Made by a program: the position numbers and the translations under genes. A stretch of 43,392 nucleotides of DNA. Source: Gammaproteobacteria bacterium. GTDB lineage: Bacteria; Pseudomonadota; Gammaproteobacteria; Steroidobacterales; GCA-2729495. Location of the stretch: positions 1 to 43,392 of the forward strand of contig JADZBS010000006.1 in assembly GCA_020851975.1 (NCBI GenBank), in the 5' to 3' direction. Under the pieces are notes generated by a model. The model was not told where the DNA came from. It was given only the letters and a program-made list of their open reading frames with translations, and ran no database searches. Of the stretch, positions 1 to 43,392 are shown in pieces (position 1 is the stretch's first letter; every line of letters begins with the position of its first letter).

Positions 1-296
1 ACGGGCACCTCGAGGATGCGCCCGGTGGTCTTCACCGTGTCGCCCTCGGAGATGTGCTTGTAGTCGCCGAGCACCACGGCGCCGACGGAGTCCTGCTCCA
101 GGTTCAGCGCGAGGCCGAAGGTATTCTTCGGGAACTCGAGCATCTCGCCGTACCTGGCGTCGGTCAGGCCGTGGATGCGGCAGATGCCGTCGGTCACGGC
201 GATGACGGTGCCGACGTCGCGCGCCTCCGCGGCGCTCTCGAAGTTCTTGATGCGCTGCTTGAGCAGCTCGCTGATTTCTGAGGCCTTCAGTGCCAT
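1..296 (-). CDS. atpA: ATP synthase F1 subunit alpha, N-terminal part (cut by window edge)
   Basis: The alpha subunit forms the alternating non-catalytic nucleotide-binding positions of the F1 head of the membrane ATP synthase. Only about the first 98 residues lie in the window; the rest is beyond position 1. The protein begins [16 protein letters not shown], the usual alpha N-terminus that binds the delta/b stator. It continues with the beta-barrel segment containing DGICRIHGL and GEMLEFP. The ATG at 294-296 lies 37 bases after the atpH stop, in the normal order atpB-E-F-H-A. It is expected to be co-transcribed with the genes upstream. Identity is very secure from sequence plus gene order. 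Confidence 0.97.
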
Positions 297-333
297 GTGT
301 CGTTCCTCTGCCTGATTCGTGTTCCGCGTCCGC

Positions 334-903
334 CTAGACGCGCAGGGCCGTCGAGAGCTTGTCGAGTCCGGTGCGCACCGAGCCGTCGATCACCCGGTCA
401 CCCACCCGCAGACGTGCGCCGCCGATCAGCTGCGGATCGATCTCCACGGTGAGCCGGATCTGGCGGCCGAAGCGCTGCTTCAGCGACCCTTCTATGCGTG
501 CCTGTTGCTCGGGGCTCACCGGCGCGGCCGTGACGAGCGTGACCTCGAGCGTGTTCTCCGCCTCGGCCTTCAGGACCTCGAAGCGCGCGGCGATGTCACC
601 GAGTGCGCCGAGGCGCTGCTTCTCGACCAGGAGTCGCAGGAAATTGCCGCCGGGCGCCGCCGGACCGGCGAAGAGCGGCGAGCCGCCGAGCTGCTCGCGG
701 CAGACCTCGGCGACGGCCGTCGCCAGCCGACCGAGATCGGCGCCGGGCGCCGACAGCAGGCGCCCGACCTCTGGCTCGGACACCAGTGCCGCGGCGAGCT
801 GCAGGAAATCCGACCAGGCAGCGAGCGTGCCGCCCTCGCGGGCCAGCTCGAAGACCGCCTGGGCGTAGGGTCGCGCTACCGTGCCATGCTCGGCCATCGC
901 CAT
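334..903 (-). CDS. atpH: ATP synthase F1 subunit delta
   Basis: Delta sits on top of F1 and links the alpha N-termini to the b-subunit stalk (OSCP homologue). The 189-residue product is slightly longer than the usual 175-180 because of its N-terminus. It begins [21 protein letters not shown]; the [11 protein letters not shown] stretch is the family's conserved N-terminal helix. The C-terminal part holds the conserved region ending [20 protein letters not shown], typical of delta. An alternative start six bases downstream (MAEHGTV) would remove the extra MA. It lies six bases after the atpF stop, so the two are translationally close. Confidence 0.96.
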
Positions 904-909
904 CCGCCC

Positions 910-1380
910 CTAGATCTGCGCGGCCAGCCGGTCGAGCAGGTCCTGGTGGGTCCGGGCATCGATCTCCCGGGCCAGGATCTTCTCGGCACCGGCCACGGCG
1001 ATCGCCGCGACCTGGCCGCGCAACTCGTCGCGCGCCCGGTTGACCTGCTGGTCCACCTCGGCACGAGCCGTCTGGATGATGCGGTCGCGCTCCTGCCCGG
1101 CACTCTCCCGCGCTTCCTCGACGATGCCGCCGGCGCGCGTCTGCGCCTGGTCGAGGATCTGGCGCGCCTGGACGCGGGCCTCCTCCACCATCGTCTGGAT
1201 GCGCACCTGCGCTTCCTCGAGCGAGCGGGCGCCCTTGTCGGCCGCCGCCAGCCCGTCGGCGATCTTCGTCTGGCGCTCCTCGATCACGGCGAGCAGCGGC
1301 GGCCAGACGAACCTGACCGTGAACCAGATGAAGGCCGCGAAGGCAATGGCCTGGGCGAACAGCGAGAAATTGATGTTCAT
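910..1380 (-). CDS. atpF: ATP synthase F0 subunit b
   Basis: Subunit b dimerises to form the peripheral stalk joining membrane subunit a to F1. The 156-residue protein has the classic form: one N-terminal membrane helix (about residues 5-27, [19 protein letters not shown]) followed by a long, charged, Ala/Glu/Arg/Gln-rich coiled coil to the C-terminus. I chose the ATG at 1378-1380 because it gives the canonical MNIN start and the normal 156-residue length; the frame is open further upstream but that extension is not conserved. A G-rich stretch lies just upstream and may serve as the ribosome site. Order and spacing fit the atp operon. Confidence 0.97.
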
Positions 1381-1441
1381 GTCTGCCCCCTGCGGAACGG
1401 TGCCGCGATGGCGCCATCCCGCGGATCGGTTGCCGGTGCGG

Positions 1442-2583
<1,142 letters not shown>

Positions 2584-2632
2584 CTGCTCAATTACCAGTT
2601 TGTCTCGGCCTCTCCAGCAGCGGACGCCTTGC

Positions 2633-3040
2633 TCAGCCGTCCTCGCGCACGAACGCCGCCGCCGAGAACAACACGGTGGCGACGAAGAACGTCCCGAAAA
2701 ACGCGATCACGACCACGTTCTCGTAGGTCGCCATCACCAGCCAGAGCAGCAGCACGATGAGGAGGATCTTGATCCCCTCGGCCCGCAGCGCGCCGATCAC
2801 GACGCTCCCGGCACCGTCCGCACGGCCGAGCGAGGCCACTGCGGCAAAACCGACTCCCGCCACGAAACTGACCAGCCCGCCCAGCGCCGCCGACAGCGCA
2901 CCGTGCGGCCCGGCCACATAGCCGGCCGCAGCGGCCAGCAGCGCGGTGGCGACCAGCTGCCAGCGCAGAACCGTGCGGATCGCCCTGCTCTCAAGGCCGA
3001 TCACCAGGTGCCCCTCGCGGCTGGCTGACCCGAATGCCAC
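2633..3040 (-). CDS. atpI: ATP synthase subunit I (AtpI-like)
   Basis: AtpI is a small membrane protein that precedes atpB in many atp operons; proposed roles are help in c-ring assembly or Mg2+ uptake. The 135-residue product has four hydrophobic segments (about residues 29-44, 50-70, 90-105 and 110-130), the family topology. The best start is a GTG at 3038-3040 with a GAAGG-like ribosome site upstream. Sequence conservation in this family is weak, so the call rests on topology, size and position before atpB. The 114 bases between it and parB should hold the atp operon promoter, but I see no convincing -35/-10 pair. Confidence 0.88.
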
Positions 3041-3154
3041 GTGACGCCTTCATCGGGACGGGTTCGTGGGCGGCATCGGCGAGCGCGCGCCTCAAAGCCG
3101 CGAAATTCTAGAGACAGCGCCTGCCGGTTTCAAGCGAAAACCGGTCGATGGCGG

Positions 3155-4048
3155 TCAGCGGATGTGCTCGAGGATGCCTTCGAGTTCGTCGAGGCTGTTG
3201 TAGCTCACCACGAGCTTGCCCCGGCCGCGGGCCGTGTGCTGGATCGCCACCCGGGCACCGAGCCGCTCCGCCAGCTCGTTCTCGAGGCGCTGGACGTCGG
3301 GGTCGGCCGGGGTGGAGCGGGGCGCCTGGCCGCGCTGGCCACCCTCGGCCACCCGGCGCACCAGGGCCTCGGTCTCGCGCACCGACAGGCCCTTCTTCGC
3401 GACCAGGGCCGCCACCTCCCCCTGCATGCGCGGGTCGGTGAGGCCGAGCAGGGCCCGGGCATGGCCCATTTCCAGGGCCCCGGAGCGCAGCAGGCTTCGC
3501 GCCTGCTCCCCGAGTTCGAGCAGCCGCAGGAGGTTGCTCACCGCGGCGCGCGAGCGGCCGATGGCATCGGCGGCGTCCTGGTGCGTCAGCTGGAACTCGC
3601 TCACCAGGCGCTGCACGGCCTGGGCTTCTTCCAGCGGATTGAGGTTCTCGCGCTGGATGTTCTCGATCAGCGCCTGGGCGATGACCGCCGAGTCCGGGAT
3701 CTGGCGCACCACCGCCGGAATGGCCGTCAGGCCGGCGAGCTGGGCGGCCCGCCAGCGTCGCTCGCCGGCGATGATCTCGTAGCGGGTCTCCCCGGCCGGG
3801 GTCGTGCCGGGCAGCGGGCGCACGACGATGGGCTGGACCAGCCCCTGCGCCTTGATGGAGCGGGCCAGATCCTCGAGCGAGTCCTGGTGCAGGTCCTGGC
3901 GGGGCTGGTACTGGCCGCGCTGCAGGAGTTCGACCGGGATCTGGCGCAGGCCCTCGCGGGCTTCGGTCTGCACCGGGCGCACCGGCGGGGCCGCATCGCC
4001 CAGCAAGGCATCGAGACCGCGTCCGAGTCCGGTTCGCTTGGCGCTCAT
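3155..4048 (-). CDS. parB: Chromosome-partitioning protein ParB
   Basis: ParB is a CTP-dependent DNA clamp that loads at parS sites near the origin and works with ParA in chromosome segregation. The 297-residue product has an N-terminal ParA-contact region rich in basic residues (AKRTGLGRGLDALLG). The ParB/Srx CTP-binding motifs follow: GERRWR at 95-100 and ENIQRENLNP at 129-138. A helix-turn-helix lies around 155-177, and a C-terminal dimerisation domain ends the protein (LDELEGILEHIR). The ATG at 4046-4048 gives the canonical MSAKRTGLGRG start. It follows parA after 103 bases, which contain a repeat at 4073-4092. Confidence 0.96.
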   Translation of the reverse strand: MSAKRTGLGRGLDALLGDAAPPVRPVQTEAREGLRQIPVELLQRGQYQPRQDLHQDSLEDLARSIKAQGLVQPIVVRPLPGTTPAGETRYEIIAGERRWRAAQLAGLTAIPAVVRQIPDSAVIAQALIENIQRENLNPLEEAQAVQRLVSEFQLTHQDAADAIGRSRAAVSNLLRLLELGEQARSLLRSGALEMGHARALLGLTDPRMQGEVAALVAKKGLSVRETEALVRRVAEGGQRGQAPRSTPADPDVQRLENELAERLGARVAIQHTARGRGKLVVSYNSLDELEGILEHIR

Positions 4049-4072
4049 GTCCGTGACAACCGTCAGGTGAGA

Positions 4073-4092
4073 GGGGGACAGTTTACTCAACT
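4073..4092 (+). repeat. Single copy of dispersed GGGGACAGTTTACTCAA repeat
   Basis: The stretch GGGGGACAGTTTACTCAACT between parA and parB matches the core of the palindromic elements at 30395-30473 and 40142-40163. Here I see only one arm and no inverted partner. It lies 25 bases upstream of the parB start codon, in the leader of parB within the parA-parB operon. Confidence 0.75.
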
Positions 4093-4151
4093 GCCCGCGA
4101 CGCGCGGCCGCCCCGCGATCCCGGACCGGCCCGGACCGATCGGCGCCGACC

Positions 4152-4931
4152 TCAGTTCGCCACCTCGGCCCCATCGCGCCGGACGATCTCCCCGGCGAGC
4201 TGGACGTAAGCCTGGGCACCACGCGAGGCCGGGTCGTGCAGGATGGCCGAGAGGCCAAAGCTCGGCGCCTCGGCCAGGCGCACGTTGCGCGGGATGATCG
4301 CTTCGTAAACCTTGTCCGGAAAGTGCTTGAGGAGCTGGTTCGACACCTCGGCGGCGAGCCGGTTGCGCGGGTCGTACATGGTGCGCAGCAGGCCTTCGAT
4401 GCGCAGCGCATGGTTGACGGTGTTGCGCACCTGCTTGATGGTTTCGAGCAGCGAGGACAGGCCCTCGAGCGCGTAGTACTCGCACTGGATCGGGATCAGC
4501 ACGCCGTCGGCGGCAGTGAGCGCGTTCAGGGTGAGCATGTTGATCGACGGCGGACAGTCGATCAGCACATAGTCGTAGAGACCGCGCACCGGCTCGAGCG
4601 CCTTTTTCAGGCGCATCTCGCGGCCGATCTCCTGCAGCAGCCGCACCTCGGCCGCCGTCAGGTCGCCGTTGGCCGGCAGCAGGTCGAACTGCCCCTCCTG
4701 CACGCGGAGGATCGAATCCTGCGCCGCCGATTCCCCGAGCAGCACCTCGCAGCTCGTCGCCTCGAGCTGCTGCTTGTCCACGCCGCAGCCGGTGGTGGCA
4801 TTGCCCTGGGGATCGAGGTCGACGAGCAGGACGCGCCGGTCGACCCCGGCCAGTGCCGCGGCCAGGTTCACCGCCGTGGTGGTCTTGCCGACGCCGCCTT
4901 TCTGGTTGGTGATGGCAACGATGCGACCCAT
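4152..4931 (-). CDS. parA: Chromosome-partitioning ATPase ParA (Soj)
   Basis: ParA is a deviant Walker ATPase that binds DNA non-specifically and moves ParB-parS complexes. The 259-residue product has the deviant Walker A motif KGGVGKTT beginning at Lys11. The second motif LLVDLDPQGNATTG and Walker B-like YDYVLIDCPPS are also present, followed by the conserved AEAPSFG near the C-terminus. It starts seven bases after the rsmG stop, and parB follows. This is the common chromosomal rsmG-parA-parB arrangement near oriC. Length and motifs fit chromosomal Soj rather than a plasmid ParA. Confidence 0.97.
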   Translation of the reverse strand: MGRIVAITNQKGGVGKTTTAVNLAAALAGVDRRVLLVDLDPQGNATTGCGVDKQQLEATSCEVLLGESAAQDSILRVQEGQFDLLPANGDLTAAEVRLLQEIGREMRLKKALEPVRGLYDYVLIDCPPSINMLTLNALTAADGVLIPIQCEYYALEGLSSLLETIKQVRNTVNHALRIEGLLRTMYDPRNRLAAEVSNQLLKHFPDKVYEAIIPRNVRLAEAPSFGLSAILHDPASRGAQAYVQLAGEIVRRDGAEVAN

Positions 4932-4938
4932 GGCAGCC

Positions 4939-5559
4939 TCAGCGCTCCAGCACGACGATGTGGCGCTCGGCGTCGAGCCCGGCGACGGTCACGCGCTCGA
5001 GCGCGGTGACGCGCCAGGGCGCCGACACCCCGGCCAGTTCGGCCTGCGGCCGCCGCCCTTTCATGGCGACCAGCCGGCCGCCGGGGGCGGCAAGAGGCCC
5101 GCAGGCGTCGACGAACTCCGCGAGGCTGCCAAGAGCGCGACAGACCACGGTGTCGAAACCGGCCGGCGGGTGCCACCGTTCGAGTCGCGCCTGCACGGCC
5201 GTGACGTTCCCGAGCCGCAGCTCGGTGATCACCTGCTGCAGGAACCGCACCTTCTTGCCGATCGAGTCGACCAGCGTGAAGTGGCGCGACGGCTCGGCGA
5301 TCGCCAGCGGGATGCCCGGCAGACCGGCGCCCGTGCCGGCGTCGAGGACGGTATGGCCGGCGAGGAACGGTTGCACCGTCAGCGAGTCGTGGACGTGGCG
5401 CACGATCATGTCGTCCAGGGCGGTGATGCTCGTCAGGTTATAGGCCCGGTTCCACTGCTGCAGCAGTGCCAGATAGCGCAGGTACGCCCCGCCGGGCGCG
5501 GACTCCGGGCCGTCGGCAGGGACGTCCTGACTGGCGCGATCGGCGCAAGCCATGGGCAC
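4939..5559 (-). CDS. rsmG: 16S rRNA (guanine527-N7)-methyltransferase RsmG
   Basis: RsmG (GidB) methylates N7 of G527 in 16S rRNA using S-adenosylmethionine. The 206-residue product contains NLTSI (residues 41-45), RHVHDSL (54-60) and the SAM-binding motif VLDAGTGAGLPGIPLA from residue 71, all diagnostic. I place the start at the ATG at 5557-5559; a second Met two codons later is equally possible. It lies directly upstream of parA. The usual upstream partner mnmG is absent: an AcuI-type reductase gene occupies that place after a 26-base gap. Confidence 0.96.
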   Translation of the reverse strand: MPMACADRASQDVPADGPESAPGGAYLRYLALLQQWNRAYNLTSITALDDMIVRHVHDSLTVQPFLAGHTVLDAGTGAGLPGIPLAIAEPSRHFTLVDSIGKKVRFLQQVITELRLGNVTAVQARLERWHPPAGFDTVVCRALGSLAEFVDACGPLAAPGGRLVAMKGRRPQAELAGVSAPWRVTALERVTVAGLDAERHIVVLER

Positions 5560-5585
5560 TCGCTGAATCCTGGAACGCGCCGCCG

Positions 5586-6572
5586 TCAGAGCCGCACGAG
5601 CGTGCGGCCGGTGACGTCGCCGGCGATGTAGGCCTCGAAGCAGCCCGGCAGCTCATCGAGGCTCACCTCGCGGGTAACGATGCGGTCGAGGTGCGCCGGC
5701 CGCAGGTCGCCGCCGAGCCGCTGCCAGACTGCCAGGCGCAGCGCCCGCGGCACGTCGGGGGAGCTGATGCCGAGCAGGCTGACGCCACGCAGGATGAACG
5801 GCATCACGGTCGTGCTCAGCCCGGCGCTGCCGGCCATCCCGACGCTGGCGATAGTGCCCCAGGGCGCCACGGTTCGCGTCAGCCAGGCGAGCAGTTCCCC
5901 GCCGACGTTGTCGACCGCTCCGCCCCAGCGCACGCGCTCGAGCGGCTTGTCGCCGGGTGCCATCGCCGGGATGGGCTCCACCGCGCTGGCACCGAGGCCC
6001 CGCAGGTAGGCTTCGGCGCCCGCCTTGCGGGTGAGCGCGGTGACCTGGTAACCGCGGCGGCTGAAGATGTCGATCGCCACGCTGCCCACGCCCCCGGTGG
6101 CACCGGTGACCGCGATGGGACCCAGTTCCGGCCGCTGGTCGTTCTGCTCCATGCGGTGCAGGGCGAGCGCGGCGGTGAAGCCCGCGGTACCGATGGCCAT
6201 GGCCGTGCGCAGGTCGAGACCGGCCGGCAGCGGCGTGACGCTGTCGCCCGGCACGCGGGCGAACCCGGCGAAGCCGCCGTCACGCACTTCGCTCAGGCCG
6301 GCGCCGATGACCACCACCGCATCACCGGCGCGGAAACGCGGGTCGCTCGAGGTCTCCACGGTACCGGCGATGTCGATGCCCGCCACCAGCGGGTAGCGGC
6401 GCAGGATCCGGCCCTTGCCGGTGGCGGCCAGCGCGTCCTTGTAGTTGATGCCTGACCAGGCGCCGCGGATGACCACATCACCCGGGCTGAGGTCGTCGAG
6501 AGTGAGCCGCTCGAGCCTCGGGACGATGCGCTCGCCCTCGAGGTGGACGCGGAAGGCCTTGAAGTCGTTCAT
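5586..6572 (-). CDS. AcuI/YhdH-type quinone oxidoreductase (acrylyl-CoA reductase family)
   Basis: This is a zinc-free medium-chain dehydrogenase/reductase of the YhdH/AcuI group, whose studied members reduce acrylyl-CoA to propionyl-CoA with NADPH. The 328-residue product begins MNDFKAFRVHLEGE and has the substrate-side motif SGINYKDALA (40-49). The nucleotide-binding glycine motif VTGATGGVGSVAIDI starts at residue 155. The C-terminal DVTGRTLVRL is also typical of the group. A Met four codons upstream (MLTG) is an alternative start. It reads in the same direction as rsmG and may be co-transcribed. The family is secure; acrylyl-CoA as the actual substrate is inferred. Confidence 0.85.
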   Translation of the reverse strand: MNDFKAFRVHLEGERIVPRLERLTLDDLSPGDVVIRGAWSGINYKDALAATGKGRILRRYPLVAGIDIAGTVETSSDPRFRAGDAVVVIGAGLSEVRDGGFAGFARVPGDSVTPLPAGLDLRTAMAIGTAGFTAALALHRMEQNDQRPELGPIAVTGATGGVGSVAIDIFSRRGYQVTALTRKAGAEAYLRGLGASAVEPIPAMAPGDKPLERVRWGGAVDNVGGELLAWLTRTVAPWGTIASVGMAGSAGLSTTVMPFILRGVSLLGISSPDVPRALRLAVWQRLGGDLRPAHLDRIVTREVSLDELPGCFEAYIAGDVTGRTLVRL

Positions 6573-6630
6573 GCCGGTGAGCATACCGCGTCGCAGCCCC
6601 GCAGGGCGCGGGGCGCGCTGCCCGGCGCGC

Positions 6631-6645
6631 GGCGGCGGAGCCGCC
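6631..6645 (-). terminator. GC-rich stem-loop just after the cytochrome c stop
   Basis: GGCGGC and GCCGCC, separated by three bases, form a perfect six-base stem directly after the stop codon of the cytochrome c gene. There is no following T run, so it could be only a weak or Rho-assisted terminator, or a 3'-end stabiliser. Confidence 0.3.
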
Positions 6646-7269
6646 TCAGTGCTTCGGATGGGTGGTGAACAGTCCCGGCTGGGCGGAGAAGTAGGCGGCG
6701 AGCTGCCTGACGTCTTCGTCGGTGAGCGCCGCCACCTGGCCCTGCATGACCGGGTCCTGGCGCGCCTTGTCCCGGTATCGGGCCAGGGCCTGCTCGAGAT
6801 AATCCCGGTGCTGGCCGGCGAGGTTCGGCCACATCGCGGCGCTGCTGATGCCCGCCTCGCCATGGCAGGCCACGCACACGGCGGCCTTCTCCTTGCCGGG
6901 ACCGCCCGCCGCGGCGTCGCCCGTCCGCGGCTCGCCCTGGCTCGCGAAGAACGCCGCGACATCCTGCATGTCCTGATCCGAGAGCGAGGCCGCCTGGGCC
7001 CGCATGGTCGGGTGGGGACGCGTGCCGGCGCGGTACGCCTGCAGCGCGATGACGATGTAGTCGGCCTTCTGCCCGCCGAGTTTCGGCACGCGGTAGGACG
7101 GGTAACCGTTGCGGTAGCCGTCGATGCCGTGACAGCCCATGCAGGTGGTGGCGAGCGCAGCGCCGTTGGCCGGGTCGCCGGCGGCCTGGGCACTGGCGGT
7201 GATGCCGGCGAACACCAGCACGATGGCGGTCGACAGGTGACGGACCATGCGGTAGACCCTCGGATTCAT
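6646..7269 (-). CDS. Periplasmic diheme cytochrome c (c4/class I type)
   Basis: This is a small exported electron carrier. Residues 1-30 form a signal peptide with a basic start, a hydrophobic core and ASAQAA before the cleavage point. Two heme c sites follow: CMGCH (Cys43, Cys46, His47) and CVACH (Cys132, Cys135, His136). Each lies in a class I domain with a likely distal Met (Met89 in HPTMRAQ, Met175 in DPVMQGQ). The two domains are repeats of each other (PTMRAQAASLSDQDM versus PVMQGQVAALTDEDV), as in cytochrome c4. A start at 7246-7248 (MVRHL) would give a shorter signal peptide. The partner oxidase or dehydrogenase is not evident nearby. Confidence 0.9.
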   Translation of the reverse strand: MNPRVYRMVRHLSTAIVLVFAGITASAQAAGDPANGAALATTCMGCHGIDGYRNGYPSYRVPKLGGQKADYIVIALQAYRAGTRPHPTMRAQAASLSDQDMQDVAAFFASQGEPRTGDAAAGGPGKEKAAVCVACHGEAGISSAAMWPNLAGQHRDYLEQALARYRDKARQDPVMQGQVAALTDEDVRQLAAYFSAQPGLFTTHPKH

Positions 7270-7410
7270 GCGTCGGGCGCTCCCCCGTGGACCGCCTTGC
7301 AGCGCCGGTATGTTAGTGTGGCCGTCCCGCGATTGCCAGCCGCCGGCGGGCTGCCCTGCATCGCCATGGGCCGCAGTGCCGTCGCACCGTCCCGCCCGAG
7401 GAGATCCGCC

Positions 7411-8151
7411 ATGCCGCGCCGCCACCTGCCGCTGTTCGTCGTCGCCCTGCTCGCCAGCGCCGCGGCCGCGGGCCAGTCCACACCCGCGGCGGCACCGGCC
7501 CTGCCGCGGTCGGTCACCGTGACCGGGACCGGGACGGTCACGGGCGAACCCGACGAGGCGCACGTGCAGCTCACGGTGCAGAAGTCCAACCCCGCCATGG
7601 ACAAGGCCCGTGCGGAGGCCGTGGCCGTGGTGGAACGGTTCCTCGCCCTGACGAAGCGGCTCGGCATCGACGCGAAGAAGGTGCGCACCACCAGCGCGGT
7701 CGTGAACCCTGAGTACCGCTGGGACCAGCCGACCGGGCGGCAGGTCCTGATCGGCTACAGCGTGCAGCGCCAGCTCGAGGTCGAACTGACCAACCTCGAC
7801 CAGCTCGGCGCCCTGATCGAGGGCGCCGTGGACGCCGGCGTCACCCACGTCTCCCCGCCACAGCTCGACAGCTCGAAGCGCCGCGAACTCAACCGCCAGG
7901 CACTCGCTGCCGCCGCCAGGGATGCCGAGGCCAACGCCCGCGCCATCGCCGGGACGCTCGGCATGAAGCTCGGGGCGCTGCGCGATCTGTCAGCGGGCGA
8001 CGCCAGCCCGCCGCCGCCCATGCCGATGCCGATGATGCGAGCGACGGCGATGGCGGCCGAAGTCGGCGATACCGGCGCTGCCACCTACCAGCGCGGCAGC
8101 CTCGATTTCGAGGCCCGCGTGACTGCCACGTTCGACCTGCTCGCGCCCTGA
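7411..8151 (+). CDS. SIMPL-domain (DUF541) periplasmic protein
   Basis: This is a secreted protein of the SIMPL/DUF541 family (E. coli YggE, BP26). Those proteins form periplasmic oligomeric rings and are linked to oxidative-stress protection; the molecular role is unclear. The ATG at 7411 has a strong GAGGAG ribosome site. Residues 1-21 are a signal peptide (LPLFVVALLASAAAAG). The domain begins with SVTVTGTGTVTGEPDEAHVQL, followed by the repeated Ala-rich helices typical of the family and a terminal strand (FEARVTATFDL). It is divergent from the cytochrome c gene and ends nine bases from the convergent ABC ATPase gene. Length (246) matches the family. Confidence 0.88.
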   Translation: MPRRHLPLFVVALLASAAAAGQSTPAAAPALPRSVTVTGTGTVTGEPDEAHVQLTVQKSNPAMDKARAEAVAVVERFLALTKRLGIDAKKVRTTSAVVNPEYRWDQPTGRQVLIGYSVQRQLEVELTNLDQLGALIEGAVDAGVTHVSPPQLDSSKRRELNRQALAAAARDAEANARAIAGTLGMKLGALRDLSAGDASPPPPMPMPMMRATAMAAEVGDTGAATYQRGSLDFEARVTATFDLLAP

Positions 8152-8159
8152 CCCCGGCT

Positions 8160-9962
8160 TCAGATCTCGGCAGCGCGCAGGCAGGCCACCTGGCTCGCGC
8201 CGTGCGCGGCCAGCGGCGGCACCTCGGTGGCGCAGCGCGCCACCGCCCAGCGGCAGCGGGTACGAAACACGCAGCCCGAGGGCGGTGACAGCGGCGACGG
8301 CGGCTCGCCAGGCAGCCCGATCCTCTCGCGGGCGCGTTCCACCACCGGGTCGGGAATCGGCGCGGCGGCGAGCAGCGCCCGCGTGTAGGGATGGCGCGGC
8401 GTGGCGAACAAGGTCTCGGCCGGGGCCATCTCCATGATCCGCCCGAGGTACATCACCATGACGCGCTGGCTCACCTGGCGGATCACCGCCAGGTCATGGC
8501 CGATGAACACCAGCGAGAGGTCGAGCAGCCGGCGCAGCTCGAGCAGCAGGCGCAGGATCTGCGCGCGCACCGACACGTCGAGCGCGCTCACCGCCTCGTC
8601 GCAGACCACCAGGCGCGGGCGCGTGATCAGCGCCCGGGCGATGGCGATGCGCTGGCATTGCCCGCCGGAGAACTGGTGCGGGTAACGGTTCATGTGGGAC
8701 GGGTCGAGACCGACGCGGGTCAGCATCTCGGCGACCTTGTTGGTGCACACGCCGTCGTCCAGCGTGGGTTCGAAGGTCTCGAGCGGCTCGGCGACGATGT
8801 CGCGCACGGTCATGCGCGGGTCGAGGGAGGCGAGCGGATCCTGGAACACGATCTGCAGGTCGCGCCGCAACGGGTCGAGTTCGGCGCTGTCGAGGGCGGT
8901 GAGGTCGCGGCCCAGATAGCCGACGCGCCCGCCGGCGACCGGCACCAGCCGCAGCAGCGCGCGCCCGAGGGTCGACTTGCCGCAGCCGGATTCCCCCACC
9001 ACGCCGAGGATCTCGCCTGGCGCGAGCCCGAAGCTCACGCCGGCAACGGCCTGCAGCCGGCGCGGCCGCCCGAGCGGCCGGGTCGCCGCCACCGCGAACT
9101 CCACCCGCAGCCCCTCGGCCTCGAGGAGCGGTGCACCGGCGACCTCCCGCGGCGGGGGCACCAGCGCCGCGGGACGATCCAGCCGCGGCACCGCGGCCAG
9201 CAACGAGCGCGTGTAGGCATCGCGCGGCGCGGCGAAGATCTCCGCAGCCGGGCCGGTCTCCCGGCACTGGCCCTGCTGCATGACGAGGAGCCGGTCGGCC
9301 ATGCCGGCGACCACGGAGAGGTCGTGCGTGATGAGGATGACGGCGGTGCCGAAGCGCTCGCGCAGGTCCCTCATCAGCGCGAGGATCTGCGCCTGCACCG
9401 TGACGTCGAGCGCCGTGGTCGGCTCGTCGGCCACCAGCAGCGCCGGACGACAGAGCAGCGCGGTGGCGATCATGACGCGCTGGCGCATGCCGCCGGACAG
9501 CTCGTGCGGAAACTGGTCGAGGCGACGCCCGGCCTCCGGAATGCCGACCGCTTCGAGCATCTCCGCGCAGGCGCGCCGTGCCGGAGCACCGGCCAGCGCG
9601 CGATGCGCCGCCAGCACCAGGCCCATTTGCCGTCCCACCGTGAGGTAGGGGTTGAGCGAGGTCATGGGGTCCTGGAACACCATGGCGATGCGCGCACCGC
9701 GCACGCGGTCGAGCGCGGTCTCGCCGAGCGCGAGCAGGTCGGCGCCCTCGAACATCGCCCGGCCGCTCGCCCGCCCGTTGGCGGCGAGCAGGCCGAGCAG
9801 GGCCAGCATGGCCTGGCTCTTGCCGGAACCGGATTCCCCGACGATGCCGAGCGTCTCGCCGGGCTGCAGGGCGAAGCCGAGGTCGCGCACGGCGTGCAGC
9901 GGGCCGGCCGGCGTGGCGAACTCGACGTTCAGATCCGCGACGTCGAGCAGTGGTGCGCTCAC
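8160..9962 (-). CDS. Fused dipeptide/oligopeptide ABC transporter ATPase (DppD-DppF type)
   Basis: One polypeptide of 600 residues carries both nucleotide-binding domains of a peptide/nickel-type importer, like YejF and GsiA. Domain 1 has Walker A GESGSGKS (42-49), signature ELSGGMRQR (about 154-162) and Walker B LLVADEPTTALD. Domain 2 has Walker A GESGCGKS (323-330), signature FSGGQCQR (431-438) and LVVCDEAVSALD. The C-terminus keeps the Cys-containing oligopeptide tail (CVFRTRCRWAVARC). I start it at a GTG (9960-9962) that overlaps the dppC stop by GTGA, a sign of translational coupling. The longer upstream reading would overlap dppC by over 100 bases. No solute-binding protein gene is visible nearby, so the substrate is unknown. 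Confidence 0.9.
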   Translation of the reverse strand: MSAPLLDVADLNVEFATPAGPLHAVRDLGFALQPGETLGIVGESGSGKSQAMLALLGLLAANGRASGRAMFEGADLLALGETALDRVRGARIAMVFQDPMTSLNPYLTVGRQMGLVLAAHRALAGAPARRACAEMLEAVGIPEAGRRLDQFPHELSGGMRQRVMIATALLCRPALLVADEPTTALDVTVQAQILALMRDLRERFGTAVILITHDLSVVAGMADRLLVMQQGQCRETGPAAEIFAAPRDAYTRSLLAAVPRLDRPAALVPPPREVAGAPLLEAEGLRVEFAVAATRPLGRPRRLQAVAGVSFGLAPGEILGVVGESGCGKSTLGRALLRLVPVAGGRVGYLGRDLTALDSAELDPLRRDLQIVFQDPLASLDPRMTVRDIVAEPLETFEPTLDDGVCTNKVAEMLTRVGLDPSHMNRYPHQFSGGQCQRIAIARALITRPRLVVCDEAVSALDVSVRAQILRLLLELRRLLDLSLVFIGHDLAVIRQVSQRVMVMYLGRIMEMAPAETLFATPRHPYTRALLAAAPIPDPVVERARERIGLPGEPPSPLSPPSGCVFRTRCRWAVARCATEVPPLAAHGASQVACLRAAEI

Positions 9963-10840
9963 CGGTGGCTCCGGTCGCGCGGGTCGAGCGCATCGCGCAG
10001 CCCGTCGCCGAGGAAGTTGCAGCAGAACAGCGTCACGGCCAGGAACGCCGAGGGGAACACGATCATCCACCACGAGGTCTCGAGCTCCTGGGCGCCCTCG
10101 TTGACCAGCGCGCCCCAGGAGGTCATCGGCTCCTGCACGCCGAGGCCGAGGAAACTCAGGAAGGATTCCACCAGGATCACGTGCGGAATGGTCAGCGTCA
10201 CGTAGACCACCACCACGCCGAGCAGGTTCGGCACGATGTGCCGGCGGATGATGCGTGCGGCCGGCACCCCGCCCGCGCGCGCCGCCTCGACGAACTCGCG
10301 GTTCCTGAGCGAGAGCGTCTGGCCGCGGACTATGCGCGCCATGTCGAGCCAGTTGATGGCGCCGATGGCGACGAAGATCAGCACGAGGTTCCTGCCGAAC
10401 AGGACCATCAGCAGGATCACCAGGAACATGAAGGGCAGCGCGTAGAGGATGTCGACGATGCGCATCATCACCTGGTCGATGCGCCCGCCGGCATAACCGG
10501 CCACCGCCCCGTAGGTGACGCCGATCAGCAGACTCACGGCGGTGGCGACCAGCGCCACCAGCAGCGACACGCGCCCGCCCCAGAGCGTGCGCACCAGCAG
10601 GTCGCGACCGAGCGCATCGGTGCCGAGCAGGTGACCGGTCCCGAGCGACGGCCCGGTGGCGATGTGGTCCCAGTCGGTCTGCTCGTAGCCGAAGGGCAGC
10701 ACCTCCGGCAGCACGACCACCGAGAGCGTGATCAGGGCGAGGACCAGCGCGGCGACCGTGGCAGCCCGGTTCTGGCGCAGTGCCGCGCCAGCGTCCTGCC
10801 AGAGGCTGCGGGGGGCCTCGTCCTGCCGCACGAGACTCAT
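9959..10840 (-). CDS. Peptide ABC transporter permease (DppC/OppC type)
   Basis: This is the second membrane permease of the importer. The 293-residue product has an N-terminal cytoplasmic tail, a first membrane helix (about 28-48) and the periplasmic LGTDALGRDLLVR motif typical of DppC/OppC. Five further helices surround the cytoplasmic EAA loop EFVEAARAGGVPAARII, which docks on the ATPase. The C-terminal LGDGLRDALDPR is also diagnostic. Its ATG overlaps the dppB stop (ATGA), and its own stop overlaps the ATPase start, so the three genes are tightly coupled. Confidence 0.93.
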   Translation of the reverse strand: MSLVRQDEAPRSLWQDAGAALRQNRAATVAALVLALITLSVVVLPEVLPFGYEQTDWDHIATGPSLGTGHLLGTDALGRDLLVRTLWGGRVSLLVALVATAVSLLIGVTYGAVAGYAGGRIDQVMMRIVDILYALPFMFLVILLMVLFGRNLVLIFVAIGAINWLDMARIVRGQTLSLRNREFVEAARAGGVPAARIIRRHIVPNLLGVVVVYVTLTIPHVILVESFLSFLGLGVQEPMTSWGALVNEGAQELETSWWMIVFPSAFLAVTLFCCNFLGDGLRDALDPRDRSHR

Positions 10841-11763
10841 GCGTCGTGCCGGATGCGGGGGTCGAGGACGCCGTAGATCAGGTCGACCAGGAGGTTGAAG
10901 ACCAGGATCAGCGTGCCGTAGAACACCACCACCCCCATCACCAGCGTGTAGTCGCGATTGAGCGCGCCGGTGACGAAGAACCGGCCGATGCCGGGCAGGC
11001 CGAAGATCTGCTCGATCACCACCGACCCGGTGATGACGGCCGCAGTCGCCGGCCCGAGGTAGGAGACGACCGGGAGCAGCGCCGGGCGCAGGGCGTGATG
11101 CAGGATGATCGTGCGCAGGGGCAGGCCCTGGGCGCGCGCGGTGCGGATGTAGGCACTGCGCAGCACCTCGATCATGCTGGCGCGCGTGAGACGCGCGAGA
11201 TAGGCGATCTGCGGCAGCGCCAGCGTCACCACCGGCAGCAGCAGGTGGCGCCAGCCGCCGTCACCGTAGCCGCCCGCGGGCAACCAGCCGAGTCCGACCG
11301 CGACCACCAGCACCAGCAGTGGCGCCATCACGAAGTTCGGAATGGAGATGCCGGTCATCGCCGCCGCCATGACCGCGTGGTCGGCTGCCCGGTTCTGGCG
11401 CAGCGCCGCGAAGGTGCCGACCGACACGCCGACCAGCACGGCGAGCAGCATCGCGAGCGCTCCCACCCGCAGCGACACCGGGAAGCCGGCGCCGATCAGC
11501 TCGGTGACCGTGAAGTCGCGGTACTGGAACGACGGCCCGAAGTCACCGCGTGCAAGCCCCCCGAGGTAGCGCGCAAACTGCATCGGCAACGGCTCGTCGA
11601 GGTGGTAGGCCCGCCGCATGTTGGCCTCGATCTCCGGCGGCAACTGACGCTCGCTGTCGAAAGGGCCGCCGGGCGCGGCACGGATCAGGAAGAAGGCGAG
11701 CGCCACGAGCACCAGCAGCGTCGGGATGCCGGTGAGCAGGCGCTGCAGGATGAAGCGCAACAT
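10837..11763 (-). CDS. Peptide ABC transporter permease (DppB/OppB type)
   Basis: This is the first membrane permease of the importer. The 308-residue product starts MLRFILQRLLTGIPTLLVL, the standard DppB N-terminal helix. The extended periplasmic segment RAAPGGPFDSERQLPPE is of the PGDP/PGGPF type. It has six helices and the EAA loop YIRTARAQGLPLRTII. The C-terminus NLLVDLIYGVLDPRIR is also typical. It follows the NnrS gene after 15 bases and is likely in the same transcript. Confidence 0.93.
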   Translation of the reverse strand: MLRFILQRLLTGIPTLLVLVALAFFLIRAAPGGPFDSERQLPPEIEANMRRAYHLDEPLPMQFARYLGGLARGDFGPSFQYRDFTVTELIGAGFPVSLRVGALAMLLAVLVGVSVGTFAALRQNRAADHAVMAAAMTGISIPNFVMAPLLVLVVAVGLGWLPAGGYGDGGWRHLLLPVVTLALPQIAYLARLTRASMIEVLRSAYIRTARAQGLPLRTIILHHALRPALLPVVSYLGPATAAVITGSVVIEQIFGLPGIGRFFVTGALNRDYTLVMGVVVFYGTLILVFNLLVDLIYGVLDPRIRHDA

Positions 11764-11778
11764 GGGCCGCCCGCGGCC

Positions 11779-12960
11779 CTACGCTGGCTGGTCCGGTCGC
11801 GGCCGCACCAGGATCGGCGCGTACACCCCGAGAAACACCGCGAAGGCGGCAATCCACAGCAGCGCGGCGAGGTCGATCATGGGCAGGTAGGCACCGGGCA
11901 GGGCGGTGCCGAGGCTGCGGGCGAGAGCGGCGGCGCCGAGCAGCAGGTAGGCGGCCACGATCGGCCGGGACACGGCCAGCGGTCGCCCGGTATGGCCGAG
12001 GGCCACGCGGGTCATCATGGCGAGGATCATGCCGGCGATGCCGCCCACCGTCAGCAGGTGCAGCGCCGCGCTGCGCGCCAGCGGCAGGTCGAACGCCGCG
12101 GCGCCGAGCAGCAGATAGCCGCCACACAACGCCGCGAAAGCCGCGTGCATCACCCAGAGCAGCGGGTTGGTGCCGGTCTCGGTACCGCGCCAGCCGGCAA
12201 GGCGCCACAGGTTGGCACCGCCGGCGAGCAGGCAGGCCACGCCCGCCACGGCGCTGCCCGGTGCCAGGCTGTCGGCCAGCGCCGCGACGAGGAGCAGCCC
12301 GATGCCGGCGTAGTCGAGCCAGCGCCAGGGGACCGGGGGACGGTTGTCACCGCGCAGGCGCAGCCAGTTGGCCGTGAACAGCGGAATCACGCGTCCGCCG
12401 ACGACGACGACGAGCATCGCCAGCAGGTGCACGGAAAGCGTGACGGCGAGCCAGTCGCCGCCGTCGATCAGGCCGGCTGCACCGGCGTGGTAGAGCGCAG
12501 TCAGCAGGGCGAGCGCCCAGGTGATGGCGGCGATGCCGTAGTTGCGCCGGCTGCCGCCGAGCACGATCTCGCGCGTGGCGAGCACGGCGAGCAGCACGGG
12601 AAAAAGCAGGTCGAGCAACGCGAGCGCCGCGGGCGGCAGGGCGCCCGCGAAGACGCTGGCGAGGCGCCCGGCGAGCCAGGCGGCAGCGAGCCCGGCCAGC
12701 GGCGCGCCGCGCAGCGGCGCACGTCCCGTCCACGTCGCCACCGCCGTCAACAGGAATCCGGCGACGACCGCGCCGGCAAAACCGATCACGAGTTCGTGCG
12801 CGTGCCAGGTCGGTGTCAGCGCCGCCGGTGCAGCCGGCCAGCGCAGGCCGTGGAAACCGGCGATCCACGCGACGAGCGAGCACACCGCCTGGATCCCGGC
12901 GGCGAGAAAGAAAGCGCGAAATGCGTAGCTGAACAGGACGGGGGGCGTGCGGGTTATCAT
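11779..12960 (-). CDS. nnrS: NnrS family heme/copper-binding membrane protein
   Basis: NnrS proteins are polytopic membrane proteins with heme and copper that relieve nitric-oxide-linked stress; several are under NO-responsive control. The 393-residue product has about twelve hydrophobic helices and the family motifs. These include the N-terminal SYAFRAFFLAAG, the signature WHAHELVIGFAGAVVAGFLLTA, HLLAMLVVVVGGRVIPLFTANW in the middle, and MTRVALGHTGRPL late in the protein. Conserved His residues in these motifs are likely metal or heme ligands. It heads an operon with the peptide importer, an unusual pairing. It is divergent from the hemerythrin/DUF2249 genes, which supports a role in NO or redox stress. 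Confidence 0.88.
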   Translation of the reverse strand: MITRTPPVLFSYAFRAFFLAAGIQAVCSLVAWIAGFHGLRWPAAPAALTPTWHAHELVIGFAGAVVAGFLLTAVATWTGRAPLRGAPLAGLAAAWLAGRLASVFAGALPPAALALLDLLFPVLLAVLATREIVLGGSRRNYGIAAITWALALLTALYHAGAAGLIDGGDWLAVTLSVHLLAMLVVVVGGRVIPLFTANWLRLRGDNRPPVPWRWLDYAGIGLLLVAALADSLAPGSAVAGVACLLAGGANLWRLAGWRGTETGTNPLLWVMHAAFAALCGGYLLLGAAAFDLPLARSAALHLLTVGGIAGMILAMMTRVALGHTGRPLAVSRPIVAAYLLLGAAALARSLGTALPGAYLPMIDLAALLWIAAFAVFLGVYAPILVRPRPDQPA

Positions 12961-13094
12961 CTCAATGCATCAGGTCGCATCAATTGTCACGTCATGGCAT
13001 CGGGATCGCCTGCGACCAGGCGAATCGGAAGGTCGCGCGCATTGTCGATGAACCGGGCGGGCAGTGCCAGAGCCGCCGACAGGCCCGGTGTCGC

Positions 13095-13126
13095 GACGAC
13101 GCGCCTGCGCGACGACGCGCCTGCGC
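13095..13126 (+). repeat. Two tandem copies of a 16-base unit
   Basis: GACGACGCGCCTGCGC is repeated twice, perfectly and head to tail, in the 191-base region between the divergent nnrS and hemerythrin genes. It lies about 25 bases upstream of the first possible hemerythrin start. No function is evident; slipped-strand duplication is the simplest explanation. Confidence 0.8.
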
Positions 13127-13151
13127 AACGCCACGATCACGACCCCACCCC

Positions 13152-13604
13152 ATGCTCCTGCCAGGATTTCAGAGGATGATCAGCGAATTCATGACCCACG
13201 CCCATCGGGAGTGCGATGCCTTGTTCGCAAGCGCCGAGGCGGCCGGCGGCGGCGGCGATATCGACCGTACCCGTGACCTGCATGCCCGGTTCGAGGCGGC
13301 GCTCGCACGCCACCTCGCCATGGAAGAGAGCGTGCTCTTCCCCGACTTCGAGGCCGCCACCGGCATGACGGGCGGGCCGACGGCGGTGATGCGCATGGAG
13401 CACGGCCAGATGCGCGGCCTGCTCGCGCAGATGCAGCAGGCGCTCGATGCGGGTGCTCTCGATGACTACCTCGGCGCGGCCGAAACCTTGATGATCCTCA
13501 TCCAGCAGCACAACATGAAGGAAGAGCACATGCTCTACCCGATGAGCGATCGCGCGCTCGCCGGCCGCGGCGACGACATCATCGGGCGCATGCAGGCGGT
13601 GTAG
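13152..13604 (+). CDS. Hemerythrin-like (HHE) domain protein
   Basis: This is a cytoplasmic four-helix non-heme diiron protein of the HHE family, which binds O2 or NO or serves iron/NO homeostasis (as in DnrN/YtfE relatives). Possible metal ligands are His16 or His18 in THAHREC, His44, His54 and Glu58 in ARHLAMEES, His84 in RMEHGQM, and His120, Glu124 and His126 in QQHNMKEEHMLYP. The start is uncertain. ATG 13152 gives 150 residues but lacks a clear ribosome site; ATG 13176 has AGAGG directly before it, and 13191 is also possible. The DUF2249 gene follows after six bases, so the genes are likely co-transcribed. Confidence 0.85.
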   Translation: MLLPGFQRMISEFMTHAHRECDALFASAEAAGGGGDIDRTRDLHARFEAALARHLAMEESVLFPDFEAATGMTGGPTAVMRMEHGQMRGLLAQMQQALDAGALDDYLGAAETLMILIQQHNMKEEHMLYPMSDRALAGRGDDIIGRMQAV

Positions 13605-13610
13605 CCCGCC

Positions 13611-13859
13611 GTGGCCCTGCGCGAGATCCGCCTCGACGTGCGCGGCCTGCCGCCCTGCGAACCGATGGAACGCATCCTCGGGCAGCTCGCCGTGCTGGCA
13701 CCGGGCGAGCGGCTGGCGGCCCTGCTCAGCCGTGAGCCGGTGCCGCTGTTCGCCCTGCTCGAGGAGCGCGGCTATGCCTGGCGCGTGACCGTGCTCGGAC
13801 CGGGGCGCTGCGAACTCCTCGTCTGGCGTCGCGACGATGCGGTCGCGGCCGAGCCATGA
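13611..13859 (+). CDS. DUF2249 domain protein (TusA-like fold), small
   Basis: DUF2249 proteins have a small alpha/beta fold related to TusA and are often next to hemerythrin and NO-related genes. The 82-residue product shows the family pattern: REIRLDVRGLPPCEP at the start, then PGERLAALLSREPVPLFALLEERGYAWRV and a final strand. Where the usual domain reads NDHDPxPL, this one reads SREPVPL, so it is a divergent member. The start is GTG at 13611, six bases after the hemerythrin stop. Its stop overlaps the next gene's ATG (ATGA), showing tight coupling. Biochemical role unknown. Confidence 0.75.
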   Translation: MALREIRLDVRGLPPCEPMERILGQLAVLAPGERLAALLSREPVPLFALLEERGYAWRVTVLGPGRCELLVWRRDDAVAAEP

Positions 13860-15148
13860 CGGCGGCTCTGTCGCTGGAGCAGGCGCCACCGCTGTCGGTG
13901 CCGCTGCGCTTCTTCCTCACGGCACCTGCCTTCGGCATGGCGGCTGCGGCGCTGCTCGCCTGGGCGGGCCCCGCAGCCCTCGGCACCCGCTGGACGCCGG
14001 CCGTGCTCGCGCTGACGCATCTCGTCGGGCTCGGCGTGCTGACGATGGTGATGGCAGGGGCGCTCTTCCAGATGCTGCCCGTGCTCGTGGGCGTGCGCAT
14101 CGCCCGCCCGTTGCTGGTGGGCAGGAGCTGTCACGGCCTGCTGTCGGCCGGGGTGATGGCCCTGGCAGCCGGTTTCCTCGGCGCCGGAAGGCCCGCGTTT
14201 CACCTGGCGAGCCTGCTGCTCGGTGGTGGCCTCGGGTTGCTCCTCGCCGTCGTCGGCACCGGACTGGCCCGTGCCCCGCGCATGCACGACAGCGTGCACG
14301 GCATGCGCTGGGCGCTGTCCGGACTGGCGGTGGCGGTCACGCTCGGCCTCGTGCTCACGCTCGGTCGCGGTGGGGCGAGCCTGCCGCTCGCCCGGGCCGC
14401 ACTGACCGACACGCACCTCGCCTGGGCGCTCCTCGGCTGGGTGGCGTTGCTGGTGGCGGTGGTGGCCTGGCAGGTGGTGCCGATGTTCCAGGTCACCGCG
14501 GAGTATCCGGCCTGGCTGCGTCGCGGCCTGGCGGCCACCACCTGGGCGCTGCTGCTGTGGCTGTCGGCAGCCACGCTCCTCGACTGGCCGGCAGGGCCGC
14601 CCGCTGCCGGTCTCGCCCTGGCATTCGCGATCTTCGCCGCGCAGACGCTGGGTCTGCTCGCCCGCCGGCGCCGCCGGCGTGCCGATGCGAGCCTCGCCTT
14701 CTGGCTTCTCGGCATGGTGGCGCTCGCCGCCGCGGCCCTGGCCGCGTTGGCCGGCCTGCTGCTGCCGCTGCCGCCTGCGCTGGCGCTGCTGCCCGCCGTG
14801 CTCTTCCTCGCCGGTTTCGCCCTCTCCGTGGTGCAGGGCATGTTGCTCAAGATCGTGCCCTTCCTCGTCTGGCTGCATCTGCAGCAGGAGCTCGGCCGAT
14901 CTCCCGCGGCGCTCGCGCGCGTGACGCCACCGCACATGCATGCCGTCATGCCCGAGCCACGCGCGCGCCTGCAGTTCCTCGCCCATGCCGCCGCGCTCGG
15001 CACGCTGCTCGCCGCGCTGGCTGTCCCGGCCCTGGTGCGCCCGGCGGCGCTGCTCTGGCTGGTGGCCTTCGCGAGCCTCGGCGCGAACCTTCTCGGCGCC
15101 GCCCGCCTGTATCGCGCAACCCGACATCGGATCGGGGCCGCGGCCTGA
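13856..15148 (+). CDS. Polytopic membrane protein, possibly heme-copper-oxidase subunit I-like
   Basis: The 430-residue protein is almost entirely hydrophobic, with about twelve predicted helices. Several His residues lie in or at the edge of helices: LTHLVGLGVLTMVMAGALF, TDTHLAWALLGW, FLVWLHLQQEL and the loop TPPHMHAVMPEP. The THLVGLG...G...P pattern recalls the core of heme-copper oxidase subunit I and NnrS-like proteins, so heme binding is possible, but I do not see the full ligand set. It is translationally coupled to the DUF2249 gene and sits between two DUF2249 genes. Function unknown; a membrane partner of the hemerythrin/DUF2249 set is an inference. Confidence 0.65.
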   Translation: MTAALSLEQAPPLSVPLRFFLTAPAFGMAAAALLAWAGPAALGTRWTPAVLALTHLVGLGVLTMVMAGALFQMLPVLVGVRIARPLLVGRSCHGLLSAGVMALAAGFLGAGRPAFHLASLLLGGGLGLLLAVVGTGLARAPRMHDSVHGMRWALSGLAVAVTLGLVLTLGRGGASLPLARAALTDTHLAWALLGWVALLVAVVAWQVVPMFQVTAEYPAWLRRGLAATTWALLLWLSAATLLDWPAGPPAAGLALAFAIFAAQTLGLLARRRRRRADASLAFWLLGMVALAAAALAALAGLLLPLPPALALLPAVLFLAGFALSVVQGMLLKIVPFLVWLHLQQELGRSPAALARVTPPHMHAVMPEPRARLQFLAHAAALGTLLAALAVPALVRPAALLWLVAFASLGANLLGAARLYRATRHRIGAAA

Positions 15149-15301
15149 GCGGGACCGCCTCAGGCGCCGATCGCGGTTTTCCCGCGTTGTCTTTGCGCGC
15201 CGCGGATGCTAGATTTGAAGGTGAATCGGAAGTATCTCTTTCTGAAGACTTTTTCGACCAGCAGCCGGCACGGCCGGCGACCCGACCCCCGAGGAACCTC
15301 C

Positions 15302-15601
15302 ATGTCCCAGTCCTTTGCCGCGACCATCGATGTGCGCGAGATCGCCCCCTTCCAGCGTCACCCGCTGATCTTCGGCCGTTTCAACGAGCTGAAGGCGGGC
15401 GAGGCGCTGCAGCTGGTCAACGACCACGATCCGCGGCCGCTCTACGCCCAGTTCCAGGCCGTCACCGCCGGCCGCTTCACCTGGGACTACCTGGAGTCCG
15501 GCCCGGCCGTCTGGCGCGTGCGCATCGGCAAGCTGGCCGGTGCCGAGGCCCCCACCGCCCCGAAGAGCGGCGGTTGCTGCTCGGGCGGCTCCTGCGGCTG
15601 A
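15302..15601 (+). CDS. DUF2249 protein with Cys-rich C-terminal tail
   Basis: The 99-residue product is a full-length DUF2249 domain. It contains IDVREIAPFQRHPLIFGRFN, AGEALQLVNDHDPRPLYAQF and FTWDYLESGPAVWRVRI in order. The tail ends GGCCSGGSCG, with three Cys in eight residues, which suggests metal or redox binding. The gene lies 153 bases after the membrane protein gene, so it may have its own promoter; a T-rich stretch at about 15236-15254 is conspicuous in this GC-rich DNA, but no clear -35/-10 is seen. It converges with the next gene, with seven bases between stops. Confidence 0.85.
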   Translation: MSQSFAATIDVREIAPFQRHPLIFGRFNELKAGEALQLVNDHDPRPLYAQFQAVTAGRFTWDYLESGPAVWRVRIGKLAGAEAPTAPKSGGCCSGGSCG

Positions 15602-15608
15602 ACCGGTC

Positions 15609-16616
15609 TCAGGCGCGGCCGCGGAAGTGCGGCAGCACTTCGCGGCCGAGCAGATCGAGCGCTTCGTCGAAGTCCGGCCCCAGCGGGTGGCCGAAGGCGA
15701 CGTGCGTCACCCCGGCTGCGGCCATGGCCTCGATCTGCGGGATGACGTCCTCGGGGCGGCCGGTCACCGAGCAGTAGCGCACGGCGCGGTCGGAGACGGC
15801 GCGCGCACCGCGCGCGAAGTCACCAGCCGCGGCAGCCTCGCGGACCTGGCGGATCTCCCCGGCCGGGATGCCGGCGACTTCGGTCATGGGGTGCAGGTAG
15901 GGCAGGTAAACGGCCAGCACCCGGCGCGCCGCCTCGCGGGCGCGCTCGCGATCGGCCGACACCGAGCACAGCGGCCCGGCGATGATCTCCACGGCTGCCG
16001 GATCGCGCCCGGCACGCGCTGCCCCGATCGCCACGTTCTCGCGCACGATGCGCACGTAGTCCGGGTTCCACAGGCCGTCGGACTTCACGCCGCAGGCGAT
16101 CTCGCCGGCGAGCTGGCACATCTGCGGGCCCCAGGTGCCGATGAAGATCGGCACCTCCGGTCGCAGCGGCTGGAAGCGGAAGAACAGTTCCTCCGTGGCG
16201 GTGAAGCAGCGGCCGTGGAACGGCGTGCGGTCCCCGGCGAGCAGGCGGCGGATGAGGGCGATGGCTTCGCGCACCATCGCCACGGGGCGCTCCTGGCGCT
16301 CGATGCCGAGCAGCTCCCAGAACGCACCGCGCGCGATGCCGCAGACCGCGCGACCACCGGTGAGCTCGTCGAGCTCGGCCAGGTTGCCAGCGTGGTAACA
16401 GGGATGGACGATCTGCGGGGTGATGATGCCGGGACCGACCAGGATGCGTTCGGTGTGCTCGCCGATCAGCGTGAGGATCGGCCAGGTCGGCTTGAACATC
16501 AGGTCGTCGTAGACGTGGATCTCGTCGAAGCCGTAGCGCTCGATCTTCTGCGCCTTGGCGATGTAGTCGCGGATCGGGTAGCTGCCCTGCAGCCCGATGC
16601 TGAATTTCAGGGCCAT
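15609..16616 (-). CDS. Luciferase-like monooxygenase (LLM class, F420- or flavin-dependent)
   Basis: This is a TIM-barrel oxidoreductase of the bacterial luciferase/methylene-tetrahydromethanopterin reductase superfamily. The 335-residue product shows the family landmarks: the N-terminal strand KFSIGLQGSYP, GFDEIHVYDD, ILVGPGIITPQIVHP, an ARGAFWELLGI segment, and PIFIGTWGPQMCQLAGEIACGV late in the barrel. The cofactor (FMN or F420) cannot be decided here. A GGGAGG ribosome site precedes the ATG. It is divergent from trpB2 across 200 bases. No pathway partner is evident. Confidence 0.85.
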   Translation of the reverse strand: MALKFSIGLQGSYPIRDYIAKAQKIERYGFDEIHVYDDLMFKPTWPILTLIGEHTERILVGPGIITPQIVHPCYHAGNLAELDELTGGRAVCGIARGAFWELLGIERQERPVAMVREAIALIRRLLAGDRTPFHGRCFTATEELFFRFQPLRPEVPIFIGTWGPQMCQLAGEIACGVKSDGLWNPDYVRIVRENVAIGAARAGRDPAAVEIIAGPLCSVSADRERAREAARRVLAVYLPYLHPMTEVAGIPAGEIRQVREAAAAGDFARGARAVSDRAVRYCSVTGRPEDVIPQIEAMAAAGVTHVAFGHPLGPDFDEALDLLGREVLPHFRGRA

Positions 16617-16816
16617 GGTGGTTGCCTCCCCTCGTCCGGTTGTTGTCGGATCCCTACCCTACACCCGTGGCCTGCCGCCCGCTGCAGGCAGGGGCCGGTC
16701 GCTGTCTCGCCGCGCGGTCTGGGGTATGCTCTGGCGCCGGCACGAGGGGCCCAGCCGCCCGTCCTGCCGCCGATGAACGACCCGATGAGACGCGAAGACG
16801 CGCGGAGCGCAGCCGA

Positions 16817-18166
16817 ATGACGACCAAGTTCCTCCTGGCGGAAGCCGACCTGCCGACCCACTGGTACAACGTGGTGGCCGACCTGCCGAACCCGCCGCCG
16901 CCGCCGATGGGACCGGACGGCAAGCCTGTCGGCCTCGACGCGCTTGCCGCGATCTTTCCGCCGGGCCTGATCGAACAGGAAGTCAGCGCCGAGCGCTGGA
17001 TCGCCATCCCGGAGGAGGTGCGCGAGATCCTGCGGCTGTGGCGCCCGACGCCGCTGCACCGCGCGCATCGGCTGGAAGCGGCGCTCGGCACCCCGGCGCA
17101 CATCTATTACAAGAACGAGTCGGTGAGCCCCGCCGGGTCGCACAAGCCGAACACCTCCATTCCGCAGGCGTACTACAACAGGATCGTCGGCGTGAAGCGC
17201 CTCGCCACGGAGACCGGGGCCGGGCAGTGGGGCTGTTCGCTCGCGCTCGCCGGGCGGCTGCTCGGGCTGGAAGTGCGCGTCTACATGGTGAAGGTGAGCT
17301 ACCAGCAGAAGCCCTACCGGCGCTCGATGATGCAGACCTGGGGCGCGGAAGTCTTCGCCAGCCCCACCACGCTCACCAACGCCGGCCGGCAGATCCTCGA
17401 GAAGCACCCGGACACGCCGGGTTCCCTCGGCATCGCGATCTCCGAGGCGGTGGAGGAGGCTGCCGGTCGCGCCGACACCAACTACGCACTCGGCTCGGTG
17501 CTGAACCACGTGATGCTGCACCAGACGGTGATCGGCCTGGAGACCCGCAAGCAGATGGAACTCGCCGGCGACTATCCCGACATGGTGTTCGCCTCCTGCG
17601 GCGGCGGCTCGAATTTCGCCGGCATCGCTTTCCCGTTCTTCGCCGACAAGGCGGCCGGGAGCAACGTGCGCCTCGTGGCCGTCGAGCCGACTTCCTGCCC
17701 CACGCTGACCAAGGGCGTGTATGCCTACGACTACGGCGATGCGACCGGCCTGACGCCGCTGCTCAAGATGCACACGCTCGGCCACGACTTCGTGCCGCCC
17801 GGCATCCATGCCGGCGGCCTGCGCTACCACGGGGCTTCACCGCTCGTGAGTCAGCTGGTGCACGAGGGCCTGGTCGAGGCCATGGCGATCCCGCAGCTCG
17901 AGACCTTCGAGGCGGGAGTCCTGTTCTCGCGCACGGAGGGCATCGTCCCGGCACCGGAGTCCACGCATGCCATCGCCGCGACACTGCGCGCCGCGCGCGA
18001 GTGCACGCGCACCGGCGAGGCGAAGACGCTGCTCTTCAACCTCTCCGGCCACGGTCACTTCGACATGAGTTCGTACGACCGCTACTTCGCCGGCGAGCTG
18101 CAGGACTACGAGTACCCGACCGAGGCGATCCGCGAATCGCTGAGCCACCTGCCGAAGATCGCCTGA
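16817..18166 (+). CDS. Long-type tryptophan synthase beta chain (TrpB2)
   Basis: PLP enzymes of the TrpB2 group make tryptophan from indole and serine, generally without a tightly bound alpha subunit. The 449-residue product begins MTTKFLLAEADLPTHWYN, the usual TrpB2 extension. The PLP lysine is Lys110 in AGSHKPNTS. The phosphate-binding loop is CGGGSNFAG at 261-269. EGIVPAPESTHAI is conserved near the C-terminus. No trpA or other trp gene is near, supporting a salvage or specialised role. A TATGCT element at 16725-16730 could be a -10, but its -35 is poor. Confidence 0.92.
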   Translation: MTTKFLLAEADLPTHWYNVVADLPNPPPPPMGPDGKPVGLDALAAIFPPGLIEQEVSAERWIAIPEEVREILRLWRPTPLHRAHRLEAALGTPAHIYYKNESVSPAGSHKPNTSIPQAYYNRIVGVKRLATETGAGQWGCSLALAGRLLGLEVRVYMVKVSYQQKPYRRSMMQTWGAEVFASPTTLTNAGRQILEKHPDTPGSLGIAISEAVEEAAGRADTNYALGSVLNHVMLHQTVIGLETRKQMELAGDYPDMVFASCGGGSNFAGIAFPFFADKAAGSNVRLVAVEPTSCPTLTKGVYAYDYGDATGLTPLLKMHTLGHDFVPPGIHAGGLRYHGASPLVSQLVHEGLVEAMAIPQLETFEAGVLFSRTEGIVPAPESTHAIAATLRAARECTRTGEAKTLLFNLSGHGHFDMSSYDRYFAGELQDYEYPTEAIRESLSHLPKIA

Positions 18167-18218
18167 GCCGCAGGCGGTCATCCGGCCCGGGTCGTCGTCC
18201 GGCGATGCGGCGCCGGCG

Positions 18219-19277
18219 TCAGCCCACGGCTTTCTCGCTGCCTTCCGGCTTGCCCTTGCGCCCCAGCGACCGGTCGCGGTACTCGCTCGGCGAGACGCCG
18301 ACCCAGCTGCGGAAGGCGCGCGAGAAGCTGCTGATGTCGGCGAAGCCGAGGAGATAGGTCACCTCGCTCACCGAGTGCAGCCCCTGGCGGATGTACTGCA
18401 CGGCCAGCTCCTGGCGCGTCTCGTTGAGCAGGCTGCGATAGCTGGTGTTGCGCGCGGCGAGCTTGCTCTGCAGCGAGCGCTCGCTCATGTTGAGCTGCGC
18501 GGCCACCTTCTCCTTGTCGCACTCGCCCGAGGGCAGCAGTTCGACGAACAGCGCACGCACCCGCGCGATGACGTCGTCGCGATCCATGCGGGCGAGCAGC
18601 GCCATGACCACCTGGTCGTTCTGGCGCGCCAGCTCCGCATTGCCCGCCGGCAACTCGGTCTCCATGTCGCCGGGATCGAACACCAGGCGGTTGTCGTCGC
18701 TGCCGAAGCGGACCTCGGTGCGAAAGAAACGTTCGAACTGCTGCACCTTCTGGCGCGGCCGCGGCCGGCGCAGGCCGACAGCCCGCGGGGCAAAGTCAGG
18801 CTGGCAGATCTCGCGCAGGAAACGCACCAGCATCGCCATCCAGGCGTCCTGCGGGATGTATTGCCCGCCATCGATGGTCGGCACCATCACCAGCCGGTAT
18901 TCGCTGGCGGTACGCTCCATCTGGCACTCGGCGTTGGTCGTGACCAGGCGGAAGTAGCGCACCACGCGGCGACAGAAGGAATCGAGCGTGCTGCTCGCCA
19001 GCAACGAGAAACCGAGCGCATGCAGCGACGTCGGGTGCACGTACTCGGCGATCGACAGGCCGAAGGCGGCATCGCCCGTGGCCGACTCGGCCAGCTCGTA
19101 GACCCTGGACATGGCGGCTGCCGGGAAGCGGGCGATCGGGTTGCGGGCGGCGCCGAGGTCGATCCCGGCCGTGGCGAAGATCGCCTTGCTGTCCAGGCCA
19201 CGGGCATCAAGCGCCTGCGCCACGGCATTGAGCCAGCCGGCGATGATGTGCGGGTCGCGGGAATCCGTGTGCAGCAC
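18219..19277 (-). CDS. AraC family transcriptional regulator (OruR/ArgR-like sensor domain)
   Basis: The C-terminal quarter is an AraC DNA-binding domain with two helix-turn-helix units (KVAAQLNMSERSLQSKLA and SVSEVTYLLGFADISSFSRAF, ending VGVSPSEYR). The N-terminal 200 residues match the arabinose-binding-like domain found in regulators of this type (AVAQALDARGLDS, SLHALGFSLLASSTL). The best start is a GTG at 19275-19277, giving 352 residues, close to the family norm. Longer readings would run into the divergent gene. It faces the GMC dehydrogenase genes across 60 bases and probably controls them. Confidence 0.85.
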   Translation of the reverse strand: MLHTDSRDPHIIAGWLNAVAQALDARGLDSKAIFATAGIDLGAARNPIARFPAAAMSRVYELAESATGDAAFGLSIAEYVHPTSLHALGFSLLASSTLDSFCRRVVRYFRLVTTNAECQMERTASEYRLVMVPTIDGGQYIPQDAWMAMLVRFLREICQPDFAPRAVGLRRPRPRQKVQQFERFFRTEVRFGSDDNRLVFDPGDMETELPAGNAELARQNDQVVMALLARMDRDDVIARVRALFVELLPSGECDKEKVAAQLNMSERSLQSKLAARNTSYRSLLNETRQELAVQYIRQGLHSVSEVTYLLGFADISSFSRAFRSWVGVSPSEYRDRSLGRKGKPEGSEKAVG

Positions 19278-19337
19278 TGCGTGGCTTGTTTCGTGTCCCT
19301 GGTCAATAATTGGATCGCCGCCGGGGAAAAAGCAAGC

Positions 19338-19803
19338 ATGACCCAGGATCGCCGCCAGTTTCTCGCTCGTGCCGGCAGCCTGCTGTACACGGTGGCGGGC
19401 GCCAGTGCCTGGCTCACCCCGGCCGAGGCGCGCACGCAGGGCGCCGACCTGCGCGTGCTCGACCCGGCGCGGGTCCGCACGCTGGAGGCCTTCGGCGAGA
19501 TCCTGGTCCCGGGGGCAACGGCGGCCGGCATCGCCCATTTCGTCGACAGCCAGCTCGCCGTCGATCCGAACGACAGCCTGCTCGTCACCCGCCTGTTCAA
19601 CATCGAACCGCCCTACGGACGGTTCTACACGGGCGTCCTCGACGCGCTGGAAGCCCTGAGCCGGCTGGGCCGGCCCGCCAGCCCCGCTCGGCTACCTCGT
19701 GATCCGCAGCGATGCCGTCGATGTCGTCTATGGCACGGTCGAGGGCTTTCGCAAACTCGGCGTGCCCTACATGGCGCACATCGTGCCGCCCAGCCCCTGG
19801 TGA
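19338..19803 (+). pseudogene. Gluconate 2-dehydrogenase subunit 3-like gene, frameshifted with internal deletion
   Basis: The small subunit of gluconate-dehydrogenase-type GMC complexes is Tat-exported and carries the large subunit out of the cell. The reading begins MTQDRRQFLARAGSLLYTV, with a twin-arginine-like RRQFL signal. It follows the family as far as VLDALEALSRLG (about 19670). The rest of the family sequence (GPPAPLGYLVIRSDAVDVVY to PYMAHIVPPSPW) resumes at 19672 in a different frame and stops at 19801-19803. Compared with the usual family length of about 200 residues, some 30-40 are missing at the junction. In the first frame the reading would go on to 19838. Either an inactivating deletion or a sequence error. 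Confidence 0.8.
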
Positions 19804-19810
19804 TGCGGCG

Positions 19811-21379
19811 ATGGCCCGGGACCACGCACAGGTCGTGATCGTCGGGGCAGGAGCCGCCGGCAGCGTGTTCGCCGCCGTGCTGGCCGAGGCCGGCCGCGAC
19901 GTGCGGGTGCTCGAATCCGGCCCGCCGCGGCGCCTCTCAGACCTCTACAGCTCGCAGATCTGGGGCCGGCGGCTGAAGTGGGCCGAGCCGCATGTCGCCG
20001 AGGCCACCCGCGACTCGGTGTGGTTCAACCTGAATGCCGGGCGTGGCTACGGCGGCGCAGCGACGCACCACTTCGCGGTGTGGCCGCGCTATCACGCCGA
20101 CGACTTCAAGCTCCATTCCAGCTTCGGCAAGGGGCTCGACTGGCCGATCGAGTACGCCGATCTGCAACCCTGGTACGACCGCGTGCAGGAAGAGGTCGGC
20201 ATCGCCGGTGACGCCGAGGCCGAGGTCTGGCGGCCCCCCGGGGCACCTTACCCGTTGCCGCCGGTGCCGCGCTTCGTGCAGGGCCAGGTGCTCGCGCGCG
20301 GCTTCGAGGCTGCGGGCCTGCGCGTGGCGCCGATCCCGGTCGCGGTGCTGACGCGGCCCTACAAGGGGCGTCCGGCCTGCATCTGGGACGGCTGGTGCGA
20401 GGCCGGCTGCCCGACCGGCGCACTCGCCAACCCGCTCGCGACCTACCTGCCGCGAGCAACGGCGGCCGGCGCGAAACTCCAGGCCGGCTGCCACGTCACG
20501 CGCGTGCTGACGGATGCGAAAGGACAGCGCGCCATCGGCGTGGAATACGTCGACACCGCCGGCGCACGCCACGAACTCGCCGCCGATGTCGTCGTGCTGG
20601 CCGCCTTCGGCGTGGAGAACGTGCGCCTGCTGCTCAATTCAGCGACGACGGCCCACGCGGCGGGGCTCGCCAACTCCAGCGGCATGGTCGGCCGCTACCT
20701 CACCAGCCACCCCTCGGTCATGACCTTCGGTCTCTTCGACGCCGACCTGCAGAACCACATGGGGCTGAGCGGCGGGCAGATCTTCAGCCACGAGCACTGG
20801 ACCAAGACGGGTCGCCCGGGCGCCTTCGGCAGCCGCCAGTACGAGGCCGCCATGGCGATCAAGCCGAACGACCTGCTCGGCATCGCCATGACGCGGGCCG
20901 AACTCTTCCACCGCGATCTCGAGCGCTTCATGCAACGCGCCGTGCGCGGCCTCGGCCAGATGACCGCCGTCTGCGAAGACCAGCCGATCGCCGCCAACCG
21001 CATCGAACCCGACAGCCGGCGCGACGCCCACGGCCTGCCGCTGGCACGCATCCACTACACCACCAGCCCCGACGGCATGGGCCTGTGGCACGCAGCCGTC
21101 GCCGACAGCGAACGGATCATGAAGGCAGCCGGCGCGATGGAAGTGTGGCACGGCCCGAAGGTCGCCCAGCACATCATGGGCGGCACCATCATGGGCAGCG
21201 ACCCGGCCGCTTCCGTCACCGACAGCTACGGGCGCACGCACGACGTGGGCAATCTCTTCGTCGCCGGCGGTGGCCTCTTCCCGACGACCTCGGCCGTGAA
21301 CTCGACCTACACCATCCACGCGCTCGCGCTGCGCGCCGCCGTGCACCTGCGCGACGGCTGGGCCGGCCTGACGCGCTGA
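19811..21379 (+). CDS. GMC oxidoreductase, gluconate/fructose dehydrogenase large-subunit type
   Basis: This is an FAD-dependent sugar or alcohol dehydrogenase catalytic subunit. The 522-residue product starts with the FAD-binding motif VVIVGAGAAGSVFA (GAGAAG at 12-17). The second motif region reads NAGRGYGGAATHHFAVWPRY. A Cys cluster CIWDGWCEAGCPTGAL is typical of this subgroup. The C-terminal active-site pair is His454 (QHIMGG) and Asn497 (AVNSTYT). It has no signal peptide of its own, so export would depend on the small subunit, whose gene just upstream is broken. No cytochrome c subunit gene follows. It begins seven bases after the pseudogene stop. Confidence 0.9.
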   Translation: MARDHAQVVIVGAGAAGSVFAAVLAEAGRDVRVLESGPPRRLSDLYSSQIWGRRLKWAEPHVAEATRDSVWFNLNAGRGYGGAATHHFAVWPRYHADDFKLHSSFGKGLDWPIEYADLQPWYDRVQEEVGIAGDAEAEVWRPPGAPYPLPPVPRFVQGQVLARGFEAAGLRVAPIPVAVLTRPYKGRPACIWDGWCEAGCPTGALANPLATYLPRATAAGAKLQAGCHVTRVLTDAKGQRAIGVEYVDTAGARHELAADVVVLAAFGVENVRLLLNSATTAHAAGLANSSGMVGRYLTSHPSVMTFGLFDADLQNHMGLSGGQIFSHEHWTKTGRPGAFGSRQYEAAMAIKPNDLLGIAMTRAELFHRDLERFMQRAVRGLGQMTAVCEDQPIAANRIEPDSRRDAHGLPLARIHYTTSPDGMGLWHAAVADSERIMKAAGAMEVWHGPKVAQHIMGGTIMGSDPAASVTDSYGRTHDVGNLFVAGGGLFPTTSAVNSTYTIHALALRAAVHLRDGWAGLTR

Positions 21380-21401
21380 CGGCGCGCTGCAAGCGTCGCG
21401 C

Positions 21402-22568
21402 TCAGAAGGCGCTGACGCCGGTCAGCTCCTTGCCCACCACGAGCTGGTGCACGGACTCGGTGCCCTCGTAGGTGATCACGCTCTCGAGGTTCAGCATGTG
21501 GCGCACCGGCACGTACTCGGCGCTGATGCCGGCACCGCCGAGCAGGTCGCGGCAGTCGCGGGCGATGTCGAGCGCCATGCGCACGTTGTTCCACTTGGCG
21601 ACCGAGATCTGCGTCGGATGCAGGCGGCCGGCGTCCTTCAGGCGCCCGAGCCGCAGCGCCAGCAGCTGTGCCGTGGTGATGCGCCGGGCCATGTCGGCGA
21701 GCCGTGCCTGGACGAGCTGCGTGTGCGACAGCGGGCGGCCGAACAGTTCGCGCGTCTCGGTGTATTCGAGCAGCTGTTTCAGGCAGGCATGGGCGGCACC
21801 GATCGGGCCCCAGCTGATGCCGTAGCGCGCCTGCGACAGGCAGCTGAGCGGCCCGCGCAGGCTCGACACGCCCGGCAGCACGTTCGCCTCGGGGACGCGC
21901 ACGTTGTCGAAGAACAGCGCCGAGGTCACCGAGGCGCGCAACGACATCTTGTTCTCGATCTCCGGGGCATCGAAGCCCTTCGTGCCCCGCTCGACCAGGA
22001 ACCCCTTGACGCCCTCGTCGGTGCGCGCCCACACCACGGCGACGTCGGCGACGCTGCCGTTGGTGATCCACATCTTCGAGCCGTTCAGGACCCAGTCCCC
22101 GCCCTGGCGCTTCGCGTGGGTCTTCATGTTCCCCGGGTCAGAGCCGCCGTGCGGTTCGGTCAGCCCGAAGCAGCCGAGCGCCTCGCCGCGCGCCATCGCC
22201 GGCAGCCAGCGCTGCTTCTGCGCCTCCGAGCCGAAGCTGTAGATCGGATACATGACGAGACTGCTCTGCACCGAGACGAAGCTGCGCAGGCCGCTGTCGC
22301 CGCGCTCGAGTTCCTGGCAGATCAGCCCGTAGGAGACCGCGTTCAGGCCGGCGCAGCCGTAGCCGTCGATGCTGCTGCCGAGCAGGCCGAGCTGGGCGAT
22401 CCCCGGGATGAGTTCCTTCGGGAAGCGGTGCTTCTCGAAGCACTCGCGGATGATCGGCAGGACCTGGTCGTCGACGAAGCGGGCCACGGTGTCCTGCACC
22501 ATGGCCTCCTCCTCGGAGAGCTCGGAACGGATGTCGAACAAATCCAGCGGATTCAGTGAACTGGCCAT
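21402..22568 (-). CDS. gcdH: Glutaryl-CoA dehydrogenase
   Basis: GcdH oxidises and decarboxylates glutaryl-CoA to crotonyl-CoA, in the breakdown of lysine, tryptophan and of aromatics via benzoyl-CoA. The 388-residue acyl-CoA dehydrogenase has the GcdH landmarks. Arg95 in LRSFVSVQSSLVMYPI corresponds to the carboxylate-binding Arg of human GCDH. CFGLTEPHGGSDPG is the FAD/substrate loop, and RYGISWGPIGAA is typical. The catalytic base is Glu368 in ITYEGTESVHQLVVGKELTG. It is convergent with the GMC gene and divergent from the MaoC gene. Assignment within the family is strong from these residues. Confidence 0.92.
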   Translation of the reverse strand: MASSLNPLDLFDIRSELSEEEAMVQDTVARFVDDQVLPIIRECFEKHRFPKELIPGIAQLGLLGSSIDGYGCAGLNAVSYGLICQELERGDSGLRSFVSVQSSLVMYPIYSFGSEAQKQRWLPAMARGEALGCFGLTEPHGGSDPGNMKTHAKRQGGDWVLNGSKMWITNGSVADVAVVWARTDEGVKGFLVERGTKGFDAPEIENKMSLRASVTSALFFDNVRVPEANVLPGVSSLRGPLSCLSQARYGISWGPIGAAHACLKQLLEYTETRELFGRPLSHTQLVQARLADMARRITTAQLLALRLGRLKDAGRLHPTQISVAKWNNVRMALDIARDCRDLLGGAGISAEYVPVRHMLNLESVITYEGTESVHQLVVGKELTGVSAF

Positions 22569-22728
22569 GGGCGCGCGGTCCTGCGGTGGGACGACCGTGC
22601 TGTTCTACCAGACACCGGCGGCGGCGGGTTAGGCCTTTTGCGCACCGGCGTTGGCCGAAATGCCGCCCGACCGGCGTAAGCTTCCGGCTCCACCATCCCT
22701 TGCCCCAGTCGCGCGGAGGCCGAACCGC

Positions 22729-23583
22729 ATGCCCATCGATCGAGACCAGGCGCTCGCCCATGTTTTTCCGGTCTGGGAGGGTGCCTACACGCGCGACGAC
22801 GTCATCCTGTACCACCTCGGCATCGGCGCCGGCAACCCGCCGACCGACCCCGGGGAACTCGCCTACACCTATGAAAAGCACCTCAAGGTACTGCCGACCT
22901 TCGGCGTGGTTGCCGCCGCCGGCGCCATGGGCGACCTGACGACCCTGCCCGGCATGACCTACGATCGCGCGCTGATCCTGCACGGCGAACAGGACATCGA
23001 GGTGTACCGGCCGCTGCCGCCGGAGAGCCGCTTGCGCGCCGAGCTGCGCATCCGCGACGTCTTCGACAAGGGCAAGGCCGCGCTGGTCGTGCTCGAGACC
23101 CGGGTCAGCGACGCCGCCGCCACGCCGCTCTGGAGCTCGCGGATGTCGCTGTTCGTGCGCGGCGAGGGCGGGTTCGGCGGACCGCGCGGTCCGGACGTCG
23201 GCCACGAACCGCCCGAGCGCCGGCCCGACGGGGTGATCGAAACCCGCACGCTGCCGCAGCAGGCGCTTCTCTACCGCCTGAGCGGCGACAGGACTCCGCT
23301 GCATTGCGATCCGGAGTTCGCCCGGCGCGGCGGCTTCGACCGTCCGATCATCCACGGGCTCTGTTCCTGGGGCATCGCCTGCAAGGCCATCTGCGACACC
23401 GTGCTCGACGGCGACGTGACCCGGATCCGCCGCTACGAGGCCCGCTTTCGCGGCGTGGCCTTCCCGGGGGAAACCTACGTCACCGAGTTCTGGCGCGAAG
23501 GCAGCCGGATCCTGCTGCAGGCCAGGGCAAAGGAACGCGACGGGGCCATCATTCTCGGCAACGCGGCGATCACGCTCGCCTGA
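22729..23583 (+). CDS. MaoC-type (R)-specific enoyl-CoA hydratase (hydratase 2 family)
   Basis: This is a double hot-dog hydratase like the hydratase-2 part of eukaryotic multifunctional enzyme 2. The 284-residue product has the N-terminal half-domain (AYTRDDVILYHLGIGAG, EKHLKVLPTFGVV). The catalytic C-terminal half has YRLSGDRTPLHCDPEFA...GFDRPIIHGLC. The catalytic Asp187 and His192 are kept, but the Asn usual between them (D-x-N-P-L-H) is Thr189. A GCGGAGG ribosome site supports the ATG at 22729. It diverges from gcdH across 160 bases, so both may serve CoA-thioester degradation. Confidence 0.88.
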   Translation: MPIDRDQALAHVFPVWEGAYTRDDVILYHLGIGAGNPPTDPGELAYTYEKHLKVLPTFGVVAAAGAMGDLTTLPGMTYDRALILHGEQDIEVYRPLPPESRLRAELRIRDVFDKGKAALVVLETRVSDAAATPLWSSRMSLFVRGEGGFGGPRGPDVGHEPPERRPDGVIETRTLPQQALLYRLSGDRTPLHCDPEFARRGGFDRPIIHGLCSWGIACKAICDTVLDGDVTRIRRYEARFRGVAFPGETYVTEFWREGSRILLQARAKERDGAIILGNAAITLA

Positions 23584-23682
23584 GGTGAGCGCGGACGGCG
23601 GGGGGACCTGCGTGCCTCGTACAGCATCAGTCGGCTCACCCTAACGTCCTGACGTCAAAGCGCCAGGGTCCATCATCCAGCC

Positions 23683-23778
23683 ATGAGTACACCCAAGCGC
23701 GCGACCGTGTATTTCGAGGCCGAGGTTCACAAGGCCCTGCGCATGCGTGCAGCCGCCGATGACCGTTCGATTTCGCCG
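23683..23778 (+). pseudogene. Truncated ribbon-helix-helix antitoxin gene
   Basis: The reading MSTPKRATVYFEAEVHKALR...AADDRSIS matches the N-terminal half of a common ribbon-helix-helix (CopG-like) antitoxin that normally continues ISDLVNEAV and is followed by a RelE/ParE toxin. Here similarity stops after residue 32. The frame then runs on as an unrelated Pro/Ala-rich shadow of the next gene. There is no toxin gene. The break falls about 40 bases before the stop of the convergent FAD oxidase gene, so a past deletion or insertion joined these sequences. The 38 bases from 23778 to 23815 hold nothing I recognise. Confidence 0.65.
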
Positions 23779-23815
23779 GGATGTCCATCGCTGAGCCACC
23801 TGACCACGCGACCGA

Positions 23816-25330
23816 TCATGGTTGCAGATCGCCTGCTCCACCCGCCTGCGCCTCCTGCCCCAGCCAGCTGTGGAACACCGCCTGCGGGTCGTACTGGCGG
23901 CGCAGCGCCTGCAGCCGTTGCCAGGCGGCCGGCGAGTAGCACTGGCGGATGCGCTCCGGATGGCGGCGGGCTTCGACCTCGTTGATGTAGTGCCCCTTCG
24001 CGTACGGGTCCATGAAGGTGGTCGCCTTCTCCAGCCAGCGGAAGTTGTTCTCGTCGGTGCGTTCGTCGTCCCAGATGGCGAAGCAGCCGACGTAGGAGCG
24101 CGCAATCGACGAGAAGCAGGCGTCCTCGCGTGCGCGCAGGTTCATGCGGTGGCTGGCGATGACGTGGCAGATCGGTGAGGGTGCCTTCCGGAAGTGATCG
24201 GCGAGCGCGTGCAGGATCCTGCCGGGCTCGTCGGTGATGGCGCTCTCGGCCGCGTAGCGGCCCATGTAGCCGCCGGGCTGGGCGGTGCTGAAGAACTTCG
24301 GAAACAGCTCGAACAGCGTGAAGGCCCGGTTCTCCTCCTTCACCGTGGCCTCGCGGGCGAGCGCGGACTGCGCCAGCGGCGCGAGCATGGCGCGCGACTC
24401 GGCCTCGCTGTAGCCGAAGGCGAATGCGGTGAGGAAGCAGATCTTCGACTGCCCGGGCGGGGTACCCGGCGGGGCCGCCGGGTCGTGCATGAGCAGCGCG
24501 AGCGTCTCGAGCTTCGGGTCGGCCGCGGGTGCGAGCGCATCGAGCGTAGCCGTCATGGTGGCGAGCTTGTCGAGTGGCAGGATGTAGCTGCTGACGCGGA
24601 TCGCGGTCGGCAGCGGGTAGGCCGCGAGGTGAAAGCGGGTAACGGCCGCGAACAGGCCCGGCCCGCCGCCACGCACGGCCCAGAGCAGGTCCGGATGCTC
24701 GGTGGCGCTGGCGGTGACGCGCCGGCCGTCGGCCAGCACGAGGTCGGCGGCTTCGATGCCGAACGTCGCCATGCCGCCGCGGTAGCCATGATTCCAGCCG
24801 ATGCCCCCGCCGAGCAGGAAACCGCCCATGCCGACCGACGGACAATGTGCCGTGGGGAAGGTGAGTCCGTCCTGGGCCAGCCGGGCGACGAGCTGGATGG
24901 CGCGCACGCCGGTCTGCACGCGGGCAATCGCGCGCTCGCGGTCGACCTCGATGCCGGCGAGCGCCGAGAGGTCGAGGCAGATGCCCCCATCGCGCAGCGA
25001 GGGGCCGGTGGGGTTGTGCCCGCCGCTGCGCACGGCAACCTTCAGGCGGTTGGCGGCAGCGTAGCGCAGCACGGTGGCGACCTCGTCCTCGGAACGCACC
25101 TGCGCGATGAGGTCCGGGTAGCGGGCGGGCTTGGAGCGATGCCACACCAGCGACTGGCGCAGCCCCTCGTAACCGGCGTCCTGTCGCCGCGTGACGGTCC
25201 CGCCGAAGCCCGGAATGGCCCCGGTGGCGGCGCCCGAGCGCTCCGAGCGCAGGACACCGAGCGCCCCGAGGGCGCCGAGCGAGGCGAGCTGCTGCAGCGC
25301 CTGGCGGCGCGAGGTCGATCCGAAGCCCAT
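23816..25330 (-). CDS. Tat-exported FAD-linked oxidase of the BBE/PCMH family, probably bicovalent flavin
   Basis: This resembles secreted flavin oxidases such as berberine bridge enzyme and gluco-oligosaccharide oxidase. The 504-residue product has a twin-arginine signal (STSRRQALQQLASLGALGALGVL). The PCMH FAD domain carries SGGHNPTGPSLRDGG with His105, the usual 8-alpha-histidyl site. AHCPSVGMGG carries Cys163, the usual 6-S-cysteinyl site, so double covalent attachment is inferred. The BBE C-terminal motif is YINEVEARRHPERIRQCYSPAAWQ and QYDPQAVFHSW. AAGGAG precedes the ATG. It diverges from an AraC gene across 148 bases, which probably controls it. Substrate (sugar or alcohol) unknown. 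Confidence 0.88.
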   Translation of the reverse strand: MGFGSTSRRQALQQLASLGALGALGVLRSERSGAATGAIPGFGGTVTRRQDAGYEGLRQSLVWHRSKPARYPDLIAQVRSEDEVATVLRYAAANRLKVAVRSGGHNPTGPSLRDGGICLDLSALAGIEVDRERAIARVQTGVRAIQLVARLAQDGLTFPTAHCPSVGMGGFLLGGGIGWNHGYRGGMATFGIEAADLVLADGRRVTASATEHPDLLWAVRGGGPGLFAAVTRFHLAAYPLPTAIRVSSYILPLDKLATMTATLDALAPAADPKLETLALLMHDPAAPPGTPPGQSKICFLTAFAFGYSEAESRAMLAPLAQSALAREATVKEENRAFTLFELFPKFFSTAQPGGYMGRYAAESAITDEPGRILHALADHFRKAPSPICHVIASHRMNLRAREDACFSSIARSYVGCFAIWDDERTDENNFRWLEKATTFMDPYAKGHYINEVEARRHPERIRQCYSPAAWQRLQALRRQYDPQAVFHSWLGQEAQAGGAGDLQP

Positions 25331-25478
25331 GTCGCGACTCCTTCCCCGGCAGCGGGGGCATGGTGGTTCTGGCTCACCCGGCGGGCCGGGCCCCCGGGCG
25401 GTGGCGTCGAGCATCCCCGCGTGACGACACCGGCGGCAATCCCCGTTGCGCACACCCGGGCCTGAAAACGCGAGTAGC

Positions 25479-26465
25479 ATGGGCCGCGTGCAGGCCACCA
25501 CCGACAAGCTGCCGCTGGCGCGCTGGACGGCGCTCGCCACCGCCGACCCCTGGCGGGCGCGCGAGCACCTCTCGCGCCTGTTCCGCCCGCACCGCATCGG
25601 CCTCGGCGACCGCCGCGGCGGCATCGCCTTCCGGCACAACCGTGCCGAACTCGGCCAGGTGTCGCTGAATGCGCTGAGCTACGGCGGCGAGGTGACGGTC
25701 AACGCACCGACGCCGGCCGACTCCTATCTCGTGAAGTTCACCCTGCGCGGGGCGAGCGAGGTCCGCCAGGGCCACGACGGCTACGCCACGCGTGCTGCCA
25801 CCGTGTGCGTGCTCAACCCGACACGCAATCTCCTCGATCACATGTCCGCCGACTTCGACATGCTGATCGTGCAGCTCGATGGCCCGGCGCTGCGGCTCGC
25901 ACTCGCCGAGGAGTTCGGCATCACCGCCCACCAGCCGCTGGAGTTCCTGCCGGCCACCTATCCCCTGGAGGGTGCGATCGGCAGCCTCGCGCGCCTGGTG
26001 CGCACGCTCTGCGATGACCTCGACGCAGGCAGCACGGGCTTCGCCCGCCCGCCGGTGCGCGCCCCGCTCGCCCGCACGCTGATGAGTCTCGTGCTGACCG
26101 GGCTGGCGCACAACTACAGCGCACGGCTGCCGCGGGACGACGCCCCGAGGGCACCGCGCTACCTGCGTGCGGTCGAGGACTACATCGATGCGCACCTGAC
26201 CGAACCGATCGGCCTCGACGACCTGCTCGCTGCCGCCGGCGTCAGCGCCCGCACCCTGCAGACCGGTTTCCTGCGCCATCGCGGCACCACGCCGATGCGC
26301 TTCCTGCGCGACCGGCGCCTCGAGCGCGCCCGCGCCGAGCTGCAGCGGCGGCCGGCGGCACGCATCACCGATGTCGCCATCGAGTGCGGCTTCGGCCACC
26401 TCGGCCGCTTCGCGCGGCAGTATCGCCAACGCTACGGAGAGCCGCCCTCGCGCGGGCGGCGCTGA
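25479..26465 (+). CDS. AraC family transcriptional regulator (AraC_binding_2 type)
   Basis: The 328-residue protein has an N-terminal sensor half with the pattern of FeaR/AraC_binding_2 regulators (LNALSYGGEVTVNAP, SYLVKFTLRGASEV, NPTRNLLDHMSADFDMLIV). The C-terminal AraC DNA-binding domain reads YIDAHLTEPIGLDDLLAAAG, SARTLQTGFLRHRGTTPMRFLR and ITDVAIECGFGHLGRFARQY. I start at the ATG 25479; a TTG 11 codons upstream is possible. It is divergent from the FAD oxidase gene, its likely target, and convergent with the UbiD-family gene. Effector unknown. Confidence 0.88.
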   Translation: MGRVQATTDKLPLARWTALATADPWRAREHLSRLFRPHRIGLGDRRGGIAFRHNRAELGQVSLNALSYGGEVTVNAPTPADSYLVKFTLRGASEVRQGHDGYATRAATVCVLNPTRNLLDHMSADFDMLIVQLDGPALRLALAEEFGITAHQPLEFLPATYPLEGAIGSLARLVRTLCDDLDAGSTGFARPPVRAPLARTLMSLVLTGLAHNYSARLPRDDAPRAPRYLRAVEDYIDAHLTEPIGLDDLLAAAGVSARTLQTGFLRHRGTTPMRFLRDRRLERARAELQRRPAARITDVAIECGFGHLGRFARQYRQRYGEPPSRGRR

Positions 26466-26481
26466 CCAGGGGGCAGGGGCT

Positions 26482-27870
26482 TCAGCGGATGTCGTAGTCG
26501 GCGAGATCGACGTCGCGGTAGCGCACGCGCTCGAAACGGCTGCGATCACCGGCCGGAACGGTGGCATCCAGGCCGACCTTGGTGACGGTGCCGCCGCTGC
26601 CGTCGGGCGCGGCGGTGACCATCGGGTTGAGGATGTGGCCCTCCTCGCCGGGCAGCACCAGCAGGCCGCGATCGGCATCGAGGCGCGTGGTCAGGGCCCA
26701 GTCGACGTCGACCGGGTCGAAGGGATCGACGTCGGCGTCGACGACCACCACGCGCTGCAGCGACTTGAACGCCGCGAAGGCAGCACGCAGCACCGCTGGC
26801 CCCGTGCCCGGCGCCGAGCCGTCGACCTGGACCACGGCCGCATAGAAGCCGCAGCCGCCGGGTGGCAGGTGCACGGCGATGACGTCCGGGTGGCGGGCGC
26901 GCAGCGCGCGGAAGATGGCCGCCTCGGCGGTGAGCCCGACAGTGTTCCAGACCTCGTGCCCGGAGAGCACGGTGTGCAGCACGGGCGCGGCACGATGCGT
27001 GATCGCCGTCACCCGCATGACCCAGCGCCGATCGCGGCCGCCGTAGAAACCGGTCACCTCGCCGAAAGGCCCCTCGTCCTCGCGCAGGCCGGGCAGGACC
27101 TCGGCCTCGATCACGAACTGCGAGTTCGCAAACGCCGGTACGTCGACGGTCTGGCAGCGCACCAGGTCGAGCGGACGCCCGGTCAGGTGATGGGCGACCT
27201 GCAGCTTGCCGTCGCCGAGCCGCGGCAGGGCGGCGGCGAACCAGGTGGCAAGCCCGGTGCCGTTGCAGATCGCCACCGGCAGCGGCTGGCCGCGCTCCTC
27301 GGCGATGCGCACGTACTCGCCGAGGTGCCGGCCGGGATCGATGAGGAAGGTGAGCCGGTCGCGGCCGGTCACCATGCAGCGGTGCACGGCGGCGTTGAGG
27401 CCGCCGGTGAGCGGGTTGCGGGCCACGACCAGCGAGGCATCGAGGTAGCGGCCGCCGTCGCCGAGCGCGTGCTGCGGGATCGGCAGTGCGCCGAGGTCGG
27501 GCACGGCCTGCACCACCTCGTTCGCCGGACCACGCTCGACGAAGCGCGGCGCGAGGGCACCCGGATCCTGCTTCCAGGCACCCACCGCATCGGCAATGGC
27601 AAAGGGCACCGCGCGTGGCGGCCGGCCGAACAGCTCACCGACGGTCTCGCGTTTCGCGAGCAGGCCACAGAGCACCGGGAAGCGGCTGCCGCGCACGCGC
27701 TCGAACAGCACCGCACCGCGACCCTCGAGCCGGCGCGCGATGCCGGCGAGTTCCAACAGCGGATCGACCTCCGAACGCACCCGCAGCAGCAGCCCCCTGC
27801 GGTCGAGGAAGTCGATGCAGGCGCCGAGATCCGAGAGCCGGTCGGCGACCGGAATGCCGGGGTCGGTCAT
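26482..27870 (-). CDS. UbiD family (prenylated-FMN) decarboxylase
   Basis: UbiD-family enzymes use prenylated FMN to decarboxylate (or carboxylate) aromatic and unsaturated acids. The 462-residue product shows the family landmarks: RRGLLLRVRSEVDPLLELAGI at the start, LNAAVHRCMVTGRDRL, and the catalytic-site motif REDEGPFGEVTGFYG with Glu266 and Glu271. Later come ITHRAAPVLH and VVVDADVDPFDPVDVDWAL. No UbiX (prenyl-FMN synthase) gene lies in the window. It follows the aldehyde dehydrogenase by 15 bases and is likely co-transcribed. Substrate inferred to be an aromatic or heteroaromatic acid. Confidence 0.88.
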   Translation of the reverse strand: MTDPGIPVADRLSDLGACIDFLDRRGLLLRVRSEVDPLLELAGIARRLEGRGAVLFERVRGSRFPVLCGLLAKRETVGELFGRPPRAVPFAIADAVGAWKQDPGALAPRFVERGPANEVVQAVPDLGALPIPQHALGDGGRYLDASLVVARNPLTGGLNAAVHRCMVTGRDRLTFLIDPGRHLGEYVRIAEERGQPLPVAICNGTGLATWFAAALPRLGDGKLQVAHHLTGRPLDLVRCQTVDVPAFANSQFVIEAEVLPGLREDEGPFGEVTGFYGGRDRRWVMRVTAITHRAAPVLHTVLSGHEVWNTVGLTAEAAIFRALRARHPDVIAVHLPPGGCGFYAAVVQVDGSAPGTGPAVLRAAFAAFKSLQRVVVVDADVDPFDPVDVDWALTTRLDADRGLLVLPGEEGHILNPMVTAAPDGSGGTVTKVGLDATVPAGDRSRFERVRYRDVDLADYDIR

Positions 27871-27885
27871 GTGCCCCTCCGCCCG

Positions 27886-29346
27886 TCAGCCCATGGGCAA
27901 CTGCACGGTAATCCATTTCCACTCGGTGAGGGTATCGATGTCGATGTCCGTACCCTCGCGCCCGAAGCCGCTGTCGCCCGTCCCGCCGAAGGGCACGTGC
28001 GGCTCGTCGTGGATGGTCGGCGCGTTGATGTGCACCATGCCCGAGTTCATGTCGAGCGCCATCGGCAGCGCCTTGTTGATGTCGCGGGTGTGGATCGCGG
28101 CGCTGAGGCCGTAGACCGTGTCCCTGGCGAGGCGCATCGCCTCGGCGGCGCTGTCCACGGGGTAGACCGACGTCACCGGGCCGAAGGTCTCCTCGCGGCA
28201 CACCGTCATGCCTTCCTGCACGCCGAGGAGCACGGTCGGGCGGCAGCGGTTGCCCTGCCAGGCGCCGCCGGCCAGCAGGCGGGCGCCTTTCGCCACGGCA
28301 TCGTCGATGTGGTGGCGCACCCGGCGGCGCTGGCGTTCGGAGATGATCGGGCCGATCCAGGTCCCGGGATCGCGCAGAGCGCCCATGCCCGTGGCCTCGG
28401 CGCGCGCCCGCAGCCTGGCGCAGAAGTCGTCGAACACCGGGCGCTCGACGTAGATGCGGCTCGCCGCCATGCAGGCCTGGCCCTGGAAGAAGAACACGCT
28501 GAATGCGGCGGCGTCCGCTGCCTGGTCGAGGTCGGCATCGGCGAGCACGATCATCGGGCTCTTGCCGCCGAGTTCGAGGATCACGCGCTTCATCCGCTCG
28601 CCGCAGAGCGCCGCGATGTGCCGGCCAACGCGGCTGGAACCCGTGAACATCACGGCTCGCACCAGCGGATGCGTGGTGAGCGCATCACCGATCTGCTCGC
28701 CGAAGCCGGTGACCACGTTCATCGCACCGGCCGGCAGGCCGGCCTCGCGGTAGATGTCGGCGAGCGCGTGGGCGACGCGCGGGGCTTCCTCCGAGGTGAG
28801 CAGCACCACGGTGTTGCCTGTGGCGAGCGGGGTCGCCGTGAGCTTGGCGTTCTTGAGCAGCGGCACGTTGAAGGGCGAGATGGCCGCGATCACGCCGAGG
28901 GGCTGGCGCACGCTCAGGCTGAAGCGCCCGGGGATGTCCGCGGGCAGCGTCTGGCCGGTCACGCGCCGGGCGGCGCCGGCCGCCGCGCGCAGGCAGCCGA
29001 TCGCGTACTGCACCTCGAACTCGGCCTTGCCGATGGGCGAGCCGACTTCCTCGATCAGGAGGTCGACCAGCGTCTCGCGCCGGCCCTCCATGATGCCGGC
29101 GGCACGGCTCAGCCAGGCTTCGCGCTCGGCCGCGAGCGTGCGACCGTAGCCGGCGAAGGCGGCATCGGCGGCACGCACCGCCATGTCGACGTCCTCGACC
29201 GTGCCCTCGGCGACCTGGGCGACGACGCTGTCGTCCTCGGGATTGCGGTCGTCGAAGTAACGTCCCGAGCGCGGCGGCACGCGGCAGCCGCCGATCCACA
29301 GGTCGTGCCGGGTGATCTCCTCGGTGGGCGGAGCCTGGCGGGTCAT
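27886..29346 (-). CDS. NAD(P)-dependent aldehyde dehydrogenase (aromatic/vanillin type)
   Basis: This oxidises an aldehyde to an acid. The 486-residue product has the ALDH fold landmarks: ISPFNVP with Asn160 (oxyanion), VMFTGSSRVG, VILELGGKSP with Glu258 (base), and FFQGQACMAASR with Cys292 (nucleophile). HVPFGGTGDSGFGREG is at the C-terminus. The QGQ-Cys context resembles vanillin and benzaldehyde dehydrogenases. The usual coenzyme-binding Lys-Pro of the VVLKPSE motif is replaced by Leu183-Thr184. The ATG at 29344-29346 gives the usual length. It precedes the UbiD gene, so it may feed an aromatic acid to it, which is inference. Confidence 0.9.
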   Translation of the reverse strand: MTRQAPPTEEITRHDLWIGGCRVPPRSGRYFDDRNPEDDSVVAQVAEGTVEDVDMAVRAADAAFAGYGRTLAAEREAWLSRAAGIMEGRRETLVDLLIEEVGSPIGKAEFEVQYAIGCLRAAAGAARRVTGQTLPADIPGRFSLSVRQPLGVIAAISPFNVPLLKNAKLTATPLATGNTVVLLTSEEAPRVAHALADIYREAGLPAGAMNVVTGFGEQIGDALTTHPLVRAVMFTGSSRVGRHIAALCGERMKRVILELGGKSPMIVLADADLDQAADAAAFSVFFFQGQACMAASRIYVERPVFDDFCARLRARAEATGMGALRDPGTWIGPIISERQRRRVRHHIDDAVAKGARLLAGGAWQGNRCRPTVLLGVQEGMTVCREETFGPVTSVYPVDSAAEAMRLARDTVYGLSAAIHTRDINKALPMALDMNSGMVHINAPTIHDEPHVPFGGTGDSGFGREGTDIDIDTLTEWKWITVQLPMG

Positions 29347-29507
29347 GCGGGTGATCTCCCCGGCCCGCGTCAGGGCCGTGAATATTGTCGGGGAGTCACT
29401 GTAGGCGCCGCCGCGGGTGGTGAGTGGCCGGAATGCGCAATGACCGGTGCAATTGCGCAACGGGGCGGGCACTGCACCCCCCGCCCCGGCTGCGATCCCT
29501 CAGCGCC

Positions 29508-30368
29508 TCAGTGCGGGTCGAGATACCAGTCGTAGATGTCGCCCGCCGTCGTCAGCCACACGCCCTTCTTCTTGCGCACGTAGTCGAAGAACGCCTCGAA
29601 ATAGCGGATGCGATGCGGCACGCCGATGACGAAGGGATGCACGCTGAGCGACATCGCCCTGGGCTGCTTCGCGCCTTCGGCGTAGAGCCGGTCGAACTGG
29701 TCCTTGAGCCGCTTCAGCCACACGTCCGACTGGTGCTGGTGCACCACCATCATCGGCAGGTCGCCGGTCTCCATGCTGTAGGGCATGGCGACGAGCGGAC
29801 CGTGGACGGTGCGCATCCCGACCGGATGCTCGTCGAGCGGCCAGTCGAAGACGTAGCGGAAGCCGGCCTCGGCGAGCAGATCGAGCGTCTCCGGCGTCTC
29901 GTGCAGGCCGGGGCCGAGCCAGCCGCGCGGGGCGCGCCCGGCGTAACGCTTCAGGACCTCGAAGGAGCGGTGGATCACCTCGCGCTGGTCGGGCACGACG
30001 TGCAACGCCGCCTGCGCATAGCTGTGCCCCATGAACTCCCAGCCGAGGTCGCGCAGGGCACGCGCCACCGGTTCGCCGCGACCCTCGCAGACCCGCGCGT
30101 TGATGGCCACGCTGGCGCCGAGGCGGCGCTTCACCAGCGCGTCGATCACGCGCCAGACACCGACGCGCATGCCGTACTCGTGCCAGGACCAGTTCGGCAC
30201 ATTCGGCACCGTGACCACGCCGGCCGGCGAACTCAGGTACTCGCGGGCCACCGGCTTGCCGATGTCCCACTCCTCGACATTGAGCACGCAATACACCGCC
30301 ACGCGTGCGCCCTTCGGCAGGCGCCACGGCGGCCGGTCCTTCATCGCGGAATAATCGAAGCGTTCCAT
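29508..30368 (-). CDS. Polysaccharide-deacetylase family protein, PuuE/allantoinase-like
   Basis: This NodB-fold family includes the cyclic-amide-cleaving allantoinase PuuE and peptidoglycan deacetylases. The 286-residue product begins ERFDYSAMKDRPPWRLPKGARVAVYCVLNVEEWDIG, the PuuE-like N-terminus; the NVEEW acidic residues replace the usual Asp-Asp motif. LGWEFMGHSYAQ holds the likely metal-site His. GWLGPGLHETPETLDLLAEAGF is also typical. With no signal peptide it should be cytoplasmic and act on a small molecule rather than cell wall. It sits in an apparent operon after the GlcD-type oxidase, separated by a palindromic repeat. A C-N hydrolase role is inferred. Confidence 0.8.
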   Translation of the reverse strand: MERFDYSAMKDRPPWRLPKGARVAVYCVLNVEEWDIGKPVAREYLSSPAGVVTVPNVPNWSWHEYGMRVGVWRVIDALVKRRLGASVAINARVCEGRGEPVARALRDLGWEFMGHSYAQAALHVVPDQREVIHRSFEVLKRYAGRAPRGWLGPGLHETPETLDLLAEAGFRYVFDWPLDEHPVGMRTVHGPLVAMPYSMETGDLPMMVVHQHQSDVWLKRLKDQFDRLYAEGAKQPRAMSLSVHPFVIGVPHRIRYFEAFFDYVRKKKGVWLTTAGDIYDWYLDPH

Positions 30369-30391
30369 GGGCAGAGGGGACCGTTCAGAAG

Positions 30392-30476
30392 ATTGGGGAC
30401 AGTTTACTCAATGCGGATGATCCGCTCGTCCGGATCCGCCAACGCCATCGAACGCATTGAGTAGACTGTCCCCATT
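30392..30476. repeat. Palindromic extragenic element with inverted GGGGACAGTTTACTCAATGCG arms
   Basis: The left arm at 30395-30415 and the right arm at 30453-30473 are inverted copies, 21 bases long with one mismatch (TTT versus TCT). The spacer includes an inner palindrome GCGGAT-G-ATCCGC (30413-30425). A degenerate extra half copy (GGGGACCGTTCA) starts at 30377. The element fills the gap between the GlcD-type oxidase stop and the deacetylase start on the minus strand. In RNA it could form a long hairpin that stabilises or attenuates the transcript. Confidence 0.85.
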
Positions 30477-30480
30477 CCCA

Positions 30481-31860
30481 TCAGATGACCTTGCCGGGAT
30501 TGAGCAGCCCGTGGGGATCGAGCGTGCTCTTCAGGGTGCGCATGAGCGCGAGTTCGGCGGGGCTGCGGCAGAGGGCGAGGTAGGGCTTCTTCTCCAGGCC
30601 GATGCCGTGTTCGGCGGACACGGAACCACCGATCGCCTGCAGCGGGCCGTAGACCAGCCGCTCGACCTCGGCGCGATCGGCACCGGCCGGGTCGCCGGCA
30701 CTCACCGCCAGGTGCAGGTTGCCGTCGGCGAGGTGGCCGAAGGTGTAGCAGTGGGCCTCCGGCCAGCGCGCCATGAGAGCCCCGCGAACGGCATCGACGT
30801 AGGCCTCCATCGCCACCAGCGGGGCGCTCACGTCGAACAGGAACAGCGGCCGCAACAGCGTGAGACGCATGACGTCGTCGCGCAGCGCCCAGAGCGCGTC
30901 GCGCTCGCGGTCCGAGCGGGTGATCACGGCATCGGCGATGAGCCCTGCCTCCGCGGCCTGCGCGAGCACGTCCTCGAAGCGCCGCGCGTCTGACCCGGCC
31001 TCGCCGCCTTCGGCCTCGAGGAGCACGTAGTACGGGTAGTCGCCGGCCAGCGGCGGCGTGCGCCCGGCCCCCGGGCCGGTAACGTAGCGGTAGTACGACT
31101 GCCACAACGCCTCGAATGCCGAGAGCGTGCCGCCGAGGCCGGCGTCGACCCGGTTGAGCAGCGCCGTCATGCCGGCGAAGTCGTGCAGCGCGACCAGCGC
31201 CGTCTGGCGGCTCTGCGGCCGCGCCTGCAGGCGCATGACCAGGCGCGTGATCACGCCGAGCGTGCCCTCGCTGCCGATGAAGACGTGCTTGAGGTCGAAG
31301 CCGGCATTGTTCTTGAGCATGCGGTTGAGCGCGCTGACGACCGTGCCGTCGGCGAGCACCGCCTCGAGCCCCAGCACCAGCATCCGCGCCATTCCGTAGC
31401 GCAGGACACGATTGCCGCCGGCGTTGGTGGCCGCCACGCCGCCGAGCGTGGCGCTGCCGCGCGAGCCCATGTCGAGTGGCAGGAGAAGCCCGGCCGACTC
31501 CGCCGCTTCCTGCGCCGTCTGCAGGGTGACGCCAGCTTCCGCGGTGAGCGTGCGCCCGACTGCATCGACGGCCTCGATACGCCGCAGGCGGGCGAGCGAC
31601 AGGACGACTTCACCGGCGCGGCTGTCGGTCCCATGGACGAGGCCGGTGCGCCCGCCGTGCACCACCAGCGGCTGGCGCGCCGCGTGGCAGGCCGCAACCA
31701 CCGCGGCCACCTGCGCGGGTGTCGCCGGCTGCACGACCGCCATGGCCTGCACGGGCCGGCCGCCGTCCCACGGTCCCGGTCCGTAGCCGGCCATGGCCTC
31801 GCCCGCGAGCACGCCACCGGGTCCGGTGACGGCGTGGAGCTGGTCGAGGAGCTTGCTCAT
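30481..31860 (-). CDS. FAD-linked oxidase, GlcD/D-lactate dehydrogenase type
   Basis: This is a flavoprotein of the vanillyl-alcohol-oxidase fold that oxidises 2-hydroxy acids (glycolate, D-lactate, D-2-hydroxyglutarate). The 459-residue product has the PCMH FAD domain (QPLVVHGGRTGLVHGT, LPLDMGSRGSATLGGVAATNAGG, IGSEGTLGVITRLVMRL). The C-terminal substrate domain has FGHLADGNLHLAVSAGD and SVSAEHGIGLEKKPYL, plus the final LKSTLDPHGLLNPGKVI. All are family diagnostics. I chose the ATG at 31858-31860; a GTG seven codons upstream is possible. It follows the Mo-hydroxylase large subunit by 38 bases in the same direction, so a shared pathway is likely. Confidence 0.92.
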   Translation of the reverse strand: MSKLLDQLHAVTGPGGVLAGEAMAGYGPGPWDGGRPVQAMAVVQPATPAQVAAVVAACHAARQPLVVHGGRTGLVHGTDSRAGEVVLSLARLRRIEAVDAVGRTLTAEAGVTLQTAQEAAESAGLLLPLDMGSRGSATLGGVAATNAGGNRVLRYGMARMLVLGLEAVLADGTVVSALNRMLKNNAGFDLKHVFIGSEGTLGVITRLVMRLQARPQSRQTALVALHDFAGMTALLNRVDAGLGGTLSAFEALWQSYYRYVTGPGAGRTPPLAGDYPYYVLLEAEGGEAGSDARRFEDVLAQAAEAGLIADAVITRSDRERDALWALRDDVMRLTLLRPLFLFDVSAPLVAMEAYVDAVRGALMARWPEAHCYTFGHLADGNLHLAVSAGDPAGADRAEVERLVYGPLQAIGGSVSAEHGIGLEKKPYLALCRSPAELALMRTLKSTLDPHGLLNPGKVI

Positions 31861-31898
31861 GAAACGCGTGGCAGGTTCCACGCGCAGCCATCGCCGCC

Positions 31899-34337
31899 TC
31901 AGCGGCGGGCCTGCTTCCCGCCACGCCGCTCGACGCTCACTGCCTCGGCACGATTCGGCTTCTGCAGGATCTCGAACAGCCGCGGCGCCGGGTGGTGCGA
32001 GCCGGTGACGATCACGCCCGCCCCGTGCAGCGCATCCTGGAGTGCTGCCGACATGGTGTGCAACGGCGCGCCACCGCCCTCGCCCATGCCCTTGGCCCCG
32101 CTGTAGGTAAAGGGCGACGGCGTTTCAATGTTGCCCCAGGCGATGTCGGGCAGGTTGAGCGCCGTGATCGGGCAGTAGTCGCTGAAGGTGCCGGTGAGCA
32201 GGTTGCCCGACTCGTCGTAGTCGAGGCTCTCCATGATGGCCGCGCCGATGCCGTGGCTGGTGGCCCCGTGCACCTGGCCGTGGGCAATCTGCGGGTTGAT
32301 GAGCGTGCCGCAGTCGTCGACGGCGGCGTAGGCGAGTATCTGCGGGCGACAGGTCTCGCGGCTGACTTCAACGACGGCGATGTGCAGTTGCGCGGCATAG
32401 GTCAGCGTCAGGTTGCCGAACTTGCGCTCGGTGTCCGGCACCTTGAACGGCGGACGATAGACGTGGCGCACGTTGAGCGTGACGTCGGCGAGGCTCGCAT
32501 CGAGCAGGGCGTTGTTGTTGTTGACGAGATTGGCCATGTACCAGTAGTTGATGGCCTTGTCGGTGCCCTTGACACGCACCTCCGGGCCCTGCGCGCCGGT
32601 GCCGAATTCGAGATCCTCCTCGGCGGCCTCCAGCATGTAGGCAGCGAGCCGGCGCATCTCCGCCTTGAGCTTCTGCGCAGCGCCGTGCACGGCCGACAAA
32701 CCGGTCACCGCGAACTGGCTGGCGTAGGTACCGGAGTGGCCGACGAACGTGTTCCAGGCGGTGTCGAAACCCGGGCGCACGTGGACCATCGACGGGTCGA
32801 TGCCGAGCACGTCGGCGGCAACCTGCGAGGCGGCGGTCTCATGGCCCTGGCCGGACGGCGTGGTGCCGAGGCAGACGATGACGGCGCCCTCGAGGTCCAG
32901 GCGCATGGTGCAGACTTCGGAGTTGCCCGAGAACGGCAGGTACGGGTTCATGATCCGCGCCTGGCCGAAGTTGTTGGTGCCCGAATCGAGCGTGGTGCCG
33001 ATGCCGATGCCGATCAGCCGGCCGGCCTTGCGGCCCGCGGCACACTCCTTCTGCCAGCGGTCCCAGCCGATGAGTTCCTTGGCCCGGGTGAGCATCGCCG
33101 GGTAGTCACCCGAATCGTAGACGCAGCCGTTCGGCGTCTCGTAGGGGAACTGCGTGATGTAGTTCTTCAGCCGCATCTCGTCGGCCGGGAGGCCGAGTTC
33201 GTGGGCACAGATGTCGACGATGCGCTCCATGAACCACAACTGCTGCATGCGTGAGTAGCCGCGGTTGGGCACGACCGGGCACTTGTTGGTCACCGTCTGC
33301 GTGAAGTCGATGCGCAGGTTGCGCACCTTGTAGGTCGCCGCCAGCACCTGCGACCAGATCACGCAGCCAAGCGGCTCGTAACGGGTGTAGGCGCCGCAGT
33401 CGTCGATGTGGCGCGAGCGCACGGCCGTGATCACGCCCTCCCGGTCGAGCGCCACCTCGGTGTCGAGGTAGGTGCGTTCGTTGCCGTGGCCGCTGGCGAG
33501 CAGGTGCTCGCTGCGGGTCTCCGCCCACTTCACGCGCCGGCCACCGGTCTTCTTCGAGACCAGCGCCGCCACGGCCATGTACACGTAGTTCCAGATCTGG
33601 TTGCCGAAGCTGCCGCCGACATCGTAGGTGCGGATGTGCACCTGGTCGGCTTTCAGGCGCAGGCCCGGCGCGAGCAACTGCTGGGCGAAGCCTGGAAAGG
33701 AGTTGTTGCAGAGGAAATCGACGCCACCCTGGCGCTTCCACTCGGCGATGCAGGCATTGTTTTCGAGGGGCGTGCTGGCGAAACGGTGGAACTGCATCCG
33801 CGGGATGCGCACGACGAAAGCCGCGTCGCGGAACGCGCCCTCGACATCGCCGTACTCGTACACGCCCTGCCAGGTGCGGTTGGTGCCGGCCGCCTCGTGC
33901 AGGATGCTGCGGTCGCTGAGCGCATCCTCGGCGTCGACGACGGCATCGAGCATCTCGTACTCGACGTCGATGAGTGCGGCTGCGTCCTCGGCGAGAGCCA
34001 CCGAATCGGCCGCCACGGCGGCCACCGGCTCGCCCTGGAAAATGACCTTGTCGACCGCCATCGGCAGGTCGCGGATCTTGTCGCAGGGCGGTGGGCCGAG
34101 CTGCATGACCGGATCGCACTGCGCAGCGACCTCGCGGCCGGTCAGCACGCAGGCCACGCCGGGCAGCGCCTCGGCCGCCGACGTGTCGATGCGCACGATG
34201 CGGGCGTGCGCGTAGGGCGAGCGCAGGATGTGGAGATGCAGCATCCCGGGCTCGAGTTCGTCGTCGGTGAACAGCCCGCGACCCCGGACGAGACGATCGT
34301 CCTCCTTGCGCCGTACCGACGTGCCCGTCCAGCTCAT
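31899..34337 (-). CDS. Molybdenum hydroxylase large (Mo-cofactor) subunit 1, xanthine dehydrogenase/CoxL family
   Basis: This is the catalytic subunit of a molybdenum hydroxylase that inserts water-derived oxygen into an aromatic heterocycle or aldehyde. The 812-residue product has the N-terminal RRKEDDRLVRGRGLFTDD and DVGGSFGNQIWN, a variant of the GGGFG motif with Ser for the third Gly. The active-site loop region reads VPNRGYSRMQ. The catalytic Glu753 lies in AKGMGEGGGAP. It lacks the Cys-containing CO dehydrogenase loop (AYRCSFR), so it is not a true CO dehydrogenase. FAD, FeS and CoxG genes precede it in the same operon. Substrate unknown. Confidence 0.92.
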   Translation of the reverse strand: MSWTGTSVRRKEDDRLVRGRGLFTDDELEPGMLHLHILRSPYAHARIVRIDTSAAEALPGVACVLTGREVAAQCDPVMQLGPPPCDKIRDLPMAVDKVIFQGEPVAAVAADSVALAEDAAALIDVEYEMLDAVVDAEDALSDRSILHEAAGTNRTWQGVYEYGDVEGAFRDAAFVVRIPRMQFHRFASTPLENNACIAEWKRQGGVDFLCNNSFPGFAQQLLAPGLRLKADQVHIRTYDVGGSFGNQIWNYVYMAVAALVSKKTGGRRVKWAETRSEHLLASGHGNERTYLDTEVALDREGVITAVRSRHIDDCGAYTRYEPLGCVIWSQVLAATYKVRNLRIDFTQTVTNKCPVVPNRGYSRMQQLWFMERIVDICAHELGLPADEMRLKNYITQFPYETPNGCVYDSGDYPAMLTRAKELIGWDRWQKECAAGRKAGRLIGIGIGTTLDSGTNNFGQARIMNPYLPFSGNSEVCTMRLDLEGAVIVCLGTTPSGQGHETAASQVAADVLGIDPSMVHVRPGFDTAWNTFVGHSGTYASQFAVTGLSAVHGAAQKLKAEMRRLAAYMLEAAEEDLEFGTGAQGPEVRVKGTDKAINYWYMANLVNNNNALLDASLADVTLNVRHVYRPPFKVPDTERKFGNLTLTYAAQLHIAVVEVSRETCRPQILAYAAVDDCGTLINPQIAHGQVHGATSHGIGAAIMESLDYDESGNLLTGTFSDYCPITALNLPDIAWGNIETPSPFTYSGAKGMGEGGGAPLHTMSAALQDALHGAGVIVTGSHHPAPRLFEILQKPNRAEAVSVERRGGKQARR

Positions 34338-34347
34338 GACCTGCTCC

Positions 34348-34815
34348 TCAGCCGTTGGCCGCGGTACTGCCGGGTGTCAGCGCCGCCTGGATGGCACCGA
34401 CCAGCCGTTCGATGTCCTTCTTCGCCAGCGGACGGATCAGCCCGCCGGCGAGCGCCACCAGCTTGCCGAACATGGTGAGATCGCCGGCCCACTTCACGAC
34501 CGTGCCGCCACCGTCGCCCGGCAGCAGGTCGAAGGACGTCGCCATGTCGAAGGCGCTGCCCATCACCTTGCCCTTGCCGCTGTAGGCAGCACGCACTGGC
34601 GGCTCCTCGCCCTGCAGCGTCAGCGTGATCACGGCCGAGCCCTTCACCTTGCCGACGCCGACCGCCACGGTGACGTCGGCCGTGCGCGCATCCTTCACCT
34701 CGATGCTCTTGTAGGTCGGCAGCAGCGGCGCGAACTTCGCCGGATCGGAGAGCAGGGCGTAGGCCTGCTCGCGCGTCACCGGCACCGAGAATTCACCCTC
34801 GAACTGGATACCCAC
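34348..34815 (-). CDS. CoxG-family protein (SRPBCC fold)
   Basis: CoxG proteins are small START/SRPBCC-fold proteins encoded with CO-dehydrogenase-like enzymes and implicated in membrane anchoring or maturation. The 155-residue product begins [33 protein letters not shown], the family N-terminus. It continues with AVGVGKVKGSAVITLTL and ends in a hydrophobic helix (FGKLVALAGGLIRPLAKKD). The start is a GTG at 34813-34815 overlapping the CoxS stop by one base (TAGTG), a translational coupling that decides the start. It lies between the small and large subunit genes of hydroxylase 1. Confidence 0.88.
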   Translation of the reverse strand: MGIQFEGEFSVPVTREQAYALLSDPAKFAPLLPTYKSIEVKDARTADVTVAVGVGKVKGSAVITLTLQGEEPPVRAAYSGKGKVMGSAFDMATSFDLLPGDGGGTVVKWAGDLTMFGKLVALAGGLIRPLAKKDIERLVGAIQAALTPGSTAANG

Positions 34816-35312
34816 TACTTGCCCTCCCGCATGGCCGCGGCCGCGGCGTCGATGGCGGCGATGATGTTGTGATAGCCGGTGCAACGGCAGAGGTTGCCCT
34901 GGATGCCCTTGCGGATCTGCTTGCGATCCGGATCCGGGTTGCGCGCGAGCAGCGCGTGCGCCGACATGAGCATGCCCGGGGTGCAGTAACCGCACTGCAG
35001 GCCGTGGTTCTCGGAAAACGCCCGCTGCAGCGGGTGCAGTTCGCCGTCCCGTGCCAGGCCCTCGACGGTGAGGATCTCGGCCCCGTCCGCCTGCACCGCC
35101 AGCATGGTGCAGGACTTCACCGGCTCGCCGTCGACGATCACGGTGCAGGCCCCGCAGTAGGTCGTGTCGCAGCCGATATGCGTGCCGGTCAGGCGCAGGT
35201 CCTCGCGCAGCAGCTGCACCAGCAGCAGCCGGGGCTCGACCTCGCGGCGGTGGCGCGTGCCGTTGACCGTGACTTCGATGGCGATGCGACCGCCGGCTTC
35301 AGTAGTACTCAT
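34815..35312 (-). CDS. Molybdenum hydroxylase 2Fe-2S subunit 1 (CoxS type)
   Basis: This electron-transfer subunit carries two [2Fe-2S] clusters between the Mo site and FAD. The 165-residue product has the plant-ferredoxin-like cluster ligands Cys48, Cys53, Cys56 and Cys68 ([18 protein letters not shown]). The second-domain ligands are Cys107, Cys110, Cys142 and Cys144 (QCGYCTPGM and LCRCTG). All eight are present, and the length is normal. Its 5' end overlaps the FAD-subunit gene by 14 bases and its 3' end overlaps coxG by one base, showing a tightly coupled operon. Confidence 0.95.
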
Positions 35313-36192
35313 GACTCACCTCGACGGTCTCACCGCGGGCACGCCGGCGCGCGACCTCGACACCGCGCTTCACGAGCGCATCGATCAGGGATCGCTTGAA
35401 GGCGGGCGAACCGCGCTGGTCGGCGACCGGTTCGGCCGCCGCTGCTGCTGCTGCCGCAGCCTTGGCGATCACGCCGGCGCCGAGCGTCCGGCCACGCAGC
35501 TCGGCCTCCGCTGCCTTCGCGCGGATGGTCGTCAGGCCGGCCGAGCCGAGCGCGATGCGCGCCTCGGTGCAGTCGTCGCCGTTCAGCGTGAGCTGCACGC
35601 CGACGGAACTCGTCGGGAAGGCGGGCGCGCAGCGCTTGAAGCCGACGTAGGCGCCGGCGCTGCCCTTGCCGGGCAGCGCGAAGCTCACGCCGGTGACCAG
35701 TTCGCCGTGTTCCAGGCGCGTGGCATAGAGGTCCTGCACGAATCCGTCCGCCGGCAGGGTGCGCGTGCCACTCGGGCCGCGGCAATGCACTTCGGCATCG
35801 AGCGTGGTGAGCAGGACCGGCCAGTCGCAGCTCGGGTCACCGGCGGCGAGCGAACCGCCGATGGTGCCGCGGCTGCGGACCTGGTTGTCGGCGATGCCGC
35901 TCGCACAGTCGCCGACGATGGGAATCTGCCTGGCGAGCGGCGCGCGGGCGATGCGCGCATGCGTGGCGAGCGCGCCGATGCGCACGCGGCCGGCCTCCTG
36001 TTCGATGTCGCGCAGGCCGGGGAGGCGGCCGATGTCGACGAGGTCGGTGGGCTCGTCGAAACGCATCTTCAGCCAGACGAGCAGCGTCTGGCCGCCGGCG
36101 AGCGCACGGGCGCCCTCGCCGATCTCGACCAGCCGCGCGATGGCCTCCTCGACCGTCGCGGCACGATGGTAGCGAAACGGAGCTGGATACAT
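35299..36192 (-). CDS. Molybdenum hydroxylase FAD subunit 1 (CoxM type)
   Basis: This FAD-binding medium subunit passes electrons from the FeS clusters to an acceptor. The 297-residue product starts [18 protein letters not shown], the common N-terminus. It has the two FAD motifs [13 protein letters not shown] (32-44) and [16 protein letters not shown] (110-125), and the C-terminal CO_deh_flav_C domain. An upstream in-frame extension to 36255 is not conserved and was left out. A run of nine or more Ala near residue 255 is unusual but tolerated. It is the first gene of the leftward operon and is divergent from a second FAD-subunit gene across 226 bases. Confidence 0.94.
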
Positions 36193-36418
36193 GCGTGTCG
36201 TTCCCCGCCTGGGCCCCGGTCCCCGGCGCTGCAATGCCGGTCGTCGCCGAAACATAGCACAACGATCCGGAGCCCAAGCGGCACCCGCCGGGCGCTGCCG
36301 GAAACGCCAAGCACTGTGCCCGTTGGGACAAGACGGACGCGGGTCGCGACGGGAATGCTAGGATGGATCGAACATCAAGGCTGCGGCACGACGCCCGGCC
36401 GCATTCCGGAACCTGCCC

Positions 36419-37294
36419 ATGACGCTGCCCAACCTGCAGGACTACCACCGGCCCGCCACCGCGGAGGAAACCATCGCCCTCATGCAGCAGCACGGCGACG
36501 GTGCCATGCTCGTCGCCGGCGGCACGTTCGTGCATGGGCTCGAGGTGCGCGGCCTGCTCGAGGGCGTCACGGCACTGATCGACATCGGGCGCCTCGGGCT
36601 CGCGTCGATCCGGCGCGAGCCCGGCGGCATCCTGCTCGGCGCGACGACGACACTCGCCGATCTCGCGGCTGCCGATTTCGTGCGCGGCGAGCCGGCTTTC
36701 GGCGCAGTGCGCGATGCGCTGACCTACCCGCCGCCGCAGATCCGCAATGTCGGCACCGTCGGCGGCTGCGTGGCTGCGGCCGCGCCGCTGTACGACCTGC
36801 CCGCCGCGCTGCTCGCGCTCGACGGCCGGGTGCAGGCGCTGGGCGCGAAGGGCGCACGCGAGCTGCCGCTGGATGGTTTCTTTCGCGGGCTCTTCGAAAG
36901 CGCGCTGGCGCCGGGCGAGCTGATCACGGCGATTGCCATCCCGGCGCCGCCGGCGCGTACGACCAGCGCGTTTCTCAAGCTCGAGACCAATGCGAACGAC
37001 CTGGCGATCCTCAGCGTGGCCGTGCGACTCACGCTCGACGCCAGGGGTGCCATCGGCACCGCGCGCGTGGTACTCGGCGGCGGCGTCGGCGAGGCCTACG
37101 TGCGCGCCGCCGCGGCCGAGGCCGCACTCGCCGGCCGGAAGGCCGACGCACAGGCCTTCGCCGCGGCCGCAGAAGCCGTCGCCGGCGACTTCGAACCGGT
37201 CGCCGACCACCGCGGCTCGGCAGCGTATCGCCGCCACATCGCCGGCGTGTACCTGCGCCGTGCCCTCACCACCGCCCGCGAACGGCTGGGCTGA
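36419..37294 (+). CDS. Molybdenum hydroxylase FAD subunit 2 (CoxM type)
   Basis: This is the FAD subunit of the second, rightward-transcribed hydroxylase. The 291-residue product starts MTLPNLQDYHRPATAEETIAL. It has FAD motifs VAGGTFVHGLEVRG (32-45) and GTVGGCVAAAAPLYDLP (about 112-128), with a conserved C-terminal domain (GDFEPVADHRGSAAYRR). It is clearly diverged from the leftward copy, for example lacking the SCDWP of that motif, so the two enzymes are distinct and not a recent duplication. The 2Fe-2S gene follows after 15 bases. Confidence 0.94.
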   Translation: MTLPNLQDYHRPATAEETIALMQQHGDGAMLVAGGTFVHGLEVRGLLEGVTALIDIGRLGLASIRREPGGILLGATTTLADLAAADFVRGEPAFGAVRDALTYPPPQIRNVGTVGGCVAAAAPLYDLPAALLALDGRVQALGAKGARELPLDGFFRGLFESALAPGELITAIAIPAPPARTTSAFLKLETNANDLAILSVAVRLTLDARGAIGTARVVLGGGVGEAYVRAAAAEAALAGRKADAQAFAAAAEAVAGDFEPVADHRGSAAYRRHIAGVYLRRALTTARERLG

Positions 37295-37309
37295 CCGGGG
37301 ACCGCCCGC

Positions 37310-37777
37310 ATGCAGAAGCTGATCACCCTCCAGGTCAACGGCGAGCGCCACGAACTGGCCGTCGAGCCCGACGAGTCGCTCCTGCAGGTACTGCGCAACC
37401 GGCTGGAGCTCGTCGGCCCGAAGAAGGGCTGCGACTCCGGCGGTTGCGGCTGCTGCTCGGTGCACGTCGATGGCCGCGTCGCCTACTCGTGCATGATGTA
37501 CGCCGTCGGCGCCGAAGGGCGCGAGATCACGACCATAGAAGGCATCGGCAGCCCCGCCACCGGCCTGCACCGGCTGCAGCAGGCGTTCATCGACGCCGGC
37601 GCGGTCCAGTGCGGCTACTGCACATGCGGCATCATCATGGCCGCCAAGCAGCTCCTCGACACGGTGAAACAGCCGAGCGAGGACCAGATCCGCCTGGCCA
37701 TTGCCGGCAACCTCTGCCGCTGCACCGGCTACGCCAAGATCGTCGACGCCATCAAGCTGGCCGCTGCCCAGACCTGA
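37310..37777 (+). CDS. Molybdenum hydroxylase 2Fe-2S subunit 2 (CoxS type) with extra cysteines
   Basis: This two-cluster electron-transfer subunit has 155 residues. Cluster ligands appear to be Cys41, Cys46, Cys49 and Cys61 (GCDSGGCGCCSVHVDG) and Cys101, Cys104, Cys136 and Cys138 (QCGYCTCG, LCRCTG). Two extra Cys are present: Cys48 beside the first cluster, and Cys106, where most relatives have Pro-Gly after QCGYCT. The rest is standard. It lies between the FAD and Mo subunit genes. The extra Cys may affect cluster environment or redox partner; that is inference. Confidence 0.94.
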   Translation: MQKLITLQVNGERHELAVEPDESLLQVLRNRLELVGPKKGCDSGGCGCCSVHVDGRVAYSCMMYAVGAEGREITTIEGIGSPATGLHRLQQAFIDAGAVQCGYCTCGIIMAAKQLLDTVKQPSEDQIRLAIAGNLCRCTGYAKIVDAIKLAAAQT

Positions 37778-37799
37778 GCGCCATCCGGAGAGACCCGAC

Positions 37800-40127
37800 A
37801 TGAGCCTGATCGGCAAGAGCCCCGCGCGGCCCGATGCGCTGGACAAGGTGACCGGCGGCAAGGGCTATCCGGTGAACGTGCGCCTGCCCGGCATGTTGCA
37901 CGGCAAGCTGCTGCGCAGCCCCTATCCGCACGCCCGCATCCGGCGCATCGACACCAGCGCCGCGGCGAAGCTGCCCGGCGTGAAGGCCGTCCTCACGCCC
38001 GCCGACGTGCCGCGGCGCAAGTTCACGCCGGTGTACTTCGTGCCTGCCGACGCCGGCAGCATGGTGCAGGACATGGTGATCATGAGCGACACCGTGCGCT
38101 TTGCCGGCCAGCCGGTGGCAGCCGTGGCCGCCACGTCGCTGCGCATCGCCGAGGAGGCGCTCGCGCTGATCGAGGTCGAGTACGAGGAACTGCCGGCCAT
38201 CTTCGACCCGGAGGCCGCGATGCAGCCCGGGGCGCCGGTGCTCCACGCGCATGCGCCGAACAACGTCGCGGTGAACCCCTCGATGGGCTTCGGCGACCTG
38301 GAGCGCGGGTTTGCCGAGGCGGATCACATCTTCGAGGGCGTGTACCAGAGCCATCGTGTGCACACCTGCTACATGGAGCCGCGGGTGTGCGTGGTGGACT
38401 GCGACAGCCAGGGCCGCTATACGGTGCACTCCTCCATGCAGCACCTGTTCGGGCTGCGCCAGAAGCTCGCCTACGCGCTCGAGATCCCGGAGAGCGACGT
38501 GCGCGTGGTGAAGCCGCCGTACATCGGCGGCGGCTTCGGCGGCAAGCTCGACCTCGGCTATATCGAGCCGGTCGCAGCGCTGCTGAGCCGCCGTGCCGGC
38601 CGCCCCGTGCGCATCGAGCAGATGCGTTACGAGGACTTCATCTCCACCGCGCGCCACCCCATCAAGGTCTACCTGAAGACCGGCGTGAAGAAGGACGGCA
38701 CCTTCACCGCGCGCTACTCCAGGAGCATCCTCGACACCGGTGCCCACGCCACGCACGGCGCCGAAGTGATCAACGTCCACGGCGCCTTCGGCCTGCTCAT
38801 GACCTACCGCTGCCCGAACGCGAAGTGGGAAGGCTACACGGTCTACACCAACAACATGATCGGCGGCGGCTACCGCGGCTACGGTTCGCCGCAGGCCTGC
38901 TTCGCCGCCGAATCGCAGATCGACGAGATCTGCGAGAAGCTCGGGCTCGACCCGATCGAATTCCGGCGCCGCAACGCCTGGCGCCAGGGCGAGGCCCACC
39001 CGGTGATCCCGGGGCTGAAGCTCGACAGCTACGGCTTCGAGGAATGCCTCGCGCGCGGCGCCGAACGCATCGGCTGGAAGAGCCGCCGCAAGGCCAACAG
39101 CGGCAGCGGCACGCGCCGGCGCGGCATCGGCTTCGCCTGCCAGCCGCTGTGGGTGAGCGGCTGCGTCGGCTTCCCGGACATCTACGAGCACTCCGGGGCC
39201 ATCGTGAAGCTCAACCCGGACGGCACGGCCGATCTCGCCACGGCGGCCATGGACCTCGGCTCCGGCCAGATCACCACGCTCTGCCAGATCGCCGCCGAGG
39301 AACTCGGCCTGCCGATGGAGGCCGTGCGCATGGTGCAGAACGCCGACACGACGACGGTGCCGTTCGATGCGCCGAGCCACGCGAGCCGCGTGACCTACAG
39401 CGCCGGCGGTGCCGTGCGCGCCGCTGCCACCGTCGCGCGTGAGCGGCTGCTGAAGGTCGCCGGCATCATGCTCGAGGCGAGCCCCGAGGATCTCACCGTC
39501 GCCGATGGGCGGGTATCGGTGCGCGGCGCGCCGGCCAGCCGCTCGCTCAGCGTCGCCGAGGTGGCGCAGCGCGCCGAGTCGCCGTTCGTCCAGCACGGCG
39601 CCCAGGGGCCAGTGCCCACCACGCTCGAGGAGAAAGGCACGATCATCGGGCTATCCAGCCAGGCGCCGAAAGGCAACCCCTCGCCGGCGGCCGTCGCCTT
39701 CGTCGAGGTCGAGGTCGACACCGAGACCGGCCAGGTGGACGTGCTGCGCGCGGTCTACGCTCATGATCTCGGCCGGCTGATCCACCCCCAGGGTGCCGAA
39801 GGCCAGGTCGAGGGCGGCTTCCAGCAGGGCATGGGCTATGCGCTCATGGAGAACCTGCAGTTCGATCCGGACTCCGGCACCTGCCTCACCGGCGACTTCC
39901 TCGACTACAAGATACCGACTGCGATGGAGATGCCGCGCGACATCCAGAGCGTCTTCGTCGAGACCAACGAGCCGACCGGCCCGTTCGGCGCCAAGTCGCT
40001 CTCCGAGCCGTGCATCACCGTGCCTGCACCGGCGATCGCCAACGCCATCTACAACGCCATCGGCGTGCGCATCCACGAACTGCCGATCACGCCGGAGAAG
40101 ATCCTCGCGGCGCTCGGGAAGATATGA
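37800..40127 (+). CDS. Molybdenum hydroxylase large (Mo-cofactor) subunit 2, xanthine dehydrogenase family
   Basis: This is the catalytic subunit of the second hydroxylase, 775 residues. It has the N-terminal RPDALDKVTGGKGYPVNVRLPGMLHGKLLRSP typical of the xanthine dehydrogenase/4-hydroxybenzoyl-CoA reductase group. It also has PPYIGGGFGGKLD, the active-site GGGYRGYGSPQACFAAE loop, MDLGSGQITT, and the catalytic Glu736 in AKSLSEPCI. It lacks the Cys-containing loop of CO dehydrogenase. A GGAG ribosome site precedes the ATG at 37800. It follows coxS after 22 bases. A palindromic repeat lies just past its stop. It differs strongly from hydroxylase 1, so the two probably take different substrates. 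Confidence 0.93.
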   Translation: MSLIGKSPARPDALDKVTGGKGYPVNVRLPGMLHGKLLRSPYPHARIRRIDTSAAAKLPGVKAVLTPADVPRRKFTPVYFVPADAGSMVQDMVIMSDTVRFAGQPVAAVAATSLRIAEEALALIEVEYEELPAIFDPEAAMQPGAPVLHAHAPNNVAVNPSMGFGDLERGFAEADHIFEGVYQSHRVHTCYMEPRVCVVDCDSQGRYTVHSSMQHLFGLRQKLAYALEIPESDVRVVKPPYIGGGFGGKLDLGYIEPVAALLSRRAGRPVRIEQMRYEDFISTARHPIKVYLKTGVKKDGTFTARYSRSILDTGAHATHGAEVINVHGAFGLLMTYRCPNAKWEGYTVYTNNMIGGGYRGYGSPQACFAAESQIDEICEKLGLDPIEFRRRNAWRQGEAHPVIPGLKLDSYGFEECLARGAERIGWKSRRKANSGSGTRRRGIGFACQPLWVSGCVGFPDIYEHSGAIVKLNPDGTADLATAAMDLGSGQITTLCQIAAEELGLPMEAVRMVQNADTTTVPFDAPSHASRVTYSAGGAVRAAATVARERLLKVAGIMLEASPEDLTVADGRVSVRGAPASRSLSVAEVAQRAESPFVQHGAQGPVPTTLEEKGTIIGLSSQAPKGNPSPAAVAFVEVEVDTETGQVDVLRAVYAHDLGRLIHPQGAEGQVEGGFQQGMGYALMENLQFDPDSGTCLTGDFLDYKIPTAMEMPRDIQSVFVETNEPTGPFGAKSLSEPCITVPAPAIANAIYNAIGVRIHELPITPEKILAALGKI

Positions 40128-40132
40128 ATGAA

Positions 40133-40165
40133 GGGGAATTCGGGGGACAGTTCACTCAATTCCCC
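40133..40165. repeat. Palindromic extragenic element (GGGGAATT arms around GGGGACAGTTCACTC)
   Basis: GGGGAATT at 40133-40140 pairs with AATTCCCC at 40158-40165, an eight-base perfect stem. The loop carries the family core GGGGACAGTTCACTC. It lies between the hydroxylase 2 large-subunit stop and the PEP-CTERM gene stop, in convergent position. It could act as a bidirectional stem-loop at the transcript ends. Related elements are at 4073, 30392 and 41149. Confidence 0.8.
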
Positions 40166-40171
40166 TAATTC

Positions 40172-41050
40172 CTACGGCGTCGCCCGACGCCGGGAATAGC
40201 GCAGGAGCCCCACCAGACCCGACGCCAGCAACCATGCCGCCGGCGGCGCCGGCACAGTCGTGGATATCCACGACAGCGGGACCCCGGCGTTGCTGGTGAT
40301 CGTGGAACCTGGCGGCAGCGACAGCGACAAGGTCGCGGTATTGAAGAAGTCGTTCGTCGCCGCCGCACCGTTCGACGCATTGACGCCGGTGAACAGGCTC
40401 AGGGCGATACGCAAGGTATCGTTGGGGTTCAGTGTGATGGCCGGCATCGACAGCTGCGCCTGGAGACCGGTGGAATCGTTCTGAACAATGGTTGCCGTCG
40501 CGCCATTCTCCTGGCTGACCTCGGTGTAGTCGGTGAAGAAACCCTGCCAGTCGCTCCAGCCCTGCCCGGTGCCGATGCCTGCGCTGTAGAACTCCGCGCT
40601 GCCGCCCTGTGCAGGCCTCACGCTGGCCTCGAGGAACGCATTGACGAACACGGCCGCCTGCCGGCCACCGCTGCCGGCCGTGGAGAACGTAAATGCACCA
40701 TCGAGCGCCACCGTCAGGAATCCCGACGAGGCGGTGATCGGAGCAGCGCCTGTGTTGACCAGCTCGAGCGCGTCCACCCCGGCAGTCAACGTGTGCCCGA
40801 CCAGCCATGACCCAGGCAGAGTCACCTCGCTCACCAGCGCCTTGACCGTGCCGTTCTGCAGGTCGACCTCCCCGTTGTACCCGGGCCCGCTCGACGCGAC
40901 GAACGAGGGATCAGACACCTCCCCGGTATCGAGCTGGATGTAAACCTCGGCGCTGCGCGCACCGGCCGACAGCAGCAGGCACGCTGCCAACGAGCAAGCC
41001 GAGGCCGCGCGAAAGCGACGTGCGATGAGCGGTAAGCGCTGGTGAAGCAT
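40172..41050 (-). CDS. PEP-CTERM sorting-domain secreted protein
   Basis: This is an exported protein sorted by an exosortase/EpsH system, typical of exopolysaccharide-making bacteria. The 292-residue product has a signal peptide (residues 1-33, CSLAACLLLSAGARSA). The central region is rich in Gly, Ser, Thr and Asn with beta-strand patterns. The C-terminus is VPAPPAAWLLASGLVGLLRYSRRRATP: the Pro-rich recognition motif (VPxPxAxWLxxSGLxGL form), a membrane helix and a basic tail. No exosortase gene is in the window. It is on the opposite strand to the cox-type genes around it, has palindromic repeats on both sides, and reads less GC-biased than its neighbours. Specific function unknown. Confidence 0.88.
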   Translation of the reverse strand: MLHQRLPLIARRFRAASACSLAACLLLSAGARSAEVYIQLDTGEVSDPSFVASSGPGYNGEVDLQNGTVKALVSEVTLPGSWLVGHTLTAGVDALELVNTGAAPITASSGFLTVALDGAFTFSTAGSGGRQAAVFVNAFLEASVRPAQGGSAEFYSAGIGTGQGWSDWQGFFTDYTEVSQENGATATIVQNDSTGLQAQLSMPAITLNPNDTLRIALSLFTGVNASNGAAATNDFFNTATLSLSLPPGSTITSNAGVPLSWISTTVPAPPAAWLLASGLVGLLRYSRRRATP

Positions 41051-41148
41051 GTCGGGTCCTTCCGATGGGCTGCCGACCGCTGGCAGTCGATGACAATCTG
41101 CACCATCACTCCGCGATTATCAATGACTTACCTTATGTAAAGGCATGA

Positions 41149-41195
41149 CGGGGACGGTCCATTCACCTCGCGCCGAATGGAGTGAACTATCCCCG
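41149..41195. repeat. Palindromic extragenic element upstream of the MoxR gene
   Basis: Outer arms CGGGGA (from 41149) and TCCCCG (to 41195) and inner arms CCATTC (41159-41164) and GAATGG (41175-41180) make a nested palindrome. The right half reads, on the minus strand, CGGGGATAGTTCACTCCATT, a relative of the GGGGACAGTTTACTCAAT core. It lies between the divergent PEP-CTERM and MoxR genes, five bases before the MoxR start codon, so it may form an RNA hairpin over the ribosome site. Confidence 0.78.
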
Positions 41196-41200
41196 AAACC

Positions 41201-42154
41201 ATGTCGCGTGCGACCATTGCGAGCATGAGCAGCCCGGCCTTCGCCTCGATCGACACCGTGAGCGCGGCGCTCGCTGCCCACGGCTACATCCCCGACCGCA
41301 GCCTCGCCACCACGGTGTTTCTCGCCGTGCGCCTCGGCCGGCCGGTCTTCCTCGAAGGCGAGCCGGGCGTGGGCAAGACGGCGCTCGCGAGCACGCTCGC
41401 CACGATCCTCGGCACGGAGCTGATCCGCCTGCAGTGCTACGAGGGCCTCGACGTCCACACCGCGCTCTACGAGTGGAACTACCCGCGCCAGATGCTCGAG
41501 GTGCGGCTGCAGGAAGCCCGCGGCCTCGCCCGCGAACGCATCGGCACCGACATCTTCACCGAAGCCTTCCTGCTCGAGCGCCCGCTGCTGCGCGCCATCC
41601 GCAGCGAGGGCCCGGCCCCGGCAGTACTGCTGATCGACGAGGTCGATCGCGCCGACGAGGAATTCGAGGCCTTCCTGCTCGAAGTGCTGTCGGAGTTCCA
41701 GGTCACCATCCCGGAACTCGGCACCATCCGCGCCCGCCGCGTGCCGCTGGTGGTGCTGACCTCCAACCGCACGCGCGAACTGCACGACGCGCTCAAGCGC
41801 CGCTGCCTCTACCACTGGATCGACTACCCGGATGTCGCCAAGGAAGTCGCCATCGTCCAGGCACGCCTGCCGGGTATCGCAGCCAGGCTGGCCGGCCAGC
41901 TCGCTTTCTTCATGCAGCGCATCCGCCATGAGGACCTGCACAAGAGGCCCGGTGTCGCCGAGACGCTCGACTGGGCCGAGGCCCTGCTCGCACTCGGTGC
42001 CGCCGATCTCGACCCGGCGACGGTGGATGCCACGCTGGGCTGCATCCTCAAGTACAAAGCCGACCAGGACCGCCTGCGCGCAGCCGGGATCGACCGGCTG
42101 CTCGGCGACGCCCGCCAGGCTCGCGAGTTTGCCGCCTCGCCGATGACGCGCTGA
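41201..42154 (+). CDS. MoxR-family AAA+ ATPase (CoxD-like)
   Basis: MoxR ATPases act as chaperones with VWA proteins; CoxD of carboxydotrophs is needed for assembly of the Mo/Cu active site of CO dehydrogenase. The 317-residue product has Walker A GEPGVGKT (53-60), Walker B LLIDEVDRADEEF (143-155), sensor 1 VVLTSNRTRELHDALKRRC and a C-terminal lid domain. The start is ATG 41201 or 41225 (MSSPAF); the first lies against a palindrome that would cover its ribosome site. Its stop overlaps the next gene's ATG (ATGA). Maturation of one or both hydroxylases is the likely role, inferred from context. Confidence 0.93.
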   Translation: MSRATIASMSSPAFASIDTVSAALAAHGYIPDRSLATTVFLAVRLGRPVFLEGEPGVGKTALASTLATILGTELIRLQCYEGLDVHTALYEWNYPRQMLEVRLQEARGLARERIGTDIFTEAFLLERPLLRAIRSEGPAPAVLLIDEVDRADEEFEAFLLEVLSEFQVTIPELGTIRARRVPLVVLTSNRTRELHDALKRRCLYHWIDYPDVAKEVAIVQARLPGIAARLAGQLAFFMQRIRHEDLHKRPGVAETLDWAEALLALGAADLDPATVDATLGCILKYKADQDRLRAAGIDRLLGDARQAREFAASPMTR

Positions 42155-43392
42155 TGCCTGCCGGCCAGCCGACGGCCTTTCTCGAACGCATCCTCGGATT
42201 CCTCGGCGCGCTGCGTGCCGCCGGCCTGCCAGCCGACCCGGCCGGGGCGATCAGCCTCGGCGAGGCCCTGACCCGGATCGACATCGGCCGGCCGGCGGAC
42301 GTGCAGGCGGCCGCACGGGCCCTGCTCGTCCACCGGCGCGAACATCTGGGTCTCTTCGACGAGGTGTTTCGCGAGTACTGGCTCGGCCAGCACCGCCCCG
42401 GGGGCAACGTCCCGGGCGAGCATGCGAGCGAGGTGAGCGGCCGCTCCCCCACGCGCCTGCCACAGCTTGCGGCGGGCGAGGAGTCGGCCGGCGAGCGCGA
42501 ACGCGCGGGCACGGGCTACAGCCCCGACGAGGTCATCGCCCGTCGCGACCTCGCCACGCTCGGCGAGGGCGAGATCGAACGGGCCCGCTGGCTGCTGCGT
42601 GAATTCATCCGCGCGTTCGCCGCCCTGCGGGTGAAGCGCTACGCGCGCGCCCGGCGTGGATCGATACCGGATTTCCGGCGCCTGCTGCGGCAGGCGGCGG
42701 TGCGCGGCGGCGATCTCGCCACGCTCCCCTGGCGGCACCGGCCGCGCGAGCGCACGCGACTGCTCGTGCTCTGCGACGTGTCGGGTTCGATGGAGCGCTA
42801 CGCGCGCTTCCTGCTCGAATTCGTCTACGGGCTGCGCCGCGAGCTGCCCGACACCGAGGTCGCCGTGTTCGCCACGCGCATGACCGTGATCACCGACCTG
42901 CTGCAGACCGGGGCGGTGACCCGCTCGCTGCGCGAAGTCGCCGCCCGGGCCGGCGACTGGGGCGGCGGCACGGACATCGGCGGCTGCCTGCGCGACTTCA
43001 ACGACCGCTACGCCCGCGACCTGGTGCGCTACCGCACGACGGTGGTGCTGCTCAGCGACGGCTGGGACCGCGGCGATGCTGCGGTGATGGCGGCGGAAAT
43101 CGCCCGGCTGCGCCGGCGTGCCCATCGCCTGGTGTGGCTGAACCCGCTGCTCGGCAACCCTGATTATCAGCCGCTGACGCGCGGCATGAGCACGGCGTTG
43201 CCCTATCTCGACCACTTCCTGCCGGCGCACAACCTCGAGAGCCTCGCGCGGCTGGCGCGCGTGCTTGCCGATGACCGTCGTGGGGTCGCGACTGGCGTCG
43301 CTCCTACCGCAGCTGCGATCGGGCGCGGCGCGAAAATCGGGTCGCGACTGGCGTCGCTCCTACAGGGCAAGCCCACGCCGGATCAGCACCCG
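42154..43392 (+). CDS. CoxE-like VWA-domain protein, 3' end beyond window
   Basis: CoxE-type VWA proteins pair with the CoxD ATPase in maturing CO-dehydrogenase-like enzymes. From ATG 42154 the frame stays open to the window end (413 codons, no stop). The VWA domain has the MIDAS motif DVSGS with Asp208, Ser210 and Ser212, the GGGTDIGGCL Thr, and LLSDGWDRGD. The family-like part ends around LESLARLARVLADD (about residue 374). The last 40 or so codons are made of two copies of a palindromic-type repeat and its spacer, read in frame, so the natural C-terminus may be altered. Overlap with the MoxR gene shows coupling. Confidence 0.9.
   Translation, partial: MPAGQPTAFLERILGFLGALRAAGLPADPAGAISLGEALTRIDIGRPADVQAAARALLVHRREHLGLFDEVFREYWLGQHRPGGNVPGEHASEVSGRSPTRLPQLAAGEESAGERERAGTGYSPDEVIARRDLATLGEGEIERARWLLREFIRAFAALRVKRYARARRGSIPDFRRLLRQAAVRGGDLATLPWRHRPRERTRLLVLCDVSGSMERYARFLLEFVYGLRRELPDTEVAVFATRMTVITDLLQTGAVTRSLREVAARAGDWGGGTDIGGCLRDFNDRYARDLVRYRTTVVLLSDGWDRGDAAVMAAEIARLRRRAHRLVWLNPLLGNPDYQPLTRGMSTALPYLDHFLPAHNLESLARLARVLADDRRGVATGVAPTAAAIGRGAKIGSRLASLLQGKPTPDQHP
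43283..43307 (+). repeat. REP-type repeat copy 1, inside the VWA reading frame
   Basis: This copy is GGGTCGCGACTGGCGTCGCT followed by CCTAC. An identical 25-base copy begins 56 bases later. Sequences of this kind (a GTAGGAGCGACGCCAGTCGCGAC-like unit on the other strand, here split by convention) are known as dispersed extragenic repeats in Xanthomonas and relatives. Here it is read in frame at the 3' end of the VWA gene. Confidence 0.8.
43339..43363 (+). repeat. REP-type repeat copy 2, inside the VWA reading frame
   Basis: This is an exact second copy of the 25-base unit at 43283-43307, in the same orientation, with 31 bases between them. Because 56 is not a multiple of three, the two copies are read in different frames, yet neither gives a stop codon. 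Confidence 0.8.

Follow-up and report, generated by a model that had tools for sequence, protein, structure and literature searches.

A conserved gammaproteobacterial locus with two divergent molybdenum hydroxylases and a UbiD-family decarboxylase, a candidate part of a degradation pathway for a nitrogen-containing heteroaromatic

Several described systems resemble parts of the locus analysed here. The HMF/FDCA cluster has a logic in common with it, in which a substituent is oxidised, a UbiD-family enzyme decarboxylates and a molybdenum (Mo) enzyme hydroxylates; we take the furan type of cluster to combine HmfF with a 2-furoyl-CoA dehydrogenase, a CoA ligase and a crotonase-type hydratase. Aerobic CO dehydrogenases and form II CoxL-like enzymes share the subunit make-up, CoxG and the MoxR and VWA accessory genes, and form I CO dehydrogenase needs a cysteine in its active-site loop (PMC7248562). 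The indole-3-carboxylate decarboxylase AnInD (PDB 7p9q) carries an aspartate, D169, which was docked to the indole nitrogen and is needed for activity (PMC8988006). PuuE allantoinase and the cyclic imidases share a fold family with a hydrolase of the locus, these relatives acting on small cyclic ureides or imides, and HxnM of Aspergillus nidulans, a distant PuuE relative, is a cyclic imidase in nicotinate breakdown (PMC9304392). A search of one open-access library of papers found no pathway with the gene set of this locus, as a sequence-only reading had supposed.

That reading described two complete sets of FAD, 2Fe-2S and Mo subunits leaving a common centre in opposite directions, and all of the genes it named are present in the window (the whole stretch of 43,392 nucleotides that was analysed). 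The 226-bp divergent control region (36193-36418) is partly conserved with L099, a contig of another metagenome-assembled genome. On the minus strand it is followed by the FAD subunit (35299-36192) and 2Fe-2S subunit (34815-35312) of the first enzyme, both assigned by NCBIfam and Pfam, then by CoxG (SRPBCC; 34348-34815, GTG start; PF06240 at 75.3 bits, cut-off 22.2) and the molybdopterin subunit, here called MoA (31899-34337; Pfam MoCoBD_1/2). The same strand continues, as claimed, into a GlcD-type FAD-linked oxidase of the 2-hydroxyacid dehydrogenase type (30481-31881; FAD_binding_4 and FAD-oxidase_C, but 226 bits on TIGR00387, below its cut-off of 568), a PuuE-like hydrolase with the polysaccharide deacetylase fold (29508-30368), an aldehyde dehydrogenase (ALDH; 27886-29346; Aldedh at 4e-152, motifs LELGGK and FFQGQAC) and a UbiD-family prFMN decarboxylase (26482-27870). 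On the plus strand lie the FAD subunit (36419-37294) and 2Fe-2S subunit (37310-37777) of the second enzyme and its molybdopterin subunit, MoB (37800-40127), assigned by NCBIfam and Pfam and, for MoB, also by its loop. The MoxR and VWA genes reported downstream of this set are there, but not in direct succession: an ORF on the opposite strand (40172-41050), with no Pfam or NCBIfam match, separates MoB from a MoxR/CoxD-type AAA ATPase (41201-42154, plus strand; NF047784 at 285 bits, cut-off 475). The VWA/CoxE-type gene (42154-43392, plus strand; NF047783 at 68.6 bits, cut-off 600) is incomplete because the window is one whole contig, whose end cuts it. MoxR adjoins MoB, and VWA adjoins MoxR, in L084/L102 and L153.

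The left boundary had been drawn at the end of the UbiD gene, and this did not hold. The conserved block reaches further left, through an AraC-family regulator (25446-26465, plus strand) to a BBE-type FAD-linked oxidase (about 23816-25330, minus strand; FAD_binding_4) with a Tat-like leader, RRQALQQLASLG, read by eye; both follow UbiD in L099 in the order of the window, and the oxidase is conserved beside UbiD and AraC in L080, L083 and L099. An acyl-CoA dehydrogenase (21402-22568, minus strand; Pfam acyl-CoA dehydrogenase domains) is only a probable member since it lies 9 kb from MoA in the window. It is 86% identical to a copy in L079 and 86-87% to those in L103, L104 and L167, and its relatives immediately follow MoA in L084, L087 and L088; in L079 and L081 they are found some 5 kb further downstream of it.

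Neither Mo subunit passes any curated NCBIfam cut-off. The MoA loop reads PNRGYSRMQ, and alignment and tree place the protein in a clade with the motif PNRG[YF]SR, apart from the hmfA-like rows; the Glu of GMGEGGG is presumably catalytic. Neither the CSFR seen in the CoxL alignment nor AYRGAGR occurs at this loop, and judged by sequence the MoA clade lies outside both forms, I and II, of CO dehydrogenase. Among solved structures the best match of MoA is a CoxL (352.8 bits) and the second-best is quinoline 2-oxidoreductase (344.5 bits). Its best NCBIfam match is a CO dehydrogenase model, with scores on two such models of 457 and 394 bits against cut-offs of 950 and 991. The small subunits of the MoA enzyme also stay below the NCBIfam glyceraldehyde dehydrogenase (beta, gamma) cut-offs (2Fe-2S subunit 251.6 of 290 bits, FAD subunit 227.8 of 350). 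MoB has the loop YRGYGSPQ, and we assume that the Glu of KSLSEPC is its catalytic residue. Its nearest families are XdhA (648.8 bits, below the cut-off of 780) and 4-hydroxybenzoyl-CoA reductase (alpha model, 583.8 bits, below 994.55), whose context differs; with a profile of five MoB sequences the nearest PDB entry, 1rm6 of the latter enzyme, scores 457 bits.

This is a real, conserved locus of catabolic type, neither a chance arrangement nor a chimera. In L099 the order from MoB to the BBE-type oxidase is kept at 81-95% identity, and dN/dS between window and L099 is 0.07-0.24 for 12 genes (the BBE gene left out), a sign of purifying selection, and none of the 12 has an in-frame stop; as L099 begins inside MoB (468 residues), it is silent on MoxR and VWA. 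The divergent MoB/MoA core is retained in L079, L081, L084 and L153. The proposed co-occurrence check found the genes together in related genomes, as modules that can lie apart; apart from the window, just one of 79 scanned loci (L099) has GlcD next to MoA. MoA at 71% identity or more occurs in eight of 147 genomes of the order, with relatives of merely 34-38% in six others, and either MoA or the M24 gene described below is found in only one of seven genomes of the window's genus, making the set patchy. Six of the eight MoA-positive genomes carry MoB at 74% or more, and a 59% copy is present in a MoA-negative genome (G050). Of the 147 genomes, just the window's own (G000) and G088 have a PuuE of 67% identity or higher, and in G088 the 20 kb surrounding it contain no Mo gene.

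The locus is probably only part of a pathway, and a second conserved module of the same genome goes with MoA. In Acidobacteriota and some Gammaproteobacteria, MoA lies beside genes of the PanE, M24, M20, luciferase (LLM), FAH and HMGL-like types; in the window's genome these are on another contig, C41, in the order permease-PanE-PanE-M24-LLM-FAH-M20-HMGL. The M24 protein has no close family, and its gene occurs in exactly the eight genomes of the 147 that have MoA at 71% or more. In G265, a genome of another family, 12 kb hold MoA (64%), UbiD (44%), PuuE (74%), M20 (75%), FAH (64%) and LLM (72%); MoA, cut by the contig start, overlaps or abuts UbiD, and MoA, UbiD and PuuE lie within 6 kb. The LLM protein of C41 reaches 175.6 bits on the F420-dependent Mer model (cut-off 348.7), and its nearest solved structures are Mer. 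CofH, for F420 synthesis, is above cut-off in all nine MoA-positive genomes tested but also in 15 of 23 MoA-negative ones, so F420 does not discriminate. The only NCBIfam matches of the C41 permease at E <= 1e-8 are two weak nucleobase/cytosine permease models (NCS1-type; 49 bits, cut-off 353).

We give a probability of roughly 0.55 to the reading that a pathway for a nitrogen-containing heteroaromatic is split between two loci, one half in the window and the other on C41. It is supported by the order and dN/dS seen with L099, the retained divergent core, the presence of MoA and M24 in the same eight genomes, MoB in six of them, UbiD at 45% or more in MoA-positive genomes of the order only, UbiD-ALDH-AraC-BBE on other contigs of the core-bearing G131 and G139, the G265 cluster, D178 of UbiD (below), the quinoline 2-oxidoreductase match, the F420-Mer-like LLM, CofH in 9/9 genomes, and PuuE relatives that act on small cyclic imides, one of them in nicotinate breakdown. 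It is weakened by GlcD adjoining MoA in L099 alone of the 79 scanned loci, by PuuE at 67% or more in only 2/147 genomes, by no UbiD at 45% or more in 3/8 MoA-positive genomes, by neither UbiD nor MoB above 60% in the scanned stretches of 50 Acidobacteriota loci, and by MoB without MoA, an AnInD-like UbiD without MoA, the non-discriminating CofH, the weak permease match, an M24 without close family, the CoxL as best solved match of MoA, the 41% identity of UbiD to AnInD and Glu at the Asp position in some loci. The earlier suggestion of a carboxylated aromatic or N-heterocycle as substrate fits; the N-heterocycle is favoured by the acidic residue of UbiD, the second-best solved match of MoA, the PuuE-type hydrolase and the weak likeness of the permease to NCS1 types, and the window probably holds only part of the route.

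The UbiD protein passes TIGR00148 (252.1 bits, cut-off 244.85), and its best solved match is AnInD. R164, E266 and E271 supply the E-R-E triad, and together with D178 and L414 they match the Arg, Asp, Glu and Leu active-site positions of AnInD, D178 aligning with D169; the UbiDs of L086, L090 and L196 have Glu in place of that Asp. The best surviving alternative, which we still think unlikely, takes this likeness literally: indole-3-carbinol or -aldehyde would be oxidised to indole-3-carboxylate, UbiD would yield indole, MoB would hydroxylate C2 to oxindole, and PuuE would open the lactam to anthranilate-like products. UbiD indeed keeps the docked Asp, yet its 41% identity to AnInD is barely above the 39% to HmfF (both over aligned parts), and the UbiD of L197 is closer to AnInD (58%). 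The nearest NCBIfam model of the AraC regulator is AndR, the anthranilate dioxygenase regulator (168 bits, cut-off 350), but no anthranilate or catechol pathway genes were found among the window ORFs scanned, and the permease shows a weak likeness to NCS1 types, not to aromatic-acid transporters. Also in favour, the neighbours of a MoB relative (40-42%) in L187 include HyuA/HyuB-like and B12-mutase-like genes, named by eye, which we take to resemble the anaerobic indoleacetate pathway.

Second among the alternatives, and likewise improbable, is that gene shuffling has joined two independent pathways here, one a hydroxylase system with MoA and MoB, the other a module of BBE, ALDH and UbiD for removing an acid group. 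G131 and G139 have the two on different contigs, with UbiD-ALDH-AraC-BBE 75-86% identical and the core also present, and UbiD at 45% or more was not found in three of the eight MoA-positive genomes. Against this, UbiD at that level occurs in five of the 147 order genomes and never without MoA, and in G265 the two genes touch with PuuE near. Further afield, MoB above 60% or UbiD was found in 0 of 50 Acidobacteriota loci within the DNA stretches scanned, so the window's branch is not obligate to the MoA pathway; the stretches retrieved for L184-L186 contain MoB but not MoA, and the 20 kb retrieved from G238 contain an AnInD-like UbiD but likewise not MoA. One Acidobacteriota locus, L118, contains a 69-residue MoB-like fragment.

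A pyridine-type route in the style of nicotinate or isonicotinate breakdown comes third, and we doubt it too. Here two Mo hydroxylases would produce 2,6-dihydroxypyridine, an F420-dependent reductase would give glutarimide, PuuE would serve as the cyclic imidase and an amidase would finish. The two distinct Mo hydroxylases and the F420-Mer-like LLM of the second module agree with it, as do the precedent of HxnM and the loci L079 and L081, where MoA is directly followed by two PuuE-like genes and by one named, by eye, as isochorismatase-like. However, it is hard to see a role for UbiD and ALDH unless the ring bears an extra substituent, and among solved structures MoA has better matches than the pyridine-ring hydroxylases (286 bits for 6-hydroxypseudooxynicotine dehydrogenase and 96 for nicotinate dehydrogenase, where the best match has 353). 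The PuuE-like protein, assigned by TIGR03212, by the PDB PuuE allantoinase and by alignment, has only 128.6 bits on the allantoinase model TIGR03212 (cut-off 424.6), and is nearer the solved allantoinase (1e-26, 97 bits) than the HpPgdA/imidase relative (37.7 bits).

A furan pathway of the HMF/FDCA type, with UbiD as HmfF and a Mo enzyme as 2-furoyl-CoA dehydrogenase, is very improbable. A Caballeronia plasmid locus (UbiD, UbiX, Mo/FAD/2Fe-2S, AMP-binding, enoyl-CoA hydratase-related, GMC, MFS), which presumably resembles the furan pathway, holds distant relatives of the window's UbiD and Mo proteins, and two genes assigned by Pfam, a GMC oxidoreductase (19712-21379) and a MaoC-like hydratase (22651-23583), lie in the left part of the window. 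But the window UbiD falls outside the HmfF group, with which it shares 35-39% identity, the group's three locus members being 47-52% identical to PtHmfF and without the Asp; MoA is in a different clade from the hmfA-like rows; the window ORFs scanned include no CoA ligase or crotonase-type hydratase, the MaoC-like gene being the sole hydratase type; and the window adds PuuE, CoxG and a second Mo enzyme. Least probable of all is an aerobic CO dehydrogenase cluster (CoxLMS, CoxG, CoxD, CoxE) beside unrelated catabolic genes, which has the CoxG, MoxR and VWA neighbours and the best PDB and NCBIfam matches of MoA on its side, but against it the scores below the CODH cut-offs, a PNRGYSR loop with neither the form I Cys nor the form II AYRGAGR, and conserved neighbours that are catabolic in type.

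Under the two-locus reading, the putatively exported BBE-type oxidase and the ALDH would turn a hydroxymethyl or formyl ring substituent into a carboxylate, which would be lost as CO2 through UbiD; from this succession we infer that the carboxylate is formed within the pathway and not supplied. MoA, MoB or both would oxygenate ring carbons beside the nitrogen with water as the oxygen source, with MoxR and VWA as putative factors for Mo-centre maturation and CoxG for membrane docking. The resulting lactam or imide may be reduced by the F420-Mer-like protein of C41 before the PuuE-like enzyme, a putative cyclic amide or imide hydrolase by its sequence, opens the ring. GlcD and the acyl-CoA dehydrogenase, together with the enzymes encoded on C41 (two PanE-type reductases, M24, M20, FAH and HMGL-like), would then act on the open-chain products. 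More tentatively, and as a possibility we hold below even odds, MoA may found an undescribed Mo hydroxylase clade (PNRG[YF]SR) that starts a likewise undescribed, F420-linked pathway of N-heteroaromatic breakdown in Acidobacteriota and in several lines of proteobacteria. The window would then represent a variant that has gained a second Mo hydroxylase and an oxidase-ALDH-UbiD branch, the branch taking a substituent off the ring ahead of its hydroxylation and its opening by a PuuE-type enzyme.

The divergent locus of the window, together with a second module of genes on contig C41 of the same genome, is best read as a putative two-locus breakdown pathway for a nitrogen heteroaromatic compound. 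Every gene that the sequence-only reading had named was found in its place, with slight shifts of start sites. On the minus strand, running outward from a 226-bp centre, lie the FAD and 2Fe-2S subunits of the first Mo hydroxylase (FADA and FeSA), CoxG, its molybdopterin subunit (MoA), GlcD, PuuE, an aldehyde dehydrogenase (ALDH) and UbiD, with intergenic gaps in this order of -14, -1, 10, 17, 112, 161 and 15 bp; to the left of UbiD come the genes of an AraC regulator and of a BBE-type oxidase, the latter bearing a Tat-like leader. On the plus strand, the centre is followed by FADB, FeSB and MoB of the second hydroxylase, an opposite-strand ORF, MoxR and VWA. The last two had been described as following the MoB set, and both are indeed present, but the ORF (40172-41050) intervenes and the contig end truncates VWA, because the window is the entire contig C6 of a 2.85-Mb genome (150 contigs, 92% complete). 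This ORF has no family match, a signal-like start and a C-terminal segment that by eye resembles a VPLPA/PEP-CTERM sorting signal. The genes at 15609-23583, which encode a luciferase-like protein (30% to the luciferase-family protein, LLM, of C41), a PLP enzyme, an AraC regulator, a GMC oxidoreductase and a MaoC-like hydratase, possibly belong to a wider catabolic region. Ordinary chromosome lies on the left side (334-12960: ATP synthase subunits, ParA/ParB, an oligopeptide ABC transporter and NnrS).

A scan of genome contigs with an alignment of MoA returned 79 loci. In L099 (KLAP199, Pseudomonadota), the order MoB (part)-FeSB-FADB / FADA-FeSA-CoxG-MoA-GlcD-PuuE-ALDH-UbiD-AraC-BBE is kept at 81-95% identity, the 226-bp centre is conserved in part, and dN/dS against the window (Nei-Gojobori, 12 genes, BBE not among them) ranges from 0.07 for FeSA to 0.24 for AraC. 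Of the 79 scanned loci, L099 was the only one in which GlcD was found together with MoA, as it is in the window. Throughout, gene names in loci without a family-model scan or annotation come from similarity to the query set or from reading by eye.

Within the order, MoA at 71% identity or more was found in 8 of 147 genomes (the window's genome G000, G088, G103, G107, G123, G129, G131 and G139), and relatives of just 34-38% in six additional ones. The divergent MoB/MoA core is retained in G131, G139 and G107; MoxR and VWA adjoin MoB in G107, and UbiD, ALDH, AraC and BBE (75-86%) lie on different contigs from the core in G131 and G139. UbiD at 45% or more is present in five of the 147 genomes, all MoA-positive, with relatives of 36-39% in two others, and MoB is present in seven, six of them MoA-positive at 74% or more and one, G050, MoA-negative at 59%. 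Counting the window's genome, MoB was retrieved from 4/369 genomes of the wider class at E <= 1e-150 and from 6/398 across the phylum at E <= 1e-140, and UbiD from 3/369 of the class at E <= 1e-95. A search for close plasmid relatives found none, the best identities being 54% for MoA, 45% for MoB, about 40% for UbiD and 48% for PuuE. The cultured Variovorax paradoxus DS1452 (L155) carries a more distant MoA (57% identity) with differing neighbours, and three fetched stretches (L184, L185 and L186) hold MoB without MoA inside them. The genome G238 has an AnInD-like UbiD (AnInD being indole-3-carboxylate decarboxylase), and MoA was not found within the 20 kb fetched around it. These stretches and G238 speak against the association, for which G265, from another family, provides an independent case: 12 kb there hold MoA (64%, truncated at the contig start, loop PNRGYSR), UbiD (44%), PuuE (74%), M20 (75%), FAH (64%) and LLM (72%). 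Depending on the UbiD start chosen, its frame either overlaps the MoA stop or abuts it; two MoB copies are both on other contigs of G265.

The second module was recognised beside MoA in other genomes. In G088, G103 and G129, as in Acidobacteriota, MoA adjoins PanE-type reductases, M24 and M20 hydrolases and LLM, and often FAH-family and HMGL-like genes too. Of the 79 scanned loci, 47 contain two or more of these families (Acidobacteriota 40/50, Pseudomonadota 7/24). The Acidobacteriota gene set (within L112-L169), whose labels M24, FAH, LLM and similar are based on 31-62% matches, is FAD-FeS-CoxG-MoA-PanE-M20-M24-PanE-LLM with HMGL and FAH frequently close; in both of the loci that were read from end to end, L116 and L117, an extra M24-type gene lies between PanE and M20. 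None of the 50 scanned Acidobacteriota loci has UbiD, or MoB above 60%. In the window's genome, C41 (L198) carries a permease, PanE, PanE, M24, LLM, FAH, M20 and HMGL. At E <= 1e-120 its M24 gene is found in the same 8 of 147 genomes as MoA and in no others; chance agreement of two random sets of 8 would have a probability of about 2e-13 (4e-6 within the family), figures that assume independence among genomes, an assumption that does not hold. Only one of seven genomes of the window's genus has MoA and M24, and since the set is thus patchy, the match is not easily explained by common descent alone. In a comparison of 12 genomes, M24 was present in 9/9 MoA carriers and 0/3 non-carriers.

The LLM protein of C41 is nearest to the F420-dependent enzyme Mer, under the Mer cut-off. 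CofH scored above its cut-off in 24/32 genomes, comprising 9/9 MoA carriers and also 15/23 non-carriers, and F420 was therefore rejected as a discriminating marker of the pathway. In L156 (an Azonexus MAG), the MoA set is preceded by a formate-dehydrogenase-like Mo enzyme and by genes that by eye resemble CofE, CofD and CofC of F420 synthesis; MoxR, VWA and an XdhC-like gene come after the set. By eye, a DMSO-reductase-type Mo enzyme lies near MoA-pathway genes at L198:45-4282, L088:17227-19854 and L156:84-2780, accompanied in L198 and L156 by 4Fe-4S and NrfD-like genes.

In the pathway that we infer, the oxidase and ALDH would produce a ring carboxylate, UbiD would remove it, the Mo hydroxylases would oxidise ring carbons adjoining the nitrogen, PuuE would open the lactam or imide so formed, and the open chain would pass to the remaining enzymes; both the substrate and the order of steps are proposals. 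An indole-type pathway fits parts of the data. UbiD scores above its family cut-off and, among solved structures, is most closely related to AnInD (41% identity); its D178 aligns with AnInD D169. In PMC8988006, D169 is docked to the indole nitrogen and mutation shows its importance. The UbiD proteins of L086, L090 and L196 have Glu in place of D178. A pyridine-type pathway likewise fits parts of the data. One locus with a MoB relative (L187, 40-42%) has, by eye, HyuA/HyuB-like, B12-mutase-like and acyl-CoA dehydrogenase genes, a set that resembles the anaerobic indoleacetate pathway.

Other loci pair related enzymes with different neighbours. L086 and L090 combine an AnInD-like UbiD (44-45%) with, by eye, a BBE oxidase, a ThDP decarboxylase, MFS, a TonB receptor and 3HCDH-like and cytochrome c-like genes. 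The ThDP decarboxylase, near UbiD in these two and near MoB in L185, was dropped as a shared pathway member, being present in 3 of the 12 genomes tested and in none of G000, G131 and G139. In L190 (Sinorhizobium meliloti pSymB), L192 and L193, a distant UbiD (31-33%) lies close to a MoB-like enzyme (43-45%), and L190 additionally has UbiX, an NCS2 symporter and amidohydrolases; these three may represent another, putative Mo-UbiD pathway.

A furan pathway was rejected, as UbiD and the Mo subunits group elsewhere, and the four sequences compared of HmfF type (the UbiD-type enzyme of that pathway) are without a residue equivalent to D178. A Caballeronia plasmid locus (L178), with UbiD and UbiX, does resemble the furan (HMF/FDCA) pathway. 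The PuuE-like protein is under the allantoinase cut-off, yet matches solved PuuE. PuuE relatives act on small cyclic imides (PMC9304392, PMC3084791). A narrow purine/allantoin pathway was rejected, PuuE and the Mo subunits being under the curated cut-offs, and PuuE was set aside as a pathway marker because its paralogues are too many (87/147 genomes at E <= 0.001). Directly after MoA, L079:12407-16006 and L081:5331-7893 each carry two PuuE-like genes in tandem and an isochorismatase-like gene, to which L079 alone adds a flavin-reductase-like gene; this ring-opening set differs from the window's.

Among solved structures, MoA matches a CoxL best (352.8 bits), with quinoline 2-oxidoreductase next (344.5 bits). 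The families closest to MoB are XdhA and 4-hydroxybenzoyl-CoA reductase, and MoB is under both curated cut-offs. A Glu in each Mo subunit is taken as catalytic. The active-site loop of MoA is PNRGYSRMQ, and the CoxL of PDB 8uem has a CSFR loop. Form II enzymes have AYRGAGR at the corresponding loop (PMC7248562). CO dehydrogenase identity was rejected on the MoA loop and the sub-cut-off model scores. In a tree of 93 Mo subunits (FastTree only, with a long-branch warning), all 65 rows with the loose pattern RG[YF]SR[MLA][QP] fall into a single clade (local support 100%). The exact PNRG[YF]SR is found in 63/93 rows, and the share of signature-bearing rows is biased upwards because one of the two scan patterns (MQ[HQ][LI]WFM) begins at the end of the MoA loop. 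Eight scan loci duplicating genomes already sampled were excluded from the tree, as were loci whose single best match had fewer than 700 aligned residues or a stop in the matched stretch.

No pathway with this gene set was found in the one library of open-access papers covered, for the terms searched. The component enzymes are all from known families; their combination, the MoA clade and the association of the two modules appear to be new. The loop signature offers a means of separating one large clade of Mo hydroxylases, whose members give their top scores, under cut-off, to CO dehydrogenase models and hence could be misread as such. The two co-occurring modules provide a concrete gene list with which a shared substrate could be sought. 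If the reading is true, N-heteroaromatic turnover in mostly uncultured bacteria would gain a route that joins Mo hydroxylation to prFMN decarboxylation, PuuE-type ring opening and possibly F420 reduction.
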